From contig OZ025868.1 in assembly GCA_964019415.1 (NCBI GenBank), positions 4,461,107 through 4,525,106 of the forward strand: a stretch of 64,000 nt of DNA, written 5' to 3'. The stretch is from Ianthella basta. Its lineage: Eukaryota; Porifera; Demospongiae; Verongiida; Ianthellidae. The notes under the pieces are model-generated. The model had not been told where the DNA came from. It saw nothing but the letters and a program-made list of their open reading frames with translations, and searched no databases. Shown here piece by piece: positions 1-64,000 of this stretch; position 1 is the first letter of the stretch, and the number at the start of each line of letters is the position of its first letter. A program made the position numbers and the translations under genes.

Positions 1-190
1 AATATAGTCTGCACATACGCTATTATAAGCTATCTGTAGTAAAGTGTGCCCCCAAAATATACAATACCTTCGTGACATGTGCGCACACACAAACACACAC
101 ACACACACACACAGCTATATGTGTAGCTAGCCAATTTTTAGCAGTTTTACACATGCATGTGGAGTAGCATATAGCTAAGTCCTCACTCAC

Positions 191-1385
191 CATGTAGACT
201 AGTTCCAGATGTAGTGATACTTGGAGTTGGCAGGTGCATTAGAACTATATAGATGGCACATGAACTGTGCATTATTGATTATAACACAACAAAAGTTACA
301 TAAATATATCCAAGAACATGATACGTAGTATACCTCACCTTTAATGCCTTTATCAGTAGTGAAGTACCCCATGACCTTTGCCCTCTGCCCGTCTGCTCTC
401 TCTCCCTTCCTCACAGCCTCCACCTCAATCCTGTAAGTGGTGCCAGGTTGGAGGGAGGTCAGAGTGTGGGAGGTGTCACTGTCAGCAGGTTGGGTGACAT
501 TGATGGAAGCATCTTGGGTGGAGTGGGACACAGCGAACGAGTAGCACCTGGGGTAGCCAGCTGACCAGGTGACACTCAAAGTGGTTGCTGTACTACTTGC
601 CAAGTTCAAGTTGTAAATAATCACTTCAGCAGCTGGAAGATATATATAATAATTGCATATTAATTTTGCAAATGTGTAGAGCATAAACATTATTCATCGT
701 TCAATTTTGTGTTCTATTGTTCTAGGTTGCAAATGTCACAGTGAGTACCCTTGCATTCATACATTTAATTACTGAAGTACGTTTCAGTTTCTGGACTGAT
801 TCAGCTCAATTGTATCATTAGATCTAGCATTCAAGGGATGTCACAGTACAGTTAGAAAGGGTTTAATGGCACTAGTACTGTTGCTTATATTTGCATGTAC
901 CACATTCATTCTGCGGGATGTATAAATTGCTCTGTGGCTGTGATCCATTACTAAGAGCAGGCAGCCTGCGATACCCTGTTGCCAAGTTGGTGTAGCTGTC
1001 CACCACTACCTCCTGATAGGTGGCGGTGCGAGGGAGGACAGTGTGTCCAGGGATGTCAGAAGGGGTATTCGTTGTCTGACCACCAACAAGCCACCACACT
1101 GTCAGCAATCCCTCTACACCATCATACTGACACCTGAGGGTGATGTTACCAGTTCTACACACATAAGGGGCAGCTGGGTGGGTCTGAGTGAGGACCACTG
1201 AACCTGCACAGGACAAGACATGTGTACCGTAGCTGAAATACGAGTAATTGAAATTCTGAGCATTGCTATAAGCTCTTCATTTTGTTGCTAATACGAGTAT
1301 TTAGCTGTGATAACTGGGTTTGTTGGTTACCTGTAGTATCTGGCAATATCCAAAATAGAATCACAACCAAGAACGCTACCTCCAT
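191..1385 (-). CDS. A1: Ig-FnIII receptor, type A (3' part beyond window)
   Basis: Exons on the minus strand, in order: 1331-1385 (signal peptide, starts MEVAFLVVILFW), 904-1204 (Ig-like), 339-632 (FnIII), 191-244 (stalk, 18 codons, rich in Ser/Thr/Pro). Transmembrane and tail exons must lie left of base 1, because the near-identical copy A3 has them there. The Ig exon has the Cys pair and core Trp (LRCQY...VWWL) but its second core position reads GYRRL where paralogues have GYRC, so the canonical disulphide is lost. The FnIII exon has the core TLSVTW and TTYRIEVEAV strands. Junctions are phase 1. The donor after the Ig exon is damaged: a deletion of about 27 bp relative to A3 replaces GTGAGT by GTGGTA. 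Together these suggest a decaying copy, though the reading frame is open. Family identification is by eye; ligand unknown. Confidence 0.75.
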
Positions 1386-1474
1386 TTTGCTGTGTGCCTT
1401 CTATATGAGGTATATTATGCATTTCCTGGCCAGCTGAATAATTATTATGCAACTACTTTTGCACTTTAAATATC

Positions 1475-2198
1475 TATAGAGTGACTTGCGTGGGCGGATC
1501 AAAGGAATTTTGAGTACTTTATATTGCGTAATCTTGCAGAGTGCTTTATGGCCGTTCTTTATGGAAGTTAAAGAACGCTAGGTGAGCCATAAAGAACTCT
1601 AGCGAGAAACGCAAGCACTCAAACTTCCTCCTTACGCTTTTAAGGGTGGACTCTGTCCAGTGTGGTCTGACTGAGACCGCGAATTACACAATTACTTTTC
1701 ATTTCTGCCGAAGTGTGACCTCGACGCTCCGTAAGTTAAAGCCTAGCCTGCCACCCATCTTTTGCTTCTGAAAGGCGGCAACAAGTGCTTTAATGGCAAA
1801 GAAAGAGTGCTTCGCTAGTCTTTTTGCGGTTCTTGAACTGGCAGTCCGAGCGGGCATCTGCGCACTAGCTAGCTAGCTAGCTAGCCAAACGGATAGTAAC
1901 AACGGCAGGAAGTAGTTGCTCTTCTGCGATGCTAAAAAGAACATAGCGCAACTCAGACTTGTTCCATTAAGGCGCATTGAGAGTCTTCTTGCCAGTGAAG
2001 GACCGTTTTCGCCTGTTACTGCTACAGCTACTCGCTTCACTCTACCTTCCTTCTGATCAGAATGCGGTAAGTTTGAATGGAGTCAACCAATCGGATTACA
2101 GATGACGCAATGGAATCAGCCAAATATGGCTTGCAGATGACGCAATCGGAAAATGGAAGACTGAAGGCCGACCGTCCGCCCGCGCAAGTCACTCTATA
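1475..2198. mobile_element. MITE-like element with ~23-bp terminal inverted repeats
   Basis: Left end TATAGAGTGACTTGCG is mirrored by the right end CGCAAGTCACTCTATA, continuing into GGGCGG / CCGCCC. The homologous unit at 32.87 kb lacks this DNA entirely, so it is an insertion, probably at TA as in Tc1/mariner-like elements. The interior includes a TAGC tetranucleotide run (1867-1884) and a degenerate hairpin near 1545-1640. No transposase ORF is present. Confidence 0.7.
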
Positions 2199-2201
2199 TC
2201 A

Positions 2202-2360
2202 TTTAAAGTGGGCTAGGAGTGCTTTACGCGATTTATGGCACTCGGTGTGGGGGTCTCGTTGCGTGATAAAGCACTCGGCTTCGCCTCGTGCTTTATCAGC
2301 AACTCGACCCCCACACCTCGAGCCATAAATCGCGTAAAGCACTCCTAGCCCACTTTAAGT
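2202..2360. repeat. Long near-perfect hairpin next to the MITE
   Basis: An inverted repeat with arms of about 75 bp: TTTAAAGTGGGCTAGG at the left pairs with CCTAGCCCACTTTAAG at the right, with a tiny GGCTTCGCC centre. Absent from the duplicated copy at 32.9 kb, so it arrived with or beside the preceding MITE. A similar hairpin lies beside another element at 45009-45120. Confidence 0.75.
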
Positions 2361-2704
2361 AACATATACATGCACATGCATTGAAACTTATAATAAGAGT
2401 TTAATGCACGTCACTTGAATTGCAGTCTTGAACATGCATGTAGCTTGATTAAGTATATATATATATTCATAATTATTGTACGTATTATAGATAAATATTA
2501 ATTTGATGATTTCTTGAGCTCACAATGGAGATGGTCTCTGCCATAAGAGTTCTCTATCTAGGTAAGCTGTTTAAAAAACCTGTTCTACAGTTGTACAGCA
2601 ATTTTAAACATGATCTAGCTAAGGAATAAAAGCATGTACTGTACCATAACACAATTTCTAAATTTTCTTCGCACTTACACCTGAGAGGGAAGAGAATATA
2701 AAAT

Positions 2705-2752
2705 TAAAGACACTGTGTGTGCTGTGTGTGTGTGTGTGTGTGTGCATGTGTG
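2705..2752. repeat. (GT)n microsatellite
   Basis: Interrupted GT dinucleotide run; the duplicate at 33229-33302 is longer. It lies downstream of the B1 last exon. Confidence 0.85.
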
Positions 2753-3099
2753 TGAATGAATTCCTCATTCTGAAGTTATATGTACACTTTGTGTGTAATT
2801 TACAAACTACTTTAAACATATAGAATGAATATTTGATAGCCAAAATTAATGTACATCTATGTGCATCATGCAACATATCGATAGAGAAAACTATAATATA
2901 TATATATATATTATATATACATAATACTGTTTCTTGCACTGATATATGTAGCAGGATGGTGGATTGATATGTACCTGCATGCATGCATAGGTTGGGGTAA
3001 CCATTCTGCTACCATGCACCTTAATCAATAAATAAATGGATTATATACTAAACTACCTGCTTTACTTCACTTTCTACTGCAGTTCACCGGAAAATGGAA

Positions 3100-6000
3100 T
3101 CAAAATGTCCAGTGAAGTGTAAGCACAGGTATCAGCCAGATTACAATGCAAATTCCCGGCAAGGACCCACAGAAAGCTGAGGAATTCAATGGACCACATC
3201 AGACAAGATAACTCATTACGTTTGGTTCGATAGTTGTATAATTATAGAAACCATTGTGCAGGGCTATCAAATACCTGTATTTGCATCCAACATAGCGATA
3301 ATCTGTGGAGTTTCAATAGTCTCTGTATCCAACTCAGTTGCAACCACTTTCACCAAATATTGGACTCCATCATTAAGACTTCTGACGATGCAGTTCAAAG
3401 CTGTTATATTTGTGCATCCCCGGACAGCAGTATCATTTAAATAGACGGTAAACTTACGACACAAGTAATAGTCATGATCCCAGTGGACATGGAGTGTATT
3501 CCGCAATGGTACAACAAAAAAGTTGTGAATTGTTGCAGCAACATCTGGGTGAACAGACAGAACTGCAGTTTGTTAGATACTATATCTCTCTCCCATGCAT
3601 TCTGTACTCATATACCATACACTAACAATTACCAACCTTCAACCATAGGGATGGGAAAAGGCTCACTAACTTCCATTCTTTCATTAGGATACAAAGCAGC
3701 ACACCGGTAGCTGTTCTTTGCCGAATATACTGTATTGTTTACTTCAAGGTAAAGGGTTCCATTTTTCACTTTGGATGTATCAACTATGTGACCAGGAGTA
3801 AATGATGTAACTTGTTCAGGAACTCTTCCACCAACAAGGACAGTCCAGAATGCCGTTACAGGATCCTCAGAGAAGGTGCATTTGAGCTTGATATTGGGGC
3901 TATGGCAGGAGTAGTCAGCATTCTTGGGAAACACCTGTTCCACTGTACTGGCTGCATGTGCAACAAAACGGAATAGTAATATAAAGTGTTACAACACCCG
4001 CACTAAGCACCAGTAAAGAGTCTGTCGTCCTGTCTTTCCACTAGTGTTCTAATTTTGTACACATGCATGCAGCTTGAAAACCTCAAATATGCTTTTCTCG
4101 GGAAATAGCAGCTAGTTATCTGAAAGATAACGTTCGGAACTACACATGGTAAGGAAAGAAGGGAAAAATGACAGTGAACCGGATCAGCACCGGCAACCTC
4201 CAGATCTTTAGCCGACCCTTTAGCAGCCGGGTCACTGGTCACCGCCAACAGCCATTGATCCATTCCCTCCGTATATACCAATGTGGGTGGGCTCTATCCA
4301 GAGCCTCCTTTGAAACTCCCACACCCTAACCCACATCGGGCACTGACTAATCAGTGACACTCGGAAATGCTAATTAAGATGGTCTATGTACCATGGTGAC
4401 ACAAATGAAAGATAACGTTCAGAACTACACATGCCATTTTTCCCTTCCCCTTCTTTCTTTACCATTTGTAGTTCCGAACGTTATCTTTCATTTGTGTCAC
4501 CATGGTACATAGACCATCTTAATTAGCATTTCCGAGTGTCACTGATTAGTCAGTGCCCGGTGTGGGAGTTTCAAAGGAGGCTCTGAATAGAGCCCGCCCT
4601 CATCGGTATATAAGGAGGGAACGGATCAATGGCTGTTGGCGGTGACCAGTGACCTGGCTGCTGAAGGGTCGACTAAAGATCTGGAGGTTGCCAGAGCTGG
4701 TCCGGTTCACTGCCATTTTTCCCTTCCCCCCTTCTTTCCTTACCTATAAAACTAACCTTCATGGGGAGGCAACACCAAAGGTCTACTTTCTGCTTTAGAA
4801 CGGTCTTCATACACTTCATACACAGCAATGCATATATATCATCCAAGTTCGTTTGCACTAGCCAAAATTTCACAAGTTATCCAGACGTTATCCAGATGTT
4901 TCGGCAGCTTTCAGCCACCTTCATCAGTGAATGACAAAATACAGCACTCCTATAGACAGCATCACTGGAGAGAAAGATGAATGCCCAACTGATGAATCTT
5001 AAGTGATCTGGTCGCCTCCCCAATGATGTGTACGCACAATTGAGGAGCTCAGCTGGCAGGACCCCCCTGATGTATGGCCTACCTAAGGTGCACAAGCAGG
5101 ACGTCCCACTCCGCCCCATTGTGTCCTTCGTGTCCTCTCCGACATACCAGCTGTCCAAGTTCCTGGGCAGCATATTAGCTCCACTTGTCGGACGGACTAG
5201 CTCCTATGTGAGGAACTCGAAGTCCTTTGTTGATTTCATCACGACACAGACCCTGGCAGAGGATGAGATCCTACTATCCTTTGATGTGGTATCCCTCTTC
5301 ACCTGTGTCCCAACGGGGCTGGCTGTCCAGGTAGCCCGCCGCCGACTGGAGAATGATCCCTCCCTCCAGGACAGGACTGACCTCAACATTGATGACATCG
5401 TGGATCTCCTGACCATGTGCCTTGACGCAACCTACCTGTCCTTCAGAGGGAAGGTGTACCGGCAAGTACATGGTACCGCGATGGGGTCGCCTGTGTCTGT
5501 GGTTGTGGCCAACCTGGTAATGGAGGATGTTGAAGAGAGAGCCCTGACCACATTTCCCTCCCCTCCCCGCTTCTGGATGCGTTACGTAGACAATACGTGC
5601 ACAGCTCTCCCCAGGGACATGGTCGAGCCCTTCCATAAGCACCTGAACTGCATTGAGCCATGCATACAATTCACAGTGGAGGAGGAGTCGGGTGATAGGA
5701 AGCTACCTTTTCTGGATGTACAGCTTTGCAGGGATTGTGATGGCACTGTCACTACATCGGTGTATTGGAAGGCCACACACACCAACCAATACCTCTCCTT
5801 CACATCCCACCACCCGACGGCACACAAGGTAGCTGTGGTAAGTACCCTCATGACCAGAGCCAACACTCTTTCATCCTCAGGCGTGGAGAGAGTGCAGGAA
5901 GAGAAACAGATTGTAGAAGCACTGCAAGAGAATGGCTACCCCCCCAGCTTCATCCACAAACACTCGCACCCAAGGAGACCAAGACGGGAAATGGATGACC

Positions 6001-8391
6001 AGAGGCCCAGAACAACCCTGACCCTCCCTTACATTGCTGGTCTTTCGGAGGCAGTAAGACGGATTCTTGCACCGCTAGAAATCAAGGTGGTTTTCCGCCC
6101 ACAAAGCACTCTTCGCAGCTTACTTGTGCACCCCAAGGATCCAGTACCAATGGACCAACGGAAGGGGGTTGTGTACAGCGTGCCTTGTGATGGATGCTCC
6201 AAGGTGTACATTGGGCAAACTGGCCGGAGCCTCAAACACCGGCTGGCAGAACACAGACGTGCCCTGGAGAATGGAGATGTGGCAGCATCGGCCCTCGCAG
6301 AACACACCCTCGCAACAGGTCATCTGGTGGATCTCACCAAGTCAGAAGTAATTGACTGTCACCCATATGCCACCACACGCTGCCTATTGGAGAGTTGGCA
6401 TATACAACGGAACCCGGATGCACTGAATAGGGAGAAGGGAACCTTGCCTGAGGTGTACACTGCCCTCCTAGAGTAGATTACTATTGGATCTCTACTGTTA
6501 CTGCCTAACAAAATTCATTGACTGTTAAATTGTTACTTTAACGTTATTCATGGTCGCATCATCAACTGTCACCACATTTCATCACCTGTCACTAACATTT
6601 ATATATAAACTATAGGAGTGCTGTATTTTGTCATTCACTGATGACTGGCTGAAAGCTGTGTGAGGACTCTTAAGGGCTGAAAGCTGCCGAAACATCTGGA
6701 TAACTTGTGAAATTTTGGCTAGTGCGAATGAACAGGACTTTTCAAACGTGTCAAAAATGCATATATACCCCTTAAACTGTAACACCTCGAGCTTGCTGTA
6801 ATTTACTGATAGACGCAGTATGCCATTCTGCATTCTGGTGTTGTCAACTGCATGGCCAGCCAGAGCATTGCAATCCTTGGGTGTTCCGTTGACGGAGCAA
6901 AAGAATTACCCAATGCGATCTCTAGGTCCAAGTGACCCATAATAGTTGTTGTAATAGTTCAATGAAGAAATCTGGTATATTATTGACATGAAAATGTGTA
7001 TGGGCAATTTGCCTGAAATGTTGTGTATTCAGCAGAATTAAGGGATAATTTACATATGTTTCCAGTGTTAAATCAGGATGGTGGTTGTGTTGTGAGGCAT
7101 GACCTTGACACTTCACATCACTAGGGATGTCACGAGGAATGTGGTGTCGCTTACTACCGTGTGGGCTTAAATTTTTGCGGGACTAAACTTTCACAGTTTT
7201 CGCCTTTCCAGAAGCCATCCGCGAATAGTATAATCTGTGAATATATTGCGCAAAGTGTTGCGTATATGTAAGGTTTCACACGTACCTCGTGAATCGTTTC
7301 CCTGAATCACGATTAGCACTAGCGGTGTGCTGTTCCTTCCATGGGAACGAACTAATTTTGCTTGAATTGTGAAGCTAGCAATGGCCGATGAGTGTCAATG
7401 TAGCCCTGTAGGAAACTCACGTGCTGGAAGGCCGAAACGATGACAAATATGTGTGCAACGACTCTAGCAAAGGAAAATCAGGGTGAATTAGCCAAGCAGA
7501 ATAGTGCCATGGCTTCACTAGGCTCTTCCTTTCTGTGCTTGACTTGTGCGTTAATCTCCCTGTAAACGGTACAGTGCAGCAACACCATTCTGATTCCCTT
7601 ATCATTGTATTATTACAGATATATAGCACATAATATGAAATATAATATGAGTTAGCTAGTAATAGAAAAAATTGGCCATCCGTGAAAGAGTAGTCCTGCG
7701 AAAATTTAAGCCCATACGGTAACTCATGACATCAATTTCCTGCACCTAACACTTATAGGAGGCAGGAACAGACATGCCCTGACACGTTTCACTTGAATAG
7801 CCTTGCCAGTCTGACCAATTGCGAGCCTAAGGGTAATCTATTTTAAGCAGTTGAGTGTGGATGTTGACGACAATTTCCAGATTTGTAATTTCAAGTAACC
7901 GCTGTGAGTTGGGGATAAAGTAGAAGACAAATACATGCTGGGAGATTGTGAAAAGATTTTAAGATATTTACGTACACATGGCCTATGGAAGTGGACTGTA
8001 AGGGAGGTACCCTAAGAAATCCAGGGGAGTTTTATAGGAGGTGATTTCTCATACGGCAGGACAGGTGAAGAGATCCTCCAGCAGATTGTAAGTAATAAGA
8101 AAGCCCTTAAGAGTCCTCACACACAAGTTCGTCAGATAGGCACAGAGTGGATAGAGGATATTCAGTCTGCAATTTGCTTGTGTAATCGCAACATCACACA
8201 GTATGCTGACACCCATTAAAAGGTACGTAAAACTAAATACAATACATAGTAAGACTTACTTCCTACTGCTCCAAAGGGGGCGACAATGATGAAGAAGAGT
8301 ACCATACTGTATAAATTGCAAAGCAAAGCATATGAATGCATGTCCTGTGAGGAAATCACATGCATGGGCAAGTGAACACTTACACAAGCAT
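3100..8391 (-). CDS. B1: Ig-FnIII protein, type B, hydrophobic C-terminus without tail
   Basis: Minus-strand exons: 8384-8391 (start exon, only 8 coding bases), 8260-8306 (rest of signal peptide), 3637-3951 (Ig-like), 3275-3544 (FnIII), 3100-3176 (C-terminus). Joined they give 238 codons without a stop. The signal peptide reads MLVMVLFFIIVAPFGAVG. The Ig domain has SCHSPN, LKCTF, the core Trp (AFWTV) and YRCAA. The FnIII domain starts near PLRNTLHVHW. The last exon gives AFCGSLPGICIVIW followed by more hydrophobic residues and a stop, so the protein is GPI-anchored or a tail-less membrane protein (inference). Junctions are phase 1; acceptors and most donors are canonical, the Ig donor is GTTGGT. 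The intron between signal and Ig exons is swollen to about 4.3 kb by a SINE pair and a Penelope-like element, which may impair splicing. Confidence 0.75.
4121..4745. mobile_element. Head-to-head pair of tRNA-derived SINE-like units
   Basis: Two arms of about 300 bp are reverse complements: 4123-4430 and 4440-4745. Each arm carries a tRNA-like segment (right arm about 4630-4715: GGCGGTGACCAGTGACC ... GGTTCACTGCC, whose ends pair as an acceptor stem). In the right arm TATATAAG (4607-4614) lies roughly 30 bases upstream. Arm ends carry GTAGTTCCGAACGTTATC. The pair sits in the B1 intron. Confidence 0.65.
4876..4935 (-). ncRNA. Candidate hammerhead ribozyme in the left terminal repeat
   Basis: On the minus strand the core CTGATGA (4921-4927) is followed by a 7-bp stem II (GGTGGCT / AGCTGCC, 3-nt loop), then GAAAC (4898-4902) and, after an 11-nt loop, GTC (4884-4886) as the cleavage triplet. 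Stem I forms 5 bp between ATTCA before the core and TGGAT after GTC. Stem III has only two pairs (AC/GT), as in the minimal hammerheads known from Penelope-like elements. Orientation is opposite to the ORF, as expected for an inverted terminal copy. Confidence 0.6.
5010..6476 (+). pseudogene. Penelope-like reverse transcriptase + GIY-YIG endonuclease ORF (N-terminus missing)
   Basis: About 488 open codons after an in-frame stop at 5004-5006; no convincing ATG, and full Penelope-like proteins are considerably longer, so the N-terminus is lost. RT blocks in order: YGLPKVHK (near 5075), motif A SFDVVSLFTCVP (about 5277-5312), motif B GTAMGSPVSVVVANLV (about 5475-5520), motif C RYVDNT (about 5581-5598), then KLPFLDVQL. 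The GIY-YIG domain follows: VVYSVPC, KVYIGQTGRSLKHRLAEHR, EHTLATGH and an ESWHI block, with Cys/His residues typical of the Penelope endonuclease. Motif C normally reads YVDD; here the second catalytic Asp is Asn, which should abolish polymerisation. Enzymatically it would have copied RNA primed at a nick. Likely a dead copy. Confidence 0.85.
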
Positions 8392-8825
8392 CTTGAAACT
8401 CTGCTAAGGGCACTCTTCGGAAATGGTGAGGAAAGGTCTGTAGGGTGTAATAAAGAGTTAACATGCTACAAAATCACTTTTCAGCACAGAAGTGTGTCAT
8501 GGATGATGCGATTTCAATGGTTTTGACATGTATACTGCAATCTGGACACATGGCCTGAATGTTTCTTTAGGCAATGGTGATACAGCCTACAACTAGCCAA
8601 CCAAACACTTCACAAGGGATTTCAGGGGTCTAGAAGTCAACTATATGTACAGTAATAGCAACATCTTGCTTCCAAGTCATTATCAATTCACAGCAAACAA
8701 GTGGCACATTGCAATGACAGGCCTGTGTACTAAACTTAGCTATTGCTATGCTGTACAATGCAAAATGTCTACTATATACAGTAAAGGACTTGTGTGCTGA
8801 ACAAACCACCCCATTTGGAATGAAA

Positions 8826-8872
8826 ATACAGTATACACACCTGTACCCTAGGGTACAGGTGTGTATATTATA
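8826..8872. repeat. Perfect palindrome inserted in one duplicate
   Basis: ATACACACCTGTACCCTA is followed directly by its reverse complement. The copy at 20.35 kb lacks it: there CAGTATACA runs straight into ATATGTGG, whereas here CAGTATACA occurs on both sides of the extra ~50 bp. Confidence 0.75.
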
Positions 8873-9899
8873 TACCCTACTGTATACAATATGTGGTTTG
8901 GTACACCTGTACCCTATAGGGTGCCAAGGGATTACAGACAATAGTTAAAGATTCAAACTACAATGCGAGAAGACAGGAGTAGTCAGCCATGGAGGAAATT
9001 GCAAGGAAACATACCACAGATGTTAGAAACTCCCAGAGACATGAACCTATGTCATATAATACAACTAAAACAGGAGTTTACGTACTTGAAGTTCCTTTGC
9101 CGGCTGCCTCACCAATAAGAAACACGTGGCCAGGTGTCACACTACAGTCACATGACAAGATGGTAGATAAGGTGAAGTCCAACTTCAAATACAAATATAC
9201 TGGAATTTGATAGATTTGGAATCACATTGAGTCCAAAAAGTGAGATGCTGCGTCATGCCAAAGATTGCATTCCATACACATTTCCTTAACCTACGCACAT
9301 ACCAGCATTGACCGTGTTGTGACACTGTTCACACAAGCACCAGGGACCAGTTCACACTAGGCTCGTGGCAGACATTTTGGCTACGTACGTATTGTTGCAC
9401 AACATGTACAGTGCAAGTCACATGACAAAAATGTAGCTACGTAAGGTCTAAATATAGTACAAATACTTGCATAACAGTACTACAGCACTGTGTAGTACGT
9501 ATATACAGCTGAAATGGAGATTACATCAACTCTCACAAATTCACCGTGAGCTATACTTCAGCTGCCAGTTATACAGAGCAACCAAGCAGCTGACCATAAT
9601 AAATAATAGGAGTCACACTACTAACACTGCTAACTCTGCATGCATGTACACTGATGCCATGTAAGAGCCAACCAGGTGGTGTATGGTGTAATAATAGTGA
9701 GTCACACCAGAAGGCCCTGGCCATTATCAGATATGCATGGGTATTGGATGGTTTAGCCAATATAGGGCAGCTGGTTGCATATAATTTGCTCCAAGTATAA
9801 ACCGCAAGTACGCAGTATAGATGATGTCATAGAGGCTCGTTGCTACGGAGCTTATTAGAGTGAGTTGCTGATTCTTGAGCAAACACGTAGCAGGTTGAT

Positions 9900-9985
9900 A
9901 GACAGTAAGACGTTTGTACTACATCTTCATCACTTTTTGTAACTGATGAAGACCTTTATGGCCGAAATGCCTTACCCTGATCGTC
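9900..9985 (+). repeat. Relic of a Penelope-type terminal repeat
   Basis: CTGATGAAGACC, a short loop and GGCCGAAATGCC reproduce the hammerhead-like layout (CTGATGA, stem, GAAA) seen at Penelope-like ends. The duplicate at 21.40-21.46 kb reads CTGATGTAGACC...GGTCAAAATGCC and is more decayed. No coding part is present. Confidence 0.45.
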
Positions 9986-10149
9986 TCTCAACTGGTACAT
10001 GTTCACTTGAGAATCAGTAACTCATTCTCATACCACTATCGCATTGTATCTGATATGATAAAGATAAATACAAGCATATTATACTGACACATAATAATAC
10101 AGAGCATTGACAATATGCATCTATCAGTATTGCAGGTACTGTGCATACA

Positions 10150-13140
10150 TGATAGAGGGGTACCTTGCTGCTAATCTGCAACGTCAGTAGAATGAAGCAG
10201 CATTCATGTGGTACTGTGACTGGTTGTCACTGCGGTACGTAGTACTATAAATTGTGTTTGAATTGTATGATGATTGCATGACAGTAGCATTCATATATCT
10301 GGTCTGTTACTACACAGAATTGCACTAAGCTGTCACTATTGAATCTGCTTACCATATTAGATGTTACTGCCAGCTGAAAGCCCGAGGGCTAGGCTTCGGA
10401 ATCAACCCAGCAATAGCGGATTTATCCAACAACTGAAGTGTAGGCTTGAGGTGCCATCTGTTCGAAGACCAGTTGGATCGAGCTCTCTGAGTACGTGGTG
10501 ATCTCTAGCTCATAACGCTCTGCTCTGGAAGGAGCTAGATGTGCTTCTGGAGCTAACGAATGGTTTCAGTCTTTCTATATATTTCCTCACTAACGGACTG
10601 ATGGTGTTACAACAAAATGAAGGAGTGTAGTCAGACTATTACAACCCTACACATTCCATGTCCTTCTATATACAAGCACGATCAGCCTTCCCATCCCAGT
10701 CATACCTCTATACATATCTTGTAAGCTGAGTAAAGGTGGGAGGGATGAACTACAACAGCTAGTGGATCGAATGCAATAACAGCAAACTAATCAGTCCTTT
10801 CCACTCCTCTTGTGTTGTTATGAACATACTCAAAGGTGTGAGGGTGGAGGACGGGGTGGGGCAGGGGTGTGTACATTAACTCAGCAAGTGAAAGAGTGAA
10901 GAAGATCACTTTAAGCTGCATAAATACAACGGTACCTTGATTTGTCTACATAATGCATTCACACACTGAATCCAAATCGGTCTGTTAATCAACACAGTAA
11001 TCTCCAGTGTTTGACAGGATCTGATGGATGACCCAATTTGGAAGGTCTGCATTAGATATCAGCTGGTGTTATAACTGAGGTTCCTGCAGAACAAAAGAGA
11101 TAAGCACAAACACTCTATACAACAAGCCAGGGTTTACATTCGACATAAACAGACAATGATACAGTAGAGGTGCATTACTGTGATATAGCAATGCAAGGAG
11201 AGTTTGTGAGCTTCAAGCACAGTATTAACTTCAAATAGGAACAGGACATTTTATTCTGTGGATGTTCATCAGCTGAAACTATGCCCTGTACCCATTTGAA
11301 GTTAATACTATGCTTGCAGCTCACAATCTTCCCTTGTATAAGCAGACAGGAGCAAAAAAAGATAAGCACAAAACGCACTCTATACAACAAGCCAGGGTTA
11401 CCTTTCAACATAAGCAGACATGGCAGGCTACTGTCAACGTGATTGGTGCAAGGTAGTCAACAGCATGCTTAACACCGGCCAGTTGAGTTGACTGTGAGCC
11501 CAACAAACAACTACTGCTCTACGTATTGAAGCCTTGTACTTGTAGTGGCTATAGAAGCAGCCCGTCTTAATGCACCACAGCATGAGTATGCAACACTACC
11601 GAGCCCCAATTGTGTGATCATTGTACGATGACTGAGGAGGTCATGTAAGTACATATATACATAGTTACACAGTCAGTTAAGCAGTGACAAGGGCTAACTC
11701 CAGTTGCATTCTGGCAGAGGTAATGAAGAGGTCGTGACTCAGGCAGATGGAAATGTGTGTGATGGTGGTGCCAGTATACATGTGGTGATCACAACACACA
11801 CAGCAGTGATCAGAACAGTGAAATGGGATGGTACCGGGTGAATTCAGAAGGTCAAGGGTCATGGAGGGACTACACAGCCCAGGAGTAAATGTACAACTGG
11901 CCACACGGGGCACCAAAGTATTGTCCCACTGTGAGGAATGGGACAATGCATCAAGTGCACACTTTCAAAACATTCACATGTCATTTTACTGGTTCAATGC
12001 TGGACAGCAGAAAATCTATTAATCTCTATATTTTCTGTAACCATGCAGAACCGATATCCCCAAGTTACACTGTCAGTGTCCATTGCTGAATATTACCACC
12101 TACCAGTAGACAAGGAAGAAGGCACCTTGCGCGACAAATTCCTTTTAGATGTCCTCAAAAATGGTACTCCACTGGCTACAAGGCGCAGATGTCTGACTGC
12201 TGTGAATTTACTTGTGTGTAGTACTATCTACATCAAGTGTGAATACAGGTGGGGCATGGGTCCAGTACATCTTCCAGAAACTATCTAGATCAGCTCCAGC
12301 CTAAGAATTTCAAGTATTAACGACACAACTAACTATTTGTAGCTATGCTTCCTCCATGAAAATAACTTACAAAACAGCTATTTCCAACATTTCATTTTAC
12401 ACCTACATAATGCATGTACGTACCTGAAGATAACTATGTAGAAGAGGCCATTAGTTGATAGTAGTGAAATTGTAGTAAGCATTACATGCATATGCTGCAG
12501 CACGTCAATGCCACTCTAGGACCAGTGTGCCTTTTGCTTCAAGAGCCTTCTACTAAACCAGTAGGACTGTGGTGGACTGATCTGCACGCCAGTCATACAT
12601 AAAACCTGTCTTTACCACTCCAACTATAATGTGCAACCTTTACTGTACAGCTATGTAAGTACACCTACATGAATTTTACACTGCACAGATTCTGAGAAGA
12701 ATACCCCATGGCATCGCAGACAAGATGGTCTTGTTACCCAGTAACCCCAGTGCTTGATCTTAAATGTAACATTTCCATCTATCCATGTGCCATGTAGGCC
12801 AGCAGCAGTGGAAATAAGCACTGCATATCATTGCATTCAAATTGCAGAGAATTAAATGTGACTCATAATTATGTACTGTGCAGTAATTATGCCAGTCCAG
12901 TAGCCCAATCGATCTAGCTATGCACCAGTTCAGTGAGTACTGGCACCCCGGCAAACAGAATAGCACTTGGTAAGGAGGTACCTTAAGTGACTAATACCAA
13001 ATGTGCAACACATATACATGCATACACAATAGCTGTATGAGGTTCACTGTAGCTACATGTCATACTGGGACAGATGTTCTCAACTTCTGGAGTAGGAGTA
13101 TGTAGTTAGCTACATATGTGTATAATGTATCAACACTTTT
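10150..13140. repeat. Duplicated intergenic spacer between A and B genes
   Basis: This stretch is repeated at 25985-29700, in part at 46110-47290, and at 55560-58490. Recognisable landmarks are AAGCCCGAGGGCTAGGCT (10378), a G-rich tract (10841-10871), a local inverted repeat (11205-11330) built from CACAGTATTAACTTCAAA, and the small ORF at 12042. Apart from that ORF I see no gene. Confidence 0.8.
11938..12288 (+). other. Small conserved plus-strand ORF, frameshifted relative to copy at 28697
   Basis: From ATG at 12043 the protein reads MQNRYPQVTLSVSIAEYYH, continuing through DKFLLDVLKNGTPLATR. The duplicate at 28697-28879 encodes the same peptide with substitutions but continues LMQIPDCYEFTCV and stops; here 4 bases are missing after ATR, shifting the frame. 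Several differences between copies are at third codon positions. The ATG is preceded by CATGCAG, so it might instead be an internal exon. I do not recognise the family. Confidence 0.35.
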
Positions 13141-13149
13141 GCTAGTAAA

Positions 13150-13650
13150 ACAACTTTACCTTCGATAGTTCTACTCCAAAAGAGCACAGTGCAAAAAGGG
13201 ATCAGTCATACACATTCACTGAAGTCGGATTTCTGGGAGGTTCAGGGACAAAGGACCAGTGAGCTCTGGAGTGTTGTGTACTGTTTGGGCGTTGCGTATG
13301 GTCAATAATAAAGTATCTATACCCTCGCTCGATCGCCTCCAAGCGAACACAGTAGCAAGAAGAGTTGGTCATGAACATTCACTGAAGTCAGCATTCAGGG
13401 AGGAGCAGGGACTAAGGAACAATAAGCTGTTGAACATTGCGTACTGTTGGAGATCTACGTACATTTACCAATTAAACATCTTTACCCTCGCTCGATCACC
13501 TCCAAACGAACATAGTGGCAAGAAGATGCAGTACTTAACACTCACTGAGTTGGGCGTTCAGGGAGGATCTCGTCCTTGGGAAATGGTACAACAGAGTGTC
13601 TTGCTGAAGGAGGTCGAGCGGCCATGTTTTCAGGAAGCAAGGGAAATACC
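13150..13650. repeat. Triplicated ~165-bp tandem repeat in the spacer
   Basis: Three tandem units, each with a block like TTTACCCTCGCTCGATCGCC, then AACACAGTGGCAAGAAGA, CACTCACTGA and TTCAGGGAGGA. The same array occurs at 29725-30230, 47290-47800 and 58490-58990, always about 0.7-1.4 kb beyond the 3' end of a type A gene. A long plus-strand frame runs through it but carries no recognisable domain. Confidence 0.7.
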
Positions 13651-14324
13651 CTGCACATAGGCGGGGACAGCTTCGAGGGTGTGTAGCTATAAGTCCTAGC
13701 TAGCTATAGCTAGCAAGACTTCATTACCTTGCTAGCTGCATTTGTATTAGCCATGGTGGTTAATATGGGATGGCGGAATATATGGCTACGTATACGTTAG
13801 CTACCCCAGTACGTAGCTAGCTGTGTAGCTAGTTAAATGAAATCTTAATTACAAAGTTAACTACGTACATGCATGCCACATAAAATGTTATAAGCCGTCT
13901 GCTAGATTAAGAACCTAATGATCTGTTTATGATGATGTATAATGCCATTTTCGTATTGTGCATCATGCCATTGTAGCTATTAGCTAGTTCTCCATCCAGC
14001 ACCTCATTTGGCACAGACCAAATATGATGCAGAAAGCACTGGTGCATGGCAGTACACAATAATCTAGTGGCACAATCCTGAAAGCTAAAATGGCAATTAA
14101 GGAATGATTTGTTGCAACTGAAGTTCTTATTATCAGCCTGATTGATCTCGTTTCTTTTGATGTATTTACTGCTGGCTGTTGAGCCAACTCAATGGACAGG
14201 TACAATATGGATTAGCTTGTTTACGCACCGTGAGTTCATACACAATGCTGTGTTTCAAAATGTTTGGTCCTATTCAACAGTTATTTGGTAGCTAGCTACA
14301 ATGAACTTCAATTCTGTGAGCACT

Positions 14325-16018
14325 TCAACTTGACACATTGATGTACTTGCTCTCCTGTGACTTGTAACTCATCTCAATGGGCAGGTAGGATGGGTTAGCC
14401 TGCAGCTTCTCTCCCTCCTCCTCCTCCTCCCTTGTTGATGGCTCCTCCCCTTCTGTACCTGCTTTTACACTGTCCCCTCCCCCTGCATGGAGGGAGGCAG
14501 CAGCCCTGCTTCACAGGAGGGACTGGGACAGCTGAGGAGTGCTGCACAACTCACCACCTCTCAGCTCAGCTCTGCACCTCTGCAGTCTCTTGTACATCAC
14601 TGCATGCACCACTGCACTGACTGTGCAGGTGGACAGTGACAGTGTCAACACAAGAGACAGCAGGACTGACAGTACCGTCACTGTCACTACAGTTTGTGGG
14701 GATGTAATGTCAACATAATGTGAAAACGTGAAAAACATAATAACCATTTAATTATATAAATAAATAGCATTACTCATGTGCATATGCATGCAATTGCATA
14801 ATTATAATACATCTCTGGAAAATACTCCATGCATACGTACCAGAAGCATATGATTGAACACTTGTAGGCGATAAGTAGATGATAGATGGTTCTAGATCTG
14901 GTGCTATTGCAGGATAATAATAGGTAGAGCAATAGAAATGTTATGAAATCCAATGCAACACATAACTGTCAATTCACCATTGACCATCTTACCTACAGGC
15001 GTTGTAGTGAAGTTCCCCATGACTTTTGCCCTCTGTCCATCTGCTCCCTCTCCCTTCCTCACAGCCTCCACCTTAATCCTGTAAGTGGTGTTGGCTTGGA
15101 GGCAGGTTACAGTGTGGGAGGAGCCACTGTCAGCAGTTTGGGTGACAGTGATGGAGCCATCTTGGGTGGAGTGAGACACAGTGAAGGAGTAGCACTTGGG
15201 GTAGCCAGCTGACCAGGTAACACTCAAAGTGGTGGCTGTTCTGTTTGTAAGAATCAAAGCAGAGATGTCTACCTCAGCAGCTGAAAAAGAAAGATAAATT
15301 AAGTGTTGTATGATCATGATTGTTCAAAGGTAAAAGCTGGTTGAGTGACATAAATTTGTGAACTGCCCACGGGTAAACACAGTCATGCTTACCAATGGAA
15401 ATATATGCATTATTATGTTTTTAAAACTTATTACAACTTCTTCCACAGCATACATACAGCTTCAGCACCATGCATGAACAAAAACTTGCTCTAGCAGTGC
15501 ATATAGCTAGTTGGACTGATGATGGTAGCACTCACACTCCTCCCGAGGGGTGTATAGATTGCTCTGTAGCTGTGGTGCTTTAGTGAGAATAAGCACACAG
15601 CGATACACTGTTGCCAAGTTGGTGTGGCTGTCCACCACTAGCTCCTGATAGGTGGTGTTGATGCGAGGGAGGACAGTGTGTCCAGGGTGGTCATGATCAG
15701 ATGGGGTAGATACTGTTTGACCACCAATATTCCACAACACAACCAACACATTCTCCACACCATCATACTGACACCTGAGGGTGATGTTGCCAGTTCTACA
15801 CACGTAAGGGGCAGCTGGGTAGGTCTGAGTGAGGACCACTGAACCTGTGCAAAACACTGAATCAAGACAGTTTGGCCGTGAAGTTATAGCTATAGACTTG
15901 GCAACAATATCAATAATTAAAACAATAATATGTTCTGGTGATCACTCAAACTGTGCTGATGAACTGTTCCAGACAGTATCCAGTACAGAACTGCAGCCAA
16001 AAATCTAATGGATTCCAT
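14325..16018 (-). CDS. A2: Ig-FnIII receptor with ITIM-like tail
   Basis: Minus-strand exons: 15952-16018 (signal, MESIRFLAAVLYWILSG), 15536-15844 (Ig-like), 14993-15280 (FnIII), 14841-14903 (stalk, 21 codons), 14555-14686 (transmembrane), 14325-14482 (tail). The joined frame is 338 codons. Ig core: LRCQY, VLW, VYRCV plus an extra Cys at PYVCRTG. FnIII: TTLSVTW, YPKCYSF, TTYRIKVEAV. Transmembrane segment TVLSVLLSLVLTLSLS, then MYKRLQRCRAEL. The tail is acidic (REEEEEGEK) and ends NPSYLPIEMSYKSQ, ESKYINVSS; SKYINV fits the ITIM consensus [SIVL]xYxx[ILV]. Most donors are canonical, but the signal-exon donor used here (GTTTGA at 15946-15951) is weak and differs from GTAACC in the sister copies. 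Likely a single-pass surface receptor; ligand unknown. Confidence 0.8.
14483..14554 (-). other. Conserved 72-nt intron of type A genes
   Basis: Starts GTGAGTTGTG and ends CTCCATGCAG between the transmembrane and tail exons. It is exactly 72 nt also in A3 (31103-31174), A4 (48612-48683), A5 (60216-60287) and the fragment (59624-59695). If retained, translation adds about 15 residues (GELCSTPQLSQSLL) and stops, removing the tyrosine tail. Confidence 0.75.
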
Positions 16019-16530
16019 TTTTGTTGAATGGATCATAAATGATTTACCCCAGTTCACACTTGAATCATAAGAGCAATTTTTACAAACCAAAGTGCCAATG
16101 TGCTCATTCATTCATGAAGTTGAAATGGCCATGGATTGTTATACAGAGCACTGAGTCTCTTTCTTATGTAGTACAATGCATACTGTAATACCATGCATGC
16201 ACAGTGTGAGGTGCTATATACAAGAGCTGATTGAGCATGAAATTTAGGTGCTGTTAGTATCTTTGGTGAACTTCCCTAGTCAATTGGAACAATAATATTC
16301 AACCATTCAGCAGTTGATCCTGGTGCAGCATCACTGCTGAATACAACATGCCTAAGTGTGTATCAGACAAGTTATGACATGGTGAGATTTGGTTACTATT
16401 TTAAATATCAAGTGGTGAGTGAATTTCATCAAAGATGATGGCAGGTTTTGTACCTAGCTACGAACTCATGCAGAAGATCTCCAAGACTTGCTGAAAATGA
16501 TCTTAAAACCACCTTGCATACTAAGACATA

Positions 16531-16630
16531 TGCCGATACAAGATTCTTGAGCGAGACACAACTTAATGATAATATATAAATCGAATGTTGACCCAGAGGT
16601 CTTTGTCACTGCATACCTACAGCATCATAC
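16531..16630. repeat. Decayed copy of the 40.7-kb palindromic element
   Basis: GATACAAGATTCTTGAGC, then GACACAACTTAATGATAATA and GACCCAGAGGTCTTTGTCA match the left arm of the element at 40674-40875, with loss of the second arm. It lies upstream (to the right) of A2, between A2 and B3; the flanking 16.1-17.4 kb shows nothing else recognisable. Confidence 0.5.
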
Positions 16631-17446
16631 CAAGACATCTTAAAGTTTTCCTTGCAATGAAGGGAAACTTCCTTTGAGCTAGGTCCCCCTGAACTGCATA
16701 TTTGCAACACTTTCGAACATCTCCATGCAAGGACATGAAGCTGTGCAAAGTAAACATGCCAAGTATAAGTTGTCAGGAGGCCCACGCATCTCTACTGGCA
16801 GTCAGTAGGGATATGTTGAAGGTCCTGGATTTCTCTACATACTATGTATTCTTAATTCCATGTATGACTGTACTGACAGTGCCATGTGGGTAAATATATT
16901 GTCTTCCAATTTGTTCTGTTGTAATGGTGGAGTTTGATGGAAGGAGTATGTTATATACTACATGGACCATGGATGCATTATTGACACCTAAATTAATGGT
17001 TCAGAGCCACTCACTTGAACTTATGTACCTATGTGTAGTGTGCTCTGGACATCACAGAATACCCCATACAGCACTATATCTACCATACCTCTATATGCTA
17101 CATTTTTCTACCACTGGCTGTGGACAGCATATGCATGCACTTTATTTAACAACAACAAGAATTTTGAGTAATAGGATGGTGTGTTGATTACAAATTAATG
17201 GGCATATTATGCGTACTATATAAAGTACATTTCTTGACAGTATAAATATTCAAGTCACTTAAATTGCACGCAACTGGAACTCACATCATTATAACAGTAC
17301 CTTATTTAAGGTATAAATAGTGTTGATGTATTTAGTCTAGCGTGTTTGAATATGTTAAGGACACAAAATTACTTGCATATTACAAATATCTATAGCATTT
17401 ACCCTGTTGGCCGATCAGTGGTTTGGGAATTCAAATTAGGCCAGCA

Positions 17447-18820
17447 CTAGATAGAGAACACACATGCTACCATTATAATAACAAGTAGCATCCAAGTACG
17501 ATTCCCAGCAACTGCACTACAGAAAGCTGAGGGAAAGGAATCAACATAGACAAAGTGATTTAACCAAATTTTGCATATATAGACAATTATGCGTAAGTAG
17601 CCACATATATAGCTATTACATACCTGCACTTGCATCCACAACTGCTGATGCTTCAATAGGATCAGATCCTGACCTGGTTGCAGCTAATTTTATGTTATAA
17701 TGGATTCCATGATCAAGATTCTCAATGGTACAGTTCAAGGCTGTTATATTGGTGCATCCAGGAACCGCAGCATCATTCAAATAGACAGTAAAGTTGAGAC
17801 ACCAGTAGTAGTCATGATTCCACTGGACAGTGAGGGTGTTTTGCATTTGCTGAACACACATTGTCAAGTTGTATATCGGTGCAGCTAGGTCCGATCATGA
17901 AAGCAAGAAATAAAATTTGTTAGGTAATACCTCTCCCCATTCAATGTGTTTATATGCATAGAACACAGCGTACAGTACACATAAATTTACAAACCTTCAG
18001 CCATAGGGATTGAAAAAAGATCACTATAGGCCGTACTCCCATCAGCATATACAGCAGTGCAGCTGTAGCTGTTGTTCTTTGAATACCTTTTGTTCATCTC
18101 AAGGTAAATCATCCCCCTTTGCATTTTAGAGGAATCGACTGTGTGACCAGGAGTGGACTGGTTAACTGTCGCAGAGTTCTTGTCATCACTGACAGTCCAA
18201 AATGCAGTTATTGGATCCATAGGAAAGTTACACTTGAGCATGAAGTTCGGAGAATGACAGGAGTAGTTGTCCTCAGGAAATATTTGGTCAATAGTGATGG
18301 CTGCATGCATGTATGTGCAAAACAAATTAATGCAACAACTACTTTCAGTAAAAAAAAACTTGCAGGGCTGCCGCCCCAATTCGAACACTTGCTCCCTTCT
18401 GTCACTATTCTGAATTCAATATAAAACTAATAATGCATAAGTCATGAACACACTTGAGCACACACTTCATAGTCACAAATGAACACAAACATATATTTAT
18501 TTGCACAGATCATTATATAGTCACAAGCAGGCAACTGTGCAGCAACAAACTAACTCAACACACAGTTTGCACATTCTCAAGAAGTTGCCATAAACTCAAG
18601 CACATTCAGTTGTCTCTCACACACACCCCGCACTGATACACACACAAACACACATGCGTGCACACACAGCACACAGATGCATGCATGTACACACACATGC
18701 ATGCATGCACACACACATGCATGCATGCACACACATGCGCATGCATGCACGCATGCACACACACGCACACACACCCACACCCACACCCACACCCACACAC
18801 ACACACACCACACACACACA

Positions 18821-18859
<39 letters not shown>

Positions 18860-19915
18860 AGAGAGATTCTGAGGAATAGGAATTCCAATTGTGAAGCTAG
18901 CAATGGCCGATGAGTGTCAATGTAGCCCTGTAGGAAACTCGCGTGCTGGAAGGCTGAAACAACGACAAATATGTGTGCAACGACTCTAGCGAAGGAAAAG
19001 CAGGGTGAATTATCCAAGCAGAATAGTGTCATAGCTTCACTAGGCTCTTCCTTTCTGTGCTTGACTTGTGCGTTAATCTCCCTGTAAACGGTACAGTGCA
19101 GCAACACCATTCTGTTTTCCGTTATCATTGTATTATTACAGATATATAGCATATAATATGAAATATAATATGAGTTAGCTAGTAATAGAAAAAATCGGCC
19201 ATCCGTGAAAGAGTAGTCCTGCGAAAATTTAAGCCCATACGGTAACTCATGACATCAATTTCCTGCACCTAACACTTATAGGAGGCAGGAACAGACATGC
19301 CCTGACACGTTTCACTTGAATAGCCATTGCCAGTCTGACCACATGCGATCCTAAGGGTAATCTATTCTAAGCAGTTGAGTGTGGATGTTGTCGACAATTT
19401 CCAGATTTGTAATTTCAAGTAACTGCTGTGAGTTGGGAATAAAGTAGAAGACAAATACATGCTGGGAGATTGTGAAAAGGTTTTAAGATATTTACGTACA
19501 CATGGCCTATGGAAGTGGACTGTAAGGGAGGTACCCTAAGAAATTCAGGGGAATTTTATAAGAGGTAATTTCTCATGTGGCAGGGCATGTGAAGAGAACC
19601 TCCAGCAGCTTGTAAGTAATAAGAAAGCCCTTAAGAGTCCTCACACACAAGTTTGTCGGCTAGGCAAAGAGTGGATTGAGGATATTCAGTCTGCAATTTG
19701 CTTGTGTGATCGCAACATCACACAGCCTGCTGACACCCATTAAAAGGTACGTAAAACTAAATACAATACATAGTAAGACTTACTTCCTATTGCTCCAGAG
19801 GCAGTGAGAATGATGAAGAAGAGTACCATACTGTATAAATTGCAAAGCAAGTATATGAATGCATGTCCTGTGAGGACATCACATTGGATGGGCAAGTGAA
19901 CACTTACACGAGCAT
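17447..19915 (-). CDS. B3: Ig-FnIII protein, type B, hydrophobic C-terminus without tail
   Basis: Minus-strand exons: 19908-19915 (ATG plus 5 bases), 19784-19830 (signal), 17995-18300 (Ig-like), 17624-17884 (FnIII), 17447-17526 (C-terminus). The joined frame is 233 codons. Signal: MLVMVLFFIILTASGAIG. Ig core: YSCHSPN, LKCNF, AFWTV, YSCTAVY. FnIII: PIYNLTMCVQQM, TLTVQWNHDYYWC. The last exon encodes AFCSAVAGNRTW then MLLVIIMVACVFSI and a stop: small residues followed by a hydrophobic end, as in GPI-attachment signals, though a minimal transmembrane anchor is possible. Junctions are phase 1; donors include GTATGT and GTTTGT. This is the cleanest type B copy: compact intron, no element inside the coding exons. 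The long CA-rich tract lies in its first large intron. Confidence 0.8.
18607..18857. repeat. Complex (CA)n / CATG-rich microsatellite
   Basis: About 250 bp of CA runs interspersed with ATGCATGC palindromes and CCCACA repeats, in the B3 intron immediately before the duplicated block starts at 18888. ORFs across it in all frames are low-complexity artefacts. Confidence 0.9.
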
Positions 19916-21650
19916 CTTGAAACTCCGCTAAGGGCACTCTTCGGAAATGGTGAGGAAAGGTCTGTAGGGTGTAATAAAGAGTTAACATGCTACAAATTCA
20001 CTTTTCAATACCAAAGTGTGTCACGGATAATATGATTTCAATGGTTCTTGACATGTATACTGCAATCTGGACACATGTCCTGTATGTCATAGGCAATGGT
20101 GTTACAGCCTACAACTAGCCATTCAAACACTTCACAAGGGATTTCAGGAGTCTAGAAGTCAACTACATGTAATGTAGTAGCAACATCTTGCTTCCAAGTC
20201 ATCTTCAATTCACAGCAAACAAGTGGTAGATTGCAATGACAGGCCTGCGTACTAAACGTAGCTATTACTGTAGCTGTACAATGCAAAATGTCTACTATAT
20301 ACAGTAAAAGACTTGTGTGCTGAACAAACAATCCCATTTGGGATGAAAATACAGTATACAATATGTGGTTTGGTACACCTGTGCCCTATAGGGTGCCAAG
20401 GGACTACAGATAATAGTTAAAGATTCAAACTACAGTGCGACAGATTCCAAACACAGGAGTAGGCGGTCATGGAGGAAATTGCACGGAAACACACCAAAGA
20501 TGTTAGAAATATCCCAGAGACATGAACCTATGTTATATAATACACATAATCAGGAATTTACTTGCTTGAATTTCCTTTGCCGCGCCTCACCAATAAGAAA
20601 CACGTGGCCAGGTGTTACACTACAGTCACATGACAATATGTTTGACAAGGTGAAGTCCAACTTCAAATACAAATACTGGAATTTGATTTGGAATCACATT
20701 GAGTCCAAAAAGTGAGATGCTGCGTCATGCCAAAGATTGCATTCTATACACATTTCCTTAACCTACGCAAATACCAGCATTGACCGTGTTGTGACACTGT
20801 TCACACCAGGCACCAGGGACCAGTTCACACTAGGCTCGTGGCAGACATTTTGGCTACGTACGTATTGTTACACAACATGTACAGTGCAAGTCACATGATA
20901 AAAATGTAGCTACGTAAGGTCTAAATATGGTACTAATACTTGCATAACAGTACTACAGCACTGTGTAGTACGTATATACAGCTGAAATGGAGATTACATC
21001 AACTCTCACAAATTCACCGTGAGCTATACTTCAGCTGCCAGTTATACAGAGTGATGATGCAATGTCAACCAAGCAGCTGACCACAATAAATAATAGGAGT
21101 CGCACTACTAACACTGCTAACTCTGCATGCATGTACACTGATGCCATGTAAGAGCCAGCCAGGTGGTGTATAATCTAATTGTGAGTTAAAACAGAAGTCC
21201 CTGGCAGTTATCAGGGCAATTGATGGTTGGACAATGTAGGGCAACTGGTTGCATATAATTTGCTCCAAGTATAAGCTGCAAGTATGCAGTATAGATGATG
21301 TCATTGAGGCTCGTTGCTACGGAGCTTATTAGAGTGAGTTGCGGATTCTCGAACAAATACATAGCAGGTTGACAGATAGTAAGATGTTTGTACCATGAAG
21401 GTCTTCATCACTTTTGCATCAGTTTTGTAACTGATGTAGACCTTCGTGGTCAAAATGCCTTACTGTGACCATCTGTCAACTGCTGCGTGTTCACTTGAGA
21501 ATCAGTAGCTCATTCTCATACACACTATAGCATTGTATGTGATATGATATAGATACATACAAGCATGGGTGCACAGACACATAATACAGTGCACTGACAG
21601 TATGCAACTATCAGCAGTGCAGGTACTGTGCATACAAAGCAGAAGGGTAC
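18888..21650. repeat. Segmental duplication, partner at 7368-10150
   Basis: Parallel to 7368-10150, containing the signal exons of B3. It stops abruptly at 21651 where a 1.06-kb inverted-repeat element begins. Confidence 0.85.
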
Positions 21651-21651
21651 T

Positions 21652-22711
21652 GTCATGAAAAATTTGGACCCCCCTGAAAAGGTTCCCCCAGTCCAAATAT
21701 TTCGAAATATTTGGACTCCCCATAACTAATATTTCAGAAATAGACTGAAACCTTTGGACCTATACCCTGAAATATGTGGACTCCCTGATCTGTGTCCACA
21801 TTCTAGGTTTTCCAGGCCTAATACATTTCACTTTCATCATCAGCACGATGCATGCATGGGAAACTGAACTTCATGAAAATACATGACTACTACTTAAGCA
21901 GACAAGTGGATACATATATACATATGCAAAGTAGCTATAGCTATAATAAATGTTGTGAAAATAAGTAATGTGAATGTCACTCAGTGTAACTCAGTGAATG
22001 TCATTGACACCCAAACACATGCGCTCTCACACATACTCTAGATCTAACATACTGTATGTCCACAAATCTACATACATGCCAACACCAGCACACCCACACC
22101 CACACTAATGGCAGTGTCCAGTCTGGTCTGTAAGCTAGATTGTACGTACTACTCAGTACTGTGTGAACCTGTGTGATAATTCAATAATACTCTCTGTATG
22201 CATACTGAAAGACTTCCCTCACAATAGCTGTGTGGAAACGTGATGCATGGTCTATATACGTAGGAAAAGAGTCACCAAAACATAAACATGTTGTTTTAGG
22301 CAGTGCTAATGTAATGTGGACATGGTTCGGTGATCAACTTCCTATTCCCATTCCATACAGCAATTGTGTAGAAGGCTTTTCAGTGACTCAAAAATAGACT
22401 GTGTATGCATAGTAATTAAATTGTGCAGAGCCAACTTAGACCCCGCAGATTGAGCTTGCGGACGTCAGAGCAGTAGCCATTACCCAGCACATACTCAATA
22501 GCGAGCTCCAATATAACGTATCCTTTGGTAATGGGTTCTTCCTTCTGCTCCATCTCAATCCCGCTCAGAGTCTGACTCGCTATTTCTGCGTGCAATCAAG
22601 CATAGTATAATATCTATGGTGCAATGTAGGGGAATTTCAGTAGTGGTCCAAATATTTTGAAATATTTGGACTGGGGGAACAAATATTATGTGGGACCAAT
22701 TTTCATGTGAC
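21652..22711. mobile_element. Non-autonomous DNA element, ~65-bp imperfect terminal inverted repeats
   Basis: Left end GTCATGAAAAATTTGGACCC, then CCCCCAGTCCAAATATTTCG and AAATATTTGGACT, is mirrored by the right end GGTCCAAATATTTTGAAATA, then TTTGGACTGGGGGAAC and TTTTCATGTGAC. The ends also contain short AAATATTTCGAAATATTT self-palindromes. It interrupts the duplicated spacer. No transposase found; an exon-like ORF lies inside (22416-22595). Confidence 0.65.
22416..22595 (-). pseudogene. Exon-like ORF fragment inside the element, possible leucine-rich repeat piece
   Basis: Minus-strand open frame of about 59 codons, without an ATG at its start: ...SGIEMEQKEEPITKGYVIL, then ELAIEYVLGNGYCSDV and RKLNLRGLSWL. 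Composition is that of ordinary protein, unlike the surrounding noncoding DNA. RKLNLRGLSWL is reminiscent of a leucine-rich repeat. It could be an exon captured by the element. Parent gene not recognised. Confidence 0.35.
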
Positions 22712-22993
22712 AAAAAACTTGTGGGGTGCCGGGACACCCCTGAACTCAAACTACTTGCCCAATTGTTTGTAAGGTAATTTACACCACACACACACACTGA
22801 ACATGCATACTGAGCAGGTCCGGTAATAGATCAAGCATACTGAACAGGTAAACACACACACATGCACACACACAACACACCTATGTCTTAATTTTGTTTG
22901 ATAGATAGACGACGAAATGCGATCAAAGATGATTGCAAGCCATGTAAAGCGTAGACCTCGAGTGCCGCCATCTTGAATTGCCTGAAATATGTT

Positions 22994-23170
22994 ACAGTGA
23001 AACCTTTGATAAAGGACGCACCGAATAAGGACAAACCTCCAAACAATGGACAAGCTGATAGTACACATGTATACACACGTTATGTAAAATAACCTCCGAA
23101 AGAGGACAACCTCCCTACAAAGGACAAAATGCTGGGTCCCAAACATGTCCTTTATTCAAAGGTCCACTGT
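22994..23170. mobile_element. MITE with TA-flanked CAGTG ends
   Basis: ACAGTGAAACCTTTGATAAA with GGAC at the left is mirrored by GTCCTTTATTCAAAGGTCCA with CTGT at the right; TA flanks both ends. Ends of this form are typical of pogo/Tigger-type elements. About 177 bp, no ORF. Confidence 0.65.
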
Positions 23171-23179
23171 ATAATATAG

Positions 23180-24160
23180 TCCATTACGAACATGAAGCCA
23201 TATAAATACCTAAAAGTGAAAAAATAAGGGCACCCCAAAAACTGCTTTGGCTGACAACCCTAGAGAAGTGATCCCGCCAAAGCCAGAACAACTGGACTGG
23301 TTCCTCAGCCCCTGTGAAGGTGACACATCCAGATGGGGATATTCAGTTTTGTGGTGGCCAGGCTGCAAACTCACAAGGCCGTGACTTCAAATAATAATAC
23401 ACATAAAAGAATGTATAATGTTAATGTATTGGTTCACTTCAGCGAAACTAGCCAAATGGTGAAGAAGGTGAGCAATTGAAGGCCAAGGGTAGGCTCCTTT
23501 CAGCATAACGATTGAAGATGGCAGCACACCCAAGCCAGCCTGGAATGCAAGTAAGAAGATAGCGTCATATAGGCTGCTGTTATCCCATTTGGTCTGTTTA
23601 TATTAATATTCTCCTTCTCACCAATTTTATGAGCGCCTCTAGCGCACAACACAGCGCACCTATGGATCCAAGTCATGAACAAGGACTTGTGTGTACAGAC
23701 GAGAAAGGCTGAACTTCACAAGTGTTGGAGGGAATCCAATCGTTACAGCATTGGAGCAAGTATGAAGTTTATGCTCCCATCTACAATGATACCATGTAGA
23801 AATGCAAGCTTAAATTTTGCTGTGATGAAAATTTTGCGAATGGCCTTTGGGATGGGTAATTCATGTTTTCATTTTCACAAATGGGCGCCTGGCTATCATA
23901 TTAGCAACACTTGCAATGTGTTTATATACTGGATGTGTAAAGCACAAAATGTTGTTCAATTTATTCTGAACAGGCTAACGTTTTCAGAAAAATCACAAAA
24001 CTAAAGACCTGAATGCTGACACGACAGTAACTATCTATAGCAACATTTTATCTAGAGTGGCATTATATGCTATGTATGTTCTATATTCTGCACCATCTTC
24101 AGGTGGCTTGAGATACATAATGAACAAACTGAGTGCCTCTATTATTCAAATAATATGATG
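23180..24160. other. Unassigned interval between two duplicated blocks
   Basis: No supported gene, repeat family or splice-consistent exon seen. It separates the interrupted spacer at 21.65 kb from the older partial B-unit copy that starts near 24.16 kb. Confidence 0.4.
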
Positions 24161-26000
24161 CTGACTGTGTTGTGAGGCATGACTTAACACTTCAGTATGA
24201 TGCCATAACAATGTCACATCACTTACTATAGCTAACCTTATGACATCATTTTTCTGCACTCAACCATTTTAGGAGGCAGGGAGAGACATGCTCCAACATG
24301 CTTCACTAGAGAAGCCTTTGCCAGGCATAGTGTACATACATCCCAAACTTGGAATTAAGAGTACATCATTCTCTAATAATTGTACGTGGAGTGGTCAACA
24401 GTTTCCAGAGAATTCTGAGTAACTGCTGTGAGGCGGCGGACACAGCATAAGACAACACATACTGGGAGATCCTGAAAGGAGTTTCGAGATACTTATAAGG
24501 TCTTCACAGAAGTGGAACACAAGGGAGGTACCCCAATAAGTGCAGGAGATTCTAACAGAGGTGTTTTATTATATATACTGTGGGTCATGTGAGGAGAGCT
24601 TGCAGCTAAGCGAAATAAGAAAGCACCTAAAAATCCTCAGCATGTCTCTTTAGGCACTGGTGTTACAGCCTCCATTACAACATCAATATATGTACATGGC
24701 CACAGTTGCCATTATTAAGTTAATAACATTTATCTGGATAGCTTTGACCTAATTTTTCCATTATCACTCAAGTCCAGTGTAGTTGAACTTGCGTAATCTA
24801 ATCACTGTGGAACCTCCTAACCTGGCTGATTCAGACAGTTGGCTGCTGCATAGGTGGTATTTATCTAAGACAACTGCCTCTGGGCCAGTTCTAACTGACT
24901 TTTATAGAGGGTGGCTCTCTATGGAGGTATATAGATTGCAATGTTTAAGTGATATTTGGGGCCAGGGAGCCTGTCCTTTTAGAGAGGTGGCTGCCTAATA
25001 CAGTGACCACCTTAGATGGGTTTCACTGTATACAACAAAGGACTTGTGTGTTGGATAAACAAACACATTTGAGGTGGAAGTATAGCAGTACACAACATGT
25101 GGTTTGGTACACCTGCACCATGGGGTGTTGAGGGAACAGGGCATTAGTTCAAATTACAGTACTAGTGTAATAGATACTGTATACAGGTGAAATATGAGTC
25201 ACAGAGACTATTCCAAGGAAACATGCCATAGACGTCAGACATATTCCATAGTCACTTAATACCATCAAACTTACATACGTACGTAGCTGTATGTGGTCCT
25301 GGAAGAGGTTAGAGGGTACGTTCACGCACACTTCTCAGTCACAATTTAGATATACTGGAAATGGATTTGGAACCACATGTCACATGACCAAAACTAGCTA
25401 CGTAAGGTCTAAATATAGTACAACATACTTATGTAACAGTACTACAAGACTATGTAATAATATTATATACTTGTACTGTCTCAGAATCAACATAAAATAC
25501 ACCATGAGCTACATTTCTGCCACCTTTTAAACGAAGTGATAACAGCAGCTGACCACAAATGATATTAGGACTCACACTGCTGGCATGCCAAAGGCTATGC
25601 AAGAACAAAACTAGGCGGTGTATAATCTGCCGAGTCACACCAGAAGTCCCTTGTATGCATGGGTACTTGACACTTTGGACACTTAGGGTTAGGGTTAGGT
25701 ACGTAACCCAAGGTGCTGGTTGCATTTAATTTTCTCCAATTGTATAGCTATGTACAATGTATCACTTGTCTTACTGATTAGTCTCGAATAGCCCAAGCCC
25801 AGGAAAGACCACTTTCCTTCATTTTTGCTGTTGCACAATAACCAGAAACAGTGGAAAGGGGCTGGCTATGGGAGACTAGTATTTGATATGATAAAGCTAT
25901 AATTATACAATCATAGGTGCTTACATGCATAAAATGGTGCATTGACAGTATGCAACTATCTGTAGTGCAGGCTCTGTACATACAAGATAGAGGGGTAGCT
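24160..26000. repeat. Relic B unit: intron and spacer copy lacking all B exons
   Basis: 24160-24640 aligns with the B1 intron (7085-8110: GTTGTGAGGCATGAC, ACATCAT-TTCTGCAC, AGGAGGCAGG, ACTGGGAGAT) and 24650-26000 with 8570-10150. The piece between, which holds the signal exons, is missing, as are Ig and FnIII exons. It looks like the remains of an extra B gene deleted from the array. Confidence 0.55.
24803..25030. mobile_element. MITE, GGAACC/TTTCACTGTA family, copy 1
   Basis: Left CACTGTGGAACCTCCTAA, right ACCTTAGATGGGTTTCACTG. Interior blocks (GGCTGCTGCATAGG, GGGCCAGTTCTAACTGAC, GGGGCCAGGGAGCCTG) match, in reverse orientation, the elements at 50299-50472 and 55179-55354. Confidence 0.65.
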
Positions 26001-28204
26001 CGTTGCCAATCTAAGGTGCCAGTAGAATGCAATGTGGTATGCATTGTCATGACTTGCTGTCATTGCTGTACAAGTATATTATATATCTATTAATTTTTGT
26101 CTTGTCAATTGTACAATAATATGTATGGCAGTAGCATTCATACGTACGCATATACAGTAACATATTGGTACATGCAAAGCGGTCTGTTGTTATTATATAT
26201 GATTGCACTTAGCCTCGATTGTATTCACACCATCTGTGGGTAATTAGCGTGGGTGGGTTAGAGGGCCTGGGCATGAGGCTAGTTTACACTAAGTTTTACT
26301 AGTAAATCTGCTTACCATATTCACATGTTTCTGCCAGTTGAAAGCTCGAGGGCTAGGCTCTGGAATCAACCCAGCACTAGTGGATTTATCCAACAACTGA
26401 AGTGTGGTCTTGAGGTGCCATCTGAAGGCCAGTTGAATAGAGCTCTCTGTATACACGATGATCTCTCTTAATGCTGTGTTCTGGAAGGAGCTAGACGTGC
26501 TTCTGGAGCTAACAAATATCTTCATGGGTCTTTATATGAATTTCCTCACTAACTGACTGATGATGTTACAACAAAATGAAGGCCGCAAATGCCCCCAAAT
26601 ACACAGGCAGTATAATCAGACTATTACAACCCTACACATTCCATGCATGTCCTTCTATATACTCTATACATGTCTTGTAAGCTGAGTAAAGGTGGGAGGG
26701 CTGAACTACAGGAGTGGAATGCAATAACAGCAAACTAATCAATCCACTCCTCTTGTGTTGTTATGAACACACTCAAGGGTGTGAGGGTGGGGGAGGGGGT
26801 GGGGGGTGGAGGGTGGGGCGGGACATGTACATTAACTCAGAAAGTGAAAGAGTGAAGATCACATGCTGCATTAATACAATGGTACCTTGATTTATCTACA
26901 AAACGCAGTCACACATAGAATCCAAATTGGTCTGTTAATCAACACTGATCTCCAGTGTTTGACAGGATCTGATGGATGACCCATTTGGAAGGTCTGCACA
27001 TCAGCTGGTGATATAACTGAGGTTCCTGCATAGCAAAGGATAAACACAAACACTCTATACAACAAGCAAGCTGGGTTTTCATTCAACATAAACAGACAAT
27101 GATACAGTAGAGGTGCATTACTGTGTGGTAACAATACAAGGGGAGTTTGTGAGCTTCAAGCATAGTATTAACTTCAAACGGGTACAGGATATTTTATTCC
27201 GTAGATGTTCATCAGCTGAAATTGTGTCCTGTACCCGTTTGAAGTTAATACTATGCTTGCAGCTCACAATCTTCCCTTGCATAAGGAGACAGGAGCAAAA
27301 AAAGATAAGCACAAAACGCACTCTATACAACAAGCCAGGGTTACCTTTCAACATAAGCAGACATGGCAGGCTACTGTCAACGTGATTGGTGCAAGGTAGT
27401 CAACTGCTATAAGCCAGTTGAGTTGACTGTGAGCCCAACTACTGCTCTACGTATTATAGCCTTGTACTTGTAGTGGCTATGGAAGCAGCCAGTCTTAATG
27501 CACCACAGCATGAGTATGTAACACTACTGAGCCCCAATTATGTGAGCTTTGTTGGATGACTGAGGAGGTCATGTAACAGAGTTACACAATCAGTTAAGCA
27601 AGTACATGGGCTAAGTCCAGTTGCATTCTGGCAGAGGTAATGAAGAGGTCGTGACTCAGACAGATGAGTGTGTGTGTGACAGTGGTGTCAGTATACATGT
27701 GATGATCACAACACACACAAAAGTGTTCAGAGTAGTGAAGTGTGGTGGTACGGGGTGAATTCAGAAGGTCAAGGGTCATGGAGGAGCTACACAGTCCAGG
27801 AGTAAATGTACAACTGGCCACACGGGGCACTAAAGTATTGTCCCACAGTGAGGAATGGGACAATGCATCAAGTGCACACTTTCCAAACGTCCACATGTCA
27901 TTTTACTGGTTCAATGTTGGACAGCAGAAAATCTATTACTCTCTACATTTTCTGTATGAAGTATGCTTAACTCTCAATACTACAGCTAGAAGCAACAACT
28001 TGTATAAAAACAGCTAGATATTTATCTAGATATTCATTAATCAATGAATAATACCAGCCATATCAACGCTTGCATGCCTCCACCACTGAGGGTGGGCTTG
28101 GTGACAAGGTACACTTACATGAAATGAACATTAGTATTGTTCCCACCAGTAGTGTTTTGATACAACATTATATAAAAGAAGTGTCACCTACGTACAAGTG
28201 CAGC

Positions 28205-28372
28205 TGATTTCAGAATGGCTGTCCAAAAATAAATGGCAAATGGCATGACGTCATAGCAAATGACAATACTGCACAGTAGGAGTGATGTAATGGCAAGCAG
28301 TTAAACTAATAGTGACGTCACGCCATTTAATCGTTCTGCCATTTGCCATTTTGGCCAACCACTCTGAAATTG
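28205..28372. mobile_element. MITE with ~45-bp terminal inverted repeats
   Basis: Left ATTTCAGAATGGCTGTCCAA ... AAATGGCATGACGTCA is mirrored by TGACGTCACGCCATTT ... CATTTTGGCCAACCACTCTGAAAT. The two halves meet around a TGACGTCA palindrome pair. No ORF; only in this copy of the spacer. Confidence 0.75.
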
Positions 28373-28696
28373 ACTGTAGATTGTGAATAGAAAATGACCA
28401 CTTGCTGTAGATTGGGAACCTTGGTGCCACTAAGGTGCATCATCCTGTAACTTGAAATTCCAAGGAGGCATGTACGATCAAATTTTAAACGAGGCACCCT
28501 TTTTTTGGCAACTTGCATTTGGTTGCACAAGCAATGGCTCTCATTCCACCGAACCCATTCCCTGGCCTAGCTACATTGTTACTATTGTTACACAAACAGC
28601 TTGCTGTCATTTTATTGGGAAAACCTCCACACCATTCATACACCAGCCCCTATTCGTGTAACTATCCACACTGATGCAAGTAATACGTTGTAAACC

Positions 28697-28879
28697 ATGC
28701 AGGAACGATATCCCCAAGTTACACTGCCAGTGGCCAGTGCTGAATATTACAACCTACCGGTAGACAAAGAAGAAGGCACCTTGCACGACAAATTCCTCAT
28801 AGATGTCCTCAAAAATGGCACTCCGCTGGCTACAAGGCTCATGCAGATACCTGACTGCTATGAATTTACTTGTGTGTAG
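28697..28879 (+). CDS. Small conserved ORF or exon, unknown family
   Basis: 60 codons: MQERYPQVTLPVASAEYYN, LPVDKEEGTLHDKFLID, VLKNGTPLATRLMQIPDC, YEFTCV then TAG. The copy at 12043 shares the peptide through ATR but is frameshifted after it; so this is the better-preserved version. CATGCAG precedes GAACGATATCC, so the true unit may be an exon opening there rather than an ATG start. Opposite strand to the receptor genes. I cannot name the family. Confidence 0.4.
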   Translation: MQERYPQVTLPVASAEYYNLPVDKEEGTLHDKFLIDVLKNGTPLATRLMQIPDCYEFTCV

Positions 28880-30947
28880 TACTATCTACGTCAAGTGTGG
28901 ATACAGGTGGGGCATGGGTCCAGTACATCTTCCAGAAACTACCTAGATTAACTCCAGCCTAAAAATTTAAAGAATTAATGACACAACTAACAAAACAGCT
29001 AATTCCAACATTTCATTTTACACCTACTGTACATAGCTAATGTACTTGAAGATAACTATGTAGAAGAGGCCATTAGTTCAAAGTAGTGGGATTGTAGTAA
29101 GCATTACATGCATATGCTGCAACGTGTCAATGCTACTCTAGGTCCAGTGTGCCTTTCACTTCAAAACCCTTATGCTACGTAAACCCGAAGGAGTGTGGTG
29201 GACTGATCTGTGTGCTGGTTATATGTAAAACCAGTCTTTACCAGTCCAACTATGATGCAACATTTATTGTACAGCCATGTAAGTACACCTGCATGTAGTT
29301 AACACGACACCAAGGGACAAGATGGTCTTGTTACCCAGCATCCCCAGTGCCAGACCCGTAATGTAACATTTCCTTTCCATCCATGTGCCTAGTAGGCCAG
29401 CAGTAGAGGAAATGAGCACTGTATATCAGTGTATCAAGATTGCAGAGAGTCCAAAGTCACTCATAATTATGTAGCGACTGTGCAGAAATTATGCCAGTTC
29501 AGTAGCCCAATCGATCTAGCTATGCACCAGTTCAGTGAGTACTGACACCCTGGCAAACAGAATAGCACTTGGTAAGGAGGTACCTTATTAAGTGACTAAT
29601 ACCAAATGTGCAACACATTATACATGCTACAAGATAACTGTATGAGGTTCGCTATAGCTACATGCCATCCTGGGCAGATGCCCTGGAGTAGCTACGTACG
29701 TGTACATTGCATAGACACTTTTGCTAATAAGACATCTTTACCCTCGTTAGTTCTACTCCAAATGAGCACAGTGCAAAGGGAGATCAGTCCTTCACACTCA
29801 GTGAAGTCGGGTTTCTCGGAGGTTCGGGGACTAAGGACCAGTGAGCTCTGGAGTGTTGTGTACTGGTTGGGCGTTGCGTATGGTCAATAATAAAGTAACT
29901 TTACCCTCGATCATTTCCCTCCAAACAAACATAGTAACAAGACGATTTGACCATCAACACTCCCTGAGGTCGAAATTTAGAGAGGAGCAGGGACTAAGGA
30001 ACAATGAGCTCTGGAACATTGCGTACTGTTGGAGAGCTACGTACATTTACCAATTAAACATCTTTACCCTCGCTCGATCGCCTCCAAACGAATACAGTGG
30101 CAATAAGATGCAGTACTTAATACTCACTGAGTTCGGCGTTCAGGGAGGATCAGGTCTTTAGGAAATAGTATCACAGAGTGCCTTGCTGAAGGGGGTCGAG
30201 CGGCCATGTTTTTAGGAAGCAAAGGGAAATACCCTACAACTAGCAGCGTGGTTTATATAATTATAACAGTAGGGACAGCTTCGAGCTAGGGTGCGTAGCT
30301 ATAAGTCCTAGCTTTAGCTAGCAAGACTTCGTTACCGTGCTAGCTGCATTTGTAGTAGCCATGGTGGTTAATATGTGGTGGCGGAATCCCAGTAGCTACG
30401 TAGCTGTGTAGTTAAATAAAATCTCAATTGCAGTTAACTACGTACATGCATGTCACATACAATGTTATAGGCTGACTGCTAGCGTAAGAAGCTACTGATC
30501 TGTTTATGATGATCTAGCTATAATGCCATTTTCGTATCGCGCACCATGCCAGATAGCTACGCATTAGCTACAAATCTAGCTAGCTACGTACGTAGTACTC
30601 CTCGATCCATCCAGCATCTCATTTGGCACAGACCAAATAAGATGCAGAGAGAACTGGTGCATGACAGTACACAATGATCTAGTGTCACGTTTCTGAAAGC
30701 TAAAGTGGCAACTAATGAATGATTCGTTGCAATTGAAATTCTTATTATCAGCCTGATTGATCTCGTTTCTTTCCGTATTGATGTATTTACTGCTAGCTGT
30801 TGAGCCAACTCAATGGACAGGTACTTACAATGGTTAAGCTTGTTCACACACAATGTGCTAATACACAATGTTGTGTTTCAAAACGTCTGGTCCTATTCAA
30901 AAGTTACTTGGTAGCTAGCTACAATGAACTTCAATTCTGCAAGCACT

Positions 30948-32787
30948 TCAATTTGACACATTGATGTATGTGCTCTCTTGTGACTTGTAGCTCATCTCAA
31001 TGGGCAGGTAGGATGGGTTAGCTTGCATCTTCTCTCCCTCCTCCTCCTCCCTTGTTGGTGGCTCCTCCCCTTCTGGATCTGCTTTGACACTGTCCCTTCC
31101 CCCTGCATGGAGGGAGGCAGCAGCCCTGCTTCACAGGAGGGACTGGGACAGCTGAGGGGTGCTGCACAACTCACCTCCTCTCAATTCAGCTCTGCACCTC
31201 TGCAGTCTCTTGTACATCACTGCATGCACCACTGCACTGACTGTGCAGGTGGACAGTGACAGTGTCAACACAAGTGACAGGATGATTGATAGCACTGTCA
31301 CTGTGGCTTGACAGCTGCAGGTGCCTGCATGATGATAACGAAAACCTCAGTGCATTATTGAGGACCAATCATGGGAATATAGTCTGCATATATGCTATAA
31401 TTTAAGCTATCTGTAGTAAAGTGTGCCCCCAAAATATACAATACCTTCGTGACATGTGCGCACACACAAACACACACACACACAGCTATACGTGTAGCTA
31501 GCCAATTATTAGCAGTTTTACGCATGCATGTGGAGTAGCATATAGCTAAGTCCTCACTCACCATGTAGACTAGTTCCAGATGTAGTGATACTTGGAGTTG
31601 GCAGGTGCATTAGAACTATATAGATGGCACATGAACTGTGCATTATTGATTATAACACAACAAAAGTTACATAAATATATCCAAGAACATGATACGTAGT
31701 ATACCTCACCTTTAATGCCTTTATCAGTAGTGAAGTACCCCATGATCTTTGCCCTCTGCCCGTCTGCTCCCTCTCCCTTCCTCACAGCCTCCACCTCAAT
31801 CCTGTAAGTGGTGTCAGGTTGGAGGGAGGTCAGAGTGTGGGAGGTGTCACTGTCAGCAGGTTGGGTGACATTGATGGAGCCATCTTGGGTGGAGTGGGAC
31901 ACAGTGAAGGAGTAGCACTTGGGGTAGCCAGCTGACCAGGTGACACTCAAAGTGGTGGCTGTCCTGCTTGCCAAGGTCAAGTTGTAAATAATCACTTCAG
32001 CAGCTGAAAGATATATATAATAATTGCATATTAATGTAATTATGCAAATGTGTAGCACATAAACATTATTCGTCTTTCAATTTTGTGCTTTATTGTTCAA
32101 GGTTGCAAATGTCACAGTGAGTACCCTTGCATTCATACATTTAATTACTGAAGTACGTTTCAGTTTCGGGACTGATTCAGCTCAATTGTATCATCAGATC
32201 TAGCATTCAAGGGATGTCACAGTACAGTTAGTAAGGGTTTAATGGCACTAGTACTGTTGCTTATATTTGCATGAACACTTGATCACAGCTGCAAGTGGCA
32301 CTCACATTCATTCTGCGGGATGTATGAATTGCTCTGTAGCCCTGATCCATCGCTGAATGTAGGCACACAGCGATACCCTGTTGCCAAGTTGGTGTAGCTG
32401 TCCACCACTACCTCCTGATAGGTGGCGGTGCGTGGGAGGGCAGTGTGTCCAGGGATGGTGGATGGGTTGGTTGTTATCTGACTTACAACAAGCCACACCA
32501 CAGTCATCAATTCCTCTACACTATCATACTGACACCTGAGGGTGATGTTACCAGTTCTACACACATAAGGGGCAGCTGGGTGGGTCTGAGTGAGGACCAC
32601 TGAACCTGCACAGGACAAGACATGTGTACCGTAGCTGAAATATGAATAATTGAAATTCTGAGCATTGCTATAAGCACTTCATTTTGTTGCTAATAAGAGT
32701 ATTCAGCTGAGATAACTTGGTGTGTTGGTTACCTGTAGTTCCGGGCAATATCCAAAATAGAATCACAACCAAGAACGCTACCTCCAT
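30948..32787 (-). CDS. A3: Ig-FnIII receptor with ITIM-like tail
   Basis: Minus-strand exons: 32733-32787 (signal, MEVAFLVVILFWILPGTTG), 32306-32605 (Ig-like), 31710-32003 (FnIII), 31562-31615 (stalk), 31175-31300 (transmembrane), 30948-31102 (tail). The joined frame is 327 codons. Ig core: LRCQY, VWL, GYRCV, with the extra Cys at PYVCRTG. FnIII: TTLSVTW, YPKCYSFTV, TTYRIEVEAVRKGEG. The transmembrane segment TVLSIILSLVLTLSLS leads to MYKRLQRCRAELR. The tail carries REEEEGEK, PSYLPIEMSY and ends ESTYINVSN; STYINV fits the ITIM consensus. Donors GTAACC, GTGAGT, GTGAGG are canonical and every junction is phase 1. The closest relative of A1 (left edge), from a recent duplication of an A+B block. 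Well-preserved; expected at the cell surface. Confidence 0.85.
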
Positions 32788-33227
32788 TTTCCTGTATGTG
32801 TGCCTTCTATATGAGGTATATTATGCATTTCCTGGCCAGCTGAATAATTATTATGCAACTACTTTTGCACTTTAAATATCTATACATGCATGTGCATTGA
32901 AACTTATAATAAGAGTTTAATGCGCGTCACTTGAATTGCAGTCTTGAACATGCATGTAGCTTGATTAAGTATATATATATATTCATAATTATTATACGTA
33001 TTATAGATAAAAATTAATTTGATGATTTCTTGAGCTCACAATGGAGATGGTCTCTGCCATAAGAGTTCTCTATCTAGGTAAGCTGTTTAAAAAACCTGTT
33101 CTACAGTTGTACAGCAATTTTAACCATGATCTAGCTAAGGAATAAAAGCATGTACTGTAACATAACACAATTTCTAAATTTTCTTCGCACTTACACCTGA
33201 GAGGGAAGAGAATATAAAATTAAAGAC

Positions 33228-33228
<1 letters not shown>

Positions 33229-33274
<46 letters not shown>

Positions 33275-33302
33275 GTGTGTAAATGCGTGTGTGTGTGTGT
33301 GT
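33229..33302. repeat. (GT)n microsatellite
   Basis: GT run with short interruptions (GC, AAAT); the expanded counterpart of 2705-2752. Confidence 0.9.
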
Positions 33303-33650
33303 GAATGAATTCCTCATTCTGAAGTTATATGTACACTTTGTGTGTAATTTACAAACTACTTTAAACATATGGAATGAATATTTGATAGCCAAAATTAATG
33401 TACATCTATGTGCATCATGCAACATATCGATAGAGAAAACTATAATATATATATATATATATTATATATACATAATACTGTTTCTTGCACTGATATATGT
33501 AGCAGGATGGTGGATTGATATGTACCTGCATGCATGCATAGGTTGGGGTAACCATTCTGCTACCATGCACCTTAATCAATAGATAAATGGATTATATAGT
33601 AAATTACCTGCTTTACTTCACTTTCTACTGCAGTTCACCGGAAAATGGAA

Positions 33651-34500
33651 TCAAAACGTCCAGTTAAGTACAAGCACAGGTACCAGCCAGATTACAATGC
33701 AAATTCCCGGCAAGGATCCACGGAAAGCTGAGGAATTCAATGAGCCACAACAGACAAAGGCAACTCATTATGTTTGGTTGTTTGATATGCAGGAACCATT
33801 GTGCAGGGCTATCAAATACCTGCATTTGCATCCAACATAGCGATAATCTGTGGAGTTTCAATAGTCTCTGTATCTAGCTCAGTTGCAACCACTTTCACTG
33901 AATATTGGACTCCATCATTAAGACTTCCAATGGTGCAGTTCAAAGCTGTTATATTTGTGCAATCCTGGACAGCAGTATCATTTAAATAGACGGTAAACTT
34001 ACGACACAAGTAATAGTCATGATCCCACTGGACATGGAGTGTATTCCGCAATGGTACAACAGAAAAGTTGTGAATTGGTGCAGCAACATCTGGGTGAATA
34101 GACAGAACTACAGTTTGCTACATAGACACTGTATATCTGTCCTATGCATTCCACACTCATATATCATACACTAACGTTTACCAACCTTCAACCATAGGGA
34201 TGGGAAAAGGCTCACTAGCTTCCGTTTTTTCATTAGGATACAAAACAGCACACTGGTAGCTGTTTTTTGCCGAATATACTGTGTTGTTCACTTCAAGGTA
34301 AAGGGTTCCATTTTTCACTTTGGATGCATCAACTATGTGACCAGGAGTGGATGATGTAACTTGTGCAGGAACTCTTCCACCAACAAGGATAGTCCAGAAT
34401 GCCGTTACAGGATCCTCAGAGAAGGTGCATTTGAGCTTGATATTGGGGCTATGGCAGGAGTAGTTAGCATTCTTGGGAAACACCTGTTCCACTGTACTGG
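33651..34500 (-). pseudogene. B2: type B Ig-FnIII copy with no signal exon found
   Basis: Minus-strand exons: 34186-34500 (Ig-like), 33820-34089 (FnIII), 33651-33727 (C-terminus AFRGSLPGICIVIW, then hydrophobic residues and stop). Same lengths as B1 exons and all frames intact. Ig core: SCHSPN, LKCTF, AFWTI, YQCAV. FnIII: TLHVQWDHDYYLC, TNITALNC. The two short start exons that precede B1 and B3 were not found between 34.5 and 47 kb, where unrelated repeats begin at about 35.2 kb. Without them the copy lacks a start codon and secretion signal; it may be a young pseudogene, use a distant first exon, or belong to a rearranged assembly. Confidence 0.65.
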
Positions 34501-34676
34501 CTGTATGTGCAACAAAACTGAATAGTAATATAAAAGTTACAACACTCGCACTAAGCACCAGTGAAGAGTCTGTCGTCCTGTCTTTCCACTAGAGTTCTAA
34601 TTTTGTACACATGCATGCAGCTTGAAAACCTCAAATATGCTTTTCTCGGGAAATAGCAGCTAGTTATCTGAAAGAT

Positions 34677-35150
34677 AACATTTGGAACTACACATGGTAA
34701 GGAAAGAAGGGAAAAATGGCAGTGAACTGGACCAGCACCGGCAACCTCCAGATCTTTAGCTGACCGACACATGCCATTTTTTCCTTCCCCCTTCTTTCTT
34801 TACCATGTGTAGTTCCGAACGTTATCTTTCATTTGTGTCACCATGGTACATAGACCATCTTAATTAGCATTCCCGAGTGTCACTGATTAGTCAGTGCCCG
34901 GTGTGGGAGTTTCAAAGGAGGCTCTGGATAGAGCCCGCCCACATCGGTATATAAGGAGGGAATGGATCAGTGGCTGTTGGTGGTGACCAGTGACCTGGCT
35001 GCTAAAGGGTCGGCTAAAGATCTGGAGGTTGCCGGTGCTGGTCCGGTTCACTGCCATTTTTTTCTTCCCCCTTCTTTCCTTACCATGTGTAGTTCCGAAC
35101 ATTATCTTTCATTCGTGTCACCATGGTACATAGACCATCTTAATCAGCTA
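34677..35150. mobile_element. tRNA-derived SINE-like pair, left arm shortened
   Basis: Right arm complete: AGTTCCGAACGTTATCTTTC (34812), TATATAAG (34948-34955), tRNA-like part about 34970-35055 ending GGTTCACTGCC, then a T/C-rich stretch and CCATGTGTAGTTCCGAAC. The left arm (34677-34765) ends inside its tRNA-like part. The tail to about 35215 is shared with 36930-37060. Confidence 0.6.
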
Positions 35151-35214
35151 GTTATCTATTATACATGAATTTTTAATTATCTTGTAAAATGAAGAGCAGA
35201 GAGTGCATCAATTG

Positions 35215-36440
<1,226 letters not shown>

Positions 36441-36449
36441 TGGTGCACT

Positions 36450-36985
36450 GATCCATTCCCTCCTTATATACAGATATGGGCAGGCTCCACCCAGAGCCTC
36501 CTTTGAAACTCCCACACCGGGCACTGACTAATCAGTGACACTCGGAAATGCTAATTAAGATGGTCTATGTACCATGGTGACACGAATGAAAGAAAACATT
36601 CGGAACTACACATGCCATTTTTCCCTTCCCCCCTTCTTTCTTTACCATGAGTAGTTCCGAACGTTATCTTTCATTCGTGTCACCATGGTACATAGACCAT
36701 CTTAATTAGCATTTCCAAGTGTCACTGATTAGTCAGTGCCCGGTGTGGGAGTTTCAAAAGAGGCTCTGGATAGAGCCCGCCCACATCGGTATATAAGGAG
36801 GGAATGGATCAGTGGCTGTTGGCGGTGACCAGTGACCCGGCTGCTAAAGGGTCGGCTAAAGATCTGGAGGTTGCCGGTGCTGGTCCGGTTCACTGCCATT
36901 TTTCCCTTCCCCCCTTCTTTCCTTACCATGTGTAGTTCCGAACATTATCTTTCATTCGTGTCACCATGGTACATAGACCATCTTA
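36450..36985. mobile_element. tRNA-derived SINE-like pair
   Basis: Left arm starts TGATCCATTCCCTCC and lacks its tRNA-like head; right arm is complete with TATATAAG (36790-36797), tRNA-like part about 36815-36900 and GTAGTTCCGAACATTATC after it. The junction of arms is near ACATGCCATTTTTCCC (36608). Confidence 0.6.
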
Positions 36986-37089
36986 ATCAGCTAGTTATCT
37001 ATTATACATGAATCTTAATTATCTTGTAAAATGAAGAGCAGAGAGTGCATCAATTGTAACGGTTTCACGGCTGTTGTTAGTGACTCTAT

Positions 37090-37345
37090 CAGTGAGGAAT
37101 TAGCAGCGTATCCTTTCAAAGTTGGAACGAAAGGACATCATTGTATCGAAACACAAATGTGATGCAATTTGCACAGTCATGAATGCCTGTAAAGTGATCA
37201 TTTGCCTGCCAACAGGCTACAGAAACTCCCTTATCTTCGAGTCCGTACCATGGCGCCACGAGTTTCTCCAAGGTCTGGAAGAAGTCAGAGATGCTGTTTT
37301 TTCAGTTATAATCATATCTTGGCTCGTGTCTCTAATGGTTTAAGA
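37090..37345 (+). pseudogene. Helicase-like fragment with degenerate Walker A
   Basis: A plus-strand frame reads KLERKDIIVSKHKC, then KVIICLPTGYRNSLIFESVP. This resembles the start of RecQ-type helicase domains, in which LPTGYGKS is the ATP-binding loop; here Gly-Lys is replaced by Arg-Asn, which should destroy ATP binding. The frame ends soon after and no further helicase motif is recognisable. Reads as a relic, possibly from a transposon-carried helicase. Confidence 0.35.
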
Positions 37346-37794
37346 ACTACTCAATCTGCAATATTTTTTATCAAGCAACCACACACGGCAAAGACTGTAT
37401 CTATCTGATGAAAGAGGCCCAACACCATACAGTTGTTGTGGCATATGTGCCAGCCCATTGTTGCTGCTTTCAGCCATGGACTGTCTGCAAGTCGATCGTT
37501 TGTTTACTACTTCACACTTTCACTTTGCCAAAAGTGAAAGGTGTGAACTAATGGCAATGTACGCTAGACTGTCCCTCCCTTCCATGCCACCAGCGTTTGG
37601 TAGGGACAGTTTAGATAGCCAGACTAAGTATACGTTAAAATACATATAGTTGTAGTAAACATAACATATTATGAGCCAAAATCACCCTTCACAGGAGTTT
37701 GAATGGGAGCCGCAATGGTGTTCATGCAGCTAGGTAACAAGACAAGTTATAGGGATTGGAAATCTTTGGGATAACCAGGGTACACAGTACATGT

Positions 37795-38985
37795 CAGGGC
37801 CGTATCACCCGGTCCGGCCAGTCCGGCCATGGCCGGACCGGTTTTTGCTGCTGGAACAAAATTTTGAATATTGAAGATATGCATTCTAAACACACTTTCA
37901 AATTGGGAGGGGGGTACTGGCCTAAGGTTAAACAACGTTCTAAAAGCGGAGTGGTCTGTTACAGTGTTGCAGGACTTAGTTTGAACAAAGAATAGCCAGA
38001 TACTTAGTTCTCTAATGAACCATAACGGCGGCAGCCATTTTGCGGATGTCGCATGACGTTTTTTGACGTTTTCTGATGCGTAAAATGATGTGTTAATTGA
38101 TCGCCATGCAAAATCAGACAGCACAGTAGCGCTTCAGTCATGTACAGCAGATTTATGCAACCTTGCAACAGTTCCCACACCATGGGCAGTTGTTACCTAG
38201 GATACGGACTGGTACTGTACTCACCTATTATATATCACCCTGTTCGTATCCTAGGTAACGACTACCCAGGTATGGGAACTGTTGCAAGGCTGCTGTATGC
38301 ATGCAGCATGGTGGTATATATTTGTACATGGGAACATGTACGTAGCTAGAATGGGCATATGCATGCAATAGGATAGTCTCCTGTGGCAACCCTTGTTATT
38401 GCACACACACATGTACACTTGCACTATAATACGCAGGCGGAGAAACAGGGAATGGTAGCAAGACTGCAAACGCGGCAAAATGTAGGCAGATGTAGGGATG
38501 GCAAAAATGTATTCAAAGCCAGCGCATGTTAATGACCTGGGTTTTGTATAGACCAGCCCTCCTTGTTGCATGGACCGACTGGCCCCCCTCCTTGCATGGA
38601 CTGGCCCTCCTCCTGTTTTTGGAGGAAACATTTTTGAACACCCTTTGCATTGATGGTGTCTTCTATTCAAGGGTAGGAGAGATTTGTGCTGCCTAGCATC
38701 GGAGAGACAGCCAAAAAAAACACTAGATTTCGATTTTTAATGCGCAATCTTCTTATTTCAATGCATTGTATTACCTGTTACATGGCACTTGATCGCCTTT
38801 CCTGCTGTAAGTGCCTGTTGGTCTATGTTACATTTTATCATACTCATTGAAGTGTTGATGGGCCTAGAATTGCTCCAAAAGTACTCACAGAACATCTAAA
38901 TTTCAAAACTTCCCCCAGCCCCCCCTAGTTTGCGTCACGTCATCTATGGCCTGACCGGTTATTATCTTGGTGCTACGGCCCTGCA
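37795..38985. mobile_element. Non-autonomous hAT-like element
   Basis: Ends CAGGGCCGTATCACC and GGTGCTACGGCCCTG are inverted repeats of about 15 bp in the style of hAT elements (CAGGG...CCCTG). CATGT flanks both sides, compatible with a short target duplication. The interior has GGTCCGGCC repeats at 37815-37850, a nested inverted repeat (38158-38290) and no transposase frame. Confidence 0.6.
38158..38290. repeat. Inverted repeat nested in the hAT-like element
   Basis: TTGCAACAGTTCCCACACCA ... TTACCTAGGATACG pairs with CGTATCCTAGGTAACG ... TGGGAACTGTTGCAAGG, arms about 45 bp around an A/T-rich 40-bp loop. Confidence 0.75.
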
Positions 38986-38989
38986 TGTT

Positions 38990-40670
38990 ACTAGGAAAGA
39001 GTCATTATAGCTAGCTAGCTACCAGTTACAGTATCCCCTCATTAGCGCTGCATGGTGTGTTCCTTTTCCGTATTCACTTGTTGGTTGAGTTAGCGTAGCA
39101 AATAGGTAAGACTATAGCTCTTTGACAGTAAGACGCTCAAGAAAGCAGGCTCCTGTGGACATTTGCATCACTGTGAGTATGAAACTATGGTTGGAGGAAA
39201 GCTGTCAATGGTGTTCTTCAGCATGTGCAAGGTCAGGCAATCGACTGCCAGTCTATAGCTGACAGTCTGGAAGAGGGAAAGTGGAATAGCGTGTAGGTAT
39301 AGGTATGGTGGGCAAGCAATTCCGGTGAATTGAGAGACTGAAAGGAGTTACAAGCCTCCTTCAAATGACGGATCAGGTAGGCTCTCAGTCAAGAGGATTA
39401 GCTATTCTTTCACCATGCTAAGTGAAATGATGTCATGTTCAACATCCTACAAACCTCCTATATGGTAGCAAGGTGGAGCATATGGGTTGGAAAATGATAA
39501 AAAAAAACTAAGACTTACAGCCAAGCAAAAACCAAGTTTTCAATGCAACCTTTTAAGTGTCAGACCTGTATGTTAGCTACAGATATGTCCCTCTTCTGGC
39601 ATACTCACACAGCCTCCGACAAACACAGGGAACAGGCAAACAAGCAAGCAAACAAGCAAACAAACGAGCGCACACGTACACACACACTGGAACAATTGCA
39701 TTGCATACATTGCATGTGAAACACTCACTCTTGGATGTATTTCTAGTACATCTTAAGCCTGCCATCTTTCTGTTAAGTGAATCCAGTTTTAGTGGTAATC
39801 AATTGCAACTTTGTGAAATGCTTTGTATATACTTTGAACAGCTGCAGGTTTGGGTTAGAGTCCTGAGGGGTCTGAGTAATAATCCTACACCTCATCTCCT
39901 TCACAAACTGTTCACTTCATTCTTACTTGTGAAACAGCTCCTGTTCCACTGTTCTCTGATTGCAATGTGTACACCTGCAGGTGCAAAGGCAGAGGACAAC
40001 TCGTACACCTATTTTCCAAATACGAGACATTATTATATTATATATACGTTCATATTAATATAGTTGCTATCAGTTGTAACAAGCACACTGAGGGGAGCCT
40101 TGGTAAAATGTTCTGTGGCTTGTTGGGAAGATTGCTATGCACATTAACAGCTATATACAGGAGTTTTGCATTCTTGCCCAATCATCAAATGGTCAGGGCC
40201 TAATAGCAATTAAAATGACGTCATAATCTAAAATGAAGGGGAGCAGCGGTCTGCTACACATGACTACTATGGCATATACACTGGTGGTTTAGTACATGCA
40301 CCTTAAAACACAGGGCTGGTGCATTAAGGGCAGTCTGGGCAGCCATAGCCATCCCACATTTTGTTGTCAGACTAGTTAATGCAAACACTGATAAGCCAGC
40401 CAACATGTATAGCAATCACATACACAATGCAGTTTACTGTTAACAGTCATGAACACCAACTTATCACCTATCACTTATTCTATAACGGTGCTCCATTAGA
40501 GGCCCTATATACTCAATTGAGGTGACCAGAGGCTAAGTATTCTAAAACATTTACCAGCAATGTAGTACAATGGAGCTGGAGGAATTGCTAGATAGTTATA
40601 CTCAGGCACCAGAACCTGTATTACAATTAGTTATAGCTGTGATATTGTAGAGGCTCATAGTTGCTTTGAT
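38990..40670. other. Interval without recognised genes
   Basis: The longest frame (39557-40063) is a mixture of low-complexity and unremarkable residues with no domain, so I do not call it. No inverted-repeat element is apparent. Confidence 0.4.
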
Positions 40671-40673
40671 AAT

Positions 40674-40875
40674 ACAATGATACGAGATTCTTGAGCAAGA
40701 CACAACTGATAATGATAAATCAATCAAATGCAGGACGTTTCGACCCGAAGGTCTTTGTCAACTGCGTACAGGATCACGTACGCAGTTGACAAAGACCTTC
40801 GGGTCGAAACGTCCCGCATTTCGTTGATTTATCATTATCAGTTGGGTGTCTTGCTCAAGAATCTCGTATCATTGT
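40674..40875. repeat. ~200-bp near-perfect palindrome with Penelope-terminus features
   Basis: Arms of about 98 bp: ACAATGATACGAGATTCTTG ... CAACTGCGTAC, a 6-bp centre, then GTACGCAGTTGACAAAG ... CAAGAATCTCGTATCATTGT. Each arm contains AAGACCTTCGGGTCGAAACG, a short stem followed by GAAAC as in the terminal repeats of the two Penelope-like elements here. Possibly two terminal repeats joined after loss of the coding part. A decayed single arm is at 16531-16630. Confidence 0.65.
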
Positions 40876-40879
40876 AGTT

Positions 40880-42195
40880 ATAGCTAGCTACGACGAACTA
40901 CGAAGATCGATCGGGGGAACTAGAACAATGAGATTCTGTCATGTGCCAGAGAGACAGCGTGTATCTTGTTAAAGATTGTCGGTTTCGATTCCAGATACTT
41001 CTGTCATATATACCATGCAGAAGACGGCAAAGACATTTAGGCTATAGCTAGCTATGTATAGGGCCCGTTGTTTCGCGTCTGCAGGGACTCGTCATCGCGT
41101 TCTGAATGAAACAGTTCATACCGACCTGCGATAAAAAGACAAGCACAAGACTACTATTCACTACAAGATCCTATTATAGCATAATTTAATTACCTTAGAC
41201 TCACTTACCTTCTGATTGCACGCATGCACCTTCGCGCCTCGCGTCCCCAGTCTTATAATTCTCTGGCTGTGGTCACACTCAACCGTATAATCGATCGTTC
41301 TAGATCTCACGTGCAGTATGGCTTAAATTATGCCACAAAATGTAGTCGTGAATTTTAGCAACCACATACAGGTTTGCAACTCCATACTATGATTATGAAA
41401 CTGTCTAATAACAACTATATAATGATGAATTTTATTAACAGGTCATTTACAATCATTTTTCTTAATAATTGGAGTAGACTTGATCCCAGCAGTTGCATTC
41501 CACAGAGGCAATTAATACCCCTACTGCAAAATTTCATGATCATGAATAGTAACGATGAGACTAATTTTGTCGGAACTACGTATGTATAATTATTACACAC
41601 TCCACCTGTAGCTATACCTTATCCCTCCTAGCTTCTCTCACAAGTCAACGTACCAAGGTATCCCTTTCATCATTCATGCATCTGACTTCATGCTGGCCCC
41701 TCTGGTGCTGTCACTCAGTCGCATGCAACTTATATACTGCCGCCATGAATACAAGTGCACATGCCAGCACATCACAATGTATTTGTATATAGTTGAGTTT
41801 GCCCCTCTGATATACATGTGTACTATGTATAGAGCTAATCATCATCATACATGCATGCTCCATGATCTTGTGTTCGTGTACTTGTGCATATTAGTTTTAG
41901 AATGGTGCACATCTCGCCATGCATGATCTTGTTTTGCCTTGCCTACAGTGCATGGAAATCTGTACCTGCAGACAAGCTCAGCAGGATTTCCAAGAAATCC
42001 CACATTATACATATGCACGTGTGGCATTTCTTTGAATTCCGGTAATGATATACACTGGAGGATATGCAGCTGCATGCACATCTTGCAGCATCATATTGAT
42101 CTAAAGTTGAGTTATAAAACTAATATAATTTTAGCTACTTGAATTCGAGAATTGCATTGACGAGTTGTGTGTGCATATCATGTCTGTCTGTGCAT
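40880..42195. other. Interval without recognised genes
   Basis: Nothing firm. One feature is a strong minus-strand splice-donor match (GAAG|GTAAGTGAG, donor at 41203-41208) preceded by a locally GC-richer stretch to about 41260, which might be an untranslated first exon, but no downstream partner exon is evident. Confidence 0.3.
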
Positions 42196-42199
42196 ATGT

Positions 42200-42218
42200 A
42201 CGTGTGTGTGTGTGTGTG

Positions 42219-42284
<66 letters not shown>
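42200..42284. repeat. (GT)n microsatellite
   Basis: GT run of about 80 bp with one TT interruption. Confidence 0.95.
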
Positions 42285-42286
<2 letters not shown>

Positions 42287-42299
42287 ACATGTGCAGGTG

Positions 42300-44040
42300 G
42301 GGTACAGTTGAACATAATTTTGTTATTAAAGCTCACGCTATCAATACTGAGTGGGGGGCACACCAGTAGCTGCATAACCTGTTTAGTGGTCATACAGGAA
42401 GCCTCACTCCATTCACTAGCACAATACAGGATTCATAACAGGAAAGGCAGCACTTAGCTAGGAAGATGTACTCAGCAAAACAGCTATTGTATTTATACTG
42501 TGGCATAGACAATGACACATTGGCACTGTTCAGTGGCTTCATATGAAGTTGAGTAGTGAAACAGGAGTGACATGGAGAACATATACAGCTAGTGCTGTGT
42601 AGTCTGTTCTGCTTGGCATGTGAAATGCTGCACTTGTGTGTACGTGACTGACCTGCATGCATGTGTACTCTCTGGGAAAGTTAACTAGATATAGTTAATT
42701 AAGGTGAGTGCGACATGGTAGTATACTTAGGGGTAAAAGTACGTTGGGAGCACTGAGGTAGTGCACAAACATTCATTGTAGAATATGGCCCCATACAACC
42801 ACTTGTAACACAATCCTGACAGTATGTACAGTTACACATACCACAGCAATCTGTATACAAGTGTTGGACATACAATGGATTTGATAGGGGTGTTTGTGGG
42901 ATGTTACCAGACAGGCCAGGCATGCCCAACAGGCCTGTGTTTATGCAAGGGGACCTGGCCCTTTAGCCACATTTCAAGTGTACAGCTGTGGTCTATATTG
43001 CACCCCAGCACCCCTTTGCATTTGTTGGGGAGTGGTTGGTATACACAATACAAAGTCCAATGATACAATTGCAATTATAATATTTGTATACGCAGATATC
43101 AGTAGCACAATAGCACAATGATGGGATGGATACTGGTAGGTCTGGCGTAATATCCAGTAATACTGTAGGTCCAGTGGTATCCAGTGATTACCATTCAATG
43201 GGATGGATACGCTTTTGCCTGAGCTTTTCCCTGCTGCAATCTGACTTAACCCTAACCCTGAAATGTAGTGTAGGTCTAGCATTCACTACTGTGAGTACAT
43301 ACCCAATACAGCTGTGACCTTGAATAGACTTTATTATGATGTAACAGTTAATTAAGGTTATCAAGTGTCTTATACATGCAGGGTCATCAGCCAGCATGGT
43401 TACTCGGGAATGCCATGGGATGAACAAGGACAGGTACACTAACCAGGATGTCATTTGTTCACATACTGCACACTCTTATCCTCTCCTCCCCTACACACTA
43501 TTTGGACTTGGCCAGACACATTATGTGTAACTATGGCATCACAGTGGGGTACATATCCATGAATAGGCTGCACATGAACAGACTTGAACACCTACTGTAA
43601 CATAATCATGCGTGGGCATTTTATACACTCTGATAAAGTGTGCTGCACACATGTATATAGGAGCATCTTCATTGCACTATTGTCACGCTCCAAAGTAAGT
43701 AATGTCCCATGCACTACATTTGCAATATAGATAGGCCAAGATGAAGAAAGAATACATCAACCATTAAACTGCCCGCTATAGCTATATATACTATGTAGTT
43801 CACACTATATTATACCTTGTAGCACTAGCTAGTTGTTATTTGTGTGCTAGTTTATTAAATTAAGGTACGCCACATGTTTGACCTATACTTCTACCCAATT
43901 TTTATTTTGTAATATTTGTGGGAAGCTTGATCAGTGCTATCTTGGCTAAGCTACTAGAACCGCAGACCTCATGACTGCTGTACCGGATAATTTATGCGCA
44001 TTTGTGACTTGATTTGATTTGAATGTTTGTAGATGGTTAT
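42300..44040. other. Interval without recognised genes
   Basis: Several frames of 70-100 codons exist on both strands, none with domain residues, splice context or a duplicate elsewhere. A short repeat of GGATGGATAC / ATCCAGTG motifs lies at 43125-43215. Confidence 0.35.
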
Positions 44041-44044
44041 GCAC

Positions 44045-44160
44045 CATGGTTACACAAACAAAATGCAACGTTCAAAACTACATACACATGGTGAGAAAGA
44101 GAGAGGGAGGGGAAAATGGCAGAGAACTGGACCAGGGCCAGCGACCTCCAGATCCTTAGT
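44045..44160 (-). mobile_element. Single truncated SINE-like half unit
   Basis: On the minus strand: GACTAAGGATCTGGAGGTCG, CTGGTCCAGTTCTCTGCC, then TTTCCCC and GTAGTTTTGAACGTTGC; matches one arm of the paired units but stands alone and is diverged. Confidence 0.5.
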
Positions 44161-44293
44161 CGAGGCATCTAGTAGACTCATAAGACATACTACCTTGTGG
44201 GTATGATGCAACAAGTGAGGAACTGGAGGATGCATGCCTATCACAAATACCATGATAATAGTTCTGATTACAATGTCCAACTTACTAAGGCAA

Positions 44294-45003
44294 TATAGAT
44301 CCCGTTGCCATGGTAACGTGCGTCTAAACGATGTTTCTAAACGTCGTAGACTCCCAGGGTTTGTTTCGCGCCATGGTCTATTTCGTCTAGCCGTGTTCTA
44401 ATTCGACGCGCGGCGTTCGCGCCTATGCTCTAAATGCCGATTTAGAGCATGGGCGTGGCACGCGCGGCGTTCGCGCTATGCTCTAAATGCCGATTTAGAG
44501 CATGGGCGTGGCACGCGCGGCGTTCGCGCCTATGCTCTAAATACCGATTTAGAGCATGGGCGTGGCTTAGGCCCGTGGTCTGTGGCAGAGAAACTGCAGC
44601 TGCGACAACAATAGTAGCTAACTCCACAACATACGATGCAAAGGTCACTCGGCTTACTTGTTTTGTCGTCAAACAGGGCAAAGCAACAATCCGGCAGCGG
44701 CCTACGAACCAGAGCCGAGTAAGGAGCGAACTGGTTACGAGCTGGGAACAGGCTTAGAACACCGCTCTGGGAAACGCTGTGGCTGACGGGGCTGACAGTG
44801 AGTAAGCTTACTTTTAGCTTACGCGCCGCATCCACTGCCGACCTTTAGGACCGTCTGCTGCGAGATGACAAACCCAATAACCAAACGACGTTTCTCGGCC
44901 TTTGTCAGAAATTGCTAACTACTTCCGGAAGACGCGTGATGACGCAAGTACGAGTTGGTAAACTGATTCGCTGCCGCTCCTTGCCCAATCGTTGGGATCT
45001 ATA
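44294..45003. mobile_element. MITE-like element, TATAGATCCC ends, with tandem GC-rich repeats
   Basis: Terminal inverted repeats TATAGATCCC / GGGATCTATA. Contains three tandem copies of a ~54-bp unit (44407-44570). A shorter relative in opposite orientation is at 63287-63634, sharing TTGCCATGGTAACG, GCAGCGAATCAGTTTACC and GAAGTAGTTAGC. The composition is clearly more GC-rich and CpG-rich than the flanks. No transposase. Confidence 0.6.
44407..44570. repeat. Three 54-bp tandem repeats each holding a hairpin
   Basis: Unit: GCGCGGCGTTCGCGCCTATG, CTCTAAATGCCGATTTAGAG, CATGGGCGTGGCAC. ATGCTCTAAA and TTTAGAGCAT pair within every unit, making three successive hairpins. Confidence 0.85.
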
Positions 45004-45008
45004 ACACT

Positions 45009-45120
45009 TAAATGCTGACCAATCGGTGTCTCTGAAGATTTAGACCACTCAGCACTCGGGCGCTTCGCGCCCTCGTGCCTCGTGCTCTAAATCTCAGAGA
45101 CACCTCTTGGTCAGCATTTA
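45009..45120. repeat. Hairpin beside the MITE-like element
   Basis: TAAATGCTGACCAATCGGTG ... GGGCGC-TTC-GCGCCC ... CACCTCTTGGTCAGCATTTA. Same arrangement (element, then hairpin with a GCTTCGC centre) as 1475-2360. Confidence 0.75.
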
Positions 45121-45124
45121 ACTA

Positions 45125-46110
45125 TTACTAAGACAACAGTGCATGTAGATTGACACAATTAGGGCAACAGTGGAGATTTACACAAACATCTTTCGTGAAT
45201 TGCTTTACAAACAGAAGTCCTACAGTTTGCCCATTGTATGGAACACATTCCTTGCAGTAGCACCTAGCCATCTCTTCTTGGGGATCGATATACATCAGGC
45301 CACAGAACCACTTGCAGATTCACATGAGAAAGGCACCAATGTTGGATAAGAAAAGAATGTTTATATATGACCATGGCGCTGATGAGTCACAAGGAAGTAT
45401 TCAGGAGATGCATCATCAACAAACATAAAAGACTGAGGCAAATATGCAAGTAAGCAAGATGTTGACATGGTGATGTGTGATGTGATGTTTGCATATATGA
45501 GTGAAGTCAAATGGCACCATACAGTGTTTGAAACTGCCACTGCTAAATATGTATGAGTAGATGTATTATGCACACCACACTGTATGGTCATCAACAACTT
45601 CAACATTATTATACAATTGAACACACATGAGCAGCAAAATTAATTGAAAGCTTATAAAATTAGTGAATAGAGTTGAAAGTACAATGCAACACATCCAGTT
45701 GAAAATGAAACAACATCTATAGAAGGGGAAAATATATTTGTGAACCTCCATACTTGTGTACAGCATTGGCCTTGTGCAATGATGTCATGGTCATATGACT
45801 AGTGCACTTGACTAGGGGGTTGGGAGTGAAACAAATACACCCTGGGGGGGGGGGGGGGGGGGGGGAGAATGGATGGCCTAGTGACATCATTCTTGAAATT
45901 CCCAAGGAAGAGTATCACAGCACAGCTCCTTCAACAGCAATGAGGCAGCAGATGATATCATGGGAAATGTGGTGCAGGGAGGGAGGTCTATGGCTGTTAC
46001 TGTGCTGGGATTTCAGATTTTCTTCACTCGCTAGTGCTACAACATGCATACTTACGTATATGTACATCACACGCATGCTCACATGAAAGATGGATAGCAG
46101 ATATGTGAAG
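45125..46110. other. Interval without recognised genes; homopolymer G tract
   Basis: Contains an uninterrupted run of 22 G at 45844-45865. No other feature; duplicated spacer sequence resumes at about 46110. Confidence 0.5.
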
Positions 46111-48400
46111 TGGCTGCTCTGAAACATTTCCTTTCCATCCATGTGCCTATATAATAGGCCTGCAGTAATAGAAGTGAGCACTGCATATCAGTGTATCAAG
46201 ATTGCAGACAACTGTATGACTTGAAATTACATGCTGTGCAGTAATAATCCAGTAGTCCAATCAGGTCAAGTCTAGTGAATACAGACACCCAAGGCAAACA
46301 GATAAGCACTTAGTAAAGAGGTACGAGATGTGATCAGTACCAATTGTACAGCACACATACATGACATTGTACACACGGTAATTGCATGAGGTCCACTGTA
46401 TGTAGCTACATGTCATTCTGGGCAGATGCTCTGGAATAGGTGTAGCTATGTAGCTACGTGTACAATGAATTAACACCTCATTCACCTGGCATTCATTGTT
46501 AATGATTAAAGAGTGATGCTGTATCATCACCTACTGACATCCTACCAAATAGCTACAATGTCAGCTAATGAGCTACACCACAAATTTTCTAAGTAGCGGC
46601 AGCCAATATATTTTCGCCCCCAAAACCCATCCTCTCACAGTGCACTGTGGGTCCCAATGTGCAATACATATGTTGATGGAATATGACATTAAGATAAACT
46701 TTTCTACAGAAAACAAGATAATACATGCAATGTATGAACAAGGTGAAACACTCATGCACATGACCTGACATTAGTATACACATACTGCACATTGTATCTC
46801 TACTAATACATTTGTACTGCATTGTTACTAGTAGCCATAAACAATATATCATTATATATGTAGCTATATACAAGGGTCAGTAGATGGAATACTGTCTCTC
46901 ACTGCTGGTATATATGTCATTGTCAGTATAGACTATGGAGAAAAGTAGGAGCACATATATACATCGAAGTATAGCTACAGCAACACTGAAAGTGGCTGAA
47001 TCGCACACTTACAAGCTTTGAGGCTTTAAATGGTAGCCAGTACTGCATGTTCTGACACAGACATTAGCTGTGATTGTTACATATACATAGTTGCAAAGGC
47101 TTCATCCAACTTAGGGAAGATGGCACAGATAACCTTACATCTATACTTCACAAGCTAACCATGTGAACAGCAGTGCAATGTTGTACAAAGACACTCTGTG
47201 CAGATGCTCTGGAATACATAGGGTAGCTTACATGTATACATGTAGCTAGCTACGTACATGCGTATGCCAGCCAATAGCAATATAGTGACAGTCTTGCTAT
47301 AAAACATCTTCACCCACATTAATTCCACTCCATATGAGTAAGGAGCAACAAAGGATAGGTCATTCACACTCACTGAAGTCGGATTACTAGGAGGTTCAGG
47401 GACAAAGGACAAATAAGCTCTGGAGTGTTCAGTACTGGTTGGGCGTTGCGTATGTTCAATAATAAAGTATCTTTACCCTCAATCAATCGCGTCCAAACAA
47501 ACACAGTGGCAAGAAGAGATGATCATCATCACTCACTGAGGACGGAATTCAGGGAGGAGCAGGGACTAAGGAACAGTAATCTGTTGAACATTGCGTACTG
47601 TTGGAGAGCTACGTACATTTACAAATTAAACATCTTTACCCTCGCTCGATCGCCTCCAAACGAACACAGTAGCAAGAAGATGCAGTACTTAACACTCGCT
47701 GAGTTCGGCGTTCAGGGAGGATCAGGTCCTTGGGAATTAGTATCACTGAGCGTCTTGTTGAAGGAGGTGGAACGGCCATGTTTTCAGGATCAGGAAAGCA
47801 AGGGAAATTCCCTGCAACTTGCACGTGGTTTATGTACTTGTAGCAGTAACGGACAGCTTCGAGGGTGCGTAGCTATAAGTCCTAGCTTTAGCTAGCAAGA
47901 CTTCGTTACCGTGCTAGCTGCATTTGTAGTAGCCATGGTAGTTATTATGTGATAATGCCATTTTCGTATCATGCACCATTTGGCATTTGGTATCGTACCT
48001 CATTTAATTGGCACAGACCAAATAGCTAAGATGCAGAAAGAACTGGTGCATAGCAGTACGCAATAATCTAGTGTCACGATCCTGAAAGCTGAAGTGACAA
48101 CTAATGAATGATTCGTTGCAACTGAAATTCTTATATCAGCTTGATTGATCAGGTTTCTTTCCATATTGATGTATTTACTGCTAGCTATAGAGCCAACTCA
48201 ATGGACAGGTACAATGGATTAGCTTGTTTGCACACCGTGTGTTAATACACAATGTTGTGTTTCAAAATGCCTGGTCCTATTCAACAGTTACTTGGTAGCT
48301 AGCTACAATGAACTTCAATTCTGCGAGCACTTCAACTAGACAGATTGATGTACTTGCTCTCTATTGACACTGTTGTGTAGGAAATGTTAGTATACATGTT
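46110..48400. repeat. Duplicated spacer downstream of A4
   Basis: Aligned with 12770-14300 and 29360-30920: CATTTCCTTTCCATCCATGT, the triplicated ~165-bp repeat (47290-47800), then TAGCTATAAGTCCTAGCT. The small ORF present in the other spacers is not in this copy. Confidence 0.75.
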
Positions 48401-48456
48401 TCAATATGTTTGAGCCTATTCAACACAGTAACAATGAAACTTCCATTCTGTGTATT

Positions 48457-48970
48457 TCAATTTGACACATTGATGTACTTGCTCTCTTGTGACTTGTAGC
48501 TCATCTCAATGGGCAGGTAGGATGGGTTAGCCTGCATCTTCTCTCCCTCCTCCTCCTCCCTTGTTGGTGGCTCCTCCCCTTCTGGACCTGCCTTGACACT
48601 GTCCCCTCCCCCTGCATGGAGGGAGGCAGCAGCCCTGCTTCACAGGAGGGACTGGGACAGCTGAGGGGTGCTGCGCAACTCACCACCTCTCAGCTCAGCT
48701 CTGCACCTCTGCAGTCTCTTGTACATCACTGCATGCACCACTGCACTGACTGTGCAGGTGGACAGTGACAGTGTCAACACAAGTGACAGGAGGACTGACA
48801 GCACTGTCACTGTGGTTTGACAGCTGCAGGTGCCTGCATGATGATAACGAACACCTCAGTGCGTTATTGAGGACCAATCATGGGAATATAGTTTGCACAT
48901 AATACTATTATAAGTTATCTGTAGTAAAGTGTGTTTCAAAAACTATACAGTCTTTTAGGGACATGTGCAT

Positions 48971-49006
<36 letters not shown>

Positions 49007-50263
49007 CTATACGTGTAGCTAGCCAATTATTAGCAGTTTTACACATGTGGAGTAGCATATAGCTAAGTCCTCACTCACCATGTACACTAGTTCCAGATGT
49101 AGTGATACTTGGAGTTGGCAGGTACATTAGAACTATATAGATGGTACATGAACTGTGCATTATTGAGAACACAACAAAAGTTACATAACTATATCCAAGA
49201 ACATGATACGTAGTATACCTCACCTTTAATGCCTTTATCAGTAGTGAAGTTCCCTGTGACCTTTGCCTTCTGTCCATCTGCTCCCTCTCCCTTCCTCACA
49301 GCCTCCACCTCAATCCTGTAAGTGGTGTCAGGTTGGAGGGAGGTCAGAGTGTGGGAGGTGTCACTGTCAGCAGGTTGGGTGACATTGATGGAGCCATCTT
49401 GGGTGGAGTGGGACACAGTGAAGGAGTAGCACTTGGGGTAGCCAGCTGACCAGGTGACACTCAAAGTGGTGGCTGTCCTGTTTGCCAAGGTCAGGGAGGA
49501 GATGTTCATCTCAGCAGCTGGAAGATACACAATATGTTATGCATAGAGCATGCGTCACCCTCTATATGGTATAATACACGCTCACATAGGTATGCTAGAA
49601 GCATGTTGCATATAGCTATGCACTTCTATTCTTATCGTTAACCGCTTCATTAGTTTTGGGCTGATTAATTGTGTATCATTCTAGAATACATACAGCACAT
49701 GCTGGAATGGCAAATTGCACTCTGAATACAGAATTGGTATAGCTAATTTTTGGCCTACATCTAAGCTTGTTCACACGAAAGTAGCACAAACATTCACTTT
49801 GAGGGCTATATGTATTGCTCGGTGGCTTTGATCCATTGCTGAGATCAAGCAAACATCTATAGCCTGTTGCCAAGTTGGTGTAGTTGTCCACCACTACCTC
49901 CTGATAGGTGGTGGTGCGAGGGAGGGCAGTGTGTCCAGGGATGGTGGATGGGTTAACGTTGGCTGTTATCTGACCAGCAATATTCCACAGCACAAATTTG
50001 AGCACATTCTCCACACCATCATACTGACACCTGAGGGTGATGTTACCAGTTCTACACACATAAGGGGCAGCTGGGTGGGTCTGAGTGAGGACCACTGAAC
50101 CTGTACAAGATTGGGAACCCATTTGGTGACTCACAAACACTTACATTATCAAGCTTGATTACAACTTCAATAAAATTATACCGAGGGATACAGTGGTCTG
50201 ATTACCTTCGGTCCCAGACACTATCCATGATAGCAGCACAACCAAGAACCTGCTGAACACCAT
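48457..50263 (-). CDS. A4: Ig-FnIII receptor with ITIM-like tail
   Basis: Minus-strand exons: 50206-50263 (signal, MVFSRFLVVLLSWIVSGTEG), 49792-50100 (Ig-like), 49224-49517 (FnIII), 49079-49132 (stalk), 48684-48809 (transmembrane), 48457-48611 (tail). The joined frame is 331 codons. Ig core: LRCQY, VLW, GYRCL; extra Cys at PYVCRTG; glycosylation-type NIT and NGS sites. FnIII: ISSLTLANRTATTLSVTW, YPKCYSFTV. Stalk: LMYLPTPSITTSGTS. Tail: REEEEGEK, PSYLPIEMSY, ESKYINVSN, again with an ITIM-like SKYINV. Junctions are phase 1; the Ig donor is GTTTGT rather than GTGAGT. Right neighbour is C, left the duplicated spacer. Complete and open, so one of the best candidates for an active copy. Confidence 0.85.
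48973..49004. repeat. (CA)n microsatellite
   Basis: CA run in the intron between transmembrane and stalk exons of A4; counterparts at 84-113 and 31462-31483. Confidence 0.9.
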
Positions 50264-50298
50264 TTTGAATGATTATGAATGGCTTGATATATATGAAT

Positions 50299-50472
50299 AG
50301 TGGAACCACTCTAAGATGATCACTTTCTTAGGCAGCCACCTTTCTAAAACAGCCAGCCTCCCTGGCCCCAAACAGCACTAAAGCATTGCAGTCTACTTCT
50401 GTAGAGCAACCACTCTCTGTAAAGATCAGTTAGAACTGACCCACAGGTGGCTGTCTTAGACAGGTTCCACTG
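50299..50472. mobile_element. MITE, GGAACC/TTTCACTGTA family, copy 2
   Basis: AGTGGAACCACTCTAA at the left and TTAGACAGGTTCCACTGT at the right. Interior GCCAGCCTCCCTGGCCC and CAGTTAGAACTGACCC are shared with the copies at 24803 and 55179. Confidence 0.7.
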
Positions 50473-51064
50473 TAGTAAATTCATTTCAACTTGTATTCAT
50501 AATTCCACAAGACATACTTTCCATGTCCAAGGTTATAATCCAGACAGTCAGGTCAATTGAAGCTGTGGGATTGTACTGCTGCATGGATTACTAGTGATAT
50601 TATGTGCCAACTGATAGTTGTTCCCACTCGCCCCACCTCTGGAGACTCCAGGTCATACGTACGTACAGGGTGAGGGTTTGGGCATTTGTTATAGGGGATT
50701 TGTAAAGTTGTACCCAATTGCAATTAAGCTTAAGGGGATGGGGAAATTATGTATCACTGGCAATTAAAGCGACAGTCCCCACCTTTGACTTGGGGCATTC
50801 TGAGATGGGGACATCATTTGATAGGTGCATTATATACATGCTGTACTGTTATACCATAGACACATGAGGGTTATATATACTTGTAAAGACACTATAGTTC
50901 ATTGTACATACTGGAACTATGGTGTTCATTGTGTCTAACTAAGGGCATGCATAGTGTGCATGTACTCATGAAACATGCAATAATTATTATCCTTCAAGTT
51001 GCGTTGATCAGTGCACATGTGAGCTCCACTCACTAAATAATAAGCAAACTATGTTTCTCTATAG

Positions 51065-52547
51065 TCATGTCCCTGCATGGGAACCTGTCCCAAATTTTCT
51101 AACTACCGGAGACAGCCCGTCTTGTCTTCTCATACAAAAGTAGATGCTTTTCATCTTCTCGAGTGTAGCACACCCACACAATCCAGCTATGACTGCACAC
51201 AGGCAACAGGCAAGTATCAAAACAGCAATGGCCACCGCAATGCAAACTATAATTCTAACAGGTTGCATAATTTGATGTGGATCTGCAACAGGAAGCACAC
51301 ACACAACATACAACGTCATGCAGTTTTCACTAGCTGAACAAAGGTATTCCACGAATGCATGACATATCTTCTATGCTTAATAACACATACCTAAAGTTGA
51401 CACATTAAGGCCTGCAAAATCATCTGCCGTATTGTGCTCTCTGGCAATGACCATCACATTGTATTCAGTACCAGGTTCAAGGTGTTCAATATGACAGCTC
51501 CTTGTTCCAGGTTCCAAACGCTCACAGTAAAGGATGGTCTCACTGTTCAACAGAACTGTAATGAGTTTACAGTGTATGTATTTATGGTCCCATCCTACGT
51601 CTAGTGAATTGGCAGTGATGTTTTCGGTGAAAACTGTGAAGTTGGCGTCTGTGCCTGTGAATGTATTGACACACAAAAAGCACATTACTGCAACAGTTAC
51701 TATAATTATACTATTACCATAGATCATTACAACTGACCTTCACTGGGAGGCAACGTGATGGGATCACTGTCATCTGTAGAGCCGTTGTTAAGCACAACAG
51801 TGCACCTGTAGCGAATCTTGCTTGGTAACACTCCACTGTCATTAACAGTAAGAGCTGCCCAATTCTGCATGTTGGCTCTGCTGACAGTATGCATATGGCC
51901 ATTGAGGTCTTCTACCTTCTCCCAGTGTGTGCCATTGACTGGTCTAATATACCAATGCACAGCCAATATATCACTTGAGAAGGTGCAGTTAAAGATGGTA
52001 CTTGGGGACTGGCAACGGTACTGGTCTGTTCCTGGGTATATGCGCCAACCTATCACGCTACCTAGGACAATGTTAGAGAGTAGAGGTGGCGGACACAGTG
52101 GAAGACAAACACATACTGGGAGATCTTGAAATGATTTCAAGATACGTAAATGGCCTCCACAGAAGTGGAACATGAGGAAGGTACCCAAGAAGGCAGGACA
52201 AACGTAATGAAGGCATCTTATTATAGAGTGGGTCATGTGAGAATTTCCAGCTAAGCGTAATAAAAAAAGTCATTAAGAGTCCTCACATACAAGTCCGTCA
52301 GCTAGGGACATAGCAGATAGAAGTGCCCTTGGTCTGTAATTGGCTTGTGTGATCACAACAGCACACAGCCCACTGACACCCATCAAAATACAGCCAATAG
52401 TCCTTACTTTTTACAGCAGAGGTGGTGGCCACGATGAAGAGAAGTATCACCCTGTATAAATTGCAAAGCAAGTACATATGTATGAACACTAGACCTGTGA
52501 GAACATCACATTAAATGAGCAATGAACACTTACGTAGACACTGTCAT
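51065..52547 (-). CDS. C: divergent Ig-FnIII transmembrane protein
   Basis: Minus-strand exons: 52534-52547 (start, 14 bases), 52408-52451 (signal), 51738-52061 (Ig-like), 51391-51654 (FnIII), 51065-51282 (transmembrane and tail). The joined frame is 287 codons. Signal: MTVSTVILLFIVATTSAVK. Ig core: YRCQSPS, FNCTF, VHWYI, YRCTVVL; glycosylation sites NGT and NGS. FnIII: NFTVFTENITANSLDVGW, LEPGTEYNVMVIA. Transmembrane segment RIIVCIAVAIAVLILACCLC, then AVIAGLCGC (possible palmitoylation Cys, inference) and a basic tail of about 35 residues with RRQ and VVRKF, without an ITIM. Introns upstream of the Ig exon align with those of B1/B3, so C occupies a B slot and is a B paralogue with a replaced C-terminus. 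All donors are canonical (GTAAGT, GTAAGG, GTCAGT, GTATGT). Confidence 0.8.
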
Positions 52548-52809
52548 TTTGCAAGTCTGCCAATTTTAAGGTAAGGGCAATGCCTGCAAGGTGAGAGTTA
52601 ACATGGTACATCTATAATTCCAAAAGAGAAGTGTATTAACTATCAACAAAATGACCAGTTATTTAAACAGATGTAGCCGGCAGTCTGAACAAATGTTCAG
52701 CAGACTTCTTTAGAATACTGTTACTATGATAATATATGCAATAACAAGCCAGCCAAACACTTCACAAGATGACTTTGGGAAGTGGCTGCCATAAAATTCA
52801 ACTATAACA

Positions 52810-53195
52810 CAACATCCCACACTCTATTATACGTAGATGGTCAGCCTCGTCCCCAAACGTACTCCTGATGGCTTATGTACAATGTTGACATAATGAAAGA
52901 CAGGGTACAGAGAACTACACTTGGTAAAGGTAGAGGGGAAAGGGAAATTTAAACAGTAGCCAACCAGGCGGGAACCTGTGACTTCAGATCTATTGCTGAC
53001 CTTTAGCAGCTGAGCCATGACATCTTTTAGAGCCTACTCTCGTCGGTTCTTAAGGAGGTAATATGGATTGATGCCTGCTGGCAGTATCATGGCTCAGCTG
53101 CTAAAGGGTCGGCTATAGATCTAGAAGTAGCCGATTCTGGTCTGGTTGGCTACTGCTATTCCCTGCCCCCGCTCTCCTTACCATATATACATATA
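52810..53195. mobile_element. tRNA-derived SINE-like pair, second subfamily
   Basis: Head-to-head arms with clearer tRNA likeness. Right arm from about 53085: GGCAGTATCATGGCTCAGCT (acceptor strand and box A), GCTATAGATC, then TACTGCTA pairing back with GGCAGTA. On the minus strand the left arm reads CATGGCTCAGCTGC ... CAGGTTCCCGCCTG, a good T-arm. Diverged from the subfamily at 4.1, 34.7 and 36.5 kb. Confidence 0.65.
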
Positions 53196-53446
53196 GCTTT
53201 TCACCCCATCATTACTCATACCTCATTGTTCATCTCATTTCCTTAACTACAATGCGATCAAAAACAATTTCACTAACTCCTTGTCAGCAAATCATGTTTG
53301 ATTTACTGTACAGCAAACAAATGGTGTACGTAATCAACAGCATTTCCAGACAATTGCTACACATATACTATGTACAGTACTATACACAACTTCTATTTTA
53401 GCAACTTGTTTACTGACCATACATACAGGATGTACAGTAGGACAGG

Positions 53447-53485
53447 ATTGTATTGTATTGTACTGTATTGTATTGTATTGTATTT
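53447..53485. repeat. (TATTG)n microsatellite
   Basis: Pentanucleotide ATTGT/ATTGTA run beside the left end of the second Penelope-like element. Confidence 0.85.
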
Positions 53486-53542
53486 ATTAAGGTTACCCCT
53501 TCAGCACAAGGCTGGTGTGAATGGATCAACAACAAATATTAG

Positions 53543-54597
53543 TGATAAAGGGGGGATTACTTGAGCGTTAAACACGTGGTGCACTTTTTTTACCAAAGGG
53601 CAAAACGTTTCGGCCCCAAAAGGGCCTTCTTCAGTTGCACAAGAGTACAAAAAACAGAACATGCAAGATAAAAGGCAGCAGCAGAATAAATAGGGGATGG
53701 CAAGTGCACAAGTGACAGGACCTGATGTGTATGAATTAAATTAATAAATGAATTTAATGTCAATAAATTGAAATTGTAGTCAAGACGCCATCAGTGCCTG
53801 TCACTATTGTGGGTGGAGAGGGAAGGCGGCCTTGAGGCAGCCCAGCAAGGGTTCAGCAACAAACCAGGGTCTAAGTTCATGGCATTTGGAGTGTTCTTAA
53901 TGTGTAGTGCTTCTTTGACTCTCCTTCTGTACCAGTCCACATCCCGGTCCACACACGTCGACTCATTCCATTGTATCTTGTGTCCTGTGTTCAACACATG
54001 TGTTGCAATGGCATTGTTCGGGTCAGCTTTCAATACGGCTTTCTTGTGCTCTTCTATACGGGTCTTCATCTGTCTTCCTGTCTCTCCGATGTATACTGAG
54101 CCACACTCACAGGGGACCCTGTACACTACACACTTCTGTTCCTCCTGGGGGGTTGGGGCCTTGACATGAGTGAGGAAGCTTCTTAATGTCCGGGATGACC
54201 TGAAGGCTGTCTTGATGTTCAGGGAGCGGCAAACCAGACGAATCCTCTCACTCAGTCCTTTGACGTAGGGCAGCACCAGCATCTTCTGTGTCTCATCTTC
54301 TGTCCGCGTGGGAGGACGTCTGCGCCTTTTGTTGAGTACCCCAGCCGTGACGGCGTGTGGGTAGCCATTTGCCTGGAATACTCTGGACAGGTGGTTCAGT
54401 TCCTCTGCGAGACCATCTCCTGTGCAAAGCTGTTCTGCCCTTGACTTGAGGCATGATACCACACTTGTTTTCACTTGTGGGTGGTGGTGTGAAGACTGAA
54501 GAAGGCCCTTTTGGGGCCGAAACGTTTTGCCCTTTGGTAAAAAAAGTGCACCACGTGTTTAACGCTCAAGTAATCCCCCCTTTATCAATGTCCAGAC
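53543..54597 (-). mobile_element. Penelope-like element 2, reduced to endonuclease, inverted ends
   Basis: GATAAAGGGGGGATTACTTG ... CAAAACGTTTCGGCCCC ... CTTCTTCAG at the left (53543-53634) is mirrored at 54496-54597. Each end has CTGAAGA, a GGCCC/GGGCC stem and GAAAC, a hammerhead-like order, but I could not find a fitting cleavage triplet and stem I. Flanks carry a similar TCAACAA-CATTAGT on both sides. Confidence 0.75.
53791..54495 (-). pseudogene. Penelope-like GIY-YIG endonuclease fragment (RT lost)
   Basis: Open frame starting at the inner edge of the right repeat, without an ATG, and about 230 codons long. Order: HPQVKTSVVSCLKSRAEQLC and VFQANGYPHAV (the linker that follows RT in Penelope-like proteins), basic NKRRRRPP, LPYVKGLSERIRLVCRSL, then GIY-YIG: VVYRVPCECGSVYIGETGRQ, MKTRIEEHKKAV, THVLNTGHKI, with an EALHI block near the end. 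The RT domain is absent, so this is a 5'-truncated copy. Sequence is well diverged from the element at 4.85 kb; two lineages are represented. Confidence 0.8.
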
Positions 54598-54649
54598 GTG
54601 GTAATGAATCTCTATTCTATCAACAAACATTAGTAATGAAAAGATGGTA

Positions 54650-57600
54650 GTATAGCCAAACACAACAGCATATGTGGTTGATACACCTGTACCGTAGGGT
54701 ACCAAGAGAAGTGAGGAAATAGTTATAGAACTACGTATACAGTGTACCTAGTTTCACACAGGTGAGATGTGTCACAGGATACTCCGATTACTACATGTAT
54801 ACCACACAAGCTTCTTCAATCTACCACACTGAATTGTTAGACATTCCACTGTCTATTCTATAGCTACTACGCTTACACAGTTACCAACGAGTTTCCCTCA
54901 ATAACAAAACCACTACCAGTAACAACAACGCTCACCTTTGGTCAGCACTAACCGTTACAAGTTTAAACCGGTCTATTCTAAATATAGATCAGTTGCGCAA
55001 ACGCACACCATAGACATACGTACATACACTAAGCGTGAGGTACGGAAGGAAGAAGTACCCATAATAGATATTGACCAAAATGGCTCCCATAAGGTGAGAG
55101 ATTATACGGTAAGAGCCTGTAACTGAACGCTTACTAATGCCCACCTCTCTATACGGCACGTGATAATAACTAAATAGTACAGTGGAATGCGTCTAAAATG
55201 GTCACTGTGTTAGGCAGCCATCTCTCTAGAACAGCCAGCCTCCCTGGACCCAAATTGCACTAAAGCATTGCAGTCTACCTTATTAGAGCAGCCACCTCTC
55301 TTAAAGGTCAGTTAGAACTGGCCCGAAGGCAGCTGTCTTAGACAGGTTTCACTGTGCAAAACAAGTACGTATGCAGGAGTACTACAGCACTGTGTAATAC
55401 AGCTGGTACAGAGACTGCATCAGCTGTCTCAGGATCAACATAGCAATTACAATGTGAAGCACGCCCCTCCCTGTTCTACTGAGTGATGATGTAACAGTGA
55501 CTGCAGCTGACTACAAATAGTAGGACCCATACCGTAGGATAGTGCTGTCACTAGCGAATGTGCTTGACATATTCTCTGTTTCTGCCAATTGCAAGCTCGA
55601 GGGGTAGGCTCTAGAATCAGCGAGGCACCATTGGGTCTCCTCAACAACTGAAGTGTTGGCTTGAGGTGCCATCAATAGAGCAGTTGGATTGAGCTCCCTA
55701 TACACACGGTGATCTCTTAATATACTCTGTTCTGGAAGGAGCTAGACGTGATTCTACATCTAATGTATAACTTCACGAACATTAACTGCTAACATTAATA
55801 ATTTCATCATTAACTGCCTGATGATGTCACAATGAAATGATTGCCGCACAATCTCTTATGTATGTAGGCAGTGTAGTTGGACATTCAGAACTCTATAACT
55901 CCTTGTCATTGTCTATACAAGCCTGATCAGCTCTCCTGTCCAGTCATGCTTCTACATGTCTTACAAGCTGCGTAAAGTGGGAAGGTTGACTACTGAGGGT
56001 GGAATGCAAACTAACCAGTCCTTACCACACCTCTTGTTTGCTTAGGAACACACTTTGGGTGGGGTTGTGGGGTGGGGGAGGGGGTGGGGTGGGGTGGGGC
56101 ATGTACATTAACTCAATAAGTGCAAGAGTGAAGAATATTGCTTAAAGTGCATAAACACACAATGGTACCTTTACAGAATGCAGTTGCAAACTGAATCCTA
56201 ATTAGTCTGTTAATTAACATAGTAATCTCCAGTGTTTGACTGGATCTGACGAATGGCCCCATGTGGAAGGCCTGCATTCGACATCAACTGGTGTTATAAC
56301 CAGGTTCCTGCAGAGCAAAAGATAAGCACGAAACACACCTCACAACAAGTCAGGGTTTTCATTTCAACACATATAAGCAGACAGCAGACAAGCACACAAG
56401 GCAGGAAGATAAGCACGAAACACTCCTCACAACAAGTCAGTGTTTTCATTTCGACTTACAGTAATAATATGAGCAGACAAGCAGACGAAGCAGGCTACTG
56501 TCAACGCCATATTGATGCAAGGTAGTTAACAGCATCAAACCAGTTGAATTGACTGTGAGCCCAACTACTGCTCTACATATTATAGCCATATTCTGCTTGT
56601 AGAGGCTACAGAGCAGCCAGTAGTCCAGTATCACTACTGAGCCCCATTTATGTGATCTGTGCATGTATGTACTAACATATATACATGAATACAGAATCAA
56701 TTAAGCAAGTACATGGGCTATTGCATTCTGGCAGAGGTTAAGAAGAAGCCAGGACTCAGGCAGAAGGGGGTGTGCATGACAATGGTGTCAGTATATATGC
56801 ATGCGCGGTGCTCACAGGTTCACAACAGTGAGGTGGGGGTAGTACGGGGTGGGCATAGAAGGTTAGGGGCCACAGAGGGACTGCATAGCCCAAGAATTAA
56901 AAGTAAATGTACAACTGACCTCATGGGGCACCAAAGTATTGTCCCACAGTGAGGAATGGGCTGATGCATCATGTACATTTTCCAAAGGTCCACATGTCAT
57001 TTTACTAGTTCAGCGTTGGATAGCGGAAATCCATTCTCTATGCTTAATTCTCAACTAGCAAATGGGTGTGCTCACAGTAGCAACTACATAATTCACACCA
57101 AGCTTGGCGCAATCATCGCTCCCAAGTTCTGCCAGTGACACTGACTTCCTTCCAGCGGCTGCACGGGAAGGAAATCAGTGGCAGTTAAGAACCTATACAA
57201 CTACGTACAGTGAACGATAGCGTCAATGCCTTGCTACCTGAATAGCTGGAGCATCAGAGCTGTATTTTGCTGTCTAAAATATCTGCAGTGATACATTATA
57301 GTCCAGCATTAATGCAGAATTCTCCTTGTGTAATTACGCAGATAAAGTAGATTTACAAACATTCAATAACACAGAGAGCCATCCCTGCTAGGTGCTTGTA
57401 GTCACTGGATTTAACTATGGACTAGTGTAATTTATGGACAGCATATCATTAGTCATGCTAATTCATCTGCGACATCTTTACCTGCAATGCTCAAATTGTT
57501 GCCACTTTTTCTATAGCTGCACTTGGCCTACACGTGCATGGAACTGTTTCAGATCCACAAGGGGATGTTGAGTGACAAGGTTCCTTTGGGACAAGTCAGT

Positions 57601-57660
57601 CCAGTATACTCTGCACACTCAGTCTGCTACATGTCATTCTGGGACATTGCCCTGGAATAG
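54650..57660. repeat. Duplicated spacer right of gene C
   Basis: Aligned with 8880-12000 and 25080-27950, interrupted by the MITE at 55179-55354. Holds a G-rich tract (56049-56100) and a short tandem duplication (56310-56460: AGATAAGCACGAAACAC ... CAAGTCAG). No gene supported. Confidence 0.7.
55179..55354. mobile_element. MITE, GGAACC/TTTCACTGTA family, copy 3
   Basis: TACAGTGGAATGCGTCTAAA at the left and GTCTTAGACAGGTTTCACTG at the right, same orientation and length as 50299-50472. Confidence 0.75.
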
Positions 57661-57674
57661 GTTTCTAAATGTAT

Positions 57675-58454
57675 CCGTATTTGTCCATATAGAGGCCGGG
57701 CTCGAATAGAGGCCGGGGCTCGAATAGTGGCCGGGGTCAGGAGGCCAGTTCGTTAATAGAGGCCAGGTCCGAATAGTGGCCGGGTCCCAAATAATGGCCA
57801 GCTTCGCCGCAATTGACACGGAACGCCTCTCGATCGACGCTTTTGTGCTCCAAAGCAACTGCAAATCATTTGTCATACTTCACAGTTGCCAAAGATCATC
57901 AGAGTTGCAAGAGTGATGTCTAAGAGAAAGTCGTAAGGTAGGGGAGGGGGTTTCCGAACAAGATGGGATTTCCGAACAGGGCGCTTCGCTTCGCCTGCAC
58001 GCAGTAGAACAGCTTCCGTTTCTGTATGCAGTTAGCACAAGAGTCAATGTATAAACTGACACAACGAGAAGCTGTTCCTTCGAATGCAGACGGAGCGCGG
58101 CGCAGTGTTCGGAAACCCATCTTGTTCAGAACCCCCCTACTTTACCTACGATGTTTCCTTTAAGTTGAAAGCCGTTGAGTGCACAGAGAAAACGACCAAG
58201 GAAGCCACTGCCACCTTATACACGTGGTGGCCTCTAACAACGCTCTCTTTCACGACAGAACTAGTTGCGTGCAAATTGACTTGCAGTCATTCTCTCTATT
58301 CACGAGACACAATACTATATACCACTGATTTTATATTGGAAGCAAGGCCAAGTATTAGGAAAAATATTTTAATAGAAGCCGGGCTCGACTAGAGGCCGGG
58401 TCAAAACTCCCGGGAAAGAAATAGAGGCCCGGGCTACTATTCGGACAAATACGG
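57675..58454. mobile_element. DNA element with CCGTATTTGTCC ends and a nested fold-back
   Basis: Ends CCGTATTTGTCC and GGACAAATACGG, with subterminal GAATAGTGGCCGGG repeats on the left mirrored by CCCGGGCTACTATTC on the right. Inside (57933-58145) is a second inverted repeat: GTAGGGGAGGGGGTTTCCGA / TTCAGAACCCCCCTAC. The empty site in sister spacers is TAGCTACG. No transposase frame. Confidence 0.7.
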
Positions 58455-58489
58455 TAGCTACGTATATACATATGTTAGCTATGTACAAT

Positions 58490-59000
58490 GAATTGTCACT
58501 TTCACTAATGAAACAACTTTACCCTCCATAGTTCCACTCTAAATGAGCACAAAGCAAAGAGAGTTAGTCAATCACACTCAGTGAAGACGGATTTCTGGGA
58601 TTTTCAGGGAATAAGCAACAGTGAGCTCTGGAGTGTTGTGTACTGGTTGGGCGTTGCGCATGTCAATAATATAGTAACTTTACCCTCGATCAATCGCCTC
58701 CAAACAAGCAAAGTGGCAAGAAGAGTGAGCCATCAATTTTCTAAGTCGGAGTTCAGGGAGGAGCAGGGACTAAGGAACAGTGAGCTCTAGAGCGTTGCGT
58801 ACTGTTGGAGAGCATGGTAAATTTACCAATTAAACATCTTTACCCTCGGTCAATCGCCTCCAAATGAACATGGTGGCAAGAACATGCAGAGATTAACACT
58901 CACTGAGTTCGGCGTCCAGGGAGGATTAGGTTCATAGGAATTGCTACAACTGGGTGGCTTGCTGAAGGAAATCGAGCGGCCATGTTTTTCTGAACCTGAA
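58490..59000. repeat. Triplicated ~165-bp spacer repeat, fourth copy
   Basis: Same unit as at 13150-13650, beginning right after the 57675-58454 element. Confidence 0.7.
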
Positions 59001-59477
59001 ACCAAGGGAAATTTCCTGCAACGAGTTGCTTTGCGTGTACAAAACATCGACCGCAACATCGGCAATAGTGGAGCGATTAGAGAGCGAGCAGATAAGATCT
59101 AGCAAGAAACAATACATTGCCAGACTACCTAGCTGTCTGGAAGATAGCTAAAGGATCCCGGAGCTTACTAAGACATGAGCTACTTAGCTAGCCTAGCCTA
59201 TAGCTATAGCTAGCTGGCTGCACGTAAAGATTAGCTAATTTGATGACTGATGCATATGAATAAGAGGTAAACTGAAATGCACATTATCTACCGTTATATA
59301 GCTATTATTGTGCATACCATGCCTTCAGACATAGTAATGCATATTGATACACACTGTTATGTAGGTAGTGTTACTGTTATAGTGGTAGCTAGCTACACAT
59401 GCTTGTCTCACATTCATGATCTGATCTAGCTACATTGTAAGAGTTAAATTCCATTCTGCATTCTTCCACTTGACACA

Positions 59478-59739
59478 CTAACGTACTTGCTGTCTTGTGA
59501 TTTGCAGGGCAGTAATGGGCAGCTGCAAGTAGGATGGGTTAGCCTGCATCTTCTCTCCCTCCTCCTCCTCCTTTGTTGGTGGCTCCTCCCTTTCTGGACC
59601 TGCTTTGACACTGTCCCCTCCCCCTGCATGGAGGGAGGCAGCAGCCCTGCTTCACAGGAGGGAGTAGGACAGCTGAGGGGTGCTGCACAACTCACCACCT
59701 CTCAACTCAGCTCTGCACCTCTGCAGCTCTTGTACATCA
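59478..59739 (-). pseudogene. Truncated type A fragment: tail and part of transmembrane exon
   Basis: 59478-59623 matches the tail exon (KEEEEGEKMQANPSYL) and 59696-59739 the 3' end of the transmembrane exon, with the 72-nt intron intact between. Homology stops at 59739, so the helix and ectodomain are gone. An insertion after PSYL shifts the frame and ends in TRQQVR, losing the ITIM-like end. A dead fragment left by unequal exchange next to A5. Confidence 0.75.
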
Positions 59740-60072
59740 TAAGCCCTTGGGCGTCTTATACACGCTACCTAACATTAATCTTATTTTTAAGTTATAGCTA
59801 CACCTAATAATTTGGTCATCAGACATACATTGGTTGTGTGGTATAGCTAGCTACTGATATGATGCCCTGTTGTTACCAGTGAATGCTCAGGAAATGGTCA
59901 TGTGACATGCTTCCCCTGATATGGAGCAGACTATAAATTGCGTACAGCTCATGTGAGACTGTGTATGCACAACAGATACAAGTGGTCAACAAATATTGAA
60001 TATGAAAGGTATTGAATGCTTGCTGTAACTGAAAATACATTAATGCACTAGCAAGTCTGAATGAGCCCCAAT

Positions 60073-61733
60073 CTACAGAGATGTATTGACTGCCGTTGGA
60101 CTCAACATCTCAATGGGCAGGTAGGATGGGTTAGCTTGCATCTTCTCTCCCTCCTCTTCCTCCCTTGTTGGTGGCTCCTTCCTTTCTGGACATGCTTTGA
60201 CACTGTCCTCTCCCCCTGCCTGGAGGGAGGCAGCAGCTTTGCTTCACAGGAGGGACTGGGACAGCTGAGGGGTGCTGCACAACTCACCACCTCTCAGCTC
60301 AGCTCTGCACCTATGCAGTCTCTTGTACATCACTGCATGCACCACTGCACTGACTGCGCAGGTGGACAGTGACAGTGTCAACACAAGACACAGGAGTAGT
60401 GTCAGCACTGTCACTGTGACTGTGGTTTGAGATGGGATTATATAAAGATAATATGCATTATATAACTGTATTATTTTTCTATCATAATTCAAAGTTGAAT
60501 TAATTTTGTCATAATTGAATGATATGTATATTCTGTACACCAACTTTGATTTATATTGTCTTCACATTTGCGGTGCATACATTTACCTGCATATGCAGAA
60601 AGGAGAAAATGTCAATTAATTTTGTATTCACTGTACATGCAGCATGACATTGAAGGCAGTGTATTTGTGTAGCTGCACATGCAATACATGTGGAGATGAA
60701 TTTTTGATCTTACATACTTATGTACTCAGCAGTGGTGAAGTTCCCCATGACCTTTGCCCTCTGTCCGTCTGCTCTTTCTCCCTTCCTCACAGCCTCCACC
60801 TCAATCCTGTAAGTGGTGCCAGGTTGGAGGGAGGTCAGAGTGTGGGAGGTGTCACTGTCAGCAGGTTGGGTGACAGTGATTAAGCCATCTTGGGTGGAGT
60901 GGGACACAGTGAAGGAGTAGCACTTGGGGTAGTCAGCTGACCAGGTGACACTCAAAGTGGTGGCTGTCCTGCTTATCATGGTCAGGGAGGAGATGGTCAC
61001 CTCAGCACCTGGAAGATATATGTGGTGGTTGTACTTTCTATATAGAAGGTATAATAATTATAGACTCATTATACAATGTTGTGTATACAAGTCCATTCAT
61101 AGTAATCACACTTCAGTTTCTTGACTGATTCAATAGTCTGTCATTTTGAAATATGTACATGCAAGCTTATATGGCATGGGATGGCAAATTTTAGTTAATA
61201 TCAACAAAGAGATTAGTTACTGATCTACGCACATATTAGTCTGAATACAGGAAGTAGCACTCACGTTCAATTTGAGGACTGTATGCATTGCTCTGTAGCT
61301 GTGATCCATTGGAGAGAGTAAGCACACAGCGATACACTTGTACCAAGTTGGTGAAGCTGTCCACAACTAATTCTTGAAAGCTTAAGGCAGTGGTGTTAGG
61401 GAGGGCAGTATTAGTGTGTCCAGGGAAGGTTGATAGGCTGGATACTGTCTGACCACCAATAGTCCACAGCACAACTAATACATTCTCCACACCATCATAC
61501 TGACACCTGAGGGTGATGTTACCAGTTCTACACACATAAGGGGCAGCTGGGTGGGTCTGAGTGAGGACCACTGAACCTATACGTGTAGTGATAATTAGGA
61601 TTAAACAAGAATTTAAAATCATCATTAACAATTCATTGTTGACAAAAGTTAGACATAAGGTAAGTTGGTTACCTACTGTTCCTGTCAGTGACCATAATAG
61701 AATCACAACCAAGTACGTTAACTGTGCCTCCAT
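60073..61733 (-). CDS. A5: Ig-FnIII receptor, stalk absent and tail altered
   Basis: Minus-strand exons: 61673-61733 (signal, MEAQLTYLVVILLWSLTG), 61265-61576 (Ig-like), 60718-61008 (FnIII), 60288-60419 (transmembrane), 60073-60215 (tail). The joined frame is 312 codons. Ig core: LRCQY, VLW, VYRCV; FnIII: TTLSVTWSADYPKCYSF. The FnIII donor is GTATGT, three codons later than in other copies; no stalk exon was recognised between 60420 and 60718, though one could be missed. Transmembrane: TVLTLLLCLVLTLSLS. The tail keeps REEEEGEK and PSYLPIEM but then diverges to LSPTAVNTSL and stops, so the SxYINV motif is lost. Functional but with changed signalling, or an early pseudogene. Confidence 0.75.
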
Positions 61734-61739
61734 TTTGTT

Positions 61740-62489
61740 CGGTATTATGACTGTATTATATAGCTTACATTAATGTAATTATATTATATTATATCCCATG
61801 CACTTAATGGTAACAGCAAAGGAATCTAGTGTAAGCTAAAGTATACGTAGTTATTACACCCAGTGATAACTTGGCTATTACCCAGTAATAACTAATAAGA
61901 AATAATGTCAGACACTCTCTGTTGAGACAATCTGTGCCCGATGCATGCAAATGCTGGAGTATAAACCCCCATACATGTATGTACGTACATATTACTCCTC
62001 CCACTGTTTTGCCTGCTTGCAACGGGAGAAGGTGTGTAGGCAATTATAGCTGATGTTGTTGTGCATTATGTTTCTCCATGATTGTAGTTCCCACTTTGTA
62101 TGTATTTATCAGTATTGGTATATAACAGATATATAGTGCATTGCTGATAGCTTATATTGTATATGCATGACAATATGTCATCACTATATACACAAGAATG
62201 CTTCAAATAATACTAGTGCCATGTGTCCCTCAGCACATTGGCAATCACTGTTTTATTGATTCCATATCCTTGGCTATGTAACATCTAGTAATAAAGAGGG
62301 TTCTGCCCCATGTGTGTGCATCATATTTGCGTGCATGTATGGACGTGTTCTATTAATTTATGCGTGGAGAGAGTGTGCGCTTATCTGTTAGGTATTGTAT
62401 ATGCTTCATCAGAGTGGTCATCAGAGTGGTCAGAATGGGGAAAGAATGGGAAAAGCACCTGTACACACATGCTTGCATCCACACACACA

Positions 62490-62555
<66 letters not shown>

Positions 62556-63285
62556 ACACACACACGCATGCACACATGTAAACAGCACATATTATTACAA
62601 GAAGTGAATTAGGTGTTTTGAAAGCCTTAGCATGGTCAAGTCAAATTTAGTACGTCTCCCCTCCACCTTCTCAATCTATGTGCACTTTTGACAATTGCAT
62701 AGCGTAGACTAATTCACAGACACACCCATGCACGTATGTGTATATATGGCGTGCATTGGTGCATAGAGTGGACGACAATAAATGATTTTCAATTTGTGCT
62801 GTCTTTACAATTGCAATGCAAGAAAAATCTTACCAATTAAATCTTATACAACTCTTCTTCATATTGAGCTCATACGTCATCTGTAATCTGAGTAATCTGT
62901 TTTTTTTGCCCAAACCAGATGATCCAAATGTACCATGATCCACTCCTCGTCTAGAAAATTCATGAAATTTCTGCAAGTCCATCAATCACTGCAAACTGAC
63001 ATGCAAGACCTGATCTTCAGCCATCAACAAAACAATGGCAAGTACGTACATCACACTGTATGTACGTAGCAATCTTTGCATTCTCTCTGGCAAGTGAAGA
63101 AGAGTAGACATATAGGTAAGAGCACAGGTTAGTGCACATGGAAATATGGCACAAATATAACATTTGACTGTACTTCACCCAAGTATCAATCAATCAATCA
63201 ATGCACAAGCAATGAACCAATGTATGGTGCATGCATTCGGCACAGGCATGCAATGTGGGTGCCTTAATGTAAGGGAATGATGTAA
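61740..63285. other. Interval right of A5 without recognised genes
   Basis: Only a (CA)n microsatellite (62480-62575) and an AATC repeat (63185-63200) stand out. The next B-type unit expected from the pattern is not seen before 63.3 kb. Confidence 0.4.
62480..62575. repeat. (CA)n microsatellite
   Basis: CA run of about 75 bp uninterrupted plus variants; ORFs over it are artefacts. Confidence 0.95.
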
Positions 63286-63286
63286 G

Positions 63287-63634
63287 CTGGATATGGGTGA
63301 GTGATTGGGTGAGGAGCCGGCAGCGAATCAGTTTACCTACTCGTCCCTGCTTCATCATGCGTCTTCTGAAAGTAGTTAGCTACTCCTGACAGTGGCAGAG
63401 AAAACGTCGTGTGATTATGGTCTCAAGTTGGGTTGTTCATCTTGCAGCGAATGCTTCCTACTGACGCTGAGTGCATCTCTGGGATTTAGATGCACTGGCG
63501 CTGGTCTGGGGAGATGCAAGCACTCGTCCTATTGGCTACATGTTTGTCTGCGGAAAGCTTGCCGTGCGTCTATGTGATTTAATTTCAGCATTTAGACGCC
63601 CGTTACCATGGCAATGGAATCTATGCTGCGGGAG
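63287..63634. mobile_element. Shorter relative of the 44.3-kb element
   Basis: Reverse-complement match: GCAGCGAATCAGTTTACC, GAAAGTAGTTAGCTA, GAGAAAACGTCGT and CGTTACCATGGCAATGG. It lacks the tandem hairpin repeats. Confidence 0.55.
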
Positions 63635-63820
63635 TAACTAGCACACACTGATGATAACAATGCACATATCAGCAAACAGGACATGGTCAAACAGCACTAG
63701 CCTGCACATAATTATACATATTAAGGTAGGCTATAAGAGTAGTTAACAATAGCACATCAAGCATGGCTAGTCAAGCTGACTTAGTGGGAGGGGTAAAGAG
63801 GAGTGACCAGGTCAGAGCAT

Positions 63821-63900
63821 AGCCTCATACCCATTCCCTTATAAAATTCCAACTTTTGCTCAGGAGTCTGAATGGAAATAGGGACTGGGTATGAGGCTAG
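63821..63900. mobile_element. Tiny inverted-repeat element
   Basis: TAGCCTCATACCCATTCCCT and AGGGACTGGGTATGAGGCTA frame 40 bp. A single related end lies at 26250-26282 (GGCATGAGGCTAG). Confidence 0.5.
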
Positions 63901-64000
63901 TCAGGGCAGTACACAAGCACAAATGAGAGTTAAGGGACTGCTACATGATCGTAAAAAGGTGCGAAAATTTTACTTTACAATGAAATTCCACGATTTACGA

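Follow-up and report, generated by a model that had tools for sequence, protein, structure and literature searches.

A roughly 2-Mb tandem cluster of candidate Ig-FN3 receptor genes sharing a near-identical YxNV/NPxY-type tail, a candidate recognition system

Tandem Ig receptor families with both tailed and tail-less members are known in vertebrates (KIR, LILR, SIRP and CEACAM), and some CEACAM proteins are GPI-anchored. For the Hydractinia Alr1/Alr2 complex, passages of two papers report that the overall identity of Alr proteins is low (PMC11067881) and that candidate Alr genes contain ITIM and hemITAM/ITAM-type motifs (PMC12065747). A passage of the latter source also describes Botryllus fester co-receptor (FcoR) genes, each of which is encoded beside a partner-family gene. 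For sponges, roles in recognition or adhesion have been proposed for aggregation factors and for the Ig-like adhesion molecules of Geodia (partly after PMC11999971). A literature search on sponges found no tailed Ig-FN3 cluster comparable in size to that described here.

The window, i.e. the whole analysed stretch of 64,000 nucleotides, contains nine genes in the plus-strand order A1, B1, A2, B2, A3, B3, A4, C, A5, all of them on the minus strand. The alternation of A genes (five) with B and C genes (three and one, respectively) on a single strand, as claimed by the original prediction, is thus confirmed. Identified features are as follows.

337..633, minus strand, A1 FN3 exon
905..1204, minus strand, A1 Ig exon (tblastn with A4 exons; F-strand Cys lost, YRR)
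about 1326-1385, minus strand, A1 signal peptide
3103..3177, minus strand, B1 C-terminal exon, FCGSLPGICIVIWLIPVLTLHWTF + stop (without K, R, D, E; GPI-signal-like by eye)
3273..3545, minus strand, B1 FN3 exon (tblastn)
3635..3937, minus strand, B1 Ig exon (tblastn)
6801..6857, minus strand, possible B-type Ig fragment (weak, E 0.034)
14328..14477, minus strand, A2 tail exon, reads NPSYLPI ... SKYINVSS
14553..14684, minus strand, A2 TM exon (tblastn with A4 exons)
15003..15281, minus strand, A2 FN3 exon (tblastn with A4 exons)
15537..15845, minus strand, A2 Ig exon (tblastn with A4 exons)
15965-16006, minus strand, A2 signal peptide (weak match)
17447..17526, minus strand, B2 C-terminal exon, FCSAVAGNRTWMLLVIIMVACVFSI + stop (GPI-signal-like; a single R precedes the hydrophobic run)
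17622..17891, minus strand, B2 FN3 exon
17993..18286, minus strand, B2 Ig exon
30951..31094, minus strand, A3 tail exon, reads NPSYLPI ... STYINVSN
31173..31313, minus strand, A3 TM exon
31708..32004, minus strand, A3 FN3 exon
32307..32606, minus strand, A3 Ig exon
32728-32787, minus strand, A3 signal peptide
33651..33728, minus strand, B3 C-terminal exon, FRGSLPGICIVIWLVPVLVLNWTF + stop
33818..34090, minus strand, B3 FN3 exon (under the Pfam FN3 cut-off)
34184..34486, minus strand, B3 Ig exon
48460..48606, minus strand, A4 tail exon, NPSYLPIEMSYKSQESKYINVSN (TM-tail intron of 72 nt)
48682..48822, minus strand, A4 TM exon
49222..49518, minus strand, A4 FN3 exon
49793..50101, minus strand, A4 Ig exon (codons 1-28 a near-invariant block, remainder variable)
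50201..50263, minus strand, A4 signal-peptide exon
51065..51283, minus strand, C TM and short cytoplasmic tail
51389..51652, minus strand, C FN3 exon
51736..52062, minus strand, C Ig exon
from 52477, minus strand, C candidate signal peptide
59468..59618, minus strand, extra tail-exon copy near A5 (frame-shifted, reads SKYVSVSS)
60106..60207, minus strand, A5 tail piece (NPSYLPIEM, then LSPTAVNTSL + stop)
60286..60417, minus strand, A5 TM exon
60731..61006, minus strand, A5 FN3 exon
61266..61577, minus strand, A5 Ig exon
61668-61733, minus strand, A5 signal peptide

A4 was read base by base. Its exons encode signal peptide, Ig, FN3, TM and tail in this order, and all four junctions can be read as phase 1; the predicted common exon design with phase 1 junctions stands for this gene, the only one read in this way. 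TM and damaged tail of A1 lie outside the window (locus L029), where the tail match does not include the NPSY part. The last intron of A2, A3 and A4 is 72 nt long, with one donor/acceptor rule fitting all three. Only when this intron is removed do these genes end in the predicted SxYINV (SKYINV in A2 and A4, STYINV in A3); A4 with retained intron yields a protein ending ...STPQLSQSLL, which has no tail tyrosine. The same rule produces an in-frame NPxY tail in 42 of 49 TM-to-tail blocks from the window and from a dense part of the cluster (see below). A5 tail is NPSYLPIEMLSPTAVNTSL followed by a stop, and YINV is absent.

FN3 domains of A4 (43.3 bits) and C (28.4 bits) score above the Pfam PF00041 cut-off of 25 bits, and that of B3 (18.4 bits) scores below it. 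Ig domains of A4, B3 and C are under every Pfam cut-off (A4 versus Ig_2, E=0.062). A PDB sequence search with the A Ig domain matched no solved structure up to E=1; with the B/C Ig profile it retrieved only weak antibody, TCR and PECAM matches (best E 0.14). The Ig assignment comes from the C...W...YxC pattern and denotes a candidate Ig fold.

B and C genes had been predicted to be tail-less. This is true for B1-B3, which end at a hydrophobic segment, but C possesses a TM, with no charged residue in its hydrophobic core as judged by eye, followed by a cytoplasmic stretch of about 30 residues. In B1, B2 and B3, the C-terminal hydrophobic segment and whatever follows it are free of K, R, D and E. 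By eye, these C-termini are hydrophobic, with a flush end and small residues upstream. Since the segment is uncharged, B1-B3 have the look of putative GPI-anchored proteins; a simple scan revealed no convincing signal peptides upstream of them. Adaptor-coupled activating receptors use a charged TM residue, which B1-B3 do not have.

Aligned tails share the tyrosine sites Y1 and Y3. Y1 has the motif NPSYxP[ILV], with Y in 69/69 tails and P of NPxY in 67/69. At Y3, tyrosine is found in 63/65 tails, N at +2 and V/I/L/M at +3 each in 64/64, and the -2 residue is S in 53/65 and H, Q or N in 12/65. The YxN pattern is missing from A5 and from the extra tail-exon copy at 59468, neither of which enters these counts. 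The ITIM consensus [SIVL]xYxx[IVL] fits 47 of 60 YxN motifs in tails of the dense stretch, which agrees with the predicted ITIM, but N at +2 is kept better than the -2 residue. Two A' tails (L040 and L041) contain HQYMNV with the last Tyr changed to Cys; the first NPxY of L040 reads NPSN. For the tail, YxNV plus NPxY seems a more fitting description than ITIM. Its YxN with hydrophobic +3 matches the pYxN pattern of putative Grb2-type docking sites: pYXNV is favoured by Grb2 SH2, and three LAT sites match pYxN (passages of PMC5302901 and PMC6669380, respectively). In the same genome, GRB2-like candidates with SH3-SH2-SH3 order occur three times at C15:6.227-6.237 Mb, and SHP-like candidates with SH2-SH2-PTP order twice at C16:0.69-0.71 Mb (SHP-like order read from match positions).

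The original prediction likened these genes to paired receptors. In such a scheme, A proteins would be ITIM-bearing inhibitors acting through an SHP-type phosphatase, with B/C proteins as their activating partners. The frequent ITIM fit, both SH2-SH2-PTP candidates and the B or C gene located directly 5' of each of A1-A4 in the window are consistent with such pairing. We nevertheless regard it as unlikely, because -2 varies at a site with invariant +2 N, two A' tails contain HQYMNV and have lost the last Tyr, 9% of shuffled tails match ITIM by chance, and B3 and C queries found only one B-like locus in the dense 200 kb. With a YxNV + NPxY tail and uncharged, GPI-like B1-B3, the paired scheme is not supported in its original form.

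The nine genes of the window are only a small section of a cluster of roughly 2 Mb with well over 100 near-copies of a cell-surface receptor gene; five plus four genes as the entire system was dropped. Among the best 150 of 370 candidates for the A FN3 query, 148 are on contig C1 (C1:3.72-5.55 Mb) and 2 on C35. The tail query behaved similarly (best 150 of 183 candidates; 148 at C1:3.72-5.65 Mb, 2 on C35), and the best 150 of 196 candidates for A Ig are distributed among C1 (144), C35 (2) and C2 (4). B Ig query gave 34 matches from 54 candidates, 33 of them on C1; about 30 B/C-type relatives occupy part of the C1 complex. The presence of at least ~150 A-type exon matches within about 1.9 Mb, together with V-loop-like variability, supports the predicted multigene Ig-FN3 locus of recognition type, well beyond what the window alone would.

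In the dense 200 kb, A genes are arranged head to tail, and queries with B3 and C detected the single B-like locus. One could suspect that the locus is mostly an assembly artefact, or a satellite-like repeat in decay of which few genes still work: the dense stretch includes three 5-kb N runs, some copies carry stops, and near-identical segments occur (99.74% over 4.26 kb; 98.96% over 3.73 kb). Such segments, and some copies, may represent unpurged haplotypes, in which case the counts would be too high. As a general explanation, artefact or decay is highly improbable. Open reading of at least 92 codons was found in 42 of 49 Ig exon starts, picked by their first 28 codons and not by openness. 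When neutral evolution is simulated with substitutions only, the open fraction falls to 38%, 20% and 12.7% at 0.1, 0.2 and 0.28 substitutions per site, so the observed openness exceeds chance. Moreover, most copies in the dense stretch have diverged strongly from one another in their introns and variable Ig.

Further, we examined distribution of variation along the genes. Ig variability flanks the C-strand Trp and follows the F-strand Cys, a placement like that of V-domain loops. Ig start, FN3 core and TM-intron 4-tail are nearly identical among copies, whereas remaining introns and flanks are not. Median dS across 40-42 genes equals 0.56 for Ig, 0.16 for FN, 0.08 for TM and 0.11 for tail; median divergence is 0.036 in the TM-tail intron (41 genes) versus 0.54 (33) and 0.44 (37) in the other two. 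Within the Ig exon, pS increases from 0.077 (codons 1-28) to 0.45-0.60 beyond. Low-divergence blocks mostly have their boundaries at or near exon ends, and divergence climbs directly past the stop codon. Because the neighbouring 72-nt intron is equally conserved, tail conservation is not creditable to peptide selection alone and was dropped as proof of it. mRNA-mediated conversion was considered as a source of exon-bounded similarity, but the post-stop rise and conserved intron 4 tell against its simple form.

The paralogue dN/dS comparison suggested originally gave Ig pN/pS of 0.60 overall. In the post-Cys stretch the ratio is 1.16 (136 pairs, pS <=0.2) or 1.26 (35 pairs, pS <=0.1), but the near-fixed Ig N-half also reaches 1.26 at low pS. 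Positive selection on Ig loops is thus unsupported, the ratio being not clearly above 1.

Each A gene is a mosaic, with decoupled histories of its 5' and 3' parts. Pairwise distances (39 genes) in variable Ig show Spearman rho of -0.12 with the 3' flank and 0.35 with adjacent intron 2; even/odd-column reliability is 0.42-0.83 in eight gene parts. Rho with tail (-0.12) and TM (0.09) carries limited information, since these two parts, which are outside the eight, hardly vary. That 5'-end and 3'-end distances of the same genes are uncorrelated points to exchange.

A variable tip on a constant tail would also fit identity codes, as in an adhesion/patterning family that provides developmental cell identities instead of immune or allogeneic discrimination, likened to clustered protocadherins and Dscam. 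FN3, matched here, is common among adhesion molecules. We consider this quite unlikely: whole genes, not alternative exons, are repeated in tandem, and mosaic exchange along with broken or incomplete copies (14/53 gene models) would be more typical of recognition families.

In our opinion, the genes form a very large tandem array whose members encode single-pass receptors, probably for self/non-self (allo-) or microbe recognition. The A-type product, encoded on one chromosome-sized contig, would consist of signal peptide, Ig, FN3, TM and a tail of ~60-70 aa. Its variable Ig tip would bind diverse self or non-self surface ligands. Upon clustering, the tail might be phosphorylated at Y1 (NPSYxPI) and Y3 (YxNV) and dock a PTB protein together with an SH2 protein of Grb2 type; a phosphatase of SHP type might be a further partner. 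The B1-B3 proteins could serve as GPI-anchored partners, decoys or ligands without a signal of their own. Recombination among near-identical blocks would keep the tail uniform and re-pair Ig tips with it, giving many specificities and one output. More tentatively, the locus may be a germline shuffling machine: a histocompatibility/immune-like complex of >100 genes in an early-branching animal, with Grb2-type and not ITIM/ITAM signalling. The 85-nt Ig-exon start, FN3 core and TM-intron 4-tail could be the footholds by which Ig tips are re-paired with the shared pYxNV/NPxY tail.

As a system for telling self from non-self or for recognising microbes, the cluster is a strong candidate, judged from its sequence. 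Eight of the 45 Peptidase_C1 matches in this genome were examined for silicatein: L032 and L039 have ordinary CGSCW sites, and in a tandem set on L033 the site is altered. If the host belongs to an early-branching lineage such as sponges, a tentative guess from the style of its genes, the cluster would offer a concrete, mappable candidate receptor locus for tissue recognition. One signalling tail stays near-identical across many copies while binding tips and gene segments appear to be exchanged, which would make it a clear natural case of large recognition families renewing themselves.

Similarity to CD22 Y828 and LAT is confined to Grb2-family docking sites: YINV and YVNV match pYxN[V], and the rest of those proteins differs from A proteins. 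Since CD22 is an inhibitory receptor with a pYxNV site, the motif does not decide between activation and inhibition. Vertebrate paired receptors differ from the present locus in the charged TM residue, absent from B1-B3, and the A tail fits pYxNV above ITIM. Botryllus FcoR, encoded at the fuhc locus, are likewise Ig-type receptors with tyrosine motifs and an adjoining partner-family gene; unlike A proteins, they comprise V-Ig, sushi and two C2-Ig domains, and their tail motifs differ between members. Compared by description, the cluster resembles the Alr complex in being a large clustered family of IgSF-like (here candidate Ig fold) single-pass proteins with pseudogenes and with variable ectodomains, a trait of allorecognition complexes, the variation here being among paralogues and not allelic. 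It departs from Alr in its copy number, in the combination of one Ig with one FN3 and in the near-identical tail.

Using exons of the A copy A4 as tblastn queries, five A copies were recovered from the window, and B3 and C exons added four further genes, three of type B and one of type C. Every A, B and C gene lies on the minus strand, and a B or C gene is found directly 5' of A1, A2, A3 and A4. The composition and common strand given by the original prediction are thus borne out by tblastn and by base-by-base reading of A4. Ig exons of the A copies are located as follows:

1204, minus strand, Ig exon of an A copy
15845, minus strand, Ig exon of an A copy
32606, minus strand, Ig exon of an A copy
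50101, minus strand, Ig exon of an A copy
61577, minus strand, Ig exon of an A copy

In A4, the exons for signal peptide, Ig, FN3 and TM precede a 72-nt intron (GTGAGT...ATGCAG), after which comes a tail that ends in SKYINVSN; phase 1 reading is possible at all four junctions. The claimed SxYINV ending appears only after removal of this intron, which was likewise obtained in A2 and A3. A1 lacks the F-strand Cys; its tail match falls outside the window and the NPSY part is absent. A5 reads NPSYLPIEMLSPTAVNTSL before a stop, without YINV. Two open frames of the window (5007-6476, plus strand; 53791-54558, minus strand) resemble Penelope-like elements, to which we presumptively assign them from a reverse transcriptase and GIY-YIG-like VYIGQTGR / VYIGETGR.

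Searches of the whole genome (209 Mb, 96 contigs) confirmed the array and much enlarged it: the window (C1:4461107-4525106) is one slice of a huge cluster on the same contig. The best 150 of 183 candidates for the tail query (49 aa) comprise 148 matches on C1:3.72-5.65 Mb and 2 on contig C35. For A FN3, the best 150 of 370 candidates comprise 148 on C1:3.72-5.55 Mb and 2 on C35 (144 of the 150 stop-free by hand count), and for A Ig the best 150 of 196 comprise 144 on C1, 2 on C35 and 4 on C2; with the best 150 candidates scored, these three totals are each to be read as "at least". B Ig gave 34 matches from 54 candidates (33 on C1) and the hydrophobic B C-terminus 12, all on C1. The C Ig query gave 31 matches: besides itself, two at 85% identity (one partial) and the remainder at 47% or less. 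The four on C2 (14.68-14.70 Mb; 14.678-14.702) are weak A-type Ig matches outside the main cluster, with stops in three. Several pairs of equal-score A Ig matches are spaced by approximately 133-139 kb, 783 kb or 979 kb, and two equal-score segments are identical to the window at 99.74% over 4.26 kb and 98.96% over 3.73 kb. Recent duplication and unpurged haplotypes are both candidate origins of these segments, and the true number of genes may therefore be higher or lower.

Elsewhere in the genome, PTP-domain matches crowd C6:5.95-7.1 Mb and C12:4.4-6.1 Mb (at least 175 matches; best 150 of 689 candidates scored), FN3 matches also occurring in the C6 region; they may represent another giant family, one of receptor phosphatases. 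Tandem cathepsin-L-like genes at C6:3.13 Mb read NQGEIGDS in the catalytic Cys region, and their products are therefore probably inactive as cysteine proteases.

The dense part of the cluster (C1:3.715-3.915 Mb, 200 kb including 15 kb of N) yielded 50 TM, 64 tail, 77 Ig and 55 FN tblastn matches to A4, overlapping fragments counted. Its A genes follow one another head to tail. Their spacing is often 2-3 kb, and gaps reach about 10 kb. They occupy the plus strand between about 3.725 and 3.827 Mb and the minus strand elsewhere; one B-like locus was found. TM-anchored gene models from this stretch and the window number 53, of which 42 contain all of Ig, FN, TM and tail. All four matches are stop-free in 39 of the 53; at most this many genes are intact, since a tblastn match may end ahead of a break. 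Short frames occur in Ig exons 3819949 and 3866646, both within modelled genes. Open Ig frames are more frequent than under simulated neutral decay: 42 of 49 Ig exon starts are open for at least 92 codons, against 38%, 20% and 12.7% in a substitution-only neutral simulation at 0.1, 0.2 and 0.28 substitutions per site. In the same 200 kb, solitary Ig-start fragments lie 226-333 nt past the tail stops of 15 A genes (hand count), on the same strand; several read RTGNITLRCQYDGVENVL. They are perhaps scars of the duplication unit.

The A proteins have a variable tip and a constant tail. Mean amino-acid identity is 0.66 for Ig (n=42), as opposed to 0.95 for TM (n=42) and 0.89 for tail (n=40 genes), with FN at 0.85 (n=41). 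The proposed recognition locus is a likely reading. Median dS is 0.56, 0.16, 0.084 and 0.112 and pN/pS 0.60, 0.52, 0.30 and 0.45 for Ig, FN, TM and tail, respectively. Intron distances are 0.54 for Ig-FN (33 genes), 0.44 for FN-TM (37) and 0.036 for TM-tail (41). The FN-TM intron is still partly homologous, given that its shuffled copies align at 0.67 and that a blastn match was obtained for 239 of 666 pairs. Limits of the low-divergence blocks fall mostly at or near exon ends, and divergence rises straight past the stop codon. The exon-end rule does not hold for roughly the first 45 nt of the FN3 exon and for a boundary within the Ig exon. There, codons 1-28 are near-fixed (pN 0.048, pS 0.077), and pS then jumps to 0.45-0.60. 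As in V-type domains, variable positions surround the C-strand Trp and follow the F-strand Cys (placed by the C-W-YxC pattern, not by structure). In the suggested dN/dS comparison of paralogues, the post-Cys stretch reaches pN/pS of 1.16 in the 136 pairs whose pS is 0.2 or less (middle stretch 0.77) and 1.26 in 35 pairs with pS up to 0.1 (middle 0.95), but the near-fixed N-half also gives 1.26 in the latter, so the ratio is not clearly above 1.

The TM-tail intron (A4: window 48607-48682) is about 96% identical across 41 genes. If retained, it encodes a recurring Tyr-less ending (...STPQLSQSLL in A4). Judged from sequence, it is possibly a splice switch that yields either a signalling or a silent form.

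The genes are also mosaics, their parts correlating weakly or not at all. In 39 of the 42 genes the tail match extends to the end; among these, pairwise distances of the variable part of Ig correlate at -0.12 with tail, -0.12 with the 3' flank and 0.09 with TM; nearer parts give 0.14 (intron 1), 0.23 (FN) and 0.35 (adjacent intron 2). The FN and intron 2 values exceed 500 of 500 permutations and that of intron 1 all but 5. In a control on eight parts, even and odd columns within a part correlate at 0.42-0.83 and halves at 0.13-0.75. TM, tail, intron 4 (the TM-tail intron) and Ig start vary little and stand outside this control, so the weight lies on flanks and introns. Near-equal variable Ig parts (distance <0.1) were found in 38 pairs. 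In the 30 with values in the sorted list, the 3' flank distance is <0.1 in 5 and at least 0.30 in 25 (at least 0.52 in the remaining 8 pairs); intron 1 is at 0.20 or less in 17 of the 30 and the start of intron 3 at 0.26 or less in 15. Linkage is thus partly retained near the variable Ig and mostly gone at the 3' end. The simplest cause is exchange among array members, which would also account for the uniform TM-intron 4-tail block.

Tail motifs were counted in 69 non-overlapping matches (E <=1e-3) from the dense part and the window, site coverage varying by match; a frame-shifted copy at 59468 (SKYVSV, E 0.049) and the A5 tail, without the third tyrosine, were left out. The first tyrosine (Y1) is present in all 69, within NPxY (N in 68, P in 67), a PTB motif. 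Y2 is Tyr in 58 of 67 and Y3 in 63 of 65. Y3 is followed in 64 of 64 cases by N at +2, and in 64 of 64 by one of V, M, L and I at +3, whereas position -2 holds S in 53 of 65, with H, Q or N in the others. The ITIM consensus fits 47 of the 60 YxN motifs present in 62 tail reading frames, a count selected on YxN. In 20,000 tail shuffles, ITIM arises by chance in 9.3%, YxN-hydrophobic in 3.1%, NPxY in 1.3%, and the latter two jointly in 0.025%. A second subfamily with its own TM, A' (7 copies of 94-100% identity, of which one contains a stop, and 3 weaker), has in the two copies read a two-module tail with HQYMNV and the last Tyr replaced by Cys; in one of them (L040), NPSN stands in place of the first NPxY. 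YxN-hydrophobic is thus more constant than the ITIM -2 residue. Tail copies of a homogenised block are not independent witnesses. The Grb2 SH2 domain is described as preferring pYXNV (PMC5302901), and Grb2-family SH2 domains as binding pYxN (PMC6669380). CD22, in the former paper, carries a pYxNV-type site within an inhibitory receptor (PMC5302901), so the motif does not decide between activation and inhibition. Candidate machinery for both tail readings is present in the genome: match positions (exons not joined) give SH2-SH2-PTP order twice at C16:0.69-0.71 Mb and SH3-SH2-SH3 order three times at C15:6.227-6.237 Mb.

B1, B2 and B3 end in ICIVIWLIPVLTLHWTF, MLLVIIMVACVFSI and ICIVIWLVPVLVLNWTF, respectively; the stop is flush with the hydrophobic segment, as predicted. 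DAP12-type activating receptors rely on a charged TM residue. Absence of K, R, D and E from these ends speaks against such receptors and argues for GPI anchoring, as far as sequence can indicate. Signal peptides of B1-B3 were looked for and not found. With uncharged B ends and a varying -2 residue beside the constant +2 N, the proposed pairing of ITIM-inhibitory and activating receptors is unlikely.

In literature listings on sponges and Ig receptors or allorecognition, some of them mostly off-subject, and in PMC11999971 and PMC4704026, such a cluster was not found, though one may have been published elsewhere. The nearest known systems are the Alr complex of Hydractinia (PMC11067881, PMC12065747) and the FcoR family of Botryllus (PMC12065747).
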